Origin: Symbiodinium natans
Taxonomy: Eukaryota; Sar; Dinophyceae; Suessiales; Symbiodiniaceae
Assembly (NCBI GenBank): GCA_905221605.1
Contig: CAJNDS010002206.1
Location: forward strand, 139,501 to 203,500
Length of the DNA: 64,000 nt
Reading direction: 5' to 3'
The notes under the pieces are model-generated. The model was not told where the DNA came from, made no database searches, and saw nothing but the letters and a program-made list of their open reading frames with translations. Positions 1 through 64,000 of this stretch are shown here, piece by piece. The position numbers and the translations under genes were made by a program. Positions within the stretch are counted from its first letter, which is position 1; every line of letters starts with the position of its first letter.

Positions 1-1333
1 GCGTGCATCTCGGAGCCACTTGGTGCTGCAGGCAGATTCTGATGCACGCGCCGTTAGGATGCCATCGGAGCTGAAGAGCGATGGAGACTGAAACCCCCCA
101 ATCATTGTGGTGCCCACCGCTCGGCTGGTCTAGGACAGTGAAGACCTTGGTGGAGACGGTGTCGTTACATGTTGTGACTCTGACAATAGGGGAATCCCGG
201 GAAGCGGCGATCGCACATTCAAGGCCGGGAAGTAGCACCTGATGGGAGAGGTATGCCAAGTCTGCCCTATGATCGACCTTGGAATCTTGTGTAGCCTTGT
301 TCCACCTGTTCCTGCTACACAAGGCAAAGCAAAGTGAAAGGACCTTGTCGGGCCGGCCCCCGCCGAAGTAGTCCAGCAGCAAGCTTTTGGCCTAAGGAGC
401 TGCGAGAGGGCTAATGCACGTGTCGATCCGACCGGCAACCCCTGATGCTCGGACCCTTTTCAGGTTCTCATCATTCTCAAAGCCGGCGCCCTGGAATACC
501 ACGAGCCTGAACTCAAGCGAAGTGTTTGTGCAGTTTTTGAGATGCACGGTTCCACCCCCCACACGTCGAGGCGGTGGCGGCTTCACGCCAGTCATAGCCT
601 GTCTAAGAAACATCTGAAGCATCTCGAGACAATGGTTGCCCCAAGCAAGCAGCAAGCATCAAAGCAATGGAGTGTGCAGCAGGGGGTGAAGCTACGAATG
701 CCTACGCTGAAGAAACCGAGTCACGTCTGTGGCTCCGCCCCGAAAATTCCTTGGGCGAGTCCAAGCGTTGGAGATGGGGCAGTCGCACGAATTGCACTTC
801 TTTAGGGCTTGCTTTTTGTGTTCAAGGTAGGTGCTGCAAAGACGAGCCCTCTGTAGTCACACTCGGGCAGGTGTTGCTAGCTGTCGCATGTCACTGTGCG
901 GACAGCTGGTCAGCAAGGTGCTGGCTCATCACTGAGACACAGTGGCAAATCAGAGATGAGATGGATCAGATAGATGGGCGAACATCCAAGCCCGAGACGA
1001 CATGGACTTGTACTCTTCCACACCGAATTCCTGTCGGATTCGGAGTGCACACATGCGCTATCCAGGCAAAAGCGGGATGGGCGTGGAAGGAACAGCATTC
1101 GGCCGAGGCTTTGAGCTTGAAGCGATGCGTTGCTTGATCGTTATGATAATCTCTCAAACTGCTTCGCTCCACCAGGTGATCTTTACGGGGTCCTGCATGT
1201 CGAGTAGGCTGCCGTCGAACAACCTCCCGAGGATGAGCCGCGCAGGCCTCCAAGGACAGAAGCCCGCAAGCCCGCAAGAGGGACTTAGGGCCCTATATAT
1301 TTATATATACCCTTTAAGGGAGGGATTACATAC

Positions 1334-1369
<36 letters not shown>

Positions 1370-2966
1370 GTATATACCCTTTATGGGATTTTATCTAAAC
1401 TGCAGGGCGTGGCATGTTCCGGGCGAATTGACTGCAGGTTTGGCTGTGACCCTCCTCGGAGTCACTTTCGCTCCATGCCATCTTATCAGGACTACGTAGG
1501 CGGTCAACATCGAACAAATGAGACTGCCAGCAGGTGCTTACCAATGGTGCAGTAGCAGTGGAGAAGTCGTAGCTGGAGCTCGACTTCACCAAGCAACTGC
1601 CCTTAAACAGCAGCCGGCGCTGAGGCTACGGGGGCTTCCACCTTTTCTTGGAGGATGATCCGAAGGCAAAGAGGGAGTGGTCAAACTTCTTGCAGAGCTG
1701 CTCCAGCTTCTGGCTGTCCTGTCAAAGCGAGCTACAAAAACAGAGGGCAGGGCCATACAGTAGCAAATGCGTTCACATGACGCCAAGTCCCAGAACCTGA
1801 CTTATCGGGTAGCTGGTTGTGCATCCTGGTCCTTCTTTCAAAAAAAGTGAAGAAAAGTGGGAGCTCGATGCCATAGAGAACGGGCCAGCAAAAGTCTTTC
1901 CTCCTAGCCGGATGCCTGTGCTACCCATCCTTTGCTGAAACAAAGCCAAGCCTTCGGAGGAGGACTAGAAGAGAAGACCAACACAGAGCAGCAGGCTGCA
2001 GAGGACCGCGGTATTGTGACTAGCAGCTGACTAGCATATCCACCTGTTTGCTGACATCGGCAGCACAAAAACCGAAAGCACCGGAAAAAAGGAGATTTCC
2101 AAAAGAGACCTGGGCGCGGACAACAACTACGAGTCACAGCAACCGTCAGCTGCTAAAGCTAGCGTAGCCACATGTATCCACCTGATCTTCAGTTTGTAGT
2201 AGAGCTCAATAGCAAACCCGAGGTTCAGATAGTATAGGTTCAGGTTTCTCTGCACATGTCCCTAAGCAGATGCTCCTCGAAAGGATGCTCCTCATGCTTC
2301 CGCATGTAGAGCCTGGCAAAGGGACGTGCTCGCTCAGAGTTCAATGCGAATGCATCTGTGGAATTTCAGCTCATTTGCAAAATCAGATGGTGCCACATGC
2401 CATTTCGATCCATTCTAACTTGGAACTGCAAAACCAAGCAAGGCAGCCGGGCATAGAAAGTGGTGATCGTAGAAGGTACAACTCTCGGAGGAAGTTGGAC
2501 ATGTCGTTAGAAGTCCTGCTGCATCATCTGCTGGCAGCGCAAGCTTCACTGCACAGATGCTAGGTGCAAGAGATATTTCGGCATCAAACATCAGAAGTCG
2601 TCCAACTACGCAGCGCAAACTTTGGATGTGGCTGCTGAGCAGCTTCAATGCAGCGTGGCTTGGGCAGTCTTTGTGCCGCGCATCACCAAGGCTGTCTTGG
2701 CATCTTCCAAGACCTGCGCTGAGCAAAAACGTTGGCATGAGGATTGAACAAGTCTGAAGGTTGAACTGATGATGTCCCTCAGCCATGGCTTCCTAGCGCA
2801 CGGACCTTGGAAGCATTAACAAAGAGCCTGGCCTTCGGCTCGCGCTCCCTCAAGACTTTCTTGCCACGATCTGCGCAAGAGCGGGCCCCACCGAAAACAT
2901 GCCCAAATCGTCTCAGAATGCTTGTCAATGTTGCAGTTTGTCCTAGATGCATGCTCGTGCTTTGAA
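1..2966. other. Left flank without a supported gene
   Basis: Several open frames of 60-165 codons occur on both strands, but none shows a family motif or a splice-flanked coding island like those seen from 23 kb onward. The only clear structure is the AT-rich palindromic tract near 1.3 kb. Confidence 0.5.
1289..1386. repeat. AT-rich palindromic tract with paired TATATACCCTTT motifs
   Basis: Alternating TA runs form a near-perfect palindrome (1331-1374). The motif TATATACCCTTT occurs once on each side (about 1303 and 1371). It could extrude as a hairpin; no gene is attached to it. Confidence 0.7.
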
Positions 2967-4241
2967 GGCGCGGGCAAGCGAGCTGAGCAGCTGAGGTGCT
3001 GGCGCGTCTTTGGCTTCCGCTTTGACAGCACCTGGGTCAGCCTCAGCCGCTCTGGAGTCGTGTGAAACCGTAAAGCTGCTGGCTGCAGGCTGGAGAAAAA
3101 GGGCGTTTCAAGAAGTTTCAAGCACAGCACACATCTTCCGAAATCTTTCGTGGGCCTTCGTCAGCCTCCTGGCTTTAAGGGCTGTTCGAGCTTGGTTTGT
3201 TTTCTTTGCCCTGGGGGCCCTGAAGACCAGCTGCTGCCTGGAGGCGCTGCATCGACCCCCATGTTGTCTCTTTTCCAATGGCAGTGGAGACGAGAGGGTT
3301 GATCTCAAGAATCGAGCGTGTTCTGTCTCTTTCCTACTGATGTCACGGCAAACTGTATGTATCATTTGCATGTTCCGCATTCGTTGTAGGCATGTGCGAC
3401 GCTGAATGTTGCGATAGGCGCCGCTAAAGTATCAACAAAAAGATCTCAGGTTATCAGCCTCCATTTTGACTCTTTGAGCCTAAACAAGCTGCAGAGCGAT
3501 GCTTGAGGCGGCCCCTCAACTCTCCGAACCTCATCATCTCAGACCGTAGGGCCCAGCTAGCGTGGTCTCTTTTTGGCAAGAGGGCCCAGCACTCAGGAGG
3601 CTGACCTGGCTCAGCTGGCACAAAGCTTTCGATGACTCACTTGCATCATCTTGCAGCACATGTGCAAGTTTTCTGTGCTGGAAGGCTAGTGGCGGCTACC
3701 GGCCTACCGCGCTAGATTCGCTTCATCCTTGACTGCCCTTCCTTATGCGCTCTGCAACTCCAAAACCTCGCGAAACCCTGAGCCCGCCCCTCGATTGCGT
3801 GCTCGCGCGGAGGTGTGTGTGTGGGCTGGGTGCTTCATCACGGCAGCCAATCCAATCGGCCCCGAAACCCTGCAAAACACCCGCAAAACACCCTCTGCAC
3901 CGAACGCCTCCGACGCCTTCGTCCTCTGGACCGGCTGCGCCTTCGGGACCGGGACCTGTGCCCCAAGCTGGACGCTTATTAAGGGCTTCAAGGTCCAAAA
4001 GTTCAATATGTTTTCGGTTAAGGGTAGGAGTTTGGGGAGTCTCTAAATGCAACTGATTGACTTGCCCAACTCGTGCAGAGTCCAGTTTATCGACATGCAG
4101 GACTCGCCGCTGCTTCCTCATCGTCCTTAGGCTGCGCAGCTGCAGCACAGGGCAGCAAGTGGGGGCGGCAAGTGTCGTTGTGGATGACATCTCGCAAGCC
4201 AAGGATGCAGGTCCTACAGGTGTATCCTCACGCGCGTAGAC

Positions 4242-4433
4242 CTACCCGGACTTCTTTGGGGGGACACGGTCCACCAACCACAGGATGCGCCGGTTCTCCT
4301 CAGAGCAATGCTGTGTCCAGAATGGTCTTTTGCGGCCATCCCTTGTAAGGCACCCAGTGTGCTCCATAGCGACCGCCGAAGCCAGGTCAGTGCCAGAGCC
4401 GGATGCAGGCCACAGCTCACACTGACGAGACAT
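4242..4433 (-). CDS. Coding-like island b, unit 1 (intact)
   Basis: A minus-strand frame of 64 codons. It contains QCELWPASGSGTDL, then AVAMEHTGCLTRDGRKR, then ILWLVDRVPPKKSG. The same frame is intact in units 4 and 5 but broken in units 2, 3 and 6. The charged, Trp-containing composition looks like real protein. I do not recognise the family, and exon ends are not fixed. Confidence 0.4.
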   Translation of the reverse strand: MSRQCELWPASGSGTDLASAVAMEHTGCLTRDGRKRPFWTQHCSEENRRILWLVDRVPPKKSG

Positions 4434-4675
4434 GCTGTAAGAGCAGGAGATGAAAGATGAGGAGTGGTCATCACGCGACGCCGAGCTGATGGAGTAGCTT
4501 GAAAGGCGCTGTAGAGCTCACCACTCGTCGCAACAGCCTTTTCCCAAACATGCAATTCAGGGACACGCACCTGAGTAAACTCTTCATACTCTTCACACTC
4601 TATACACGTGCCCCAAGGCATCCAAGTGCTGCCGCTGCAGCACATCTGCGCCACCCATTGGAGCCCACAGCTCTC

Positions 4676-5147
4676 TCATGGGAACGGAACCCATTTTGTC
4701 TCCCCGTTCGGTTGTCGGATCGCGTTCAGAAGTTTGAAGCGCGGGGTGCGGCGCCGCACCGCCCTCCGCTCCCAGGCCCAGGCGGGCAGCTGCCCGTAGG
4801 CCGGCGGCTCGAAAGGGCTATCCGTCGGGTGGCACGGCCCATAGGCGTGGATGTGCTCATACGACTTGCCCGGACCCAGCTGAGCCGGCTGGGGCTCCGG
4901 CTGTTGAGGCTCCTGGGGCTTCTGAAACTCCTGCCCCGCATCGATGCTCTTCTCGCAAGCGCTGAGGAACCCAGGCTCGCTGCGCGAGCGCTGTAGCGCC
5001 ACATGAGGTGGAGCCACCGGCTCATAGGTTAGGAAGGTGCTTCGCTCCACCAAGCGAAGCACTTCCTCTTGCTCCTCTTCACCTTCACCACGCGGCTCAG
5101 GATCCCAAGGGCAACTCGCCGCCTCCTCTTGCTCCGTCGCATGCGGC
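4676..5147 (-). CDS. Coding-like island a, unit 1
   Basis: The minus-strand frame opens right after a TGCAG acceptor-like site at 5148-5149 and starts PHATEQEEAASCPWDPEPRG. An acidic run follows, then FLTYEPVAPPHVAL, RSRSEPGFLSACEKSIDAG, a QPEPQPAQ segment and SYEHIHAYGPCHPTDSPFEP. It is conserved at the same place in five units. No ATG opens it, so it is more likely an internal exon than a whole gene. The family is not recognised and the 3' end is uncertain. Confidence 0.45.
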
Positions 5148-6549
5148 CTGCACTCAAAGACATGTCTAAGTTAGATTGAATCGATCTCTAAGCATCCGCT
5201 CCTAGGTTCTTGCTGTCTGCTGTTTGGCAACGGCCTCCCGCCTGTGTCCCTTAGCTTCTTGAGCAGCTGGCTGCCGGGCTGCACTGTCCAGCCACTCGCT
5301 CGGAGGAGCTTCCTGCAAGCGCTGGCGAGGACCGCAACAGCTTTCGATTCCACCCATGGCTGGCGCGGCGGCTTGCAAAAACACAGATCTCACTTGCCCG
5401 ATATTTTGCATACATTCCTTCTGCAAAGGGTCGCGTTGTCGTAACAGTATTGTTCCTGCCTGGAGTGTAGGGAACTTCTGCCCTGAAAACTTCGCCGTGA
5501 CAAGGCGCATTTACAATCGGTTTAGCATGCTTTGCAACAGATTGACTTGTTCAAGTCGTGCATAGTCCAGCTTATCGACAGGCAGGACTCGCTGCTGTTT
5601 CCTTAGGCCACACAGCTGCAGACGTGACCGCACTCGTCGTCCTCCTGGTGCAACTTTGATCGATGACCGTGGCAAGCGCTGGAGATGCTTCTGGTAGGCA
5701 GCACAGGAGCAGCAAGTGGGGGCGGCAAGTGTAGGCGCGGGCAAGCGAGCTGAGCAGCTGAGGTGCTGGCGCGTCTTTGGCTTCCGCTTTGACAGCACCT
5801 GGGTCAGCCTCAGCCGCTCTGGAGTCGTGTTAGCCGTTAAGCTGCTTGCCGCAGGCTGGCAAAGTACCTAGAATTACCTAGACAAGCAAAGCACACATCT
5901 GGCTTCCGAAATCTTTCGTGGACCTGTCAGCCTCCTGGCTTTAAGGGCTGTTCGAGATTGGCTGGTTTTCTTGGCCCTGGGCCCTGCATCGACCCCCATG
6001 TTGTCTCTTTTCCAATGGCAGTGGAGACGAGAGGGTTGATCTCAAGAATCGAGCGTGTTCTCTCTGTCCCTTTCCTACTGATGTCACGGCAAACTGTATG
6101 TATCATTTGCATGTTACGCATTCGCTGTAGGCATGTCTGACACTGAAAGTTGCTATAGGTGCCGCTAAAGTCACAAAAAGATCTCAGGTTGTCAGCCTCC
6201 ATTTTGACGCTTTGAGCCTAAACAAGCTGCCGCGCGATGCTTGAGGCGGTCCCTCAACTCTCCGAACCTCATCATCTCAGACCGTAGAGCCCAGCTAGCG
6301 TGGTCTCTTTTTGGCAAGAGGGCCCAGCACTCAGGAGGGTGACCTGGCTCAGCTGGCACAAAGCTTTCGATGACTCACTTGCAGCATCTTGCAGCACATG
6401 TGCAGGTTTTCTGTGCTGGAAGGCTAGTGGCGGCTACCGGCCTACCGCGCTAGATTCGCTTCATCCTTGACTGCCCTTCCTTATGCGCTCTACAACTCCA
6501 AAACCTCGCGAAACCCTGTGCCCGCCCCTCGATTGCGTGCTCGCGCGGA

Positions 6550-7033
<484 letters not shown>

Positions 7034-7440
7034 GTGCTTCATCGTGGCATCCAATCGGCCCCAAAACCCTGCAAAACACCCGCAAAACACCCTCTGCACC
7101 GAACGCCTCCGACGCCTTCGTCCTCTGGACCGGCTGCGCCTTCGGGACCGGGACCTGTGCCCCAAGCTGGACGCTTATTAAGGGCTTCAAGGTCCAAAAG
7201 TTCAATATGTTTTCGGTTCAGGGGTAGGAGTTTGGGGAGTCTCTAAAAGCAACTGATTGACTTGCTCAACTCGTGCAGAGTCCAGTTTTTCGACATGCAT
7301 GACTCGCCGCTGCTTCCTCATCGTCCTTCGGCTACGCAGCTGCAGCACAGGGCAGCAAGTGAGGGCGGCAAGTGGGTTGTGGATGACATCTCGCAAGCCA
7401 AGGATGCAGGTCCTACAGGTGTATCCTCACGCGCGTAGAC

Positions 7441-7632
7441 CTGCCCGGACTTCTTTGGGGGGACACGGTCCACCAATCACAGGATGCGCCGGTTCTCCTC
7501 AGAGCAATGCTGTGTCCAGAATGGTCTTTTGCGGCCATCCCTTGTAAGGCACCCAGTGTGCTCCATGGCGACCGCCAAATCCAGGTCAGTGCCAGAGCCG
7601 GATGCAGGCCACAGCTCACACTGACGAGACAT
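7441..7632 (-). pseudogene. Coding-like island b, unit 2 (nonsense codon)
   Basis: Same frame as the intact island in units 1, 4 and 5. The Trp codon of ILWLVD is TGA instead of TGG (7477-7479), which ends the frame 13 codons early. Confidence 0.45.
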
Positions 7633-7865
7633 GCTGTAAGAGCAGGAGATGAAAGATGAGAAGTGGTCATCACGCGACGCCAAGCTGATGGAGTAACTTG
7701 AAAGGCTCTGTAGAGCTCACCACTCGTCGCAACAGCCTTATCCCAAGCATGCAATTCAGGGGCACGCACCTGAGTAAACTCTTCACACTCTATACACGTG
7801 CCCCAAGGCATCCAAGTGCTGCCGCTGCAGCACATCTGCGCCACCCATTGGAGCGAGCCCACAGC

Positions 7866-8337
7866 TCATGGGAACGGGACCCATTTTGTCTCCCCGTTCG
7901 GTTGTCGGATCGCGTTCAGAAGTTTGAAGCGCGGGGTGCGGCGCCGCACCGCCCTCTGCTCCCAGGCCCAGGCGGGCAGCTCCCCGTAGGCCGGCGGCTC
8001 GAAAGGGCTATCCGTCGGGTGGCACGGCCCATAGGCGTGGATGTGCTCATACGACTTGCCCGGACCCAGCTGAGCCGGCTGGGGCTCCGGCTGTTGAGGC
8101 TCCTGGGGCTTCTGAAACTCCTGCCCCGCATCGATGCTCTTCTCGCAAGCGCTGAGGAACCCAGGCTCGCTGCGCGAGCGCTGTAGCGCCACATGAGGTG
8201 GAGCCACCGGCTCATAGGTTAGGAAGGTGCTTCGCTCCACCAAGCGAAGCACTTCCTCTTGCTCCTCTTCACCTTCACCACGCGGCTCAGGATCCCAAGG
8301 GCAACTCGCCGCCTCCTCTTGCTCCGTCGCATGCGGC
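7866..8337 (-). CDS. Coding-like island a, unit 2
   Basis: Near-identical copy of the island at 4676-5147, with the same acceptor-like TGCAG before it. Differences are a few substitutions near the 3' end (for example AYGEL instead of AYGQL). Confidence 0.45.
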
Positions 8338-10220
8338 CTGCACTCAAAGACATGTCTAAGTTAGATTGAATCGATCTCTAAGCATCCGCTCCTAGGTTCT
8401 TGCTGTCTGCTGTTTGGCAACGGCCTCCCGCCTGTGTCCCTTAGCTTCTTGAGCAGCTGGCTGCCGGGCTGCACTGTCCAGCCACTCGCTCGGAGGAGCT
8501 TCCTGCAAGCGCTGGCGAGGACCGCAACAGCTTTCGATTCCACCCATGGCTGGCGCGGCGGCTTGCAAAAACACAGATCTCACTTGCCCGATATTTTGCA
8601 TACATTCCTTCTGCCCAGCCTCGCCTGGTCGTAACAGCACTGTTCCTGCCTGGAGTGTAGGGAACTTCTGCCCTGAAAACTTCGCCGTGACAAGGCGCAT
8701 TTACAATCGGTTTAGCATGCTTTGCAACAGATTGACTTGTTCAAGTCGTGCATAGTCCAGCTTATCGACAGGCAGGACTCGCTGCTGTTTCCTTAGGCCA
8801 CACAGCTGCAGACGTGACTGCACTCGTCGTCCTCCTGGTGCAACTTTGATCGATGACCGTTGCAAGGGCTGGAGATGCTTCTGGTAGGCAGCACAGGAGC
8901 AGCAAGTGGGGGCGGCAAGTGTAGGCGCGGGCAAGCGAGCTGAGCAGCTGAGGTGCTGGCGCGTCTTTGGCTTCCGCTTTGACAGCACCTGGGTCAGCCT
9001 CAGCCGCTCTGGAGTCGTGTTAGCCGTTAAGCTGCTTGCCGCAGGCTGGCAAAGTACCTAGAATTACCTGGACAAGCAAAGCACACATCTGGCTTCCGAA
9101 GTCTTTTCGTGGACCTGTCAGCCTCCTGGCTTTAAGGGCTGTTCGAGATTGGTTGGTTTTCTTGGCCCTGGGCTGGGCCCTTTATCGACCCCCATGTTGT
9201 CTCTTTTCCAATGGCAGTGGAGACGATAGGGTTGATCTCAAGAATCGAGCGTGTTCTGTCTCTTTCCTACAGATGTCACGGCAACTGTATGTATCTTTGC
9301 ATGTTACGCATTCCCTGTAGGCATGTCTGACACTGAAAGTTGCGATAGGCAGGTCTGACACTGAAAGTTGCGATAGGTGTCGCGAAAGGTCACAAAAAAA
9401 TCTCAGGTTATCAGCCTCCACTTTGACGCTTTGAGCCTAAACAAGCTGCCGAGCGATGCTTGAGGCGGCCCCTCAACTCTCCGAACCCCTCATCATCTAA
9501 GACCGTAGAGCCCAGCTAGCGTGGTCTCTTTTTGGCAAGAGGGCCCAGCACTCAGGAGGCTGACCTGGCTCAGCTGGCACAAAGCTTTCGATGACCAAGA
9601 ATATCAACAGGCTTTCGATGACTCACTTGCAGCATCTTGCAGCACATGTGCAAGTTTTCTGTGCTGGAAGGCTAGCGGCGGCTACCTGCCTACTGCGCTA
9701 GATTCGCTTCATCCTTGACTGCCCTTCCTTATGCGCTCTGCAACTCCAAAACCTCGCGAAACCCTGAGCCCGCCCCTCGATTGCGTGCTCGCGCGGAGGT
9801 GTGTGTGTGGGCGGGGTGCTTCATCGTGGCATCCAATCGGCCCCAAAACCCTGCAAAACACCCGCAAAACACCCTCTGCACCGAACGCCTCCGACGCCTT
9901 CGTCCTCTGGACCGGCTGCGCCTTCGGGACCGGGACCTGTGCCCCAAGCTGGACGCTTAAGGGCTTCAAGGTCCAAAAGTTCAATATGTTTTCGGTTCAG
10001 GGGTAGGAGTTTGGGGAGTCTCTAAAAGCAACTGATTGACTTGCTCAACTCGTGCAGAGTCCAGTTTATCGACATGCATGACTCGCCGCTGCTTCCTTAT
10101 CGTCCTCAGGCTACGCAGCTGCAGCACAGGGCAGCAAGTGAGAGCGGCAAGTGTCGTTGTGGATGACATCTCGCAAGCCAAGGTTGCAGGTCCTACAGGT
10201 GTATCCTCACGCGCGTAGAC

Positions 10221-10338
10221 CTACCCGGACTTCTTTGGGGGGACACGGTCCACCAACCACAGGATGCGCCATAGCGACCGCCGAAGCCAGGTCAGTGCCA
10301 GAGCCGGATGCAGGCCACAGCTCACACTGACGAGACAT
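10221..10338 (-). pseudogene. Coding-like island b, unit 3 (74-bp deletion)
   Basis: The middle of the island is missing: GCGCC joins directly to ATAGCGACC. The lost 74 bp is not a multiple of three, so the frame is broken. The same deletion is in unit 6. Confidence 0.45.
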
Positions 10339-10571
10339 GCTGTAAGAGCAGGAGATGAAAGATGAGGAGTGGTCATCACGCGACGCCGAGCTGATGGAGT
10401 AACTTGAAAGGCGCTGTAGAGCTCACCGCTCGTCGCAACAGCCTTTTCCCAAGCAACTCAGGGGCACGCACCTGAGTAAACTCTTCACACTCTATGCACG
10501 TGCCCCAAGGCATCCAAGTGCTGCCGCTGCAGCGCATCTGCGCCACCCATTGGAGCGAGCCCACAGCTCTC

Positions 10572-11043
10572 TCATGGGAACGGGACCCATTTTGTCTCCC
10601 CGTTCGGTTGTCGGATCGCGTTCAGAAGTTTGAAGCGCGGGGTGCGGCGCCGCACCGCCCTCCGCTCCCAGGCCCAGGCGGGCAGCTCCCCGTAGGCCGG
10701 CGGCTCGAAAGGGCTATCCGTCGGGTGGCACGGCCCATAGGCGTGGATGTGCTCATACGACTTGCCCGGACCCAGCTGAGCCGGCTGGGGCTCCGGCTGT
10801 TGAGGCTCCTGGGGCTTCTGAAACTCCTGCCCCGCATCGATGCTCTTCTCGCAAGCGCTGAGGAACCCAGGCTCGCTGCGCGAGCGCTGTAGCGCCACAT
10901 GAGGTGGAGCCACCGGCTCATAGGTTAGGAAGGTGCTTCGCTCCACCAAGCGAAGCACTTCCTCTTGCTCCTCTTCACCTTCACCACGCGGCTCAGGATC
11001 CCAAGGGCAACTCGCCGCCTCCTCTTGCTCCGTCGCATGCGGC
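10572..11043 (-). CDS. Coding-like island a, unit 3
   Basis: Near-identical copy of the island at 4676-5147, open throughout, with the same acceptor-like site at its 5' edge. Confidence 0.45.
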
Positions 11044-12874
11044 CTGCACTCAAAGACATGTCTAAGTTAGATTGAATCGATCTCTAAGCATCCGCTCCTA
11101 GGTTCTTGCTGTCTGCTGTTTGGCAACGGCCTCCCGCCTGTGTCCCTTAGCTTCTTGAGCAGCTGGCTGCCGGGCTGCACTGTCCAGCCACTCGCTCGGA
11201 GGAGCTTCCTGCAAGCGCTGGCGAGGACCGCAACAGCTTTCGATTCCACCCATGGCTGGCGCGGCGGCTTGCAAAAACACAGATCTCACTTGCCCGATAT
11301 TTTGCATACATTCCTTCTGCAAAGGGTCGCGTTGTCGTAACAGTATTGTTCCTGCCTGGAGTGTAGGGAACTTCTGCCCTGAAAACTTCGCCGTGACAAG
11401 GCGCATTTACAATCGGTTTAGCATGCTTTGCAACAGATTGACTTGTTCAAGTCGTGCATAGTCCAGCTTATCGACAGGCAGGACTCGCTGCTGTTTCCTT
11501 AGGCCACACAGCTGCAGACGTGACCGCACTCGTCGTCCTCCTGGTGCAACTTTGATCGATGACCGTGGCAAGCGCTGGAGATGCTTCTGGTAGGCAGCAC
11601 AGGAGCAGCAAGTGGGGGCGGCAAGTGTAGGCGCGGGCAAGCGAGCTGAGCAGCTGAGGTGCTGGCGCGTCTTTGGCTTCCGCTTTGACAGCACCTGGGT
11701 CAGCCTCAGCCGCTCTGGAGTCGTGTTAGCCGTTAAGCTGCTTGCCGCAGGCTGGCAAAGTACCTAGAATTACCTAGACAAGCAAAGCACACATCTGGCT
11801 TCCGAAATCTCTCGTGGACCTGTCAGCCTCCTGGCTTTAAGGGCTGTTCGAGATTGGTTGGTTTTCTTGGCCCTGGGCCCTGCATCGACCCCCATGTTGT
11901 CTCTTTTGCAATGGCAGTGGAGACGAGAGGGTTGATCTCAAGAATCGAGCGTGCTCTCTCTGTCCCTTTCCTACTGATGTCACGGCAAACTGTATGTATC
12001 ATTTGCATGTTACGCATTCACTGTAGGCATGTCTGACACTGAAAGTTGCTATAGGTGCCGCTAAAGTCACAAAAAGATCTCAGGTTGTCAGCCTCCATTT
12101 TGACGCTTTGAGCCTAAACAAGCTGCCGCGCGATGCTTGAGGCGGCCCCTCAACTCTCCGAACCTCATCATCTCAGACCGTAGAGCCCAGCTAGCGTGGT
12201 CTCTTTTTGGCAAGAGGGCCCAGCACTCAGGAGGGTGACCTGGCTCAGCTGGCACAAAGCTTTCGATGACTCACTTGCAGCATCTTGCAGCACATGTGCA
12301 AGTTTTCTTTGCTGGAAGGCTAGTGGTGGCTACCGGCCTACCGCGCTAGATTCGCTTCATCCTTGACTGCCCTTCCTTATGCGCTCTGCAACTCCAAAAC
12401 CTCGCGAAACCCTGAGCCCGCCCCTCGATTGCGTGCTCGCGCGGAGGTGTGTGTGTGGGCTGGGTGCTTCATCACGGCAGCCAATCCAATCGGCCCCGAA
12501 ACCCTGCAAAACACCCGCAAAACACCCTCTGCACCGAACGCCTCCGACGCCTTCGTCCTCTGGACCGGCTGCGCCTTCGGGACCGGGACCTGTGCCCCAA
12601 GCTGGACGCTTAAGGGCTTCAAGGTCCAAAAGTTCAATATGTTTTCGGTTCAGGGGTAGGAGTTTGGGGAGTCTCTAAAAGCAAGTGATTGACTTGCTCA
12701 ACTCGTGCAGAGTCCAGTTTTATCGACATGCAGGACTCGCCGCTGCTTGCTCATCGTCCTTAGGCTGCGCAGCTGCAGCACAGGGCAGCAAGTGGGGGCG
12801 GCAAGTGTCGTTGTGGATGACATCTCGCAAGCCAAGGATGCAGGTCCTACAGGTGTATCCTCACGCGCGTAGAC

Positions 12875-13069
12875 CTACCCGGACTTCTTTGGGGGGACAC
12901 GGTCCACCAACCACAGGATGCGCCGGTTCTCCTCAGAGCAATGCTGTGTCCAGAATGGTCTTTTGCGGCCATCCCTTGTAAGGCACCCAGTGTGCTCCAT
13001 AGCGACCGCCAAATCCAGGTCAGTGCCAGAGCCGGATGTTGCAGGCCACAGCTCACACTGACGAGACAT
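12875..13069 (-). CDS. Coding-like island b, unit 4 (intact)
   Basis: Same frame as at 4242-4433, intact, with one extra in-frame codon (PATSGSG instead of PASGSG). Confidence 0.4.
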   Translation of the reverse strand: MSRQCELWPATSGSGTDLDLAVAMEHTGCLTRDGRKRPFWTQHCSEENRRILWLVDRVPPKKSG

Positions 13070-13544
13070 GCTGTAAGAGCAGGAGATGAAAGATGAGAAG
13101 TGGTCATCACGCGACACCAAGCTGATGGAGTAGCTTGAAAGGCGCTGTAGAGCTCACCACTCGTCGCAACAGCCTTTAATCCCAAGCATGCAATTCAGGG
13201 GCACGCACCTGAGTAAACTCTTCACACTCTATGCACGTGCCCCAAGGCATCCAAGTGCTGCCGCTGCAGCACATCTGCGCCACCCATTGGAGCGAGCATA
13301 CAGCTCTCATGAGCTTGAAACGTGGGGTGCGGCACCGCACTGCCCTCTGCTCCCGGAATTTGGGTAAGGCGTATGAGCACATCCACGGCTACTGGCGGCC
13401 GTGCCATCCGACAGACAGCCTTTTTCCCAAGCATGCAACTCAGAGGCACGCACCTGAGTGGACTCTATACACGTGCCCCAAGGCATCCAAGTGCTGCCGC
13501 TGCAGCACATCTGCGCCACCCATTGGAGCGAGCCCACAGCTCTC

Positions 13545-14016
13545 TCATGGGAACGGGACCCATTTTGTCTCCCCGTTCGGTTGTCGGATCGCGTTCAGAA
13601 GTTTGAAGCGCGGGGTGCGGCGCCGCACCGCCCTCCGCTCCCAGGCCCAGGCGGGCAGCTCCCCGTAGGCCGGCGGCTCGAAAGGGCTATCCGTCGGGTG
13701 GCACGGCCCATAGGCGTGGATGTGCTCATACGACTTGCCCGGACCCAGCTGAGCCGGCTGGGGCTCCGGCTGTTGAGGCTCCTGGGGCTTCTGAAACTCC
13801 TGCCCCGCATCGATGCTCTTCTCGCAAGCGCTGAGGAACCCAGGCTCGCTGCGCGAGCGCTGTAGCGCCACATGAGGTGGAGCCACCGGCTCATAGGTTA
13901 GGAAGGTGCTTCGCTCCACCAAGCGAAGCACTTCCTCTTGCTCCTCTTCACCTTCACCACGCGGCTCAGGATCCCAAGGGCAACTCGCCGCCTCCTCTTG
14001 CTCCGTCGCATGCGGC
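13545..14016 (-). CDS. Coding-like island a, unit 4
   Basis: Near-identical copy of the island at 4676-5147, open throughout. Confidence 0.45.
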
Positions 14017-15839
14017 CTGCACTCAAAGACATGTCTAAGTTAGATTGAATCGATCTCTAAGCATCCGCTCCTAGGTTCTTGCTGTCTGCTGTTTGGCAAC
14101 GGCCTCCCGCCTGTGTCCCTTGGCTTCTTGAGCAGCTGGCTGCCGGGCTGCACTGTCCAGCCACTCGCTCGGAGGAGCTTCCTGCAAGCGCTGGCGAGGA
14201 CCGCAACAGCTTTCGATTCCACCCATGGCTGGCGCGGCGGCTTGCAAAAACACAGATCTCACTTGCCCGATATTTTGCATACATTCCTTCTGCCCAGCCT
14301 CGCCTGGTCGTAACAGCACTGTTCCTGCCTGGAGTGTAGGGAACTTCTGCCCTGAAAACTTCGCCGTGACAAGGCGCATTTACAATCGGTTTAGCATGCT
14401 TTGCAACAGATTGACTTGTTCAAGTCGTGCATAGTCCAGCTTATCGACAGGCAGGACTCGCTGCTGTTTCCTTAGGCCACACAGCTGCAGACGTGACTGC
14501 ACTCGTCGTCCTCCTGGTGCAACTTTGATCGATGACCGTTGCAAGGGCTGGAGATGCTTCTGGTAGGCAGCACAGGAGCAGCAAGTGGGGGCGGCAAGTG
14601 TAGGCGCGGGCAAGCGAGCTGAGCAGCTGAGGTGCTGGCGCGTCTTTGGCTTCCGCTTTGACAGCACCTGGGTCAGCCTCAGCCGCTCTGGAGTCGTGTT
14701 AGCCGTTAAGCTGCTTGCCGCAGGCTGGCAAAGTACCTAGAATTACCTGGACAAGCAAAGCACACATCTGGCTTCCGAAATCTTTTCGTGGACCTGTCAG
14801 CCTCCTGGCTTTAAGGGCTGTTCGAGATTGGCTGGTTTTCTTGGCCCTGGGCCCTTTATCGACCCCCATGTTGTCTCTTTTCCAATGGCAGTGGAGACGA
14901 TAGGGTTGATCTCAAGAATCGAGCGTGTTCTGTCCCTTTCCTACTGATGTCACGGCAAACTGTATGTATCATTTGCATGTTACGCATTCGCTGTAGGCAT
15001 GTCTGACACTGAAAGTTGCTATAGGTGCCGCTAAAGTCACAAAAAGATCTCAGGTTGTCAGCCTCCATTTTGACGCTTTGAGCCTAAACAAGCTGCCGCG
15101 CGATGCTTGAGATGGCCCCTCAACTCTCTGAACCTCATCATCTCAGACCGTAGAGCCCAGCTAGCGTGGTCTCTTTTTGGCAAGAGGGCCCAGCACTCAG
15201 GAGGGTGACCTGGCTCAGCTGGCACAAAGCTTTCGATGACTCACTTGCAGCATCTTGCAACACATGTGCAAGTTTTCTGTGCTGGAAGGCTAGTGGCGGC
15301 TACCGGCCTACTGCGCTAGATTCGCTTCATCCTTGACTGCCCTTCCTTATGCGCTCTGCAACTCCAAAACCTCGCGAAACCCTGAGCCCGCCCCTCGATT
15401 GCGTGCTCGTGCGGAGGTGTGTGTGTGGGCGGGGTGCTTCATCGTGGCATCCAACCGGCCCCAAAACCCTGCAAAACACCCGCAAAACACCCTCTGCACC
15501 GAACGCCTCCGACGCCTTCGTCCTCTGGACCGGCTGCGCCTTCGGGACCGGGACCTGTGCCCCAAGCTGGACGCTTCAGGATTTCAAGGTCCAAAAGTTC
15601 AATATGTTTTCGGTTCAGGGGTAGGAGTTTGGGGAGTCTCTAAAAGCAACTGATTGACTTGCTCAACTCGTGCAGAGTCCAGTTTTATCGACATGCAGGA
15701 CTCGCCGCTGCTTGCTCATCGTCCTTAGGCAACGCAGCTGCAGCACAGGGCAGCAAGTGGGGGCGGCAAGTGTCGTTGTGGATGACATCTCGCAAGCCAA
15801 GGATGCAGGTCCTACAGGTGTAGCCTCACGCGCGTAGAC

Positions 15840-16031
15840 CTACCCGGACTTCTTTGGGGGGACACGGTCCACCAACCACAGGATGCGCCGGTTCTCCTCA
15901 GAGCAATGCTGTGTCCAGAATGGTCTTTTGCGGCCATCCCTTGTAAGGCACCCAGTGTGCTCCATAGCGACCGCCAAATCCAGGTCAGTGCCAGAGCCGG
16001 ATGCAGGCCACAGCTCACACTGACGAGACAT
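15840..16031 (-). CDS. Coding-like island b, unit 5 (intact)
   Basis: Same frame as at 4242-4433, intact over 64 codons. Confidence 0.4.
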   Translation of the reverse strand: MSRQCELWPASGSGTDLDLAVAMEHTGCLTRDGRKRPFWTQHCSEENRRILWLVDRVPPKKSG

Positions 16032-16248
16032 GCTGTAAGAGCAGGAGATGAAAGATGAGGAGTGGTCATCACGCGACGCCGAGCTGATGGAGTAGCTTGA
16101 AAGGCGCTGTAGAGCCTTTTCCCAAGCATGCAATTCAGGGGCACGCACCTGAGTAAACTCTTCACACTCTATACACGTGCCTCAAGGCATCCAAGTGCTG
16201 CCGCTGCAGCACATCTGCGCCACCCATTGGAGCGAGCCCACAGCTCTC

Positions 16249-16720
16249 TCATGGGAACGGGACCCATTTTGTCTCCCCGTTCGGTTGTCGGATCGCGTTC
16301 AGAAGTTTGAAGCGCGGGGTGCGGCGCCGCACCGCCCTCCGCTCCCAGGCCCAGGCGGGCAGCTCCCCGTAGGCCGGCGGCTCGAAAGGGCTATCCGTCG
16401 GGTGGCACGGCCCATAGGCGTGGATGTGCTCATACGACTTGCCCGGACCCAGCTGAGCCGGCTGGGGCTCCGGCTGTTGAGGCTCCTGGGGCTTCTGAAA
16501 CTCCTGCCCCGCATCGATGCTCTTCTCGCAAGCGCTGAGGAACCCAGGCTCGCTGCGCGAGCGCTGTAGCGCCACATGAGGTGGAGCCACCGGCTCATAG
16601 GTTAGGAAGGTGCTTCGCTCCACCAAGCGAAGCACTTCCTCTTGCTCCTCTTCACCTTCACCACGCGGCTCAGGATCCCAAGGGCAACTCGCCGCCTCCT
16701 CTTGCTCCGTCGCATGCGGC
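16249..16720 (-). CDS. Coding-like island a, unit 5
   Basis: Near-identical copy of the island at 4676-5147, open throughout. Confidence 0.45.
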
Positions 16721-18543
16721 CTGCACTCAAAGACATGTCTAAGTTAGATTGAATCGATCTCTAAGCATCCGCTCCTAGGTTCTTGCTGTCTGCTGTTTGG
16801 CAACGGCCTCCCGCCTGTGTCCCTTAGCTTCTTGAGCAGCTGGCTGCCGGGCTGCACTGTCCAGCCACTCGCTCGGAGGAGCTTCCTGCAAGCGCTGGCG
16901 AGGACCGCAACAGCTTTCGATTCCACCCATGGCTGGCGCGGCGGCTTGCAAAAACACAGATCTCACTTGCCCGATATTTTGCATACATTCCTTCTGCCCA
17001 GCCTCGCCTGGTCGTAACAGCACTGTTCCTGCCTGGAGTGTAGGGAACTTCTGCCCTGAAAACTTCGCCGTGACAAGGCGCATTTACAATCGGTTTAGCA
17101 TGCTTTGCAACAGATTGACTTGTTCAAGTCGTGCATAGTCCAGCTTATCGACAGGCAGGACTCGCTGCTGTTTCCTTAGGCCACACAGCTGCAGACGTGA
17201 CCGCACTCGTCGTCCTCCTGGTGCAACTTTGATCGATGACCGTGGCAAGCGCTGGAGATGCTTCTGGTAGGCAGCACAGGAGCAGCAAGTGGGGGCGGCA
17301 AGTGTAGGCGCGGGCAAGCGAGCTGAGCAGCTGAGGTGCTGGCGCGTCTTTGGCTTCCGCTTTGACAGCACCTGGGTCAGCCTCAGCCGCTCTGGAGTCG
17401 TGTTAGCCGTTAAGCTGCTTGCCGCAGGCTGGCAAAGTACCTAGAATTACCTGGACAAGCAAAGCACACATCTGGCTTCCGAAATCTTTTCGTGGACCTG
17501 TCAGCCTCCTGGCTTTAAGGGCTGTTCGAGATTGGCTGGTTTTCTTGGCCCTGGGCCCTTTATCGACCCCCATGTTGTCTCTTTTCCAATGGCAGTGGAG
17601 ACGATAGGGTTGATCTCAAGAATCGAGCGTGTTCTGTCCCTTTCCTACTGATGTCACGGCAAACTGTATGTATCATTTGCATGTTACGCATTCGCTGTAG
17701 GCATGTCTGACACTGAAAGTTGCTATAGGTGCCGCTAAAGTCACAAAAAGATCTCAGGTTGTCAGCCTCCATTTTGACGCTTTGAGCCTAAACAAGCTGC
17801 CGCGCGATGCTTGAGATGGCCCCTCAACTCTCTGAACCTCATCATCTCAGACCGTAGAGCCCAGCTAGCGTGGTCTCTTTTTGGCAAGAGGGCCCAGCAC
17901 TCAGGAGGGTGACCTGGCTCAGCTGGCACAAAGCTTTCGATGACTCACTTGCAGCATCTTGCAACACATGTGCAAGTTTTCTGTGCTGGAAGGCTAGTGG
18001 CGGCTACCGGCCTACTGCGCTAGATTCGCTTCATCCTTGACTGCCCTTCCTTATGCGCTCTGCAACTCCAAAACCTCGCGAAACCCTGAGCCCGCCCCTC
18101 GATTGCGTGCTCGTGCGGAGGTGTGTGTGTGGGCGGGGTGCTTCATCGTGGCATCCAACCGGCCCCAAAACCCTGCAAAACACCCGCAAAACACCCTCTG
18201 CACCGAACGCCTCCGACGCCTTCGTCCTCTGGACCGGCTGCGCCTTCGGGACCGGGACCTGTGCCCCAAGCTGGACGCTTCAGGATTTCAAGGTCCAAAA
18301 GTTCAATATGTTTTCGGTTCAGGGGTAGGAGTTTGGGGAGTCTCTAAAAGCAACTGATTGACTTGCTCAACTCGTGCAGAGTCCAGTTTTATCGACATGC
18401 AGGACTCGCCGCGGCTTCCTTATCGTCCTTGGGCTACGCAGCTGCAGCACAGGGCAGCAAGTGGGGGCGGCAAGTGTCGTTGTGGATGACATCTCGCAAG
18501 CCAAGGTTGCAGGTCCCACAGGTGTATCCTCACGCGCGTAGAT

Positions 18544-18661
18544 CTACCCGGACTTGTTTGCGGGGACACGGTCCACCAACCACAGGAAGCGCCATAGCGA
18601 CCGCCGAAGCCAGGTCAGTGCCAGAGCCGGATGCAGGCCACAGCTCACACTGACGAGACAT
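18544..18661 (-). pseudogene. Coding-like island b, unit 6 (74-bp deletion)
   Basis: Same deletion join (GCGCC to ATAGCGACC) as unit 3, so the frame is broken. Confidence 0.45.
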
Positions 18662-19324
18662 GCTGTAAGAGCAGGAGATGAAAGATGAGGAGTGGTCATC
18701 ACGCGACGCCGAGCTGATGGAGTAACTTGAAAGGCGCTGTAGAGCTCACCACTGGTCGCAACAGCCTTTTCCCAAGCAACTCAGGGGCACGCACCTGAGT
18801 AAACTCTTTGCGCTCTACACGTGCCCCAATCGCCCAAGTGCTGCCGCTGCAGCACATCTGCGCCACCATTGGAGCGAGCCCACAGCTCTCTCATGGGAAC
18901 GGGACCCATTTCAGGTTGAAACGCGGGGTGCGGCACCGCACTGCTCTCTGCTCCCAGAGGGAAAAGCTGGCAGCTCCCCGTAGGCAGGCGGCTCGAAACG
19001 GCTATTTGGGCAAGTCGTATGAGCACATCCACTGAATGTGCTCATACGCCTTGCTCAAATCCGGCTGAGCCGGCTGTGGCTCCGGCTCCCGAGGCTCCTC
19101 AGGCTTCTGAAGCTCCTGCCCCGCATCGACGCTTTTCTCGCAAGCGCTGAGGAGCTTGGTGGAGCGAAGCACCTTATCCTATGAGCCGGTGGTTCCCAGG
19201 ATTTTGGCGCTACAGCATGTCTTTGAGCGCAGGTCGCCTGGAGCCCACAGCCTGGCGGAACAAGAGGAGGCCCTAAAACAAGGGAAGCCTCTGCATTCAG
19301 CTGATGGTACAGCGAGTTGCCCTG

Positions 19325-19512
19325 AGGATCCTGAACCGCGTGGTGCAGTTGAAGAGTTCTTCGCTTGGTGGAGCGAAGCACCTTCCTATCCTATGAGCCG
19401 GTAGTCTCCCGCCTGGGGACCACCAGCTCATAGGATAGGAAGATGCTTCGCTCCACCAAGCGAAGAACCTCCTCCTGCTCCTCTTCAACTGCACCACGCG
19501 GTTCAGGATCCG
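19325..19512. repeat. Fold-back inverted repeat at the array end
   Basis: The left arm 19325-19403 (from GAGGATCCTGAACCGCG to CCTATCCTATGAGCCGGT) is repeated as its reverse complement at 19422-19512, with an unpaired centre of about 18 bp. Both arms derive from the island-a segment of the unit. A third, partial copy of the arm lies at 19150-19200. Confidence 0.85.
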
Positions 19513-19887
19513 CATGTCTGACTTAGTTTGGATCGATCTCTAAGCATCCGTTCCAAGGCTGTTTCTGTCCGCTGTTTTGCAACGGCCGCCTAGCTGTGTC
19601 CCTGGGCTTCTTGAGCAGCTGGCTGCCGGTGTGCACAGTCCAGCCATTCGCTTGGAGGAGCTTCCTGGAAGCCCTGGCGAGGACCGCAACAGCTTTCGAT
19701 TCCACCCATGGCTGGCGTGGCGGCTTGCAAACACGTAGATCACACTGCCCGAATTTTTGCATACATTCCTTCTGCCCAGCCTCGCCTAGTCGTAACAGCC
19801 CTGTTCCTGCCTAGAGTGTGGGGGGGGCTTCTGCTCTGAATACTTCGCCGTGACAAGCCGCATTTACAATCGGTTTGGCATGCTTTG

Positions 19888-22800
19888 ACCCTGCGAGTCA
19901 CCGAGCAAGATGTCTGGTTTGGATGGCATGAGGTGCATTTGCACACAGAGTGACTCCAGCGAACCAATCTCGTCGTGCGCCTTTCGCGACTTCGCCTGGC
20001 ACGGGACCTGACACGACTTCCATTGTGTGACCACGGAAACAAGACTGCTAAAAATTGATTGGCGCCTGCTTCGACTTCTCTTTCGGCTTTGTGCAGCCTG
20101 AGCAACTCCAGCGGACTTCAGCGACCAGCCAGTGACCAGTGCCTTTCGGAAGCTCTGCTGAGTTGGGGGCGAGCGGGCCATCGCTGAAGCCCCGTGGCGC
20201 ATCGCTGAAGCCGCGCGGAGGCGAGCTGGATCTGAGAGACGCGCTGGCCACACTCTGCGCGTCAAGCATCAAGTCGCTCGCTACAGCGACAATGTGTCAT
20301 GTCGAACCTCTGCAAAGCACTCATCGCGAGCATCGCGGCCGGACCAACCTGGCAAGAGCATCCGGGACGCATTTTTCGCTCCAACGTGAGGCGACGTGAA
20401 AACGCTACTTAGGGTGGTAGGAAATCCTCAAGCGACTTGTCGCCAGAAAGAGTGGTGAGAATGCGGCAACGCGAAAGACCAAGTGGCTAGTCTGACATAA
20501 CCTGACAATGTCCTTGAAACCCCTGTCATGGGACTTGCACAATCCAACCTGCGGTTGCGGCTGCAGGCCTGACAATGGCAGGGGCATGAGCCATGCTCAA
20601 ATGCGTGGATCTATTGCAGCATTGCAGCAGGCTCTTGCATTTGCCGCCGGATTGAAGGTGGCAGGTACAGCATGCAAACAGCAGGCTGCGCAACAAGTCT
20701 CTGAGGATTGGGCTGGCTTGTGGTGGCTGCTGCACTTGTCCCGTCAGCCTGACGCCCAAACACCCAAGCCCCCTTCCAGGGCCAGAACAGCGATGAAAAG
20801 CGAAAGAGCGGAAGCACGCCAGCGAGGCGGAAGCTCCAAGGCGGGCAGTGTGAAGCCAAGCCCCGACCTCGCAGCTCTTTGAAAGCAGTCCGGCTTCGGG
20901 GTTAAGGTTTGTACGGCTTTGGGTTAGAGGAAGTTAAAAGCTTAGGGACCTTGGCAGGATGCCATGCAGCCGCATCTTCACGAAAGCTACGCAGCCAGCG
21001 CTCTAAGTGTTGATGCCCCTTGTAGGTATGTCGGGTACCAAAAACAAGGACCACCCTTTGAGAGCTGATGATGTGAGATCCTGGCTCAGGGATGCTGTGT
21101 AGCAGTCATGCTTGTCGTACTCTGAACGTCCAGCACCCCTTAAGGTGCGGAAGGGGCTCGGGAGCATGCAATCAGCCACTTGGAGCCTAACACCCCACAA
21201 GTACCCAATCAGAAGCAGTAAAGCAAAAACCACTGGCGGCCTCGTGGCCGGGGGGGCAGCCTTGGCCTTCGCTGGCCGGCCAAAAGCGCTGGTGACCTGA
21301 GCTGTGCGTGGCTGAAGGCCAGGTCTTTATGGTTTTGGGTTTTGCGTATGGAAAGGGTGGGGACTTCGAGGCTGTTTCTCAAGCTCGCAACGGAAGCAGC
21401 AGCAAGCACAATGACGACGATTAGTACTACGACGACCACGGCCACTGCTACTGCCTCTGCCTATTGTCTCTGCCTAGTGCTACTGCTAGCTAGTACTAGA
21501 CCTAGACTCCATCACCCTCATTTGCCATCTTTCCAAGGGGGTGAGGGGTGAATCCATCGTTATTTGCAGTGCTTCGTGAACATGACATGCCTAACACATC
21601 GGGATTTACGACACTTCGTGGCTTCGCTGCGTGCCGGTGGCCAAAAGCATCCAAGTTGATCGTCATTTGCAGTCTGTCCTGTCCTGCACATGACACGCCT
21701 AAAACATCGTTATTTACGATGCTTCCTGGCTTCGTTGCGTGCCAATGGCCAGAGCATGCATGTCCGCACGATGATAACGTCCGTGTGGCCAGAGCATGCA
21801 TGTCCGCACGATGATAACGTCCTTGTTGCCAAAGCAAGCATGTCCGCACGATGATAACGCCCGTGTTACCCAGAGCATGCATGTCCGCACGATGATAATG
21901 TTCGTGTTACCAGAGCATGCATGTACGCACGATGGTAATGTCCGTGTTGCCCGAGCATCCATGTCCCCACGATGATAACGTCAAATTGTTGAACTGCTTT
22001 TGCATCTACGCGAATGATGTCCAAGACCTCTGCCGCCCAACCAAGCCTTCGTAGACACTACGTGGCTGGACATGCCGGAGCCGTGAGTTCGAAAAAGGGA
22101 AAAACTTTCCCCGCAAAAATACCGAGTTTTTGCTGATTTTTTGATTGCAGACAATGTCTGTTGGGTTCGCTTAGTGGTGACATGCGACATTTGAAATACT
22201 GTTTGTTGATTTTACCTAGCGCGAACCTAGCGTTTTCCTAGCGCCACACTGGGGTTTTAGGGGAACCCCCTCGGTGCCGCCTTATAGCAAAGACATGAAA
22301 ATAGACCGGCCAAACCAATTACTGTAAATTAAAGTAACGGAGCAGACACGCGAATTTTGAACGCAACCCACATTGACTTTGCGATTCGAACCCCTTTTAC
22401 CCTTCCACTTCCTCACCCGCAACTTGCACAGGAAATGGCCGTTCCTCAAAATGCGGCCCAGACCTAGGCGAGAGTACAATTTTGGCTTCTTGTGCAGTGT
22501 CGCAACATTCTCTGCTCTTCCCTGCAAGCATTTCATGCCGCTCATGGCTCGGCAAACGAAGTACATGGTGCCTAGACCTAGAACGAAAACCAGAGCTAGA
22601 ACTTAAACTCGAACCGGAAGCAAAACGGTACTGCCACTGACACTGCGACGGCCACGGCCACGGCCCTACCCGTGCCCGCTGCTGCCGCTGCCGCCACCAA
22701 CACTACTACCACAATGACTACTCATCCTACCACTAGCACTACTACGACGACTACCACTAACTGCTAACCACTAAGCTCTATCACGACTATTACCACTACA

Positions 22801-23068
22801 GCTACCACGACTACTATACCAGTACTCCTACCCTACTGCGACGACGACGACGACGACTGCTACTTACATTTCAGAGCAAGAGCCAAGTTCCCTACTTTGC
22901 TGCACAGGGCGTTTTCCTATATCGGGGACCCTTTCTTTGATACATTCTTACAATAGGGTGCCTCATGAAAATGCTTCCAATACAGAGACACAAAGGTCTG
23001 AACACTCCCCGCCCCCACCCCCTCCCCCGCATAACCCACTGTGGTGCAAGTTCCCGAGCACCATACGC
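19888..23068. other. Interval between array and helicase 3' end
   Basis: Contains the 41-bp minisatellite and runs rich in CTAC/CGAC trinucleotides (21410-21500 and 22640-22860). The stop codon and last exon(s) of the minus-strand helicase may be here; I could not place them. Confidence 0.4.
21751..21981. repeat. Minisatellite, 40-41-bp unit, about six copies
   Basis: The unit AGAGCATGCATGTCCGCACG followed by ATGATAACGTCCGTGT recurs at 21751, 21791, 21831, 21871, 21911 and 21951, drifting by substitutions. Confidence 0.9.
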
Positions 23069-23117
23069 CAGGAGCAAAGAGATCTTCGTCGGACGATTCC
23101 TCGTCCTTCTTCGGCCC
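23069..23117 (-). CDS. Candidate C-terminal acidic exon of the DDX42-like helicase
   Basis: Between an AG|G acceptor (23118-23119) and a TG|GC donor reads GPKKDEESSDEDLFAP plus one base. An acidic Ser/Asp/Glu tail suits a spliceosomal helicase, but no family motif confirms it. Confidence 0.45.
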
Positions 23118-23211
23118 CTGCATGCAGATACCAAGGAGACGAAGGAACTGAAATGCGCCCCATGCAACTGAACTCTTTGAAGCTCCTTCGGTCAGCATCC
23201 TCAACAACCAA

Positions 23212-23442
23212 ACGCAGACACACGCACACACACAGACACACACACACACACAAACACACACAAACACACACAAACACACACAAACACACACAAACACACA
23301 CAAACACACACAAACACACACACAAACACACACACAAACACACACACAAACACACACACACAAACACACACAAACACACACACAAACACACACACAAACA
23401 CACACACACAAACACACACAAACACACACACACACACACTCA
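23212..23442. repeat. ACACACAA/CA microsatellite
   Basis: Alternating CACACA and CACACAAA blocks. All frames are open on both strands, giving false Thr-His or Cys-Val frames of up to 231 codons. Confidence 0.97.
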
Positions 23443-23785
23443 CATACATCACAGGTCCATGTTTCAGATTGAAGGAGGCCTCGTTTGCCGGTTTTTTCGG
23501 AGCTTCGGCCACGGCGGCGGAGACGAAACCTGTCTTTGCCAGCATCCGGTTCGGACCTGGACCGCGACTTTCGCAAGTCACAAGCGCCCAGCAGCTTTCA
23601 ACCTGTACTATTTCCATATCAGCCACCACTGATATGTGCTCTTACACATCCTGCCTGCCCTCATTCCACCGCTGGCTTTTTGTCGATTGAGAGCCTCAAG
23701 TCGGAGCAATGTGCGCGCAACTGAATGAATTTGGCAAGCTCCTGGCAGAAACCCTGTTTGCATAGGACGCACTGGGAGGCCCTGC

Positions 23786-23827
23786 GGCCATTTGGTCTGC
23801 CTCCTTGTCCAAGCGCTTGGCGAGCTC
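23786..23827 (-). CDS. Candidate C-terminal exon of the DDX42-like helicase
   Basis: After an AG acceptor (23828-23829) the frame reads ELAKRLDKEADQMA and can leave at a GC donor in phase 0. Charged helix-like composition; no family motif. Confidence 0.4.
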
Positions 23828-24263
23828 CTGGGAACATGGGAGACGCAAACGAAGAAATTTCAAGGAACCCGCATGTGCAACAAGGGACCCCTTCTCAACG
23901 GAATGGGCCCTTCCACTCACCCGCTGGGCTCCTGGACTGTCTCCTTCTGCCTCGAGGCAACGTCGAAGCCGATTCCGAAGGAGCTCTTCTCTACCTTTTC
24001 TTTATGCATCTTGCAATGAGGGAGGAGGCTGTTAGGGATCACAAAAGGCAGGGGGGGGGGATCAGCCCTGTAGTTCGATGACTGCCGGCTACATCAGCCA
24101 AGCTCAAGGCCGCAGAGCAAGGCTCTGAGCATCATGGGAACGAGGCTCGGAGCACCAGCGACGAAGCCGACCGAAAGTCAGGATCCCAGGCCCTGAGGCC
24201 CGAAACATCCCAAAGTAACCCAACAAACCTGCGAGACCCATCCATGGGAAATGCCCAACTAGC

Positions 24264-24332
24264 CCCGAACCCTGGGTAGGCCTTGCCAGCCTTTTTCTTG
24301 CCGAGGAAGGTGCGCCCTTCAAGCTTGGCGGC
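24264..24332 (-). CDS. DDX42: DDX42-like exon: basic/Gly C-terminal segment
   Basis: After AG|G in phase 0 reads [19 protein letters not shown] then PGFG. It fits the Lys/Gly-rich stretch that follows the helicase core in DDX42. The donor (GGG|GC) is tentative. Confidence 0.65.
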
Positions 24333-27300
24333 CTCGGCTTTGGTGGCTGTTTTATTCATTTACTTCTCTTTTTTTTGTGGGGGGGGGGGGGGGGGCGGGC
24401 TCCTTTAAACTGCTTGAGGATGCTAGGTTGCTAGGGTTGCTGGCCTTCAGAGTTAGGAATGTTCAGGATTGAGGGTTTAGGATCTGCATGTGGGGTGGGG
24501 GGGGGGGGGGGGGGGGTTGACATGTATTGCAGACGGCTGTGGTGAGTTTCGTCTCAGGTCGCGACCCGAAAAGGGCCGTACTTCATCGCCAGCCCCTGGT
24601 CTGGAGCTTCTGGTGCCAAAATCTCATTGAAAGCCTAACCACCTCGCTTTGCACCTTTCTCATCGTGGCCCATGTGCATACGTACCCCGGGCAACATGAG
24701 GCAGCATCGATCAGCGGATCTTGGCGGGGCCTTGAGGTCTTCCGGAACTGCCTGATTGGCCTGCTCCAGGTTCTCCACCTACCCGCAGCTTGCGCGCAGG
24801 AAGGTCTGCTTTCATGGGCTCTCGGTAGCTGGATGCTACTGATCCATGTCCCAAGCAAGTGGAAGGCGGAGCAATAAAATACCATTCCCGGGAGTAACCT
24901 GCTGAGGCCAAGGCAAGAAGAGCTGCCATCTTCTTGTTCTGATCGTCGCCGGTCAGAAGTGTGTAAGCCTGATGCGAGCTGGATTGGAGTGAGTTCGGTT
25001 CATGGTGGCACAGCCGGCACCTGCACAGGTCTTGCCGCAACAACTGCTTACAACGCTGACCGCTGACTGTAACGGAGCCAACAGGGAAAGATCTCTTGGG
25101 AATAGCAAGGAATGAGTCGGACTTCTCTGACCAGATACCAGACCTTTCTGTCCACTGTCCTGTTAGCAGCTGAACAACAGGTACCCTTGCATGTCAGCAT
25201 CCTCGCCTGCCCTGCCGCACCAGCGCGCCCGGTGCGGCCTATTCGATGGGTGTGCCTGAGACACACCCGCACCCAAGCTTGGTGAGGCAGCTTCGACTTA
25301 TTTACTCGGCGCTACTTGTTTGGGGGTCCCTATTTTCTGGGGCGAAGCAGGTCTTGAATCTGCGGACTCTGGGTTGAGCCAACACGCACCACGTAGAAAT
25401 TTAATTTTTTGAACAACTAAGCAAAAAAAACTAAATAGAAAAAACACAAAGATCACACCGCCACTTGGGGTGTCCGACGTTTCGATGTCCCTGGCGGCGT
25501 CGTAGGAGACCACGGTGGAAATGGAGGGAAGATCGAGACCTCATGAAATGTCATGAACCACATTGGAGGGACTCTTGGATGGTGCATGGATGATGGTCGC
25601 TCGCAGATGCTCGAATGTGTCATGCGAACAGCTACTGGCCTAGGATTCTGACAGAGTGCACCGTTTAGGATGTTGGGGTTTAAGGGGCTCACAAAGGGTT
25701 CGGGACATGTTTAAGTATTAAGGCAGTTCAGAACAGCTACCGTAGAGTTGGCCGAGCTTGAATCCCGGCCATGTTAGCAAATTGCTGGAAAAGGGCAAAG
25801 GGATCCGGACTCTTAAGCTTTCTGAGCTTGAAGATGCTCCTAGTCAAACCCCAGACCACGTGCTACGGAGGAAGGTGCGCAATGCAAGCAAGGTGCCTCG
25901 AGCTGCAACATCTGTGGCAATCAGCACATCCACCACTCCTCAGAGCCCAAAAGCTCCCCCAAAGGGCCCCTTGTGTTTTTTCATTACGGGCTTGGGTCTC
26001 TGTGTATGGCGAGCAGCGCTTCCTCACGTTGCGCAGGATGCGCATCCGCTCACCTGGCCGAGGCCCCTCATGTCGCAAAAGTGGCCTTACAACCCTTCAA
26101 ATTTCCCCCGCCAGGTGCCTTGTTTTAAAAGCCCACTTGACCATGCACGATGAAGTTGCCGCTTCCGGAGCTCGCGCCGGCCTTGATCGAGATCTCCATG
26201 CAAGAACTCCGTCTTCTTCTCCAAGAAGTCCTGGAAGTTTTGGGAGAGCCTCGGCTCCAGGAGCACAAGCCTCTTCTTCTCCCCCCCCCAGGCCGCAAGG
26301 TCGTACCATGATCGTGCCTATGCCCTGTGGCAGTCGCTCTCAGCCTCGGGCTCCTCCGCACTTGCGATGGACTTCACGAAGACGAGGAGCTGCCACCGCG
26401 CTTGATGCTCTTTCGAGCTTTCGCGCAATGACACACATTTTTTAGGGACGCCATCAAGGCCAACATCTTTGCAAACAGATGCGATCAACGTTGTGTTCAA
26501 CTGCCTGGCCCTTCTGTAGCATGCCGTCGACCCGCTGCGAGAGCCAAGCCTTGCAAGCAAATTTGAAGGCACACGCGCATTCAACTGCAAAGGGGCGCAC
26601 ACCACCCAACACTCTACCTTGTACCTTCACACACCTTAGTACACACACACACCTCGCTAACTCAGCCAACCTGCAGTAAGTTGATTGCCGACAAACTCAC
26701 GCGCAAACCGGAAGTGTCAGCGAATCAACCGAGCCGAGTTGGGTTCCCAGGGAGCTCTGAGCACCCAGGCCCACTTCTCGTCGTCGTTCTTAAGCACTTC
26801 GACGAACTGCTGCACATTGGCAGCCGCCTGTCACCATTCGCGGACCAGACTTTGAAAACACCACTGAATGACAGCAAGTGACTCTAGAAAGCTGCTTTTT
26901 GGTTTATTCCCTCCCTCCCGGAGACCCTTGGTCAGATGGAAGAAACTTAAACATGAGGCTTCTCAGCAAGGTGGCGCCGCCGAGATTCCGCAATTGGAAT
27001 GCTTTCGCTGCACTCCTCCGAAGCCCTTTGTCCGACGGGACATAACTCAAAAAGCACATTGTTCAGCTGTGTGTCAGCGCCGAGATTCCACAATTGGGCT
27101 GCTTTGCCCTTTGCCTAAATGAGCACCTTTTATTTCACCTGTGGGACACCGCTGCCTTAGGCTATAGGCCCCCTGAAAACAGGCCATGAGCAAACCCAGA
27201 GTACGCGCATTTCTCATGCCTCTCATGTTGCGACGTCTCCCCCCCCTATCGTGATTACTCTGAATTGTTTGACGGTGTGGATCGGAACCTGGCTGTACAC

Positions 27301-30300
27301 AGCAATTCTCATGGCAAGAACCCTGTAAGGCGCAATCGTACAATCTGAAGCTTGCGCTGTTGCTGGCCTGACCAACCTCGCCGATTGTGATACGGACCTA
27401 ACCAGCACACAGTCGAAGAGAACTACCGTGGATAGACCCACAGGCAGTATTCCTTGACAGACCACACATCCTTCCGCCTTCTCTCAACACTTCCTATCGT
27501 ATCTCACTCCACCGGACTGGCACACAAAGCAGCAACTATGATTCGGGCGGGATGTTGCAGGATGTCGCCTGCAAAGAGTCTGCGTTTAGTCGCAAAAGCT
27601 TCGCACTTCGCAGCCCTTTGTGTCACATAATGTAACCAGCTACATCTCTAATATGGCTGATGCCGGGAACACGTCACGCTGCGACAACAGCTCTGCATCA
27701 AGTCAAGGTACGAACGCGCCCTGTGACCCAAGCAGCTCCTCAACGACCCTGAACAAAGAATCATCTGAGCCATGCCAGGACCACGGGCTAGCTTCTCAAT
27801 CTTTGGCCTCAATGGCGGCCACGGGGCTCATTTGGAAAGGTGGGGTCGGGTCTCAAGCAGAAGCTTCTACTGAGGGAATGTGACCTTCGGGTCTGGGCTG
27901 AGGGCGTGAGGCGAGAAGGGATTCAAGAAGGCTTGTGCAATCATCCTCAGAGCCATCGAACCACAGAGTTACACGCCCCGGTGCTCAGATTTGTCTCACA
28001 GCCTTACGCTTGGAGAGCGGCGCTTGGTGAAACCGAAATGGGGAAACGACGCTGTACATGTACATGTAGGGCAAATGCTGGTTCGACTTCTGTGCTGCGC
28101 AGCTGTACGGGCAGTCACAGCAAGGAGGACATCGGCATCAGCAGGAAAGGACCAGGAAAGGACCAAAGAGGGTTATGATTAACTTGTTGCATCTGCCAAG
28201 ATGAACTCGAGGCAACGCCACCTAAACTGCCTGAACATGGATAGTCTGGTGCAAAGCTTACATTCGAGGTTTGTGGGCACCAGCGTTTCAAAGAATATTG
28301 CTTCCCCGCTGAGCCAGTCCACTCAGCAGATCATCTCCCTGGCTGGCAGAACTTGGCCGGATCGACGTAGTTAGCCACCGCAGTGGCCAGCAGGTGCTCC
28401 TGGGTTGGGACAAACTCATGGTGCAGGATGAAGCCAGAGCCGACCAATCCCGAAACTCAGGGAGCTGAACGGTTTGTCGAAACCAAAGCCAACTCTGTCG
28501 GGTCATAACTGCACCTGGGGACATGTGGATTGGGCAGCCGCCAGTTCAAGATGAAAAGCCGCCGCACTTGCCTAGGCCTGGGCAGTCGTCAATCCTGCCT
28601 TGCTTCAATGCGGACAAGCCTCCGGCAGCTCATCTGGTTCCTTCGAGCAATGAGTCTTTCTGTTCTTTTTTGGGGATTGCTCTCGCTCTGGTTCGAGTAG
28701 CAGCACAACTAAGCACAATACCACTGCGATGAGAATGAATGGCGTGGTTTATCGCACTGGCAACTCCACACCTCCAACAACCTTACCCTGATGTGAGGAT
28801 GCGTGAAAACCCCTATCCCGCAAGATATCCCTGAATGACGTTATCGCTCGTGTTTACTCTTCTCGTTTTCTCGAGTTTTAGCATTACTCTGAACGCTGTC
28901 GTTCTTTTTTACTCCTATCGTTTTCTCGAGCAAAACGCACATCTGATCATCTCGGGGCGCTTCTCTTTACTTTCAATAGCGGGGGGTTTAATTCATCCCT
29001 CATGTGATTCTATGCTTTTGCCACGGGGACCCCCAAACATTACCTTCAAGCCAAGCCTAAAACACCCTAAACAGCACCCTAAAAAACACCCTAAAAAGAA
29101 AGGATCCGAAAGCCCTGCGTCGCTGGAGGCGAGGAGCCTTCGCCTCCAATAAAAGCGCGCAGCTCAGAACGGCTCCGCGCATGGACTTCAGAACCACACC
29201 TCGGAGTTTGGGTCTCCATGGGACTGTATTCAAACATGCTCAATAAAGCGAGTCACTTCTTCTTATGCTCTTCTTACACCAATACTGTCAATACTTGTTA
29301 TTTGTTGTTGCTCTTAGTGGTTCCGATTTCTTTTGCAAGACAACCAGCAGCGGGCTCATTCAGGATTTAGAGGGGGTTCTGCGGGCGGCTTGGATGTTCA
29401 GTCTCTCTGATGGGGGCGTAAGATTTCGGACTAGCGTCGAAACGCTCACAAATTACAAGCTTGCCCAACACACCGTGAGCCAGCAGCAGCCCTCTCATAG
29501 CCGGATGGGTAGAAAACCCTAAACCCTAAACCCTAAACCCTAAACCCTAAACCCTAAACCCTAAACCCTAAACCCTAAACCCTAAACTGCAAACCAGCGG
29601 CCAACCGTGGCCCCGTTCGCGCGTTCAAACGCGATCTCCAGAAAATCGTTGGGCTTGTGGTGAAACTTGCATTGTAGCAGCTTACATATCCTTGGCTGCA
29701 GGCTACAAGCGCCTCTGCAAGGAGGATTAACTTACACGGCGGTCTACTTTGCTGGAGGTCCCTTGCTTCTAAACTAGGATGGCCCCTAAAAGCCTCTGAA
29801 AAATATTCCTGAACCCTCTTAAACCCAATAAGGGAAAACATTAAATCATTCAATTTTATAAAATGTTTCCCACAGGCCTACCTAGTAAATCAGAACAGCC
29901 ATCACTTCCGGCATCGCAGCCCAGCTGCAACATGGGCTTCTTGATGAAGGCCTTCTTTACAAGCCAGGGCCCCTCCTCCACTGCCAGAATCAGTTTGACC
30001 CGCTGGCGTCCTCAGGTCTTAGGTGCCGCAGCCTGCTCGGCATGCTCGAAACACGACTCCTTAATCCCCTGAATCCCCCCTGAATCCCCTGAAGCCCCTG
30101 AAGCCATCCCCTGAATCCCCTGAATCCCCTGAATCCCCTGAATCCCCTGAATCCCCTGAATCCCCTGAATCCCCTGAATCCCCTGAATCCCCTGAATCCC
30201 CTGAATCCCCTGAATCCCCTGAATCCCCTGAGCATGAAGTGCTCTCTGAGTTCTCCTCTAAAGTTACCAATGTCAACTACAGTCCCGAATCACTGAAGAG

Positions 30301-33300
30301 GCCATGGGGCTGCTGTCATCGTCCCCTTGCAAGAAACTCGTCCAAACGCGCGACCTTCAGGCAGACATCTGGAGCGGGTCCAAAATGCAAGTACGCGTGG
30401 ACATTTCAGCTCTTGAAGAAAGAGCTCAATACACGTGAGCAGGCCGCCGCAATATGTTTGGAGGCCAGCGGCTGTGGTGAGTTTTCATCACTCACCCACG
30501 CAGCGTCAGAGTTCAAGGCCATCGTCATGACAGCCTGCAAGCTCGCAAAAGTCATATCAATTCCTTGCAAATGTCTAGCTCCTGCGGGCGTTCAAGATGA
30601 TACGAGTACAGAGCCCGTTCGGGTAGAGACGCTTCCGCTCATGAGCGGCTCCATGACATCAAGCATCTTGCTCGAGTCGCCGCGTCGCATTTCAAGAGCA
30701 AGGCGTCCCGGAGTGCCTGATAGTCTCCGAGCACAAAGTTTGTGACCAGGAGAAAGCGCTTGTCACCTGAGGCTGACCCGGTCGCAGGCTCCCATGCAAG
30801 GGTATCCACATGAGGGTCCCACCATCTTTCCTGGCACAGGCCGGATAGAAGTCCGGATGCGTGGAGACGTTGGAGACAGGTCCCTCGGCACCTCGGAGGA
30901 AGGAGACACCGCCCGCACACCCAAAGCCCCCTCTTAGAGTCCTTGAAGCTGTGCGCTCTTTCCCACCACGCCACAAAGCATTCAGCGTTGCGGGCGCTTT
31001 GTACATGTCGCACATCTTCCCACAGTTTCCCATGTGGCAACTGACCAAATTGAGGCAAAGACTCCAATGAACACACCACAAACAAAGTCAAGCGGATCTT
31101 GTCATTAAGGGCTTCAAGATCCAGGATGACACGGTTGGGAGTTTCAGTCTTAAGGACCAGGATGAACGTGAGCGGTAAAGAACGCACCCAAATCGGGCCC
31201 TTATCGCAACACTCATATACAAGCATCTGCAAGCTTAGGGCATCACCGATGGCAACCCAATCCTTGGCGTGCCAGGGCTCCCCAACAAAGTTAGCTTTGA
31301 CTTCACGGTTGTATAGGGTTGCCGCCCCCCCCCCCCCCCCCCCCCTGTCCCTCCTCGCCGCCACTTTGTTCGCGCTTTTGTTGGGCTTTGGAGCCTCTAG
31401 TATTCGGAAGGCGTCGATGCCTATCATGCGGGACCAGACTTGGTATGCCCTCGTGACACTTAAGCACGGGCCCGTGCAGAATTTCGCTGAGTGATGCTGA
31501 GAGGAAGCCTGTGTGAGGTTTCTTCAAGAAGGATCCTGTAAGGAACTTTCATGACAGAATCCCTTGCAACAAGATCCCCAAACGGACCCTAGTATGGAGT
31601 CGTCCCGACACTTGCACAAAAAAAACCTTCCTTCACTCACGCAGTGGCGATATTGACCAGCTCCAGCATGGTTGCTGCACAAGGCAGCTTCCGCCGGTCG
31701 CGAAAGTAGGTTTCCTTGTTTTTTTCTTTGGAAGGGGCTGGGGGGGAGGGGGGGGGGGTGTTTAGTTTATTCAACACTTCCTGCACAGGCTGATCGTCCA
31801 TGATTCCTGCGCTTACCCTGGCATTCCTTGTCCCAGCTCTATGGAGCGAAGCCAAGCAACAGATCGAATTCGCCAGTGTCTGCAGTCACCTTGGGCTTAG
31901 CACATTCCTCACTCTCCAGTAGGTTCACAAGGCAGAGAAGCGTGCAGTCCCAAGAAAACTACATGCAGCTGCACTGGAGCTCAGAGCCTTAGATGCTCCA
32001 GAAAACTGTGATGCTAAAGCTACTGCAGTGGAGCTTCCCCGGTTCCAGGAATGTGGAAGGTGACCACGAGGACAAAGCTCGCCTGGGTGATTTGAGGCTG
32101 ATTTGCCGATCTCTTCCGTAATTTACAGCTGCCAGGCTTCGGGCTTCGAGGGGTTTAAAAGGGGTTTCAGGGCTTGGGGGGTGAAAAGCTTAGGGGTTTG
32201 CAGGCTTCATGGATTTGGAACCTTGGGGCTTGAAGGTTAAGCGGTTTGGGAGATTCAGTGTGGACACTCGAGAGCTGTCTAAATGCGGCCTCTGCATGAG
32301 ACGAGTCTCTGCGCTGGCGAAAACTGCGTCGAGGTGCTTTGGCCTTGGTGGCTCGGTTTGCAACTTCGGTGCGATCGTCGTGCAGCCGGAGATGACCATA
32401 TATATATATACACATATGTATCTATATATACATATACATATATATATATATATATATTATGAATTGTTTCTGTCTATCATGGAGTATAAAAGTGCTGCCC
32501 AGCGGCCCGGTTCCGGGCAACCTTTGGGCGGCTCCGCGCCGCCCCATCGTCGGAGTTGTCGCTCAGGGAGAAGAAGGCCTCCTCTGTTCACAGTCCGGTT
32601 GGCACTCTGTAGGGTTTAGGGTTTAGGGTTTAGGGTTTGGGGGTTTAGGGGTTTAGGGTTTAGGGGTTTAGGGTTTAGGGTTTAGGGTTTAGCGTTTAGG
32701 GTTAAGGGTTTAGGGGTTAGGGTTTAGGCATTAGGGTTTAGGGTTTAGGGTTCTCTACAATCACCCTATGTGTTGAGACGAAGATTATCGTGTTTTATTG
32801 TACTGTTTCTTGTCCCAAGGCAAGCCATGATCCGCTGTTGAGTTGGCTTGAGTGATCGGGACGTTTCTTGAGCTGTGGAAAAGTATCTTCACTCTCTGAC
32901 GCGATCAGAAGAGAGGCATCGTTCTCACCCGCCACTTCATCTTCGGCGCCATGTGGCGGTAGCCTTGCCGGCCGGATGTCTAACATGACCATAGCAAAAG
33001 CCCCGCCCTTCAACAACTCTTTGCAGCTGCGGAGCTCAAGCGGGGTCACTCCCCGCCTAGGTGCTCACAGGTCAACTGTGAAGCCGTATTGATCCGTATT
33101 GGGATTGTTGACTGCAATACCCGCGGATGTGCCAATCGGACTCAAGCTTACTACCACGCCTTACACGCACACCTCCTAAGCCCAAGCACGGAAGAGCGCT
33201 TTTCGAATGCCCAGAAATTTTCCGGTGAAGTGGCGTCAGGACATGCTATTGGTAAGCCGAACAGGAATTCACAATAACTACAACACTTGAGACGAAACCA

Positions 33301-36300
33301 GCAAAGCACAATGAGGTGGACAGGGGGGCCTGGGAGTGAAGAGCTTGAAAAAGTAACCTGCTTTCGCCTGGCTTACGATTAGGGCTGAGGACTTATCCCT
33401 ACTAGAGGTCGTGTGTTGCGAGGGAGAAGCTGCGGCCCCCAAGTCACTAGCCTCCGTGACATCGAAAAGAAATCGGGCAACCCAACGACATCATCACGCA
33501 AAATGATGTGACCAAGGCGCCTTGCCATCGCAGATGGCAGCTGAGGGGACGAGGCGCGGCTTGAAACCTTAGACAGCGACGGTAAAACCACCGCCCTCTG
33601 CATGCTGACAATTGGTGCTCTGCAAGATCAATCGTGCACAGATGTGCAAAGCGTCAAAACCATATTCTAAGATTTACCGAGCAGCCGTCTCATCGTCAGA
33701 GGTGCTATGGGCCGCACCGGCGCAGGGAAACGTGGGAGGCGGACGGATCCTGAATGGTTGAATGCTTCGCCGGCCCGACTCAGCTTAGCAAGTCGTTGTG
33801 ATCCTATCCAGGCAACCACGCCTCAAACCTGATCCCGAGATGCTGATGTCCAGGCTACTCATGCGGACCTTGGGTGCCAATGCGTCACAAGCTGAGGACG
33901 GGACTGCAGGTGCGCCCAGAACTTAGGATCCTCCAGCGACTGCTTCACGTCTGCGCGTTCTAGTACCTGGAGCGAAGGACCCAATTCAACTTCAGTCTGA
34001 TCTTGACGGCGGGGTGCGTGCAGCCTACATACATTCACAAAAGTCACATATTGTAAATATACATATATGTGCACACACACACACACAAGCACCATCTCCA
34101 GCTAGGGGTCCCGCATCTATCCGGGTCAGTGGGCTTTGAGTATGTCAATAATTCCGGTCATATTCGCTTCTGAGAGCTATACAAGCATTGGCCTGGCAGA
34201 CAGCGCCGACGATCAATTGCAAACGGCGCCTTCCGGTCACCACTCGGGCTTAAGGTTGGACTAATTTTTGTATTTCCAGGGACATTAACCCTGCGGCCGT
34301 GGCCCCATGATCCGCCCCAAGAAAGCTCCAGCTCGCCAGCACAAAACAGGCAAGCACGCAAGAGTCCGTCACACCATTGCTGCAGTACCCTAGCGGCCCT
34401 AGCGAAGTGGGGAAGGGAGCTGAGGAAGTTGGGGTCGAAGATGGTCTAAGAGACCCCTCCCGCCAGTCCAATACTTCCGGAGCTTGTGTTGCGGAGTTGC
34501 GCCTGAACTACCAAGAACTCCCCTGTCAAGGCCCGCAACCGACGATCTCGACCCTACAAGAGAGACGGCAAGCGACCACACCGCAAGCGACCACGAGCTA
34601 GCTTTCGTGTTCAAGCTGCTTGTAGGGCTTAGGATCTTGGAACGAAAGACCAGAAGCATTGCCTCCGATGGACGCGCTGATCGCTGAACGTTGCCTGCCT
34701 CAGCGTAGGGCTTGGGTACCCAACTCGCAGCTCTGCTTCCACAAGTTTTTGTGGGAATTGATCAACATACCTGTACCCAATATTACCTTCATTTCCCTTA
34801 CAAACCAAGAGGAACCATTCATAATTTCCCAGAAGGACCCTCAAATCAACCCGCATGTGACCATTCGATGACCACGCTTTTGAAGGACTCGGAGCGACTG
34901 GTATCGCTTCAAGTGTTCCCGGCTTCGAGCCGAGGCTTTAAAGTGCTTTGGACGCGTGTCGCATTGCGATACCCGATCTTCAGCAGCGAGAACTTGCAGG
35001 AATAGAAGCAACTAGGTACGCCTTGTACATACATATATATATACAGTATATATACAGTTTATATACTATGGAGGGGCCCAAAAGTTTGTCTCTTCCCCTT
35101 CTCTCAATGCAGCCAATGGGCAGTTTGGCGGAAGCCTGAGATACCTTTGTGCAAGCTCAACTCTGTGCCGCGCTCGCAAGACGAAACGTGCATACAGCCA
35201 TAGGGAAAGATTGCCGGCTCCCAGCCGAAACTCAACCCTCTTCTTCCATTCTCCTTCAGACTCCAGCTTCCTGGCCTTGAGAAGCTGAGCGTGGGCAACT
35301 GGGCTGAGCCGATCCAGTGTGGAAATGGTCTCCTGCAGACGGGGTTAAAGCTTGTTGGCGGGTAGGGAATTGGATCACCAAAGGTTCAGCAGGAGGGACC
35401 TGGTGCGATAGCAGCTAACAATGAGGATATTGCGGCCCCGGCATATTGTAAGATGCTTTGAGCGTCTTTCAAGTGCTATAGCTACTAAGCCACTAAGCAT
35501 GAGGAAGACTACCTTCCTCCCGATAATCAGTAAGAGTACTGGCATGTAACGATATCCATGTCCATCCATGCGCTCCAGCATGATTGGGAACACCACTCGC
35601 GCCCGGTCTGCACCCGCGCCATCCTCAGCCGATGAGATTGGGGAGAAGGGGTTCCTATAGATCAGAGCACGGGGTGAACCACCCCTTGCATGCCTACATG
35701 AGCCAACCAAGAGCATATGAGATGTGACCTTGGATGGCTTAGCGGCTGAAGCCGCCACTTATTTCACGGTCCAGGGGTTAGCCGAGCAGCCACAGCGGCC
35801 TGATCGAAGTCCTTGCCGAGCGCGCTGGCAGCCGCCCTGACCAGTAGAGGTAGACAGGTGAATACTGATATGTAACTCTATGAGTCTATGAGTCTGTGAC
35901 TTTACGAATCTAGGTGCGTGATCGTACTCGTGGCGAAGTGGAACAAGCAGGGGCCCTGGCTCGATGGTTTCTACCACTAGGCGCCGGTGGAGGAGAAAGA
36001 AAAGTGGCGCCAAATGCTCCTGAGTTCAGCAAGGGGAGCCCAGTATGATGAAATCGAAAACATGGGCCACCAGCGTTGCTGTCGAGGCGTCCTGCACTTC
36101 TGCCACGTCAGTCTCAACCATCGACGGGTCCGGCTGGGCACGAAGCAGGTACCTAAGGATGATTCTTCAACTCAAGGCTGGAACACAGGATCACGCAGCG
36201 CGCACATGTTACGTGCACATTGACAAACATAAAAGCTACACTGTTTGGCTGGGAGTTGTGCATCTTCCATGCCCGTCGGTGACACATGTTAGCACTCGAG

Positions 36301-39300
36301 CATGGATACGCAAGCCTAAGACCTTGCTAGTTGCAAATCCACGGACGCATGGACATGCAGAAGATCAAGCGGCTACAAGACTCCCGCGCCTTTTCTGGAG
36401 ACTTCAAGCACAAGAGTCGTCAAATCAATCTTGCCAGACTGCAGTCTCTGGATCCACGGGGCAAAGGCCCGCGTCACCTCGTCCAGCACCGCCATGCGTG
36501 CCTGACAACGGGAACTACGATAATGCGGGAGCTGCTGGCCATGAACTTTCAGGAAACTAAGATTGGTGCATGGAAAGTTGATATCGGAAACGCAGGGACA
36601 CGATGATGCTGCCTCGACGGAGGCCGTCTCATACGCTTTCAGCTGCCACTGGCTCCATCTCACCTCAGAGTACATTGTGCTTTATGGTTGGTTGGTCTTG
36701 CTCTGCGGCTGAAGGACGGGTATTTCCATGTGCGCAGCATGCTTCCTGCAGCTGTGTGTCCATAAACTTCAGGCGACGCAGCGTAGGTAGCTGCGTGTCA
36801 CCTTGCCCAAGTCATGACCAAGTCACAGTTACTGACAGTTCTTTCAGTGGCCACTCAGATGCAACCAAGATGCAATTAAGTGGGGGCTGCTAGCTACTTC
36901 TAAGATTCTGTTCCACAAAGCGCACCAAAGTGCAGTCGAAGCGGAGCAACAAGCAACAGGCCTTCAGGGTGGTGTCCAGTCTCGTGCTCGAGCTCCTGCA
37001 ATTGTGATTCTTGCGTTTTTTCCCATAGGTGCAGCCAAAACTCACTCGGCCGCATGCTGTCTGTCTCATATGAATCTATTCTGCAATTGTGGAGGGTCGA
37101 TTGAAGGACCCATTATGTCGCGACAATCAGCTTGGTCGCCACTTTGATCAGCACGTATCCAAGAACAACGACCAGCAGGAATTCGTTCAAATCAATCGCA
37201 ACAGATGAGGAAGAAGATGAACTTGAGCAGAAGGCAGGCTGCACAAAACAGGTAGAACCTGCTGAAACTATGCAGAATGACAGCATAAATCAAAAGTTAT
37301 AAAAGTGTTAATGTTTCAATTGTATTGTTCGAGGCTTGCTCAGTGACGAAATCATTGCGGACACGGGAATGTTGCCTGGCTGCCCCAATATCTGGCCCAC
37401 CTGAGTTTCCACCGACAGGGCTGATGAGCTCTCCCCAAAAGCTATCCAAAACATGAGATTGTTGCAGCTGCCTTGGAGCCTTGGAAGAACCCTTAAAGAA
37501 CGCGATTAAAGAATGTGAACTAAAGAAAGCCTCCAGGACTTTACTGCGAACAGGCCAGCAGAACATTCTTACAACCCTTACTGCTGGACAAAAGCTCCCC
37601 AAGCACAGTTCGTGTAAGGTTCAGTAACTTCTGCTATAGGCTCTCCAAGCCACTGGTAGCCTCCAGCGCCACCCACCAGGGCGGCCAAGGCAAGACCCGG
37701 AACGACCAGCCTAACAAGCTAGGCTAGGGGCTAGAGGGCTTAGAGGGGTTTAGGGCTTAGAGGGTGTAGAGGGTTTAGATAGAGGGTTTACAGGGCTTAG
37801 AGGGTTTAGATGTTTGGGGTCCCTTTAATAGTCACGTACTCTGCAGTTGTGCTCAACAAATTGGCCACGCCGAGTCGCGGCGATGCCGCGACGCCCAAGG
37901 CGCCGCCCATGGCAGCTCCGACCTGCCGAAGGAGAACACATCGATCTAAGGGTTAATACGGGCCCTTCAAAGGGGACCCACTATGCTCCCTGAACCCTTT
38001 CAAGGGAGGCAAGGGACCATACTAAGGGCCCGTGAAACTGCCCTTGGAATTTAAGACGCCTTAAGTTGGGCTATGGGCTTACGTCTTCGAGTGCTGATAC
38101 GCCGGCTCAACAGTCGGTCCTGAAGTTCTAATGTTCTGCGCCCAGGAATCCTTCAAAATTGGGAGAAAGGACGGCTTGAACAATTTGACTCCATCCGAAA
38201 CTTGAAGCGTGAAAGGTATTGCTGCTACCGCCGTCGTCGGCCACTGAGCATGGGTATCCCGACTTCACCTTTCAGTTGGTGAGCTGGGTCGTCCATACAG
38301 TGACCGAGTAGTTTCAGGAGCCCACAACATGGATATACCCTAGACTCTAAACCCTAAACCCTACAAGCGCCGGGTTTATCTCGACCCACGCGGTGTAAAG
38401 TCGGCCCAACCCCAGCGGCACACAGCAAAACAAGGCAGAGGAAGGAAGTCACCCCAGGCGGTGTAAAGTCGGCCCAGCAACAGCGAAACCCCAGGGGCAC
38501 ATGGCTTTTGAGAGCTTTTGTGCCTTTTTACAAAAATGGCACCGGAGCTGTGCACAGTGGGTTGAGAAGCCTTAAAACATCATTGGTAAGCGGCTTTGAA
38601 TTGCGAAACTGCAGGGGCACATGGTTTTTCGGATGGTTTTACGGCCATTGCAGGGTTGGCAAGCATGGGTTGGAAAGCATGGTTCTGCATGATTCTCGCC
38701 CCTGCTTATCAACTTTGACCCGATGGATTTCACCCCGGCTGATCAACTTTGATCCGAGGGACTTCCCCCCATTCGCCCCTGCTGAGCAACTTCGCATGCA
38801 GTGTGAAGGAAAATCCATTGTTTTGGGGAGGGGCATATGTGTGGCCCTGCGCGAGGGTCGCGCGACCTTGCGCGAGGCCCACGCGAGGTAAGGCAAGGCC
38901 CCACACAAGCCATCTGAGAACATAGCCCATGTGACATGGTATCGCGGTTGTTACAGCGTTCCCCGAGGGGCACACTGGGATTGGGACAACTTCCGCCTTG
39001 CGGGGAATGCTTGCAATGGTTTCATGCATCGGAGGCTTCGGGGTTACAGCACAAACAACGATCCGGAAATGTTCCAAAACTTTCCAAAACCATGTGCACA
39101 GCACTATAAGACCGAAAAACTCTGGGTCTGATGAAATATAAGATATGTTGGGGATATGGGAAAGTAAGCCCAAACCCTGCGGCACATAGGCTTGGCACGA
39201 CTTCACCTCGGCAGGGTCGACTTAAACCTACCACTCGTAGACCCTAGACCCTAGACCCTAGACCCTAGACCCTGAACCTAAACCCTAAACCCTAGACCCT

Positions 39301-40147
39301 AGACCCTAGACTCTAGACCCTAGACCCTAAACCCTAAGCCCTAAACTTCCTAAACCCTAAACCGCCATTCCTTTCAACGGCTCTTCAGCGGGAGAGAGGA
39401 GCTGAGTCATCGACGGCACCGAGCTTCCAGCTCCTCCATGAGCTCCGCTCCTGGCACTGTCAATGCTCGTGACATGGAGCCACGAAGAATGCGAACAATC
39501 ATGCTAATGCTTGTAATACTAAGAACAACCACAGTACCACGAATTAATACAACGACTACTGCAATAGCAATAATAAGAATAAGAGAAAAGAGTAAGAATT
39601 ATCATCATAACAATAATCATACTAATCATAATAAGAATAATCGTAATAATAAGAATAATAATAATAATAATGGTAATAATAATAATAGTAATGTCTGCCT
39701 TCTTCGCATCTTGCAGCTGCCGACCTTAATGTACTCGGAGAAGTCAGTCTCGAACTTCTCTTCGATGGTGACTTGCTCCGGGGGGAACTTGCCTCAACAC
39801 TGAATGAAAACATGGAGCCCCCGCAGCCGAGATGCATGTCGAACATCTCGAGCACGAAGGGTGTCGAGACGCTTGAGCTGGACTTTGACGCCGTTCGGCC
39901 TCCTCGAGAATCGTGGGCCCCGCCAAGACTGAAATCTAGCATGCTTAAGCGCTCTCAGCTCTCTCTAGCAGCTCCAGCAACAAGGCGCCGGGAAATCTGT
40001 ACAGTGCCTGCATTACAGACTGTAGTCGTAACTAGCGATCATCAGTGGCCCAATTAATTAAGAAGCTAGTGTCGTGGTACTCAAAATGTGGACAATGCGA
40101 AATCGTGCACAAATGTGATATACTGATGCACTGCATCCACAACACAC

Positions 40148-40191
<44 letters not shown>

Positions 40192-43100
40192 TGAGAGCCC
40201 TTCGACAGCCCCCCAACCCCCACCCCCACATCTTCCCGTCCTTGCACCGACACTGCCGACACAGAACTGGGAGTGTTCGGGCATGTCCCAGCCCTCGAAG
40301 CACGAAGGGACGATCATCAAACTTGCTCAAGCCCTTCGCTGCGAGCCATGTTGGACATCGGGAACAGTGCGATCAGCAAGGCCATTGTACAGGTGCGACA
40401 CATTATGAGTCATGGACAACTTGTACATCTGGATGAGCCCAAGCAGCTCAGATCCCTGTCTGATCACTGGGCCCTCCATGGCACTCTGGCAGCAACTTGA
40501 CACTGCACTTTGCTATGCCATGCTGTGCTGCTGTAAGGGTGGACTGGGTTAGGGCGTGGCTTGTGGGTGTTTGGAATGGCTCGGCTGGGCCAGCCGTGCC
40601 CTCTTGGCTCTTGTCTCCTCAACTTGGTCAATACTGGGGCAACGAAGCTGGGAACCTCCTTCGGACTTGTGGAGTGTCACATTTGCTGGCTTTGTACTTT
40701 CTGAAGGTACACAAAAGAAGATGGTTGAGGACCAGATGCCCTTGAATTCGATACTACGAAGCTAAGCTCATGTCTGCTCAGCCGAGAAGCTGCGGTCAAC
40801 TCAAAGTGACGGTAGACTACTTGCATTCCTAGTACGTACTAGTACTACTACGTGAACAAAGTGCAAGTGCTAGCATTGCTACTCGTACTCATACAAAAAC
40901 TAGTACTGGTACGAATCCAAGTACGAATCCAAGTGACATTTCTTGCTACTCCTACGACAGCAACAGCGACTGTGAGTACGACGACGACTACTAGTATTAC
41001 TCGCTGGCTGCGACTGCTCTTACGCGGCTTTGTTCTACATGCCCAATTCCCAGTTGCGGACCCTTTTCAACTTCTGGGTGCTTCCTCAGAGTTCGAATCA
41101 CCTTCCCTCCTTCCATTTGTACGCCCTTCCGTCCTTTCTTCTTTACTTCCCGCTGTGCTTGGTCACGCCTTTTGCTAAGAGACACCCGAGTCTTCTTCCA
41201 CCGTCAACTCAGCGTTCCCCGACTTGCGCCCCCCCCCCCCCCTGCCCGCGGCTCTGAGGCAGCAACGGGAAGGTTGCCGAGAAAAGAAGCGTCTGTCTGC
41301 TGGGCCGGATGTTCTGCACCTCAAGTTCCAACTTCGAAAAGTTGATGGTAATGGCGGTTGCTTGAGCGGCCCACGCTACGAGTAAGAATCATCTCGGTGC
41401 TGAGGCGAGGGCAATCGAGCGAACCTGTCCGACTGTCCGGCAGCTTTCAGCTAATGGCTCATAAGACACTTCTGAAGGGATCTGCTGCTTGCCAGGGTGC
41501 ATCTCAAACCAAAAACAACAAGACATTCGCCGGCCTGGTATTCAAAGCCCATGTGGAACATGCGGTCAGCTTCATCCAAGACCTTTGCTTCGAGCTTCAA
41601 GAATGTGGCACATTGTGCGTGTGTGCGCGTGTGTATGTGTGTGTGTGTGTGCGCGCCGACATTGAAAGCCTCCAGATCTGTAGAAAGTACTGTAGGCGAC
41701 AATTGGATCTAGCTCACCTAGTTGGAACCATTTATCTCAGTTTCATCACCGAACTGCAACGTTCCAGGAGCCAGGAGACGTGAAGTAGGGCCAAGGGCTT
41801 CATAGGGTTGCTGAGATGCCTCGCAGATGGTGACCAAGAACCGGGGCCCCAGCTACGTATGTACATCGCTGCAAGTTGCAGCCTTTCATCCTGACCAGTG
41901 GACAACTTCAATGCGTCTTAGTTTTCTGAGGGCACCATAGGAGTCAAGCAGCTCATCCAGTGACATCAGCATCTCCGATCCGGGGCTCAGGCTTAACAAC
42001 ATCAATTAGGCGGCCAGGATTGCAAATCGCAATTTCTGCTCCACCTCGTAGAGCCGACGACAAAGGGCAAAGGGCTCTACAGGGGGCGACAACAGGAATG
42101 CATTTAGTCTCGGGCGCCCACCCTTCCCCTGCACCCGACTGGCCAATTTAGGCCCTAAACACTAAACTCACTCACCATGTCAGTTCATTATTTTACTTCG
42201 AGCATGCCCACCCTACAGATTTGGAATTTTCTGGGGCTGGGCATTCCAGGAACACCCTGGGGTCGGGCATTCCAGGGACACTCCAGGGATACTCTGGGGT
42301 GGGAATACGGGTGACGGGCGAGGAGCAGACCGGGCGAGGAGAAGAGCTTAGCTTAAAATCTCACAACCCCGCACCGAGCATCCCTAAGCCCACAGGGCAT
42401 CCAACTTCTGGAAGCCGCGGACTGGGGGCCCACACGCTTGACCTCCTTGAACTGCTCCAGCTTGCTCAATCCGCCAGCCAGCGTCACGCTCCGCATGCCT
42501 GATGTGTTCAGGGATTCACGTTTGGCCTCCTTTGAAGTGCTTGGGTGTCTTTTGGAGAACTGGCCGTGGGCCCACGGGCGCGGATGCGATGAACCCTGTG
42601 AGCCCCACCCAGCTGCTTGTTGAACTTGAAGGTCTCGGTCTCGATCTGCACCTTCGTGACTTCGTGGGATGAACCATTCCAGGTCCAGGTTCTCAGCTAG
42701 CCAAAGCCTAGCCGTCACATCAGGAATCTTATGTTCGCATGTGTCTTGGATCCGGGCTGCAAGCTCTCTCGTTGGACAGAGAACGATGCCTGTTGGGGTG
42801 ATGCGGGACTCAGGTGGTGCGCTTCAGCGTTAAGCTACGAATGGCAAGCCGAGAGACGGCTCTGCTCTCATGAACCTGCAAACTTTATGAATGCCGTGGG
42901 GCCTATTGGCCCGTCGTCCTTCTGCAGCTCTGGCCTGTATTGGCCACATTGAGATTATGGCAGTCGTATTGTTGTTCTGGCAGGCTTTGGAACATGCCTA
43001 CGAAGACTTATGACAACTCAAGTTCCACACTGCCCACCACCCGCGGCTGGAACTGAGCCAGGTGCTGGGCGATGGCATGCACGAGCCTTGCTCAGAAACA

Positions 43101-45296
43101 GGGAAACAAGTTGAAGTTTGAAGTTCAGACTGTCCAGCACCCACATGTCTCACCCCAAGCCACCCTCAGCAAGTCCAAAAGTGAGCTGTGGTGTTCCGGG
43201 CAGGCTTTGGGGATTCTCGGCAAATGGTGTTTACAGGCCAGGATTTTGGGACACACATGCCTTGTGGGGCGTTCCCTGCATCGTTCTCCCATATGTATCG
43301 TGACCTGTCCTTCTTCAGGATGGCCCCGCGCAGCGCAGGCATGTCAAGAGGCTACATCATCCCCAGGCTAGCTGCTGGGTGTTTAGGCAGGAGTTGTGCC
43401 GGAAATAAAACAATCGCTCCCAAACCTTCCATTTGCCTCCGCCTCGTCGCTGGACGCTTAAGATCGTCCAAGAAGCATGGGCAGCAGGTAGGCGACCGTC
43501 TTGCCACTGCCTGTCTCGGCCTCAGTGTGTAAAGAGCCAGCTTCAAGCGAGATGATTTGCCAAAGATGTCAGCTTCAGGCAATGAGGATTGGGGGGGGGG
43601 GAGGGGTTCTACATCATGGTTCTGTAAGGTAGAACTTCCCCAATGCAAAGCCGTCATCGACTTTCCCGCGCAGCTTTGAGTATATCTTGCGCGTTTGGAG
43701 ATCTTCTTCGGATTGTGAGGAGCAAGGTCAACCAGCCTTTGGTTCCTCTCCAGAACCGGCTCGAGTGGAAAAGCCCGTCGGATGTCGCGGAGGTAGCGGA
43801 ACGGCCACTTGTTGGCGAATCCTGTGCTGCACTACAACGTGGCTGCCGGCAAGTTCCCGTGCTGGACGGCGCGTCCTGTGAGCTGACTCCTGGCCTCAAG
43901 ACTTCCGCTCGATCCAGGAGGTATAGACATGTATGGATCCCATCCCCCATCTGTACATGCAAGCCCCGGCTTACTAGGTGTGGAAAGCACCTCCGCTTCA
44001 CCTCCTTCCTTTGCTGCGATTTGCAGCGAAGGGTGGCAAGGGCGTCAGGGGGGGTCACCTGTCCAAGGAACCGCGAGTTCCCGGGGCAACCGACAATTGA
44101 GTGCGGGAAGGCCACAGGCGGCCGCCAACTGTCATGGCACGTGCACATGCATGGTTTCTTGACAGGCTCACAAACAAACTCTCGAGCTTGCGAGCAGTCG
44201 TGCAGTTGAGTGGCTGAACTCTCCCGTGATACATACAAGTCAGTCCACAAAATATTTTGCAAAGGATCTCTGAGATTCTTCCAATCTGAGCTTTCCACTA
44301 CGCCGATGACATCTCGACCTGACCAGGTTCTTGAAACCAAGGCCGCGAGACTTAGGCAGCGTTGTCCACTGACAAAAGCTTGCGCCGCCAACTTACTCTT
44401 TGCTCGATGTCTGCCAGGCTACATGCACTCACATCGTTTTCGCCCAAGGCTTGGTGCCCTACCAGACAGGGCAACGGGGATTGCCTGCGCCTGCAAAACA
44501 TGCCACATCAACATGACCCACAACAAGGCAGCGTCACACAAGATAAACGAGGCTTGAGATTTGCTTGCCACCCCACTCACCCCTTCTGAACATGGTGCTG
44601 CTCTTAGAAACGGAGTGCCTACGGGTCAGCGCACTTAGGCCTGGCAAAGGCTGGCCTATCTGCTGCAGACTTCTCAAGTGATGTGAGCCTGGATGGCGGT
44701 AGGCTGCTGGTAGCCGTGGCGTCGGATTCCCTGTGGGCAGGCGTTTCGCAAATGCTGTGACATCACGACTCAGCTGAGCAGGGCTGGATTCGCCTGCAAA
44801 CTGGCATCGTGAACTGTGCAACCAAGGCCCCAAGCCTCCATTATCTCTCGGCCCAGCACATGGGCAAGGTGGGCGAAGGACGTCACCGGAGCTACGATCT
44901 GTGAGCCAGTGGCACCTGCAGTCGGCAGGCTCTTTTGCAGGACACGTTCAAGTCTTCGATCTTACTCAAACGTCGCCGAGGCCCCCACTCACTCGCAAAT
45001 CGAGCCGAACTTGCGCAATCTGCCATTGAGCTCAAATGCGTGTCTTATGCATGGCGGGGCGGGGTCTTTGTCTCTGCCCGAGCTATCGGACACAACAACT
45101 CGAGCGAATGCTGAAGCCCAACGCTCAACTCATCTTCACCGGCCTGCTCGTTCGTCATCTTGGCTACTTCTTCGTGGGGCTTGTAGAAGTTTGTCTGAAC
45201 CTTCGCAGTTGTGATGGAACTGAGTTGTTCTGGAAGCCCCTGGAAGCAGATCCTGAGCTTCCCGGCTGGGTTGTACCGCATCTGCGAGTGATCCAC
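24264..45296 (-). CDS. DDX42: DDX42-like (SF3b125) DEAD-box RNA helicase, at least 30 mini-exons
   Basis: An ATP-dependent RNA helicase of the DEAD-box family. DDX42/SF3b125 works with the U2 snRNP SF3b complex in the nucleus (family knowledge). Reading the exons in order gives every helicase motif: Q (GYQQPTAIQ), I (AETGSGKT), Ia (PTRELA), Ib (NPGRLID), II (DEAD), III (SAT), IV (LLVFVKS), V (ATDVAARG) and VI ([10 protein letters not shown]). The DDX42 assignment rests on GFEYQVRSI after DEAD, on [18 protein letters not shown] and on AYTLLTGDD. About 452 residues are covered. About 22 of 30 donors are GC, the rest GT; nearly all acceptors are AG|G; reading phase matches at almost every junction. 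Introns are mostly 50-700 bp, with one of 12.9 kb (28400-41266). Start, stop, and a possible small exon before 44898 were not found. Motif Ib has Asn where Thr is usual. Confidence 0.93.
24379..24516. repeat. Two poly-G tracts inside an intron
   Basis: Runs of about 17-20 G at 24379-24395 and 24497-24516 on the + strand (C-runs in the transcript). Confidence 0.9.
24566..24595 (-). CDS. DDX42: DDX42-like exon: [10 protein letters not shown]
   Basis: A 30-nt exon between AG|G and CGG|GT, phase 0 on both sides. It corresponds to the LAMQNAWFR region of DDX42. Confidence 0.85.
24731..24778 (-). CDS. DDX42: DDX42-like exon: [16 protein letters not shown]
   Basis: A 48-nt exon, AG|G acceptor, AAG|GC donor, phase 0. 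It matches the VRNLEGANQ segment after motif VI. Confidence 0.9.
24915..24968 (-). CDS. DDX42: DDX42-like exon: [18 protein letters not shown]
   Basis: AG|G acceptor, phase 0. AYTLLT is diagnostic of the DDX42 group. The donor CTT|GC is weaker than the others, but the join to the next exon gives [14 protein letters not shown]. Confidence 0.9.
25207..25255 (-). CDS. DDX42: DDX42-like exon: motif VI
   Basis: Reads (T)[16 protein letters not shown] between AG|G and CAG|GC. The first base completes the Thr codon split with the previous exon. Confidence 0.95.
25479..25539 (-). CDS. DDX42: DDX42-like exon: (G)[19 protein letters not shown](T)
   Basis: A 61-nt exon with both edge codons split; AG|G acceptor and AAC|GT donor. 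It carries the segment between motifs V and VI. Confidence 0.93.
25897..25938 (-). CDS. DDX42: DDX42-like exon: motif V
   Basis: Reads [13 protein letters not shown](G), AG|G acceptor and GAG|GC donor. ATDVAARG is the motif V signature. Confidence 0.93.
26149..26249 (-). CDS. DDX42: DDX42-like exon: LHGDLDQ segment
   Basis: The largest exon seen (101 nt). It holds [20 protein letters not shown] and then [21 protein letters not shown] matches motif IVa of DDX42. Acceptor CCGAG|G, donor ATC|GT. Confidence 0.92.
26352..26389 (-). CDS. DDX42: DDX42-like exon: motif IV
   Basis: A 38-nt exon [12 protein letters not shown](E) between CAG|C and GA|GC. The intron after it starts GCCCGAGGCT and ends GGAGCCGAG|GCT, so its two ends carry near-identical sequence. 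Confidence 0.9.
26505..26549 (-). CDS. DDX42: DDX42-like exon: [15 protein letters not shown]
   Basis: A 45-nt exon, AG|G and CAG|GC, phase 0. With the flanking exons it gives KWAWLSQRV...GQLLVFV, matching the KWNWL...VLLFV layout of DDX42. Confidence 0.92.
26771..26827 (-). CDS. DDX42: DDX42-like exon: [19 protein letters not shown]
   Basis: A 57-nt exon, AG|G and TGG|GC, phase 0. It matches the 'Q.V..L....KW' stretch that opens RecA domain 2. Confidence 0.92.
27356..27397 (-). CDS. DDX42: DDX42-like exon: [14 protein letters not shown]
   Basis: A 42-nt exon, AG|G and AGC|GC, phase 0. After DP of the previous exon it gives the family's 'DPVRI..GEVGQA' linker. Confidence 0.9.
28358..28399 (-). 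CDS. DDX42: DDX42-like exon: [14 protein letters not shown]
   Basis: A 42-nt exon after CCCAG|G, donor CCG|GC, phase 0. It matches the helix after SATF that ends in DP. The preceding exon lies 12.9 kb away and does not meet it in phase at standard splice sites. Confidence 0.85.
29515..29587. repeat. Interstitial telomere-like block (CCCTAAA)n
   Basis: About ten perfect copies of AAACCCT. The plant/dinoflagellate-type telomere unit is known; here it is internal and on the C-rich strand. Confidence 0.97.
30064..30231. repeat. 9-bp minisatellite CCCCTGAAT
   Basis: About 18 copies, most of them perfect. Because the unit is nine bases, minus-strand frames stay open as Gly-Phe-Arg or Gly-Asp-Ser repeats. 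Confidence 0.97.
30639..31427 (-). CDS. Open frame of 262 codons inside the 12.9-kb interval, unrecognised
   Basis: The longest frame in the window that is not repeat-driven. Likely coding parts are [35 protein letters not shown] and [20 protein letters not shown] Gly run encoded by the C-run at 31325-31345 suggests the frame crosses intron sequence, so several exons are probably mixed with intron read-through. No family recognised. Confidence 0.35.
   Translation of the reverse strand: MIGIDAFRILEAPKPNKSANKVAARRDRGGGGGGAATLYNREVKANFVGEPWHAKDWVAIGDALSLQMLVYECCDKGPIWVRSLPLTFILVLKTETPNRVILDLEALNDKIRLTLFVVCSLESLPQFGQLPHGKLWEDVRHVQSARNAECFVAWWERAHSFKDSKRGLWVCGRCLLPPRCRGTCLQRLHASGLLSGLCQERWWDPHVDTLAWEPATGSASGDKRFLLVTNFVLGDYQALRDALLLKCDAATRARCLMSWSRS
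32399..32459. repeat. TA-rich microsatellite
   Basis: Alternating TATA/CATA run. Confidence 0.9.
32608..32752. repeat. Interstitial telomere-like block (TTTAGGG)n, degenerate
   Basis: About 20 copies of TTTAGGG with GGGGTTTA and other variants, G-rich on the + strand, so opposite in orientation to the block at 29.5 kb. Confidence 0.95.
32865..33049 (-). CDS. Coding-like island, unrecognised (nested)
   Basis: The minus frame reads [20 protein letters not shown], later [20 protein letters not shown] and EDTFPQLKK. The hydrophilic composition is unlike the low-complexity surroundings. Edges approximate. Confidence 0.35.
33455..33540 (-). CDS. Coding-like island, unrecognised (nested)
   Basis: After CTCAG the frame reads [20 protein letters not shown] then LPDFFSMSR. 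Edges approximate; no family recognised. Confidence 0.3.
33905..33966 (-). CDS. Coding-like exon, unrecognised (nested)
   Basis: After CCAG|G reads [20 protein letters not shown] plus Q, ending near a GT site. Amphipathic helix character, splice-flanked like the helicase exons. Confidence 0.4.
35024..35064. repeat. TA-rich microsatellite
   Basis: TATATA run interrupted by CAG and CAT. Confidence 0.85.
35555..36000 (-). CDS. Coding-like islands, unrecognised (nested)
   Basis: Two minus-strand pieces look coding: [20 protein letters not shown] at about 35920-35980, and [20 protein letters not shown] followed by [20 protein letters not shown] at about 35555-35660. Exon borders were not resolved. 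Confidence 0.3.
36040..36152 (-). CDS. Coding-like exon of 113 nt, unrecognised (nested)
   Basis: Between TTAG|G and CTGG|GC reads [20 protein letters not shown] then [17 protein letters not shown]. It ends with one base of a Gly codon. Open only in this frame and splice-flanked, so probably a real exon of a gene I cannot name. Confidence 0.5.
36390..36501 (-). CDS. Coding-like exon of 112 nt, unrecognised (nested)
   Basis: Between GTCAG|G and AAAAG|GC reads [20 protein letters not shown] then [17 protein letters not shown]. It lies about 240 bp upstream (minus strand) of the previous exon. Both edges leave one base over or none, so a further exon may lie between. Confidence 0.5.
36600..36664 (-). 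CDS. Coding-like island, unrecognised (nested)
   Basis: After CTGAG|G reads [20 protein letters not shown]. Donor uncertain. Probably the exon before 36390-36501. Confidence 0.35.
37723..37822. repeat. Degenerate telomere-like block
   Basis: Runs of AGAGGGTTTAG and GGGCTTAG, readable as decayed TTTAGGG copies. Confidence 0.75.
38338..38364. repeat. Short telomere-like block
   Basis: CCCTAGACTCTAAACCCTAA: about four copies of the CCCTAAA unit. It is followed by two copies of GCGGTGTAAAGTCGGCCCA (38387 and 38459). Confidence 0.8.
39236..39365. repeat. Interstitial telomere-like block with CCCTAGA variant
   Basis: A mix of CCCTAGA and CCCTAAA units, about 18 copies. The CCCTAGA variant has spread in tandem, so the block has evolved in place. 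Confidence 0.93.
39540..39703. repeat. AAT-rich microsatellite
   Basis: AAT/AAG/CAT trinucleotides, ending in a clean AAT run at 39655-39700. Confidence 0.9.
39725..39875 (-). pseudogene. Coding-like segment with a one-base frame change, unrecognised
   Basis: One minus frame reads [20 protein letters not shown] then FSVE (39793-39875). Directly adjoining, in the next frame, comes [20 protein letters not shown] then IK (39725-39792), ending at AAG|GT. The two join smoothly if one G is added at GTTGAGGCAAG, so it looks like one coding stretch with a one-base deletion or read error. Family not recognised. Confidence 0.45.
40143..40190. repeat. CA microsatellite
   Basis: About 24 CA repeats with one CG interruption. 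Confidence 0.95.
41267..41319 (-). CDS. DDX42: DDX42-like exon: motif III (SAT)
   Basis: After TTGAG|G reads [17 protein letters not shown] and two bases of a Pro codon before GT. If the exon runs one base further (CCG), the join to [14 protein letters not shown] is in frame, but the intron then lacks standard ends. Confidence 0.92.
41413..41424 (-). CDS. DDX42: DDX42-like 12-nt micro-exon: VRSI
   Basis: GTTCGCTCGATT lies between CAG and GC, phase 0 on both sides. It supplies exactly the four residues missing between GFEYQ and VQNIRP when compared with the DDX42 family (GFEYQVRSI). Confidence 0.85.
41535..41582 (-). CDS. DDX42: DDX42-like exon: motif II (DEAD)
   Basis: Reads [21 protein letters not shown] acceptor and CAG|GC donor, phase 0. 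DEADRM(F)xMGFEYQ is the DDX42 form of Walker B. Confidence 0.96.
41854..41890 (-). CDS. DDX42: DDX42-like exon: (K)[12 protein letters not shown]
   Basis: A 37-nt exon, CAG|G and GTA|GC. The first base completes a Lys codon. Confidence 0.9.
41993..42044 (-). CDS. DDX42: DDX42-like exon: motif Ib
   Basis: Reads (R)[16 protein letters not shown](K), AG|G and AA|GC. The usual TPGRLID reads NPGRLID: a Thr-to-Asn change at an RNA-contacting position. Confidence 0.93.
42436..42498 (-). CDS. DDX42: DDX42-like exon: GG motif
   Basis: Reads (G)[20 protein letters not shown](R), CAG|G and AGC|GT. GG lies in the usual place between motifs Ia and Ib. Confidence 0.93.
42609..42651 (-). CDS. DDX42: DDX42-like exon: [14 protein letters not shown](G)
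   Basis: A 43-nt exon, AG|G and TGG|GT, continuing PTRELA in frame. Confidence 0.92.
42758..42789 (-). CDS. DDX42: DDX42-like exon: motif Ia
   Basis: Reads (G)[14 protein letters not shown] and GCA|GC. Confidence 0.94.
42903..42934 (-). CDS. DDX42: DDX42-like exon: (Q)[10 protein letters not shown](G)
   Basis: A 32-nt exon, CAG|G and TAG|GC. It matches the ELxxGDGPI stretch before motif Ia. Confidence 0.9.
43066..43086 (-). CDS. DDX42: DDX42-like 21-nt micro-exon: (M)LVHAIA(Q)
   Basis: AAG|G acceptor, CA|GC donor, both edge codons split. It completes PML.H...Q between motif I and PEL. Confidence 0.85.
43477..43520 (-). CDS. DDX42: DDX42-like exon: motif I (Walker A)
   Basis: Reads [14 protein letters not shown](M), CTGAG|G and AT|GC. 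GSGKT binds ATP phosphates. Confidence 0.96.
44299..44318 (-). CDS. DDX42: DDX42-like 20-nt micro-exon: (G)RDVIGV
   Basis: CAG|G acceptor and GTA|GT donor. GRDVIG precedes Walker A in the family; the join reads [16 protein letters not shown]. Confidence 0.9.
44463..44490 (-). CDS. DDX42: DDX42-like exon: AQAIPVALS(G)
   Basis: A 28-nt exon, TGCAG|G and CTG|GT. It completes [12 protein letters not shown] after the Q motif. Confidence 0.92.
44689..44730 (-). CDS. DDX42: DDX42-like exon: Q motif
   Basis: Reads [18 protein letters not shown] and CAG|GC, phase 0. The Gln of PTAIQ contacts adenine in DEAD-box proteins. Confidence 0.94.
44836..44898 (-). CDS. DDX42: DDX42-like exon: upstream aromatic of the Q motif
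   Basis: Reads [20 protein letters not shown] then E, CACAG|A and GAG|GC. PVTSF holds the Phe found 17-20 residues before the Q motif. The exon joining it to the next one upstream was not fixed (IEDLN near 44950 is one candidate). Confidence 0.88.
45144..45200 (-). CDS. DDX42: DDX42-like exon: [19 protein letters not shown]
   Basis: A 57-nt exon, AG|G and CAG|GC. NFY....E(I/V)A.MT is the conserved N-terminal signature of DDX42/DDX46. Confidence 0.93.
45267..45296 (-). CDS. DDX42: DDX42-like exon: [10 protein letters not shown]
   Basis: A 30-nt exon, GAG|G and CCA|GC. Joined to the next exon it gives [16 protein letters not shown], the counterpart of the VDH..I.Y.PF.KNFY block. Confidence 0.92.
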
Positions 45297-45987
45297 CTCG
45301 CAAAGTGAACCAAAGGTGGGCAATGCTTGTCCTCTGAACAACTGAGCAGGCCCTTGTACTGCCATCTCATGTTGCAAGACAACTTGAGGTCTCCGTTTGT
45401 ACAATCGCTGGCATTGTCTGCGCCCTAACTACTGGGGAGGACCGCGGATGGGAAACTCATTCGAAAAAAGAGTTGTTTGGCTGCCGCTAAACGAGGAGAC
45501 CAAAAACATATGACCGTCAGAGGTCCACATTTTTGTGGGCTGGGACGTCGGCGTGGTTCAAGAACAGTGGCCCAAAATGAACGAAGGCCAAGATTGCCCC
45601 AAACCCGAACTGGCAATGCCACTTGAATCTAATCGGTACGGGACTGACACTCTCCCATACATTTTCGTGGCTTGGGCTGGGCCTGAGGGAGAAAGAGAGA
45701 AGGAGAGAGAGAGAGAGAGAGCGAAACAAAAAGATGAACATGCATGTCCCAGGCGCCGCAGGCAGTGGCTCGATGGGCTTGTTCCGTCGGTCGCCATCCT
45801 GCCAAAATCTTCAAATTGTCAAAGTTCCGGTTTCTTCCAAGCAGTCCCCAAAACCCTCAAAATTCATGAGTGACTGCACTTGCAAGAGTGAGGATTTCAC
45901 TGCAGATTTCTTACCACTTCACAAATCCGCCTCTGAGACGACATCATTAGACCGCAACTTGCTTTGGATATCGTGAGCCCCAGCTGC

Positions 45988-46032
45988 CTCCTCGCCCTCA
46001 TCTTGCCCAAGCTCGGCAGCTTCAGGCTCTGC
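45988..46032 (-). CDS. Candidate N-terminal acidic exon of the helicase
   Basis: GCAG|G and GAG|GC enclose AEPEAAELGQDEGEE in phase 0. Acidic N-terminal segments are normal in DDX42, but nothing specific confirms it. Confidence 0.45.
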
Positions 46033-47116
46033 CTGCATCGCATTCGGAACTCGGTGCTCCAATCTGGCAGATTCTTGTACTAAAACCAGATGCCGAAATG
46101 AGAAGGAGCGCCGCTCGGTTCACTTTCCACACCTTCTCGTAAGATTCGAAGTAGGATGCCACGAAATCCTGCCAAGCGCTCAGTATGTCTGCCCACACGA
46201 TGGGCGGTGCACCCTTATCCCTAACAGGCCTAACACATCCGACAAGCCCCTTGTAAAGTGCTCAGGCCTTTTTTTGAGCTGACTGAATTGGAACGTCCGA
46301 AGGTCGCGCAACGGGTGGGGCTATACAGGAGCCACTGGCATCTTGAGGAGAGCACCTCGACACTCGTGGACACATCCCCAATCCCATCTCCGCATCCCTT
46401 CTGACGGCTGTACTTCTCTCCACACTTCAAAGTTGAGCCTCTTAGGCTCAAGGTGGAGTTGGACAACATTTTTCGGCTCTTGCCGTTTCAATGAACTCCC
46501 TTTCAGGGCCGACAGCTTTTCAAAAGAGGTTCACTGACCGTCAAGCCCAGGAAACAGAGGCGGCCCGCAGGATGTCCACCAAGATACCCGGAGACTCTCT
46601 AACACCTGCTGTTTTTGGGGCATGTTATTTGGATCTGGGTGCCCTTTCTCTGGGAATCATGATTAGGCTGCCGATCAAAGATTCCTTGTGCGTTTTTTTG
46701 GTAAGGCTTGCGTTCCATGATGTTGCCTTTGACTCGCATGCAGTGCACGATCTCTGCAACAACAAGTTGGCGGTCTCGGATGGCTGTGGACAAGGAACTT
46801 TACCCTGTTGGGCACATCGTTCCTACCGAACCAGTTTAAGTAACGCTAAAGGATGTGGTGGACTCCTGCAGCCCTCACTTCAGCCAAAGCCCGCGGCGAA
46901 ACCCTGCAGCTCCCCACTTCTTTCAGCATGTTTGCTGCAGCTGAAATTTGGTATGATGCCACGGGTTTTCAGAGGGCCTTGCCGCGGGCCAATGAAATCT
47001 CTGAACTTGAAACCAGGCCTACCATCTGGCCAGGAATGAAAGCTGAACTCAGACATTAACACCGGCCAATCCCTTGATTGACTTGCTCTTGCAGCTGCAG
47101 CTACGTGTGTGGAGCC

Positions 47117-47395
47117 TTGCGCGGGGGGCGGCGGGGAGGGCGGGGGGGTACGCGGGAGGGGGGTAGTCGGGGACGTGAGTGAGGGGGAGGACGTGGTGGG
47201 GGGGATGGGGGGGGATGTGGGGGGGAATGTGGGGGGAATATGGGGGGGAATGTGGGGGGGAATGTGGGGGGGAATGTGGGGGGGAGTGTGGGGGGGGGAG
47301 TGTGGGTGGGGAATGTGGGGGGGGGACGTGGGGACCTGGGGGGGACATGGGGGGACGTGGGGAGGATGTCGGGGGAAAGGGGGGCAGGGGGGCGG
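47117..47395. repeat. G-rich block with GGGGGGAATGTG repeats
   Basis: About 280 bp with dozens of G runs of 4-8. The middle part (47220-47300) repeats GAATGTGGGGGG about every 14 bp. Strong quadruplex potential on the + strand. Confidence 0.95.
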
Positions 47396-48879
47396 TATTG
47401 AATCTTCAGCACTTCATGCATGTCTCTGGTGCAGGCGTGCAAATGCTCGGGCTTTTATGATGGTGTTCTCAAAACAGGAAGTACTAAAGGGAGCTGCCTG
47501 TGCTTCTTGTGCTGCCGGTGCATATGGACTTCGCAGCTAGGGTGTGGTCGTGCGTCTCAGCGTGCGGTTATCTTTCTGCCCACTTAGCACTGCAAGGGTT
47601 CCTTGCAGTGGGACAGCTGTAAGTACATTTCATCTCACCACATGTGTGGTACGCAAATTCCAGGTTCTAGACGGTACAGGTAGATTCCTTGCCAGAGTAC
47701 CAGCCTGTGGAGCGCACTGCTCGGAACTGGGAGCTCTTTTGACCACTGCCGCAACTCTTCAACACCAGGGAATGCTAGGAGTGGCAACCTGCACCACAGC
47801 GGTTGCATGCGCTTGCTTAAGAACCTGCTGGGTTGCTGCGATACAACCTGATGATCTCCTGATACGGTGACGTGCAGGGCTTCTTCGTGATGCAATGAGA
47901 GACACAGGTCTGTCGATTCCCATGAACTGGTGCAAGAGAGCGAGCCCGCCTCAGAGCCTACGAGGCTTCGACAGGATCTTGGACACCAGTGCGGGCAAAT
48001 CTCGGGGATGATACTCCTGGGCCAGCAACAGCTTGAAACGCAGCAGGATGTAAACTCATCTACACTTCTGGATAAGAGCACCATTCAACTCTCAGGGAGT
48101 TTGACGCTGCAGTCCCAAGCTTTGGTCTTCTGGCTAGACGGACACGCGCGGACTTCAACCCGACTAAGCCCTGAAGCCTCCAAGAATCTGAACGCCCAAG
48201 GCGCTGGGGGGCGCTGATGCCCAAGACTTTGGTCGCAGGCGAGCACGGCGCGGACCCAGCGTTCCTGGGGAAAAAGAAATCTCAAGAGGTCCCAGCATCT
48301 ACGTACCACGAATGTAAACAGCAAACAATAAGCAGGTAAGAAGCAAAAGAATGGTAGGACAAAAGAATACTGTTGTCATCACATGTGGTTGCTACAATTA
48401 AGAGCTATGTTATGCTACTTCTTCATGATTATGCTATGCTGTGGTGCCATGCGCGCGCTACTTTCGAGGCTGTGTCGCCATTGCACCAGCACTGGAGTGA
48501 CTGGCTCTCTAAAGCAAATCCTGGTGACTCTAATCGTTGCTACACGCAGAATAATTGAGCTAAGTTGTAATCATCATCATGACTACCCTGATTGTAGCTC
48601 GCGAAACATGATGTGTCGGACCTTCATGCGGCTTGGCTTCTTCAGGTTGACTGTGCCAGGAATTCAAACAAAAGAGTTGAGGGGTCGACATGAAGCTAGC
48701 GCAGTGTGTAGCGACTGTTGGGACTCAAAAGCACTCTCGATGTCACGCCCACCCCGGAACAGGATCCCACATTTAGTAACTATCAGTAAGCAACTTCGTA
48801 GCTGTACCTTCGATGTGTTGAAGCAACAGGTCTTGAAGGCAGCGCATGGAGGGTTGTGGAGCCTTCCCTCTTGCATCTC

Positions 48880-48952
48880 AACCCCAAACCCTAAACCCGA
48901 AACCCTAAACCCCAAACCCCAAACCCTAACCCCGAAACCCTAAACCCTAGTT
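48880..48952. repeat. Interstitial telomere-like block, degenerate
   Basis: CCCTAAA mixed with CCCCAAA and CCCGAAA units, about ten copies. Confidence 0.92.
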
Positions 48953-49082
48953 GAAGGCCAGAGCCATGCGCATTCGGGCTCCACATCAGAAAACACAATG
49001 GCTTGCGTGGGCATCGTGGGCCCGAAGCCTAAACATAAGACATGACAACATCTGGTCGACATCATACTCTAAAAGATGTGTA

Positions 49083-49131
49083 TACACACACACATACATA
49101 TATATATATATATGTATATATACATAATATG
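49083..49131. repeat. TA/CA-rich palindromic microsatellite
   Basis: ACACACACATACATA runs into TATATATATATGTATATATA. Confidence 0.9.
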
Positions 49132-49162
49132 ACACAAAAACACTTGCTGCAGCCACGGCGGC

Positions 49163-49224
49163 CGGCATTCCCCGCACGCCATCCCGGGCACCGAGCAGCG
49201 ATCCGATAACACAGGCGGTGGTGC
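49163..49224 (-). CDS. ADP-ribosylglycohydrolase exon: C-terminal helix after GGD
   Basis: AG|G acceptor; reads (G)TTACVIGSLLGARDGVRGMP, donor CCG|GC. The split first codon is Gly (GGC) where the enzyme family usually has Asp. Confidence 0.85.
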
Positions 49225-52200
49225 CTCACAGAGTTTTGCTAGGATTCAATATGGGATCTGAGGTTTCAAGGTTCGAAGGCTCATACCGTGCATCGCCAGC
49301 GTGAAGGTCGCGTTACAAGGTGATCTGATGGTTTATGTCGACTCCAGGGTCGTGGCCGGAGTCTCCACCGGCGGCAAGGGTGGCCCGCATGGCGTCCTAC
49401 GCACATGGCCCATGGACAAAATTGAACAAGTGCCGTGCGGGATTGATTGTTGTCGATGTCTGACCAATCTTTCATCGAGCTCGCCTAGTGCTCCGAGCTT
49501 AAGTTTCTGGTGGCAGTTGATGCCGCGGACGGTACACGATGAACGAGCTGGACAGGTGCCGCGCTGTATTCTTTTTGTGAAGTCGATGCAGCAAACCTGT
49601 GCTGCGGATGTCCTCGAAGGAGGTTCCATTGTGGAGGTGCCTTACGGCGTGGCAAAACCTTGGGCACAGCGCATGGCAACCATCAATCTTGGGACTTGCA
49701 GGCAAAACAGGCCAGTGCAACGCACACAACGTCAAAACGTCCCACCAAGATCTTCTCATCCTCTACAAGGCCCTGGCGGGATCTCGGCAGAGCCCACCTC
49801 CTTGGAAAGCAGCGACGTCGCCTCAGGGGATTAAAAAAAGCTTTAAGCCGAAAGAGCCTTCAGGAAAGAACCTAATATACAGACTTTATGTGCGAGCTTC
49901 TGCGAGTTTTAAGGGTTCAGCGCTCTAAAAGCCTTGACACTCCAAGCCAGCGCTAAGCCCGCCACAGACATGTCTGAGAAGGGCAGGGGCCTTGGGCGCA
50001 TGGCGCAGGTCCCATCAAGGGCACGGGAATCGATTCACTCTCCAATGCTACTTTCATGTTTGAATGTTTTCAAAAAGGTTCATGGTCGGATACATTCCCA
50101 GGACACCCAACAATTGTTTTGAGGCAGGCAAAATAGCAAACAATTGTTTGACAATTGTTTAGTAATTTCCAACAATGGCAAACAATTGTTTAACAATTTA
50201 AACAATTGTTTGGCAATTTCCGAAAATGGCAAACAATTGTTTAACAATTGTTTAGTAATTTTCAAAAATGACAAACAATTGTTAACACTTGTTCTATTGC
50301 CAAACAATTGTTGAGCAATTGTTTAGATTAACAAACTATTGCCAAACAAGTGTTGAGCAATTGTTTATATTAGCAAACTATTGCCAAGCAATTGTTTATA
50401 TTAACAAACTATTGCCAAACAATTGTTGAACAAATGTTTATATTAACAAACTATTGCCAAACAATTGTCAAACAATTATCGAAAAATATTGCAACACAGA
50501 AACTATTGCCAAACTATTTCAATGTATTGCCAAAAACTATTGTCACATTTTTCTATGCGTGTACCCAGAACCTCTTCTGAAAACATACAACTTTCATGTG
50601 GTTTCCTCATGTGTACCCATTTTTGCGAGCCCAGCGGCTCGCTGCCTAGAGCTTTGCGGACCCAGCGGAGAACCTGGGCAAGCTGAGGTCAGGGGCGAAT
50701 GCGGGATCTCCTTGGGTGATGCAACCCCTGCGGCCCTTACGCCCTACCCCATCCTGCGCTTGTACCATCCCTGCCTCTTCGCAGGCAACGAGCTCTTCGC
50801 CTGAAGCGGCTTCAGGTAGTGCCCTTGTAGCACATCCCTAAGATCTTGACTCCATTGATTTTCAACAGGGATGCCGGGATGCCTGTTTCGTGGATAAGGC
50901 CGGGTTGAGGAAGATCTCAAAAGCACCGTGAGCACCTAGGGGCCCCTGCCTGGTGGGGACCAAGCCTCCACATCCTGGCCCTTGGCCAGGTGAGTGAAGC
51001 CTCTGCAAGCAGCGTCTCTCTAGGAAGCGGCCGAGAAGCCTCCCTTAATTGAAATGGCAGGTGGACCTTGGCCACGCGGCCCATCGCCAGGCTTGGGAAT
51101 CCCCGTGCGAATGCGCTCTTGTTGCCTCCAAGCTTGGTGGTTCCGGAAAACTCTGCGCTTAACGGCTCAAGAGCACAAAAATCTCTCTCTGTCGCGCCAA
51201 ATTTATCAGGCCTCTTCAACCACCGCTCCAGTTCTGCCACGGCCGCGCTCCCGCTAGTTCCACCAATCAGCAGCGCGATGACGAAAGCGAACGCAGAGTT
51301 GGCATGCGCGATGACACCTAACTAAATGTCGCAGGAGCTTCAACATGTTTGTCGAAAGTACCGAGTACCTCCTCGCCATTCCTCTCCTGAACCTGCAATA
51401 ACATCTGCAAACCGAAGAAACTTCTGAAGCTCACGACAGCCCTGAAGGAGCCAAGCTAGCAATATTGGAGCAGCTTGTCACCCAGATCTCCAGCTCGGGC
51501 ACCGTCGCTAGGCCACCAACCCTTGCCGAAGCCTACCGGAGCCCCAGTACTGGGCTGGCCTCACCCCAACAGCTGAAAGCTCCAACGACAAAGGACTTAA
51601 AGCGTGAAGCCGCGGAACGGCTCGGGTGGGATAGGCGCGCATCGTCATTGGCAAGCTCCGCAGCCTGACATGAGTTTTCATGTCAGGTGATTAAGCATCA
51701 TGAGGTCAGAACTGCAAGACGCTCCAGCCCCCATCCTATCCGCACGGGCCTTCTCCGGTGACTTCAGCGCTGCGCCCATCACGGCCACAGCGGCACACCT
51801 GGGAACAGAGCAAAGGCCTTGGAAGGGTCACCCGAAGATTCTTCCGAAGCCATCCTAAGCCATCCGAAGTCGAAAGCAACCTTAAGCCTTCCTGCAAGCA
51901 TCCGCAAGCCCTGAGCCGAGCCTGACCAGCGTTCCACTGCTGAGGGACTTCTGATTCACCTATGAGAGGCTCACAGCAGGTCTCAGGTTTCCGGAATCTT
52001 AGGGTTCTCGGATTTGGAGTTGAAGGCTTGAGCGGAGGGTGCTCAAGAGCAATCAAACGCCTCCTGCTATGAGATGGGGAGTCAAGGCCTGATGCTGGAC
52101 GGGCCTCTCCTGTGCGCGGCCCAATTTTGAGCACCCATTTTGGGCCCGAACCAAAGGAAGCAAGAGAGGCTTCGGGGGCCTCCTGAGACCTTGTAGCCAA

Positions 52201-53585
52201 GGGCCCTTGTGATGTCTAAAAGGTATTTCCGGGGCAGCGAACTCCAAAACAAAAGCAAAATAGGGCCCCAGGGAGAATTGCAAAACAAGCTTTGAAGGGA
52301 CCAACCGGTGCAAATACTATACCAGTGGTCATGCGAGGCGGGCTAGCGTCTTGGCTCTATTCGCGTACATCAAGGTCGGCGACCCAGCCACAACACTTAG
52401 AGCTTCGAGTAACTTTAGGCGGCTTCCAGCCTCCCGAGCGCGCTCCGCCATGGCATCGGGCGGCATCGGACGGTGGAAGACCTCTCGTGCGGAGCCGTGG
52501 AGCCCAAGGCTTCCCAGCAACTGCCATGATGCTTCGTTTGTCACTTTTTGTGTTCCTATGCCGTAAAACTCTCTCAAGCCTGCAGGCAGGCGCGGTCGGC
52601 CCGGAAGGGGTGTGTCTTGCCCCAGCGGCCGTAACGAACGGCCACATCCTCTCTTGTTGGCGCACGAAAGCACATGTACTGGCTCCCGCTGCCAACAACC
52701 CGAAGCTTAGCAGTCTTTGTCAGACTTCTCCGCGCTCTACATATGAAGCAACCTCAAGCAGCCCTGTGGAAGTTCGAAGCAGCATTCACAACGCAACTTT
52801 CCAGGCGATCCTCAGTCGGAAACACGGAACCCTCCGCTTCAGCCAGTGCCTGCCAGTTTTCGAGTGGGGATTTGGGCTGAAGGGCAGAGGGGGCTTTGTA
52901 ACGATTGGGAATGTATTTGCTGCATGGATGGCAGGAGACAGAGTCTGGACCCAGCAAAATGGTCGAGCGCGGAGCTTATGTTACCAGTGGTGGAGTCGAG
53001 TTGTCAAAATCACTCTGTCACAGCAAGCCCGAGAACCGCGTTAATCACTGGCAGCGGGCCTCTGCCAAGCACAGCAACAACTCTGTGTGCCCAGTGACCT
53101 CCAAACGGGCAGCACTGACGCAAGCGGACCATATGTGCTTAGATGTCCCTCGACTGGCTTGCATCCTGCCCATCCATGACTTCGGCAACAGCAATGAAGG
53201 GAAAGATAGACACTGAGCAGACCATCGGAATGACGGCGTTGACTCCCTTCTGCATGACACCTGCCCGGGCGCAACTGTCCACAGACCGCCGCCGCACATC
53301 TCCAAAGCCTTGCGGATGTTGGGGAGTTCAATTCTGTGATGCATCATGGAGTGCTTCTACTCTTATCATCCGAAGCTCTTGGATGCCTAAAGTAAGAGCC
53401 TTGTCCACCTCGAAAGCATTCACCGCCAGCGGTTCCTGCAGCACTCGAGATGCAGGAGGCTCAAGGCCAAGAAGTGTGGTTTCTTCGCAACTCGCTGTCG
53501 GGCCGGCCTGGCCCCCCAGCGGTGCGCCAAGAGCATCGCCAGCAGCAGCTCCCAGGCATGCACCAAGCGCGGCGGCGGCGGTGCC
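49163..53585 (-). CDS. ADP-ribosylglycohydrolase (DraG/crystallin-J1 family) gene, partial
   Basis: Members of this family remove ADP-ribose from proteins or small molecules, using two metal ions held by an N-terminal TDD and a C-terminal GGDxD motif. Here exon A gives the signature ALGACLGAAAGDALGAPL, exon C gives RKALEMCGGGLWTVAPGQ, exon D continues VTGHTELLLCLAE, a middle exon gives AHANSAFAFVIALLIGG and the last two give ATLAAGGDS(G) and TTACVIGSLLGARDG. Exon phases match where exons adjoin (A-B-C-D and the last two). TDD reads TGH and GGDxD reads GGDSG, so the two metal sites are probably not intact: a crystallin-J1-like or inactive member. Exons between D and 51.3 kb and between 51.2 and 49.4 kb were not all found, nor was the start. 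Confidence 0.85.
49357..49396 (-). CDS. ADP-ribosylglycohydrolase exon: GGD motif
   Basis: TAG|G acceptor; reads DAMRATLAAGGDS plus G, donor CCG|GC. GGD is the second metal-site motif. Confidence 0.85.
50105..50545. repeat. AT-rich island packed with CAATTG palindromes
   Basis: About 440 bp of variations on AAACAATTGTTT and AACTATTGCCAAACAATT. CAATTG occurs roughly twenty times. The base composition is quite unlike the GC-rich surroundings, and many pairs can fold on each other. Confidence 0.93.
51198..51317 (-). CDS. ADP-ribosylglycohydrolase exon: central helices
   Basis: TTAG|G acceptor; reads VIAHANSAFAFVIALLIGGT then SGSAAVAELERWLKRPDKF. It fits the 'HAN....vlAi..L' helix pair of the family. 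The frame stays open to 50917, so the donor (TTTG|GC) is a guess. Confidence 0.65.
52829..52880 (-). CDS. Possible middle exon of the ADP-ribosylglycohydrolase
   Basis: The minus frame gives SPLENWQALAEAEG, reminiscent of the 'S.PFD.G.T...AL' helix of the family, but two residues short. Weak. Confidence 0.25.
53060..53098 (-). CDS. ADP-ribosylglycohydrolase exon D: altered TDD motif
   Basis: GGAG|G and GAG|GC enclose VTGHTELLLCLAE, phase 0. Family members read VTDDxEL here; both metal-binding Asp are replaced (Gly-His). Confidence 0.85.
53261..53333 (-). CDS. ADP-ribosylglycohydrolase exon C: GGG...APGQ
   Basis: CACAG|A and CAG|GT enclose (E)IELPNIRKALEMCGGGL then WTVAPGQ. Confidence 0.88.
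53377..53408 (-). CDS. ADP-ribosylglycohydrolase exon B
   Basis: A 32-nt exon, CGAG|G and GA|GC, VDKALTLGIQ(E). It links exons A and C in phase. Confidence 0.7.
53508..53585 (-). CDS. ADP-ribosylglycohydrolase exon A: GDALGAPL signature
   Basis: CCGAG|G and CAG|GC enclose GTAAAALGACLGAAAGDALG then APLGGQ. The 'GxxLGxaxGDALGAPL' helix is the hallmark of the family. Confidence 0.9.
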
Positions 53586-53875
53586 CTCGGCTGGGAGCCT
53601 TGGATGTACAGGAAGCCGACTGGACCCTTCTACTATCGCATGTCATGAGCTTGGCAGGAGGCTCGCTCAGAATGGAGTGCCCACGACCAGCCCACCACAC
53701 CATGGCCCACACCTCAGATCATGAAGCTTGGCAGTTGTTATGGTGCCCGCCATGACTTGGTCAGTTTCCATGCGGCAGCAATCTTACCAAACACAGAGAA
53801 TGCACTATGATGCCCTAATATATTGACCGCGAATGGGGGATACAGCCAGACTTTCATGTACGTCATCTTTCATGC

Positions 53876-53966
53876 CCTGTAGCACAGTTTGCCGACAGTA
53901 TCTGAGCTCTTGCCAAGGCACTCGTTCGAGAACGTCCACGTTGGGCCGACCAAGCTGCAGCACTTC
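53876..53966 (-). CDS. Coding-like exon between PUB and ADP-ribosylglycohydrolase, unrecognised
   Basis: CAG|G and AGG|GC enclose EVLQLGRPNVDVLERVPWQE then LRYCRQTVLQ. It may link the PUB exons to the ADP-ribosylglycohydrolase exons. Confidence 0.45.
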
Positions 53967-54074
53967 CTGACAGCAGGCTCAGGTAGTTGCAAGATGTTGC
54001 AATTTCAGGGTTTCCATATCCAAGCTGAGGCGGACGAGAACGGTGGCGTGCCTCCCCAGCCGGGGTGGAGCTGC

Positions 54075-54117
54075 GCTCGAAGCCAGCTAAACGCAGCAGC
54101 TCGAGAGCAGGCATGAC
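54075..54117 (-). CDS. Possible second PUB-domain exon
   Basis: GGAAG|G and GAGC|GC enclose VMPALELLRLAGFE and one base. 'LELL..AGFE' is the closing helix of a PUB domain. The exons for its first half were not found. Confidence 0.5.
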
Positions 54118-55204
54118 CTTCCCACTGCACTTTAGTCTTGAGAGACCTCGTAGGAGTGAAGAAACACAGCACATGCCCAGGAAGATTCCGCACAAGGCAT
54201 GGATTCCCTAGATCCAATGATGGCCCTTCGAAGTCCCTTCCACGTGGTATCCAGATTTCGAACCTTACGCTGGTGCTGTGCCATACGGTTTTGCATCTTT
54301 TCCTGCGTATTTGTATTGTATTTGTCTTGGCTTTGCTTTGCTAAATTGGTGCCCGTGGGTTTTCAGAGTCCGTCAATGTCCGGGCAGAGTAAGCAAGGAA
54401 TATACGTTATGCTCCTGTGGCTCATTTTAATTTAGTTCTAGCCGAGCAGAAAATGCATGCGCAGCAACGTTTCTTGTACAGCTATTGACGTGGCAACCGA
54501 CCATCCTCCCAGAGCTCAATGCGATTTTTGAGTGAGAATCACCCAGACGGCCTTCTGGCCAGAGGCTTTGTTCAGGTTGATGCACCTGTATGACATGCTC
54601 ATTCATCCAAACCTTCAGAACTGCACCCGGGGCCAACAAAGTCTTGTGAAAGAGCTCGCCTGTACTTGTCGCTGTTTGGATACCGCCGGACGTTGTCCAG
54701 TATCCGTTCCTCAGCAATTTAGCTACAACCTGTTTCAACGCTGGCGTCCATTATTCAGCACACACAAGCTGAAACATCGAAGAGCATGTTGCCACAGCAC
54801 AGGAATTCTGTGTGCTGTGAAGGCTGTTCTGGTCTGGCAGTGCAAGAAGCACTGAAAAGCATGACGATAAAACCAGATAAATCCAGTTCCACGCCCACGC
54901 GTAAACAACACTCGAATCTTCAAGACCCGGCGCGGACCCAAAACACTGAAAGACTCAAGGCCCAGGCCAAAAGTTTGAGAACTTCTTCACCGCCTGAGGG
55001 GCCACAGAAAGAGCACTTGAGATTCTGAGGAAAGGAGCCGCTGGGGACTCTTTCTGTTTTAGGGCTTCGGGAGGTTCAGGGTCTGGACTTTTGGACGTAA
55101 GGTCTGGAATAGGAGGCCTAGGCCAACGTGCGCATACGAGCGAAGAGCGGCCTTCGCTTTGTGCCACGCTTGCCAGCACATCATAGGCCTCTGAAGCAAA
55201 TGCA

Positions 55205-55257
55205 GCTTTCACAGCTTTCACAGCTTTCACAACTTTCACAGCTTTCACAGCTTGCAC
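55205..55257. repeat. 9-bp repeat AGCTTTCAC, six copies
   Basis: Near-perfect tandem copies; the minus strand reads Ala-Val-Lys repeats. Confidence 0.9.
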
Positions 55258-55806
55258 CAAAGCGGGCTGCAGGCATAATACGAATCTCGAAAGTCATGCG
55301 AAGTCCAGCGTGAAGTGCGAGCCTGAACTCCTCCAGTGCCACGCAGGGCTGCAGCATAGCCTGGCAGAAAGTGGCGAGTGCTTAGGGGGTTTTGCGCGGA
55401 GAAAGCCTTGCCAACTGCCAAATACTGTGTCGGGCAAGCGTTCTAGCTCAGCTGCGTGTGTGAATGCAGGCAAATGCTTCGGCATTGACTACTCGCAAAC
55501 ACTTGCTTCCAGCTGTCAGAATCATTGCCAACCACCGACAACCCGCTAGGATGTGTGTGTGTGTGTGTGTGCCCGGTGTGGTCGCGTGTGGGCAACCAAA
55601 AAGGCCCTCAACCCTGACCAGCCTTGACCACCCCCACAGTGCTGACGCACAGCAGCCAGCGCCATCGCAGCTGCGGGTGCCTCACCTCAACTGCTTCTCA
55701 GCTTCCAAGCACTTCGAGCAGCAGGTGCTAAAGTTGCTAGATACCCCAAGAACTGCCAAGACTGCCAGGCTTCTAAGGCTGCAAATATGGCAAATTGACA
55801 GGGTGC

Positions 55807-55862
55807 CTGGGGGCAGCTCGAGGAAGCCATCGGGCGACTGGCGGAAGCCAATGGAGTTGAGC
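55807..55862 (-). CDS. PUB exon 4
   Basis: ACAG|G and CCAG|GC enclose (L)LNSIGFRQSPDGFLELPP and one base; the closing helix and strand of PUB. Confidence 0.75.
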
Positions 55863-56566
55863 CTGTTTCTCCAAGAAGGGCAAACTCTCGTGTTCTTTGC
55901 AACCTTCATGATCCTTCATGAGCCTGGATGTTTTTCTCCTGCCAAGTCCCGGGCAGCTCGAAAGCTCCCCCATAGCACAGCAGCTCGTTCTTCAGCTTGT
56001 CGCTGTTCGGATTCCTCCCAGGCACTTCTGTCAGAGGATGCGGCCCTGGCCTTCGAAACCGCTACATGTGAGATCTGCTGAGCGAACTCTTATTTTTGGC
56101 CAAGGCGCAACCGCCGAAACTTGATCTCCTTCGGGTTGTCCTTGTAAGCGTACGCGCGAGGTCCCTTGTGCATCTGCATCGCAAGAGCAAAGTCCCACTT
56201 CCTTCATCCCCCCTCCCCCATTCCTCCCTCCCCATCCCCATCCCCCCCCCCCCACCCCGGTATATGGCAGGGAGAACCCTCCCGGCACGACTCTACACCT
56301 GCCGATTTCTCGGGAGTCAGCCCACCGGAGAAGTCAAATGCGCACCAAAAGAGATTCCATGGAGATCGTTTTCGGGGAGCCCAAACATGTCAAATCATCA
56401 GAGTGGCCATGCCGCATAGAATTGAAAAAGGCTTGGTCTGGCCCTGGCTCTCACAAACATCGCAGATCTATAGCCAGAGCTGCAAATTCAAAACTGGAGG
56501 CGTAATGTCGCGTGAAGTCCGAAGGGCGAGAAGGTTTCCCAGAATCCGAGCCAGCAATGCCAAGAC
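55807..56566 (-). CDS. PUB-domain protein gene, partial (four exons)
   Basis: PUB domains (in PNGase, UBXN6, HOIP) bind the tail of the AAA ATPase p97/VCP. Exons at 56528-56566 (VLALLARILGNLL), 56101-56140 (DNPKEIKFRRLRL), 55955-56014 (NPNSDKLKNELLCYGGAFE) and 55807-55862 (LNSIGFRQSPDGFLELPP) give the domain in order: helix 1, 'NP.E.KFR.LRL.N', a helix ending GGAFELL, then 'IGF....DGFL.LP'. Donors are GC; acceptors AG|G. The junction after LRL needs one extra base to stay in frame with standard AG. What surrounds the domain, and which protein it is, is unknown. Confidence 0.75.
55955..56014 (-). CDS. PUB exon 3
   Basis: GGAG|G and CT|GC enclose NPNSDKLKNELLCYGGAFE; it joins exon 4 in phase as AFELLNSIGF. 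Confidence 0.75.
56101..56140 (-). CDS. PUB exon 2
   Basis: CAAG|G and TTG|GC enclose DNPKEIKFRRLRL, the PUB core 'NP.E.K(F/Y)R.IRL'. Confidence 0.78.
56528..56566 (-). CDS. PUB exon 1
   Basis: CTGAG|G and CTC|GC enclose VLALLARILGNLL, phase 0 with exon 2 (ILGNLLDNPKE). Confidence 0.7.
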
Positions 56567-59500
56567 CTCAGCTTGAAAACAGGCTGCAAAAAAATGGCAA
56601 TTTGGAGATGCCGACTTTGCCGAATCCTGATCCAAGGGGCAATGCTTTCCTGCGCCCCGGCGGCCGCACACAATGCTGACAGCTGCGACTGCCAAGTTTG
56701 AATCTTGAAGCTACACGCTCAGGGACGTCAGGCATGGAGCAGAGTTGAGAGGCCCGATAGGCTATTTCACTGCTGCTTCACACTGCTTCTGTTAGCATAT
56801 GGCTTGGTGTGCAAAACAATGTTCGACGAATGTCAAGAGTAGGTTCGGGGAGCCTTACTTGTTCTCAAGAACTCTCGGACCTCCACGCCCACGGCCATGG
56901 CGATCGGCAGCTTGGCAAGTTGCTTCTTGCAGCACAAAGTTCTTCCGAGATGCCCAACTGCTTGCGAATGCTCTTCACATGATGCAAATTCTTCTCGTCT
57001 GGCTCCATAAGTTTGCACGCATACCTCTAGCTACTTGCTCGAGCGAAACGCTGGCAGGCAATGGCAGCAGGAACAAGTTGCACCTCCTGCAAGCGTATCT
57101 CCCTGGACTGGAAACGACGAGGACCCTTGCACCAGCCACCATCAGCCACCGATGCCAGCTCGGCAACTGTCCTGGTCTCCGTCTCCCTCCCACATCGCTT
57201 GCGCCTGCAGTCAGTGGGCAACCTGAAGCCCGACACGACATGAGCACATGCAAGCATCCATGCAATAGCTGGCTCCGAACATCGGATGCTCCATGAAAGG
57301 AAGTTCGGATCTTGCACAAGTCTGCCGTGACTGGGCGACGATGCAGACAACAAGTGCAAGAATAATGCGGACCTTCTGCATTTTGGCTTCGAAGCCGTCC
57401 GAACCTGTCCATCTCCAGAAGAATCAAAAGGTGAATGGCTCTTATCGTTTCTCTATTCCAAAGTCCATGCTGCCGTGTGCTGCACCGATACAGAAACAAA
57501 CGATCAGAGGCTCGGCTGCCCAGTGTGGATATCGACAAGAGGTAGAACTCAATTTCTGGGGTCGTGCTTAGACCCTCGCCTGCTCCAGTTTTGGCAATTT
57601 CGGAGTTGATCTCTGCCTAAACATGCTGCAAGGCAAAATTCAACTACACTGCGGACAGGTCCATATACATACACACCATATACATAACTGTATGTATATA
57701 TATATATACACATGTATGGAGAGAGAGAAAGAGAAAGAGAAAGAGAAAGAGAAAGAGAAAGAGAAAGAGAAACAGAAAGAGAAAGAGAAAGAGACAGAGA
57801 CAGAGACAGAGAAAGAGAAAGAGAAAGAGAAAGAGAAAGAGAAAGAGAAAGAGAAAGAGAAAGAGAAAGAGAGAAAGAGAGAAAGCTAGACGCGTTGCAG
57901 GCCCGTGTTTTACGTGCGTTCTGCTGTTTTCTATGGTTTTCTCGTTACATAGTTGTGACTCGATACATCGTTCCAGTGAATCGTTTTGCGAAAGAAAAGG
58001 TTTCTTAGGGCGTATCTTGTCTGAAAAGGCAGACACCAGGTCCAGGGAGAATAATGTAAACATCATACACAAAAAAACCTCTCTCGGGAACTGCTTGCAT
58101 GCGGACTACACAAGACTACCTCGACAGGGAGACCCAAGAACGGCAATACTGTGAGCAGACAGCAAGTGCTTTCCATTTCAAGAATGCTGGGGACCGGCAA
58201 TTTTGAAAACTCCATCTACGATGTTGTATTTTCAATTTATTTTACTCTATACTTTGCTCTAGAACAGTGCTTTATCCAGTACCCCGCAGCCCGAAACTGC
58301 TATTGCTATTGGGAGAAAAGGGGGGTGGGGGGAGAGGGCTCAGGGTCCCAATGCCATAGGCCATATCAAGGATAGAGATTGGACTGGGCATGTTACGGTT
58401 TGTGGAGGCTGGGGGCTACAGGTGCCGGGAGAATCTGGGGGCCGGGGGGGGATTAAGAAACACATTTAGACCTCCACATCCCTGAAAATCCCATACGACG
58501 CCTTGCAACTCTATCACCACCTCAAAGCATTGTCAAATCGTCACGGTGCCCTCATAGCATCACAGCAAAACCCTACACGAAAAGCGCACACAGAACTCTG
58601 CAGAATCCCATAGCCTTTTGTGCATGGTGCCCAGGCTCCGTACCATAAATGCATCGAGCGGGTCCTCCTTGCAAGCACTTACAGCCAAAACACTGACAAA
58701 ATTGCACGCTCAGGCAATCGAATTTTGCAGGTCTCAGGCAACCGATTCTGCAGGTTTCGATGTTGCTCATCACATCTCCTCGCCGTTCGCTGCTGGTTGC
58801 TGCCTCGATCGCGAAGGCAGCATGAGAAAGGTCGCCCTCGTGACGTGCTCTTGCTCGTGTAGCTGATGCCGCTGCCTACATCTTACCGCTCATTGCACAA
58901 TCGACACTGTCACCAGTCCATGTGATTCTCGCAGGAAATGCCGCACAATGCTGAGGACATCTCTGTGAAAACCGGACCCGTGTGGACGCTGTTCCTGCAA
59001 GCTCAAGTCTGAATTGGTGCAGAAACATAGGTAAACGGAGTTTCCACCCACCTACAAAGGCCGAATTGCGCATAGTCCTTGGCGAGCCGGCGCTTCGTTG
59101 AAGTAAGCCTGCTGCACAGCAAGATCAGCGATTTCGATGAAAAGCCGTGTGCACCACAACTCAACACGCAACCGACGCAAAACAGAAAGTGCTATCACTC
59201 GCACCTCATCATCATCATCTCGGAAATCGGGGCCACCCGCCATGAATGTAACAAGCCGCCTACAACAAGATAGTAGTTTATTCAGTTGGGAGTAACACGT
59301 GCAAAAACGAGCACAAACTAAAATGACGTCAACACGACAATGATCCAACATTCGGTTGAAGAGTGCTGAGACTACACATGCATGCGATAACGTTAAAGGA
59401 CATGGTTCTTTTCGTGGATGTCGGCCAACATGGCTGGCAAAAACGTGCATTTTTGTGTCTGCCCTGCCCCCCCCCCCCCTGCCCGAACTGCGGCATGCCA

Positions 59501-60677
59501 ATTATCGTTTTCTCTTCGGCACGACTAAATAGGATTCGACATGCACCTGTGGCCTTTCTACGTCTCTGAAATCTAGGAAGCATGCAGCAAGGCGGCAGCA
59601 CAAAGCTGACAGTGCCTTCGCAAGCAGCCATCCGCTTCAAGCTAGATGTGCACCACAAACAGGGTCCCCCACTTTGGGAGGCACACGAGGCAGCTGCAAG
59701 CGCTGTGAGGTAACTGGTACTGTCCACTATGATGAGAATTCTTCACACAGGTTGCACGCGAGAGTTGAAATCTACAACGGGCCGGGCAATGTGCCAGGTT
59801 TGTGCGAAGGGACTGTGCGCAACAGCAATTCCGCCAGCAACATGCCGTCCATGCCACTGCGGTTATCAATTTCAAGATACCGCAGGAATCCTGAGCCGGG
59901 TCGTGCGGCTGTTCGACTTCCTGTGAAACGTTCCGAATTCCCGACATGCCCACGGCTGAGAAGAGACATGATTTTCTGCAAGTGCCTTGGACAACAGATA
60001 GCAAAGAAGCCTCCGGGCCCCGGGCGTCGATCTAAAAAACTGCACAAACAAAGGGTGAGGCCATCCCAAACGATCCCAAAGGATGCCAGAGGTTGCAGGC
60101 CAACTAGCTACGAGCAAGCATGGCAAAGCATGGAAAAGCCAGCTAAAGTGGCCGGGACTGCGGACGACCTTAGGCGCAGCATGTTGCCCATACTGCACTT
60201 TGTCCAGAGCACATGCAATCATTCATCATGCAGCTTTCAGATACAAAGAACACTATGAGGCTGGCGCCCAGGCGCCCAGGGTGGCTTTCAACCCTTTCCA
60301 CCTCGATAAGTTTGCTAGAATGGGGGACACTTGGAGACTCTGAGCTCTAAACTTTGCATGCCACCTCATCTCTCAACAGGCGCCTCGAATGAAGGCCGTG
60401 GACGCCGACCTTTGCAGCAACCTGCATTTTTTCAGCCAAACATGCAACACACTGGCCTAGAGAACAGGGATGTGGAATTCCTGGCTTGCATCTAGGAGCT
60501 ATCTGAAACCTGAAGCGAGGCCACGGCCCAAATATGCATCGGTAAAACACTCGTCATCGCAACGAAACTTTACTTCCAAGTGTTGCGAATGGGCAAAAGC
60601 CCAGCTGATGTGACCAAGCTTACGATTTGATGCTGAGCATGCCAATCCCGACCTTGTTGGAGGGGGCAAGCCTGTGC
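56567..60677. other. Interval with weak minus-strand islands and microsatellites
   Basis: Weak coding-like minus pieces: SQLSALCAAAGAQESIAPW near 56660, QLAKLPIAMAVGVEVRE near 56890, SDGFEAKMQK near 57390, and LWCTRLFIEIADLAVQQAYF near 59130. They could be upstream exons of the PUB gene; none is diagnostic. The rest holds the GAGAAA tract and short homopolymer runs. Confidence 0.35.
57718..57888. repeat. GAGAAA microsatellite
   Basis: Hexanucleotide GAGAAA repeats with a few CAGAAA and CAGAGA units; preceded by a TATATA/CATA run at 57664-57712. Confidence 0.97.
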
Positions 60678-60774
60678 CCCGCAAGCCGAACACGGCCACT
60701 GCCTTTGCTCCAAAGGGTGTCAGCATCTCACGCACCAGGGAATGAACGTCCCAAACGCGCAGATGAAGATCCAG
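60678..60774 (-). CDS. Coding-like exon of 97 nt, unrecognised
   Basis: In-frame GTAG directly precedes the start and GGG|GC ends it. Reads LDLHLRVWDVHSLVREMLTP then FGAKAVAVFGLR. LRVWDVHS resembles the end of a WD40 repeat, but one motif is not enough to assign it. Confidence 0.45.
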
Positions 60775-63499
60775 CTACCAGGATGTTGCTCCCCTCCTAT
60801 CTAAACACTGGCAACGTGCTGCTACGACTCAAGTACAGCGACTGTTGCACAAACTCTGCAACACTCGGGCTTATTCATGCTCCAACGATGGCCACCACCC
60901 CTCACCAGCACCGCTTGCTATCACTTTCATGACCCTTCGAGCCAATTACTTTTACAATGTCCAGCCCGGGACCTACTCTATCCCCCATGACCACTGGATG
61001 CCACAGCAACTCAGCTCTGCCTCAGCTCGCGCGGCTGGCAGGGCACCAGCGCTCCGACCGCGGCTAATTGGAGGAGCCTCGACAAAATGGCCCAACAACT
61101 AGCACAAAGACACCGCGGAAGCTCGGGGACTTTTGGAAGAATTCCCAATCTTCGTTTTGGCTGTGCACTACGAGTCATTGGATCGCAGTTCTCAAATTAA
61201 CCAAAGTTATGTGAACCTGAGGAAGGATCTGCTCGTCTTTCTGGTCGGTGCTGAGTTCACACTTCTACGAAACGGCAGCAATGCCCGACGTCCCGACTAG
61301 GGCCGCGAGCAGGTACAGGCGGCCGAATCCGTCCGCCAGTCGTGGCAGGGCCTGAAGGAGAGCTGATGCTCGTCACTTACTGCAAATCTTGTCGGATGGC
61401 TACGTTTATCTTGCATGGTATTGTGCAGGTTGAGGTCAGCACGAGGCGTAGGATTTGGAGCCGGAGGAACCACTGCCTAACAGCAAGCACAGGGCCTTAA
61501 GCCAAATACACCCAGCTGCTACAAAAGCCCTGTCAGCAACTCGCTTGTCGCACATGTACATAAACGTGCACTTTAACGTGCCGGCAAGAAACTGATGCCT
61601 TACAAGGACTTGACGTGCGAGACATGTTAAAATCGAAATGGCTCAACTTAACCGACAAAAATGCCTATGTCCCCCTCATCCTAACAGTCCTGAATATTGA
61701 GGACTGTTAGTACAAGGGGGAACATCCCAACCTGTGTATCAGAAAATGTGTGGTGTTCCGGACTTGGAGGTTCCAATGCTTAACTATTTGATTTGTGATC
61801 GGAGAAATAGAATTGCTCCCTGGATTGGCAAGTGGCACTTTCATTCTACGAAGTGTGTGTATATGACTTCTAGAACTAGAAAATCGGCGAGGAATTGTTT
61901 TGGACCTTTTCTGGTACAGAGGCAGCCGAGGCTTTCCGAGAAAGATACGGGTTTTCCTATGACAATACAGAATAGAGGTTGTCTTATTCAAGTGGCACGC
62001 GATTGTTCAACCCCTTTCACACACAATGCTCGCATGATGGGTTTAGTAAAGGGTTCGCATGTTTTCTTAACGCAAGTCCTCTTCTACGGCATGATCGTTT
62101 CTCAAGCAAGCTTGCAAGGCTTCAAACGAGGTCGCAAACAGGGGGTGGGGGAGCCCCCCCCCCTTGCAACCACAATCATCGTGTGACAGGTTTGGAAAAG
62201 GATTCGTGTGTTTGATCTTTACATAAAGCAAGCTCGCAAAGCTTCAAAAGAAATAGAAAAGCAGGAGGGGAGGGGGGAGGCACAGTGCAAACACAATGTT
62301 CGCATGACGGGTTTGGAACAGGGTTCGCATATTTTCCTAAAACGCAAGTCCTCCAGTATGGCATGAGCTTTCCTTATAAATCGAGCTCGGGGGGTTGGGG
62401 GAAGAGGGGGGCTTAAGGCGGTCCCGCAGCTCACAGGTGCGAGGGCTCAGGACAGAGAGAACGAATAGTAAAGATTTCAAGAAACTGTGTGAGATCGCAA
62501 CGCTACAAATCATGTGTTGCGGCCCTGGGCAGCCGATGTCACAGGGTGCAACTTTTGCATGCCAAAATGACCGGATTCTCACACTATGCATGAAGCTGGA
62601 TGTCCATGTCGCAGCTCATGCAACAACCCTTTTATATGCGTACATTGTACATGTCCCGCCTGGCTTCGCACATGCATGTGTGAATTGCATGCAGTGCCTG
62701 CTCGCTGTTCTTTTGGTTCATGTCTGCAAAGGCCCGGCCTCGTCAGGCGGCGGTTCGGGCCTGGCATGCGAAGCAAAACAAATCCTGAGGGCGATTACGC
62801 TCGACTCTTGCTCATGAAAGTGAGAGCGAAGGAGATGAAGGATGGAAGGAGGGGGGGAGAGAGGGAGAGAGAGAGAGAGAGCGACAGACAGAGGGAGAGA
62901 TAGCGACAGACAGAGGGAGAGAGAGCGAGACAGAGAAAGAGAGTAAGCAGACCATTCAAACTAAAGCAAGCATGTCTTCCGGGATGGTATCGGGACTACA
63001 CGCGTGTACCCATTAAGGGGCGATCTCACCTGAGCTTCACAGCGGTGTAGCGCCCGCCCACCGGCCGAGTCTGCAGCTCCAGAGCCTGGTCATACTCCTC
63101 GGATGCCCCCCCCCTGGTGGCAAAATCATGAATACAACAAGAATTCCAATATCTAATCATGAGCATCAGACACTATCAGAGACTGAGAAGCAATGATAAG
63201 AGGAATGCAAATGGCCAAAGTCAGAGTAGCAGCAGGGATGTTGCACCCCAGCAGGCAGCTGGGGATTGCCGGGGCCCCCTTCTAGGTTTTGAAGTTCGTG
63301 GCGGCTGGTTGAGTCTCGCCTCTCATTTGGTGAATCCTTCGCGAAACAAACAAGAGCTGAGAGCGCGTCCCACGACGGAAGCGGCCTCAGAAACATAACC
63401 AACTGAGGCTAACATCTTAGATGCACGCTGACCTTCACAATCTGAGCCACAGCCGGCTTAACTCAGAATCAAGGAGGCTTCAATCATCTCTGCGGAAGA
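60775..63499. other. Interval without a supported gene
   Basis: Contains three diverged copies of a short segment with TTCGCATG/CGCAAGTCCTC (about 62030-62110, 62150-62240 and 62290-62370) and a GA microsatellite. Confidence 0.5.
62855..62945. repeat. GA/GACA microsatellite
   Basis: GAGAGA runs with repeated AGCGACAGACAGAGGGAGAG units. Confidence 0.93.
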
Positions 63500-63715
63500 C
63501 TACTGAGCATCACTGAGCAACAACTCAATCGCAACCCAGCCACAAGACAGCCTTTCAAGCAAGCCCTTCATGAACCAAGCTGCCCAATCGGACCATTCGT
63601 GGTGAGCTCGACCCAACGCTGCCTGAACAGCACGAGCTGTCGGAAGTTGCAACTTCAAGGCATGACTGCCAAGATAAAGTCCAGAATGCTCCTTCAGCGG
63701 ACTCGCATCCCAGAG
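63500..63715 (-). CDS. Coding-like C-terminal open frame of 71 codons, unrecognised
   Basis: The minus frame has no start of its own and runs to TAG at 63500-63502. It reads LKLQLPTARAVQAALGRAHH then EWSDWAAWFMKGLLERL, CGWVAIELLLSDAQ. Trp-rich helical character. It may be the last exon of a gene entering from the right edge. Confidence 0.4.
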   Translation of the reverse strand, partial: LWDASPLKEHSGLYLGSHALKLQLPTARAVQAALGRAHHEWSDWAAWFMKGLLERLSCGWVAIELLLSDAQ

Positions 63716-64000
63716 TCAAAGTCATTAACAAAAAAAACAAACCACCTCCCCATCCCAATTCTCCGAGGGCTGCACCGTTCCCGGTCGGTGCCTCCAGGCC
63801 ACGAGTTGGATTTTCAGGTCTCGGCTTGAGGAGCTCTTCCAAACTCGTCTTCAGCTGTGGGCGCCAACAATGTGCCGAAAAACAGGCGGTTGGTTGAAGT
63901 GACCATGGTGAGGCAGGGAGGATAAGCGCACATTTTGCTTGTAATGTACAGCAGCCGAGTCCTCTCAGCCATGGCGCGCTAAGGCCGACGTTATGTTCAG
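63716..64000. other. Right edge, nothing recognised
   Basis: No motif or repeat seen in these 285 bp. Confidence 0.5.

Follow-up and report, generated by a model that had tools for sequence, protein, structure and literature searches.

The window analysed here, a stretch of 64,000 nt comprising bases 139501-203500 of contig C1894 of the Symbiodinium natans genome (759 Mb in 2543 contigs), carries a DDX42 gene on its minus strand, which spliced alignment to close homologues places between ∼58.7 and 20.2 kb. The aligner, a protein-to-DNA program written for the purpose, permits any donor or acceptor at a price, and the guide query was lengthened at its N-terminus using P0018, a protein of Effrenium voratum. 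The full model consists of 50 exons running from 58682 to 20168, reaches a score of 2260 and is identical to the query in 584 of 701 residues. Joined, these exons give 2127 nt free of stops and frameshifts. An aligner this permissive yields alignments of ∼300 points from noise alone: ten nulls, namely the plus strand (324), the reversed protein (307), four dinucleotide-shuffled DNAs and four shuffled proteins, scored 281-337. Because a local spliced alignment can pick up points from noise, exons 1 and 46-50 are regarded as tentative, and the 44 exons from 2 to 45 (57616-23067; 532 of 624 columns identical to the guide query) are regarded as well supported. Low scores of their own were obtained for exons 6 (18), 24 (14) and 47 (17). 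Neither the start nor the stop codon was placed in the model; candidate first exons vary between alignment runs, as do the candidate residues preceding DPLDAFM. All exons are listed in Table 1.

Table 1. Exons and giant introns of the DDX42 gene, from the spliced alignment. Identity is given as identical columns relative to the guide query.
Feature	Position in window	Strand	Identity	Remarks
Exon 1	58644..58682	-	8/13	tentative 5′ limit; EDPLDAFM part (58644-58667) recurs with three queries
Exon 2	57580..57616	-	9/12	
Exon 3	57373..57404	-	8/11	
Exon 4	57172..57204	-	7/11	donor GA
Giant intron 4	46169..57171	-		11003 nt
Exon 5	46133..46168	-	10/12	
Exon 6	45988..46032	-	6/15	weak
Exon 7	45757..45798	-	12/14	
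Exon 8	45267..45296	-	7/10	
Exon 9	45144..45200	-	15/19	
Exon 10	44989..45019	-	5/10	
Exon 11	44836..44915	-	23/27	longest, 80 nt
Exon 12	44689..44730	-	11/14	Q motif, QQPTAIQ
Exon 13	44463..44490	-	7/9	
Exon 14	44299..44318	-	6/7	
Exon 15	43477..43520	-	15/15	motif I, AETGSGKT (also motif scan)
Exon 16	43066..43086	-	7/7	
Exon 17	42903..42934	-	10/10	
Exon 18	42758..42789	-	11/11	motif Ia, PTRELA (also motif scan)
Exon 19	42609..42651	-	13/14	
Exon 20	42436..42498	-	20/21	GG motif
Exon 21	41993..42044	-	18/18	NPGRLID
Exon 22	41854..41890	-	11/12	
Exon 23	41535..41582	-	16/16	motif (10 protein letters not shown; also motif scan)
Exon 24	41413..41424	-		12-nt microexon, VRSI
Exon 25	41267..41319	-	18/18	motif III, SATF (also motif scan)
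Giant intron 25	27808..41266	-		13459 nt; multicopy repeat and telomere-type arrays inside
Exon 26	27785..27807	-	7/7	
Exon 27	27549..27568	-	6/7	
Exon 28	27368..27397	-	9/10	
Exon 29	26771..26827	-	16/19	
Exon 30	26505..26549	-	14/15	
Exon 31	26352..26389	-	13/13	motif IV, LLVFVKS
Exon 32	26182..26249	-	21/22	FLHGDLDQ
Exon 33	26018..26053	-	11/12	
Exon 34	25897..25938	-	14/14	motif V, ATDVAARG
Exon 35	25479..25539	-	20/21	
Exon 36	25207..25255	-	15/16	motif (10 protein letters not shown; also motif scan)
Exon 37	24915..24968	-	17/18	
Exon 38	24731..24778	-	14/16	
Exon 39	24566..24595	-	10/10	
Exon 40	24282..24332	-	15/17	
Exon 41	23932..23994	-	16/21	donor GA
Exon 42	23786..23827	-	13/14	
Exon 43	23655..23694	-	9/13	
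Exon 44	23483..23556	-	11/25	low identity; donor GA
Exon 45	23067..23117	-	13/17	SSDEDLFAPG
Exon 46	21238..21296	-	13/20	tentative
Exon 47	21046..21094	-	6/16	tentative, weak
Exon 48	20714..20729	-	5/5	tentative, QPPQA
Exon 49	20299..20353	-	12/19	tentative; without AG in front
Exon 50	20168..20204	-	8/12	tentative; stop codon not placed

Exons 2-45 sum to 1872 nt, with a mean of 42.5 nt, a median of 42 nt and a range of 12-80 nt. Their donors are GC in 29 cases, GT in 12 and GA in three (n = 44), and all 44 acceptors are AG, followed by G in 42 instances. Between these exons lie 43 introns in phases 0, 1 and 2 (26, 11 and 6, respectively), of which 41 measure 66-778 nt. The other two are the giant introns, number 4, which lies between exons of 33 and 36 nt, and number 25, which lies between exons of 53 and 23 nt. 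A sequence-only reading of positions 24264-45296 had described 30 mini-exons there, with a total of 1355 nt, a mean of 45 nt, about 22 GC donors and AG|G at nearly every acceptor. The mini-exons stand with revised counts (33 exons, 1377 nt, mean 41.7 nt), and the splice sites were seen correctly: GC occurs at 24 and GT at nine donors, AG at 33 of 33 acceptors and a following G at 31. An exon does start exactly at 45296 and another ends at 24282, close to the lower limit, but the interval itself was too narrow: the model continues for seven exons upstream, as far as 58682, and for as many as ten downstream, as far as 20168.

A unique G[TCA]-AG placement within the best-scoring set was obtained for 39 of the 43 introns, compared with 2.8 on average and nine at most under random placement (1000 trials). 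At introns 6, 11, 40 and 44 the canonical junction falls outside the top-scoring set, yet no more than 6 score units away. When the alignment was run without any dinucleotide preference, 39 of 43 junctions were found at most 4 nt from a G[TCA]-AG pair. The top counts among 27 other dinucleotide classes were 26, 8 and 8, and the count of 26 belongs to class CN with GG, which represents the same junctions read one base later. Since many introns carry AG|G at either end, the protein alone is sometimes ambiguous between GC-AG and a cut one base away; for such junctions GC-AG was chosen because it is the documented type.

Published averages for S. natans are 58% GC, 23.6% GT and 18.4% GA donors with 97.1% AGG acceptors (PMC10666404), and Cladocopium uses 36.6% GT, 43.6% GC and 19.8% GA (PMC9412976). 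Typical Symbiodiniaceae genes and the window gene thus have these donors and AGG acceptors in similar proportions, and the comparison with the S. natans donor figures revealed no difference (chi-square 3.9, p 0.14). The splice dinucleotides are ordinary for Symbiodiniaceae, in which GC-AG dominance is common, so neither the GC donors nor AG|G contribute to what sets the gene apart. The initial description of its fragmentation as extreme even for dinoflagellates is a matter of exon size and number: the same sources give a mean exon of 106 nt and 15.7 exons per gene for S. natans (PMC10666404) and 99-120 nt with 15.7-17.2 exons per gene across Symbiodiniaceae (PMC10666404, PMC9412976), as against a mean of 42.5 nt and 44 or more exons in this gene. 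What is unusual is this exon size and number, together with two introns of 11.0 and 13.5 kb whose neighboring exons measure 23-53 nt, the yardstick being published averages, a single paralogue and a limited, biased set of helicase loci rather than a genome-wide distribution.

This set consisted of eight further helicase-like regions and one on contig C29, aligned with distant queries that leave the flanking exons unreliable. In eight of these nine control loci the longest fitted exon measures 120 to 1048 nt, compared with 80 nt in the window gene; the ninth (L014) had an alignment score of 333, which is at noise level, and was set aside. The comparison is weak because the loci were found by six-frame matches, which favor long exons. 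The region on C29 (233048-234106) encodes a DEAD-box helicase identical to P0001 in 231 of 636 residues, with a coding exon of more than 1 kb.

Judged by its sequence, the window gene encodes DDX42: a PDB search, a tree and the SF3B1-binding helix agree on this assignment, as does the gene model with the DDX42-type helicase that had been read on the minus strand. A motif scan finds helicase motifs I, Ia, II, III and VI in order on this strand, and motifs Q, IV and V are visible in the gene model. The DEAD-box series Q, I, Ia, II, III, IV, V and VI is therefore present in order, as the sequence-only reading had stated. A few extra motif III matches elsewhere in the scan are due to chance. The assembled protein matches PF00270 (6.1e-47) and PF00271 (2.3e-26), both above the Pfam cut-off. 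With 518 of its 709 residues as query, and the helicase core aligned over query residues 6-463, the PDB search returned DDX42 (E 5.2e-151, 507 bits), then DDX46 (2.3e-108, 366 bits) and DBP2 (351 bits); the core is common to the DDX42 chains 7evn_E, 8hk1_E and 8dpe_A. In a tree of 34 chosen rows, with a single DDX46 row on a long branch, the window protein forms one clade with P0001 and P0018 (support 100/100), and a 100/99 split sets the DDX42 side, to which this clade belongs, apart from seven DDX46/DDX5-type rows.

Near the N-terminus, EDPLDAFMAEI aligns with DDPLEAFMAEV of 7evn_E in a 126-residue match (E 8.1e-12). By this alignment, the window protein possesses a helix corresponding to the SF3B1-binding helix of DDX42, whose contacts with SF3B1 are given as positions 114, 116, 117, 119, 120 and 123 in PMC9935549. 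The helix alone cannot separate DDX42 from DDX46, because the latter has a similar DPLDAYMEEV. The acidic N-plug of DDX42, which lies upstream of this helix and fills the RNA path of SF3B1, was not recovered in the gene model, and the C-terminal tail was compared with P0001 only. Among the best 120 of at least 8000 matches, a draft of the protein matched P0001, which NCBI annotates as “DDX42,” and DDX42-like proteins, two of them from E. voratum; some of the DDX42-like matches listed are on contigs of ∼2 kb that resemble transcripts. A literature search, whose scope lay mostly outside subscription journals, found no paper on DDX42 in dinoflagellates and nothing judged relevant on microexons or short exons in these organisms.

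With P0001 the window protein shares 541 of 643 aligned residues, and with P0018 it shares 297 of 363. P0001, the NCBI-annotated orthologue, has the core but begins at roughly exon 6, past the 11-kb intron and the one small exon that follows it here, and therefore lacks the SF3B1-binding helix; most of its missing N-terminal part is encoded here upstream of that intron. P0018 carries 13 extra residues exactly at intron 21, which, counted in codons, would fit a retained 39-nt GT...AG stretch. At most one residue from intron 28 it leaves the family sequence, and it ends about eleven residues later. These departures resemble errors of gene prediction that affect the same introns; the comparison suggests that some intron positions are common to the window gene and E. 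voratum. The expectation that standard gene finders would miss the gene was half right: the core of P0001 has been annotated, but its N-terminal part is absent and P0018 is faulty. Annotation groups have already adapted gene finders to GC-AG introns, as stated in PMC8045281.

The same genome harbors a second DDX42-type gene, paralogue B (C180:575786-591159, loci L011-L013), which is likewise intron-rich and includes one intron of 5.3 kb. The first 28 of its 29 exons average 65 nt, three of them reaching at least 100 nt, and differ in length from exons 2-45 of the window gene (Mann-Whitney p 4e-5). Its acceptors are AG in 27 of 27 cases and its donors GC (14), GA (7) and GT (7; n = 28). Only three of the 36 core intron positions of the window gene are exactly common with paralogue B, which has 23 there, while chance gives a mean of 0.5 and a maximum of four (5000 trials). 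One more position is shared exactly outside the core, and four more lie within 6 nt. A few introns may therefore be old, whereas most are not common to both paralogues.

Intron 25 contains an 880-bp repeat (38362-39240), parts of which have matches of 78-97% identity, with recurring ends, at dozens of genomic sites; with the whole 13.5-kb intron as query, at least 126 genome matches were obtained (39 of 8904 candidates scored). Degenerate TTTAGGG-like arrays flank the 880-bp repeat at 38338-38365 on one side and 39238-39363 on the other, and it may represent a mobile element associated with telomere-type repeats. Interstitial TTTAGGG-type arrays in both orientations occur in the giant introns at 29514-29587, 32610-32752, 39238-39363 and 48880-48949. 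Other genes within the giant introns were considered and rejected: none of the 10 long open reading frames examined, out of 30, reached the curated cut-off of Pfam (weak matches to VOMI and DUF4734 remained below threshold), and two of six frames of the 13.5-kb intron produced only a sub-threshold collagen-like match on a simple repeat. Two of six frames of the 11-kb intron had no Pfam match, nor had a 262-aa open frame on the minus strand inside intron 25 (30642-31427).

Elsewhere in the window, a CA-type simple repeat (23218-23453) occupies part of intron 44, which separates the low-identity exon 44 from exon 45, and a 480-bp GCGT/GT tandem repeat (6551-7031) is located downstream of the gene. 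Positions 1-15000 gave no Pfam match at E 0.01 in any of the six frames, a search that mini-exon genes would escape. Even when six mismatches were allowed, neither strand of the window yielded a spliced-leader relic, and the window contains no tRNAs or Rfam families.

Based on these observations, we propose with high confidence that the locus is an intact-looking nuclear DDX42 gene, the ∼50 mini-exons of which (44 well supported) are joined by ordinary cis-splicing. It could instead be a decayed or untranscribed copy with the islands as conserved remnants, the expressed DDX42 being paralogue B. The presence of that second gene would allow this, but the 2127 nt of joined exons hold no stop or frameshift, exons 7-43 agree with the guide query at 468 of 521 columns, and the tree assigns the two genes to separate branches, the window gene with P0018 of E. 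voratum and paralogue B with P0017 of the same species, and therefore both copies have long been kept. We find this scarcely credible. Hardly more probable is a gene of fewer, longer exons than modelled, with some islands as artefacts of the permissive aligner. Such artefacts are conceivable given the null scores of ∼300, the mere 12 nt of exon 24 and the six identical columns out of 15 in exon 6. However, retention would introduce a stop or frameshift for 42 of the 43 introns, leaving a single one that could be kept in, and the alignment free of dinucleotide preference, which placed 53 exons, recovers 48 of the 50 in the model. Exon 24 is the only VRSI-encoding unit among four AG-12nt-G[TCA] units in its gap, and VRSI are the residues of P0018 at this place.

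The fragmentation of the gene could also stem from insertions of introners (transposons), old decayed ones included, an origin that we consider possible but doubtful. Introners are documented in dinoflagellates (Roy et al. 2023, as cited in a review), 17 of the 43 introns have AGG at each side, and 33 of 36 core intron positions are not common to paralogue B. The hallmarks given in PMC10666404 are inverted repeats of 8-20 nt within 30 nt of the intron ends and direct repeats of 3-5 nt. Yet an 8-nt inverted repeat between the first and last 30 nt is found in none of the 43 introns (shuffled mean 0.3), direct repeats, taken at junctions only, average 2.72 nt compared with 2.68 nt for shuffled acceptors, and none of the 43 introns matches another at E 1e-3.

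The sequence itself establishes the coding islands together with their order, frame, junction dinucleotides and family. For an intact gene joined by cis-splicing, the ordinary dinoflagellate machinery would connect the mini-exons, at the exact places modelled, through GC, GT or GA donors and AG|G acceptors. The short introns are probably paired across the intron, which would not be easy for the two giant ones; these have probably been lengthened by repeats. If expressed, the protein would be expected to bind SF3B1 via its N-terminal DPLDAFMAEI helix and, by analogy to human DDX42, to act in U2 snRNP assembly. The locus is a known gene with known splice types in an extreme exon layout, wider than first reported.

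How these splice sites are singled out is less easily accounted for. Their information content amounts to 4.1 bits for the donor and 6.2 bits for the acceptor, whereas ∼9.7 bits each are needed to single out 43 sites in 34,550 nt, and the score of the median real site is equalled or exceeded by 1027 donor-like and 280 acceptor-like decoys. Even with the giant introns excluded, 7.9 bits are needed, and 304 and 61 decoys, respectively, remain. A polypyrimidine tract is absent (54% pyrimidine at –25 to –5 compared with 50% in intron bodies), and a loose branch-site pattern is not enriched in the last 50 nt (14 of 43 introns) relative to the first 50 nt (20 of 43). The pairing of introns 4 and 25 may fit neither exon definition nor intron definition comfortably. 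An unlikely proposal is that dinoflagellates mark mini-exons by a further system that is not known from model eukaryotes, on which DDX42 expression would depend and which may involve exon-bound factors, RNA structure, chromatin or recursive splicing.

Exon definition in vertebrates is comfortable down to ∼50 nt. Most exons of this highly conserved gene are smaller than that, and its splice signals are weak. Since the protein sequence fixes most junctions, the gene is a good test case for splice-site choice and for the training of gene finders, and the published models of two of its relatives are disrupted or truncated at these introns or close to them. The two giant introns flanked by mini-exons add to its value as an extreme test case for the joining of tiny exons. 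In animals, the gene product is itself a splicing factor. If a further marking system does exist, DDX42, a U2-snRNP factor, would need that system for its own expression.
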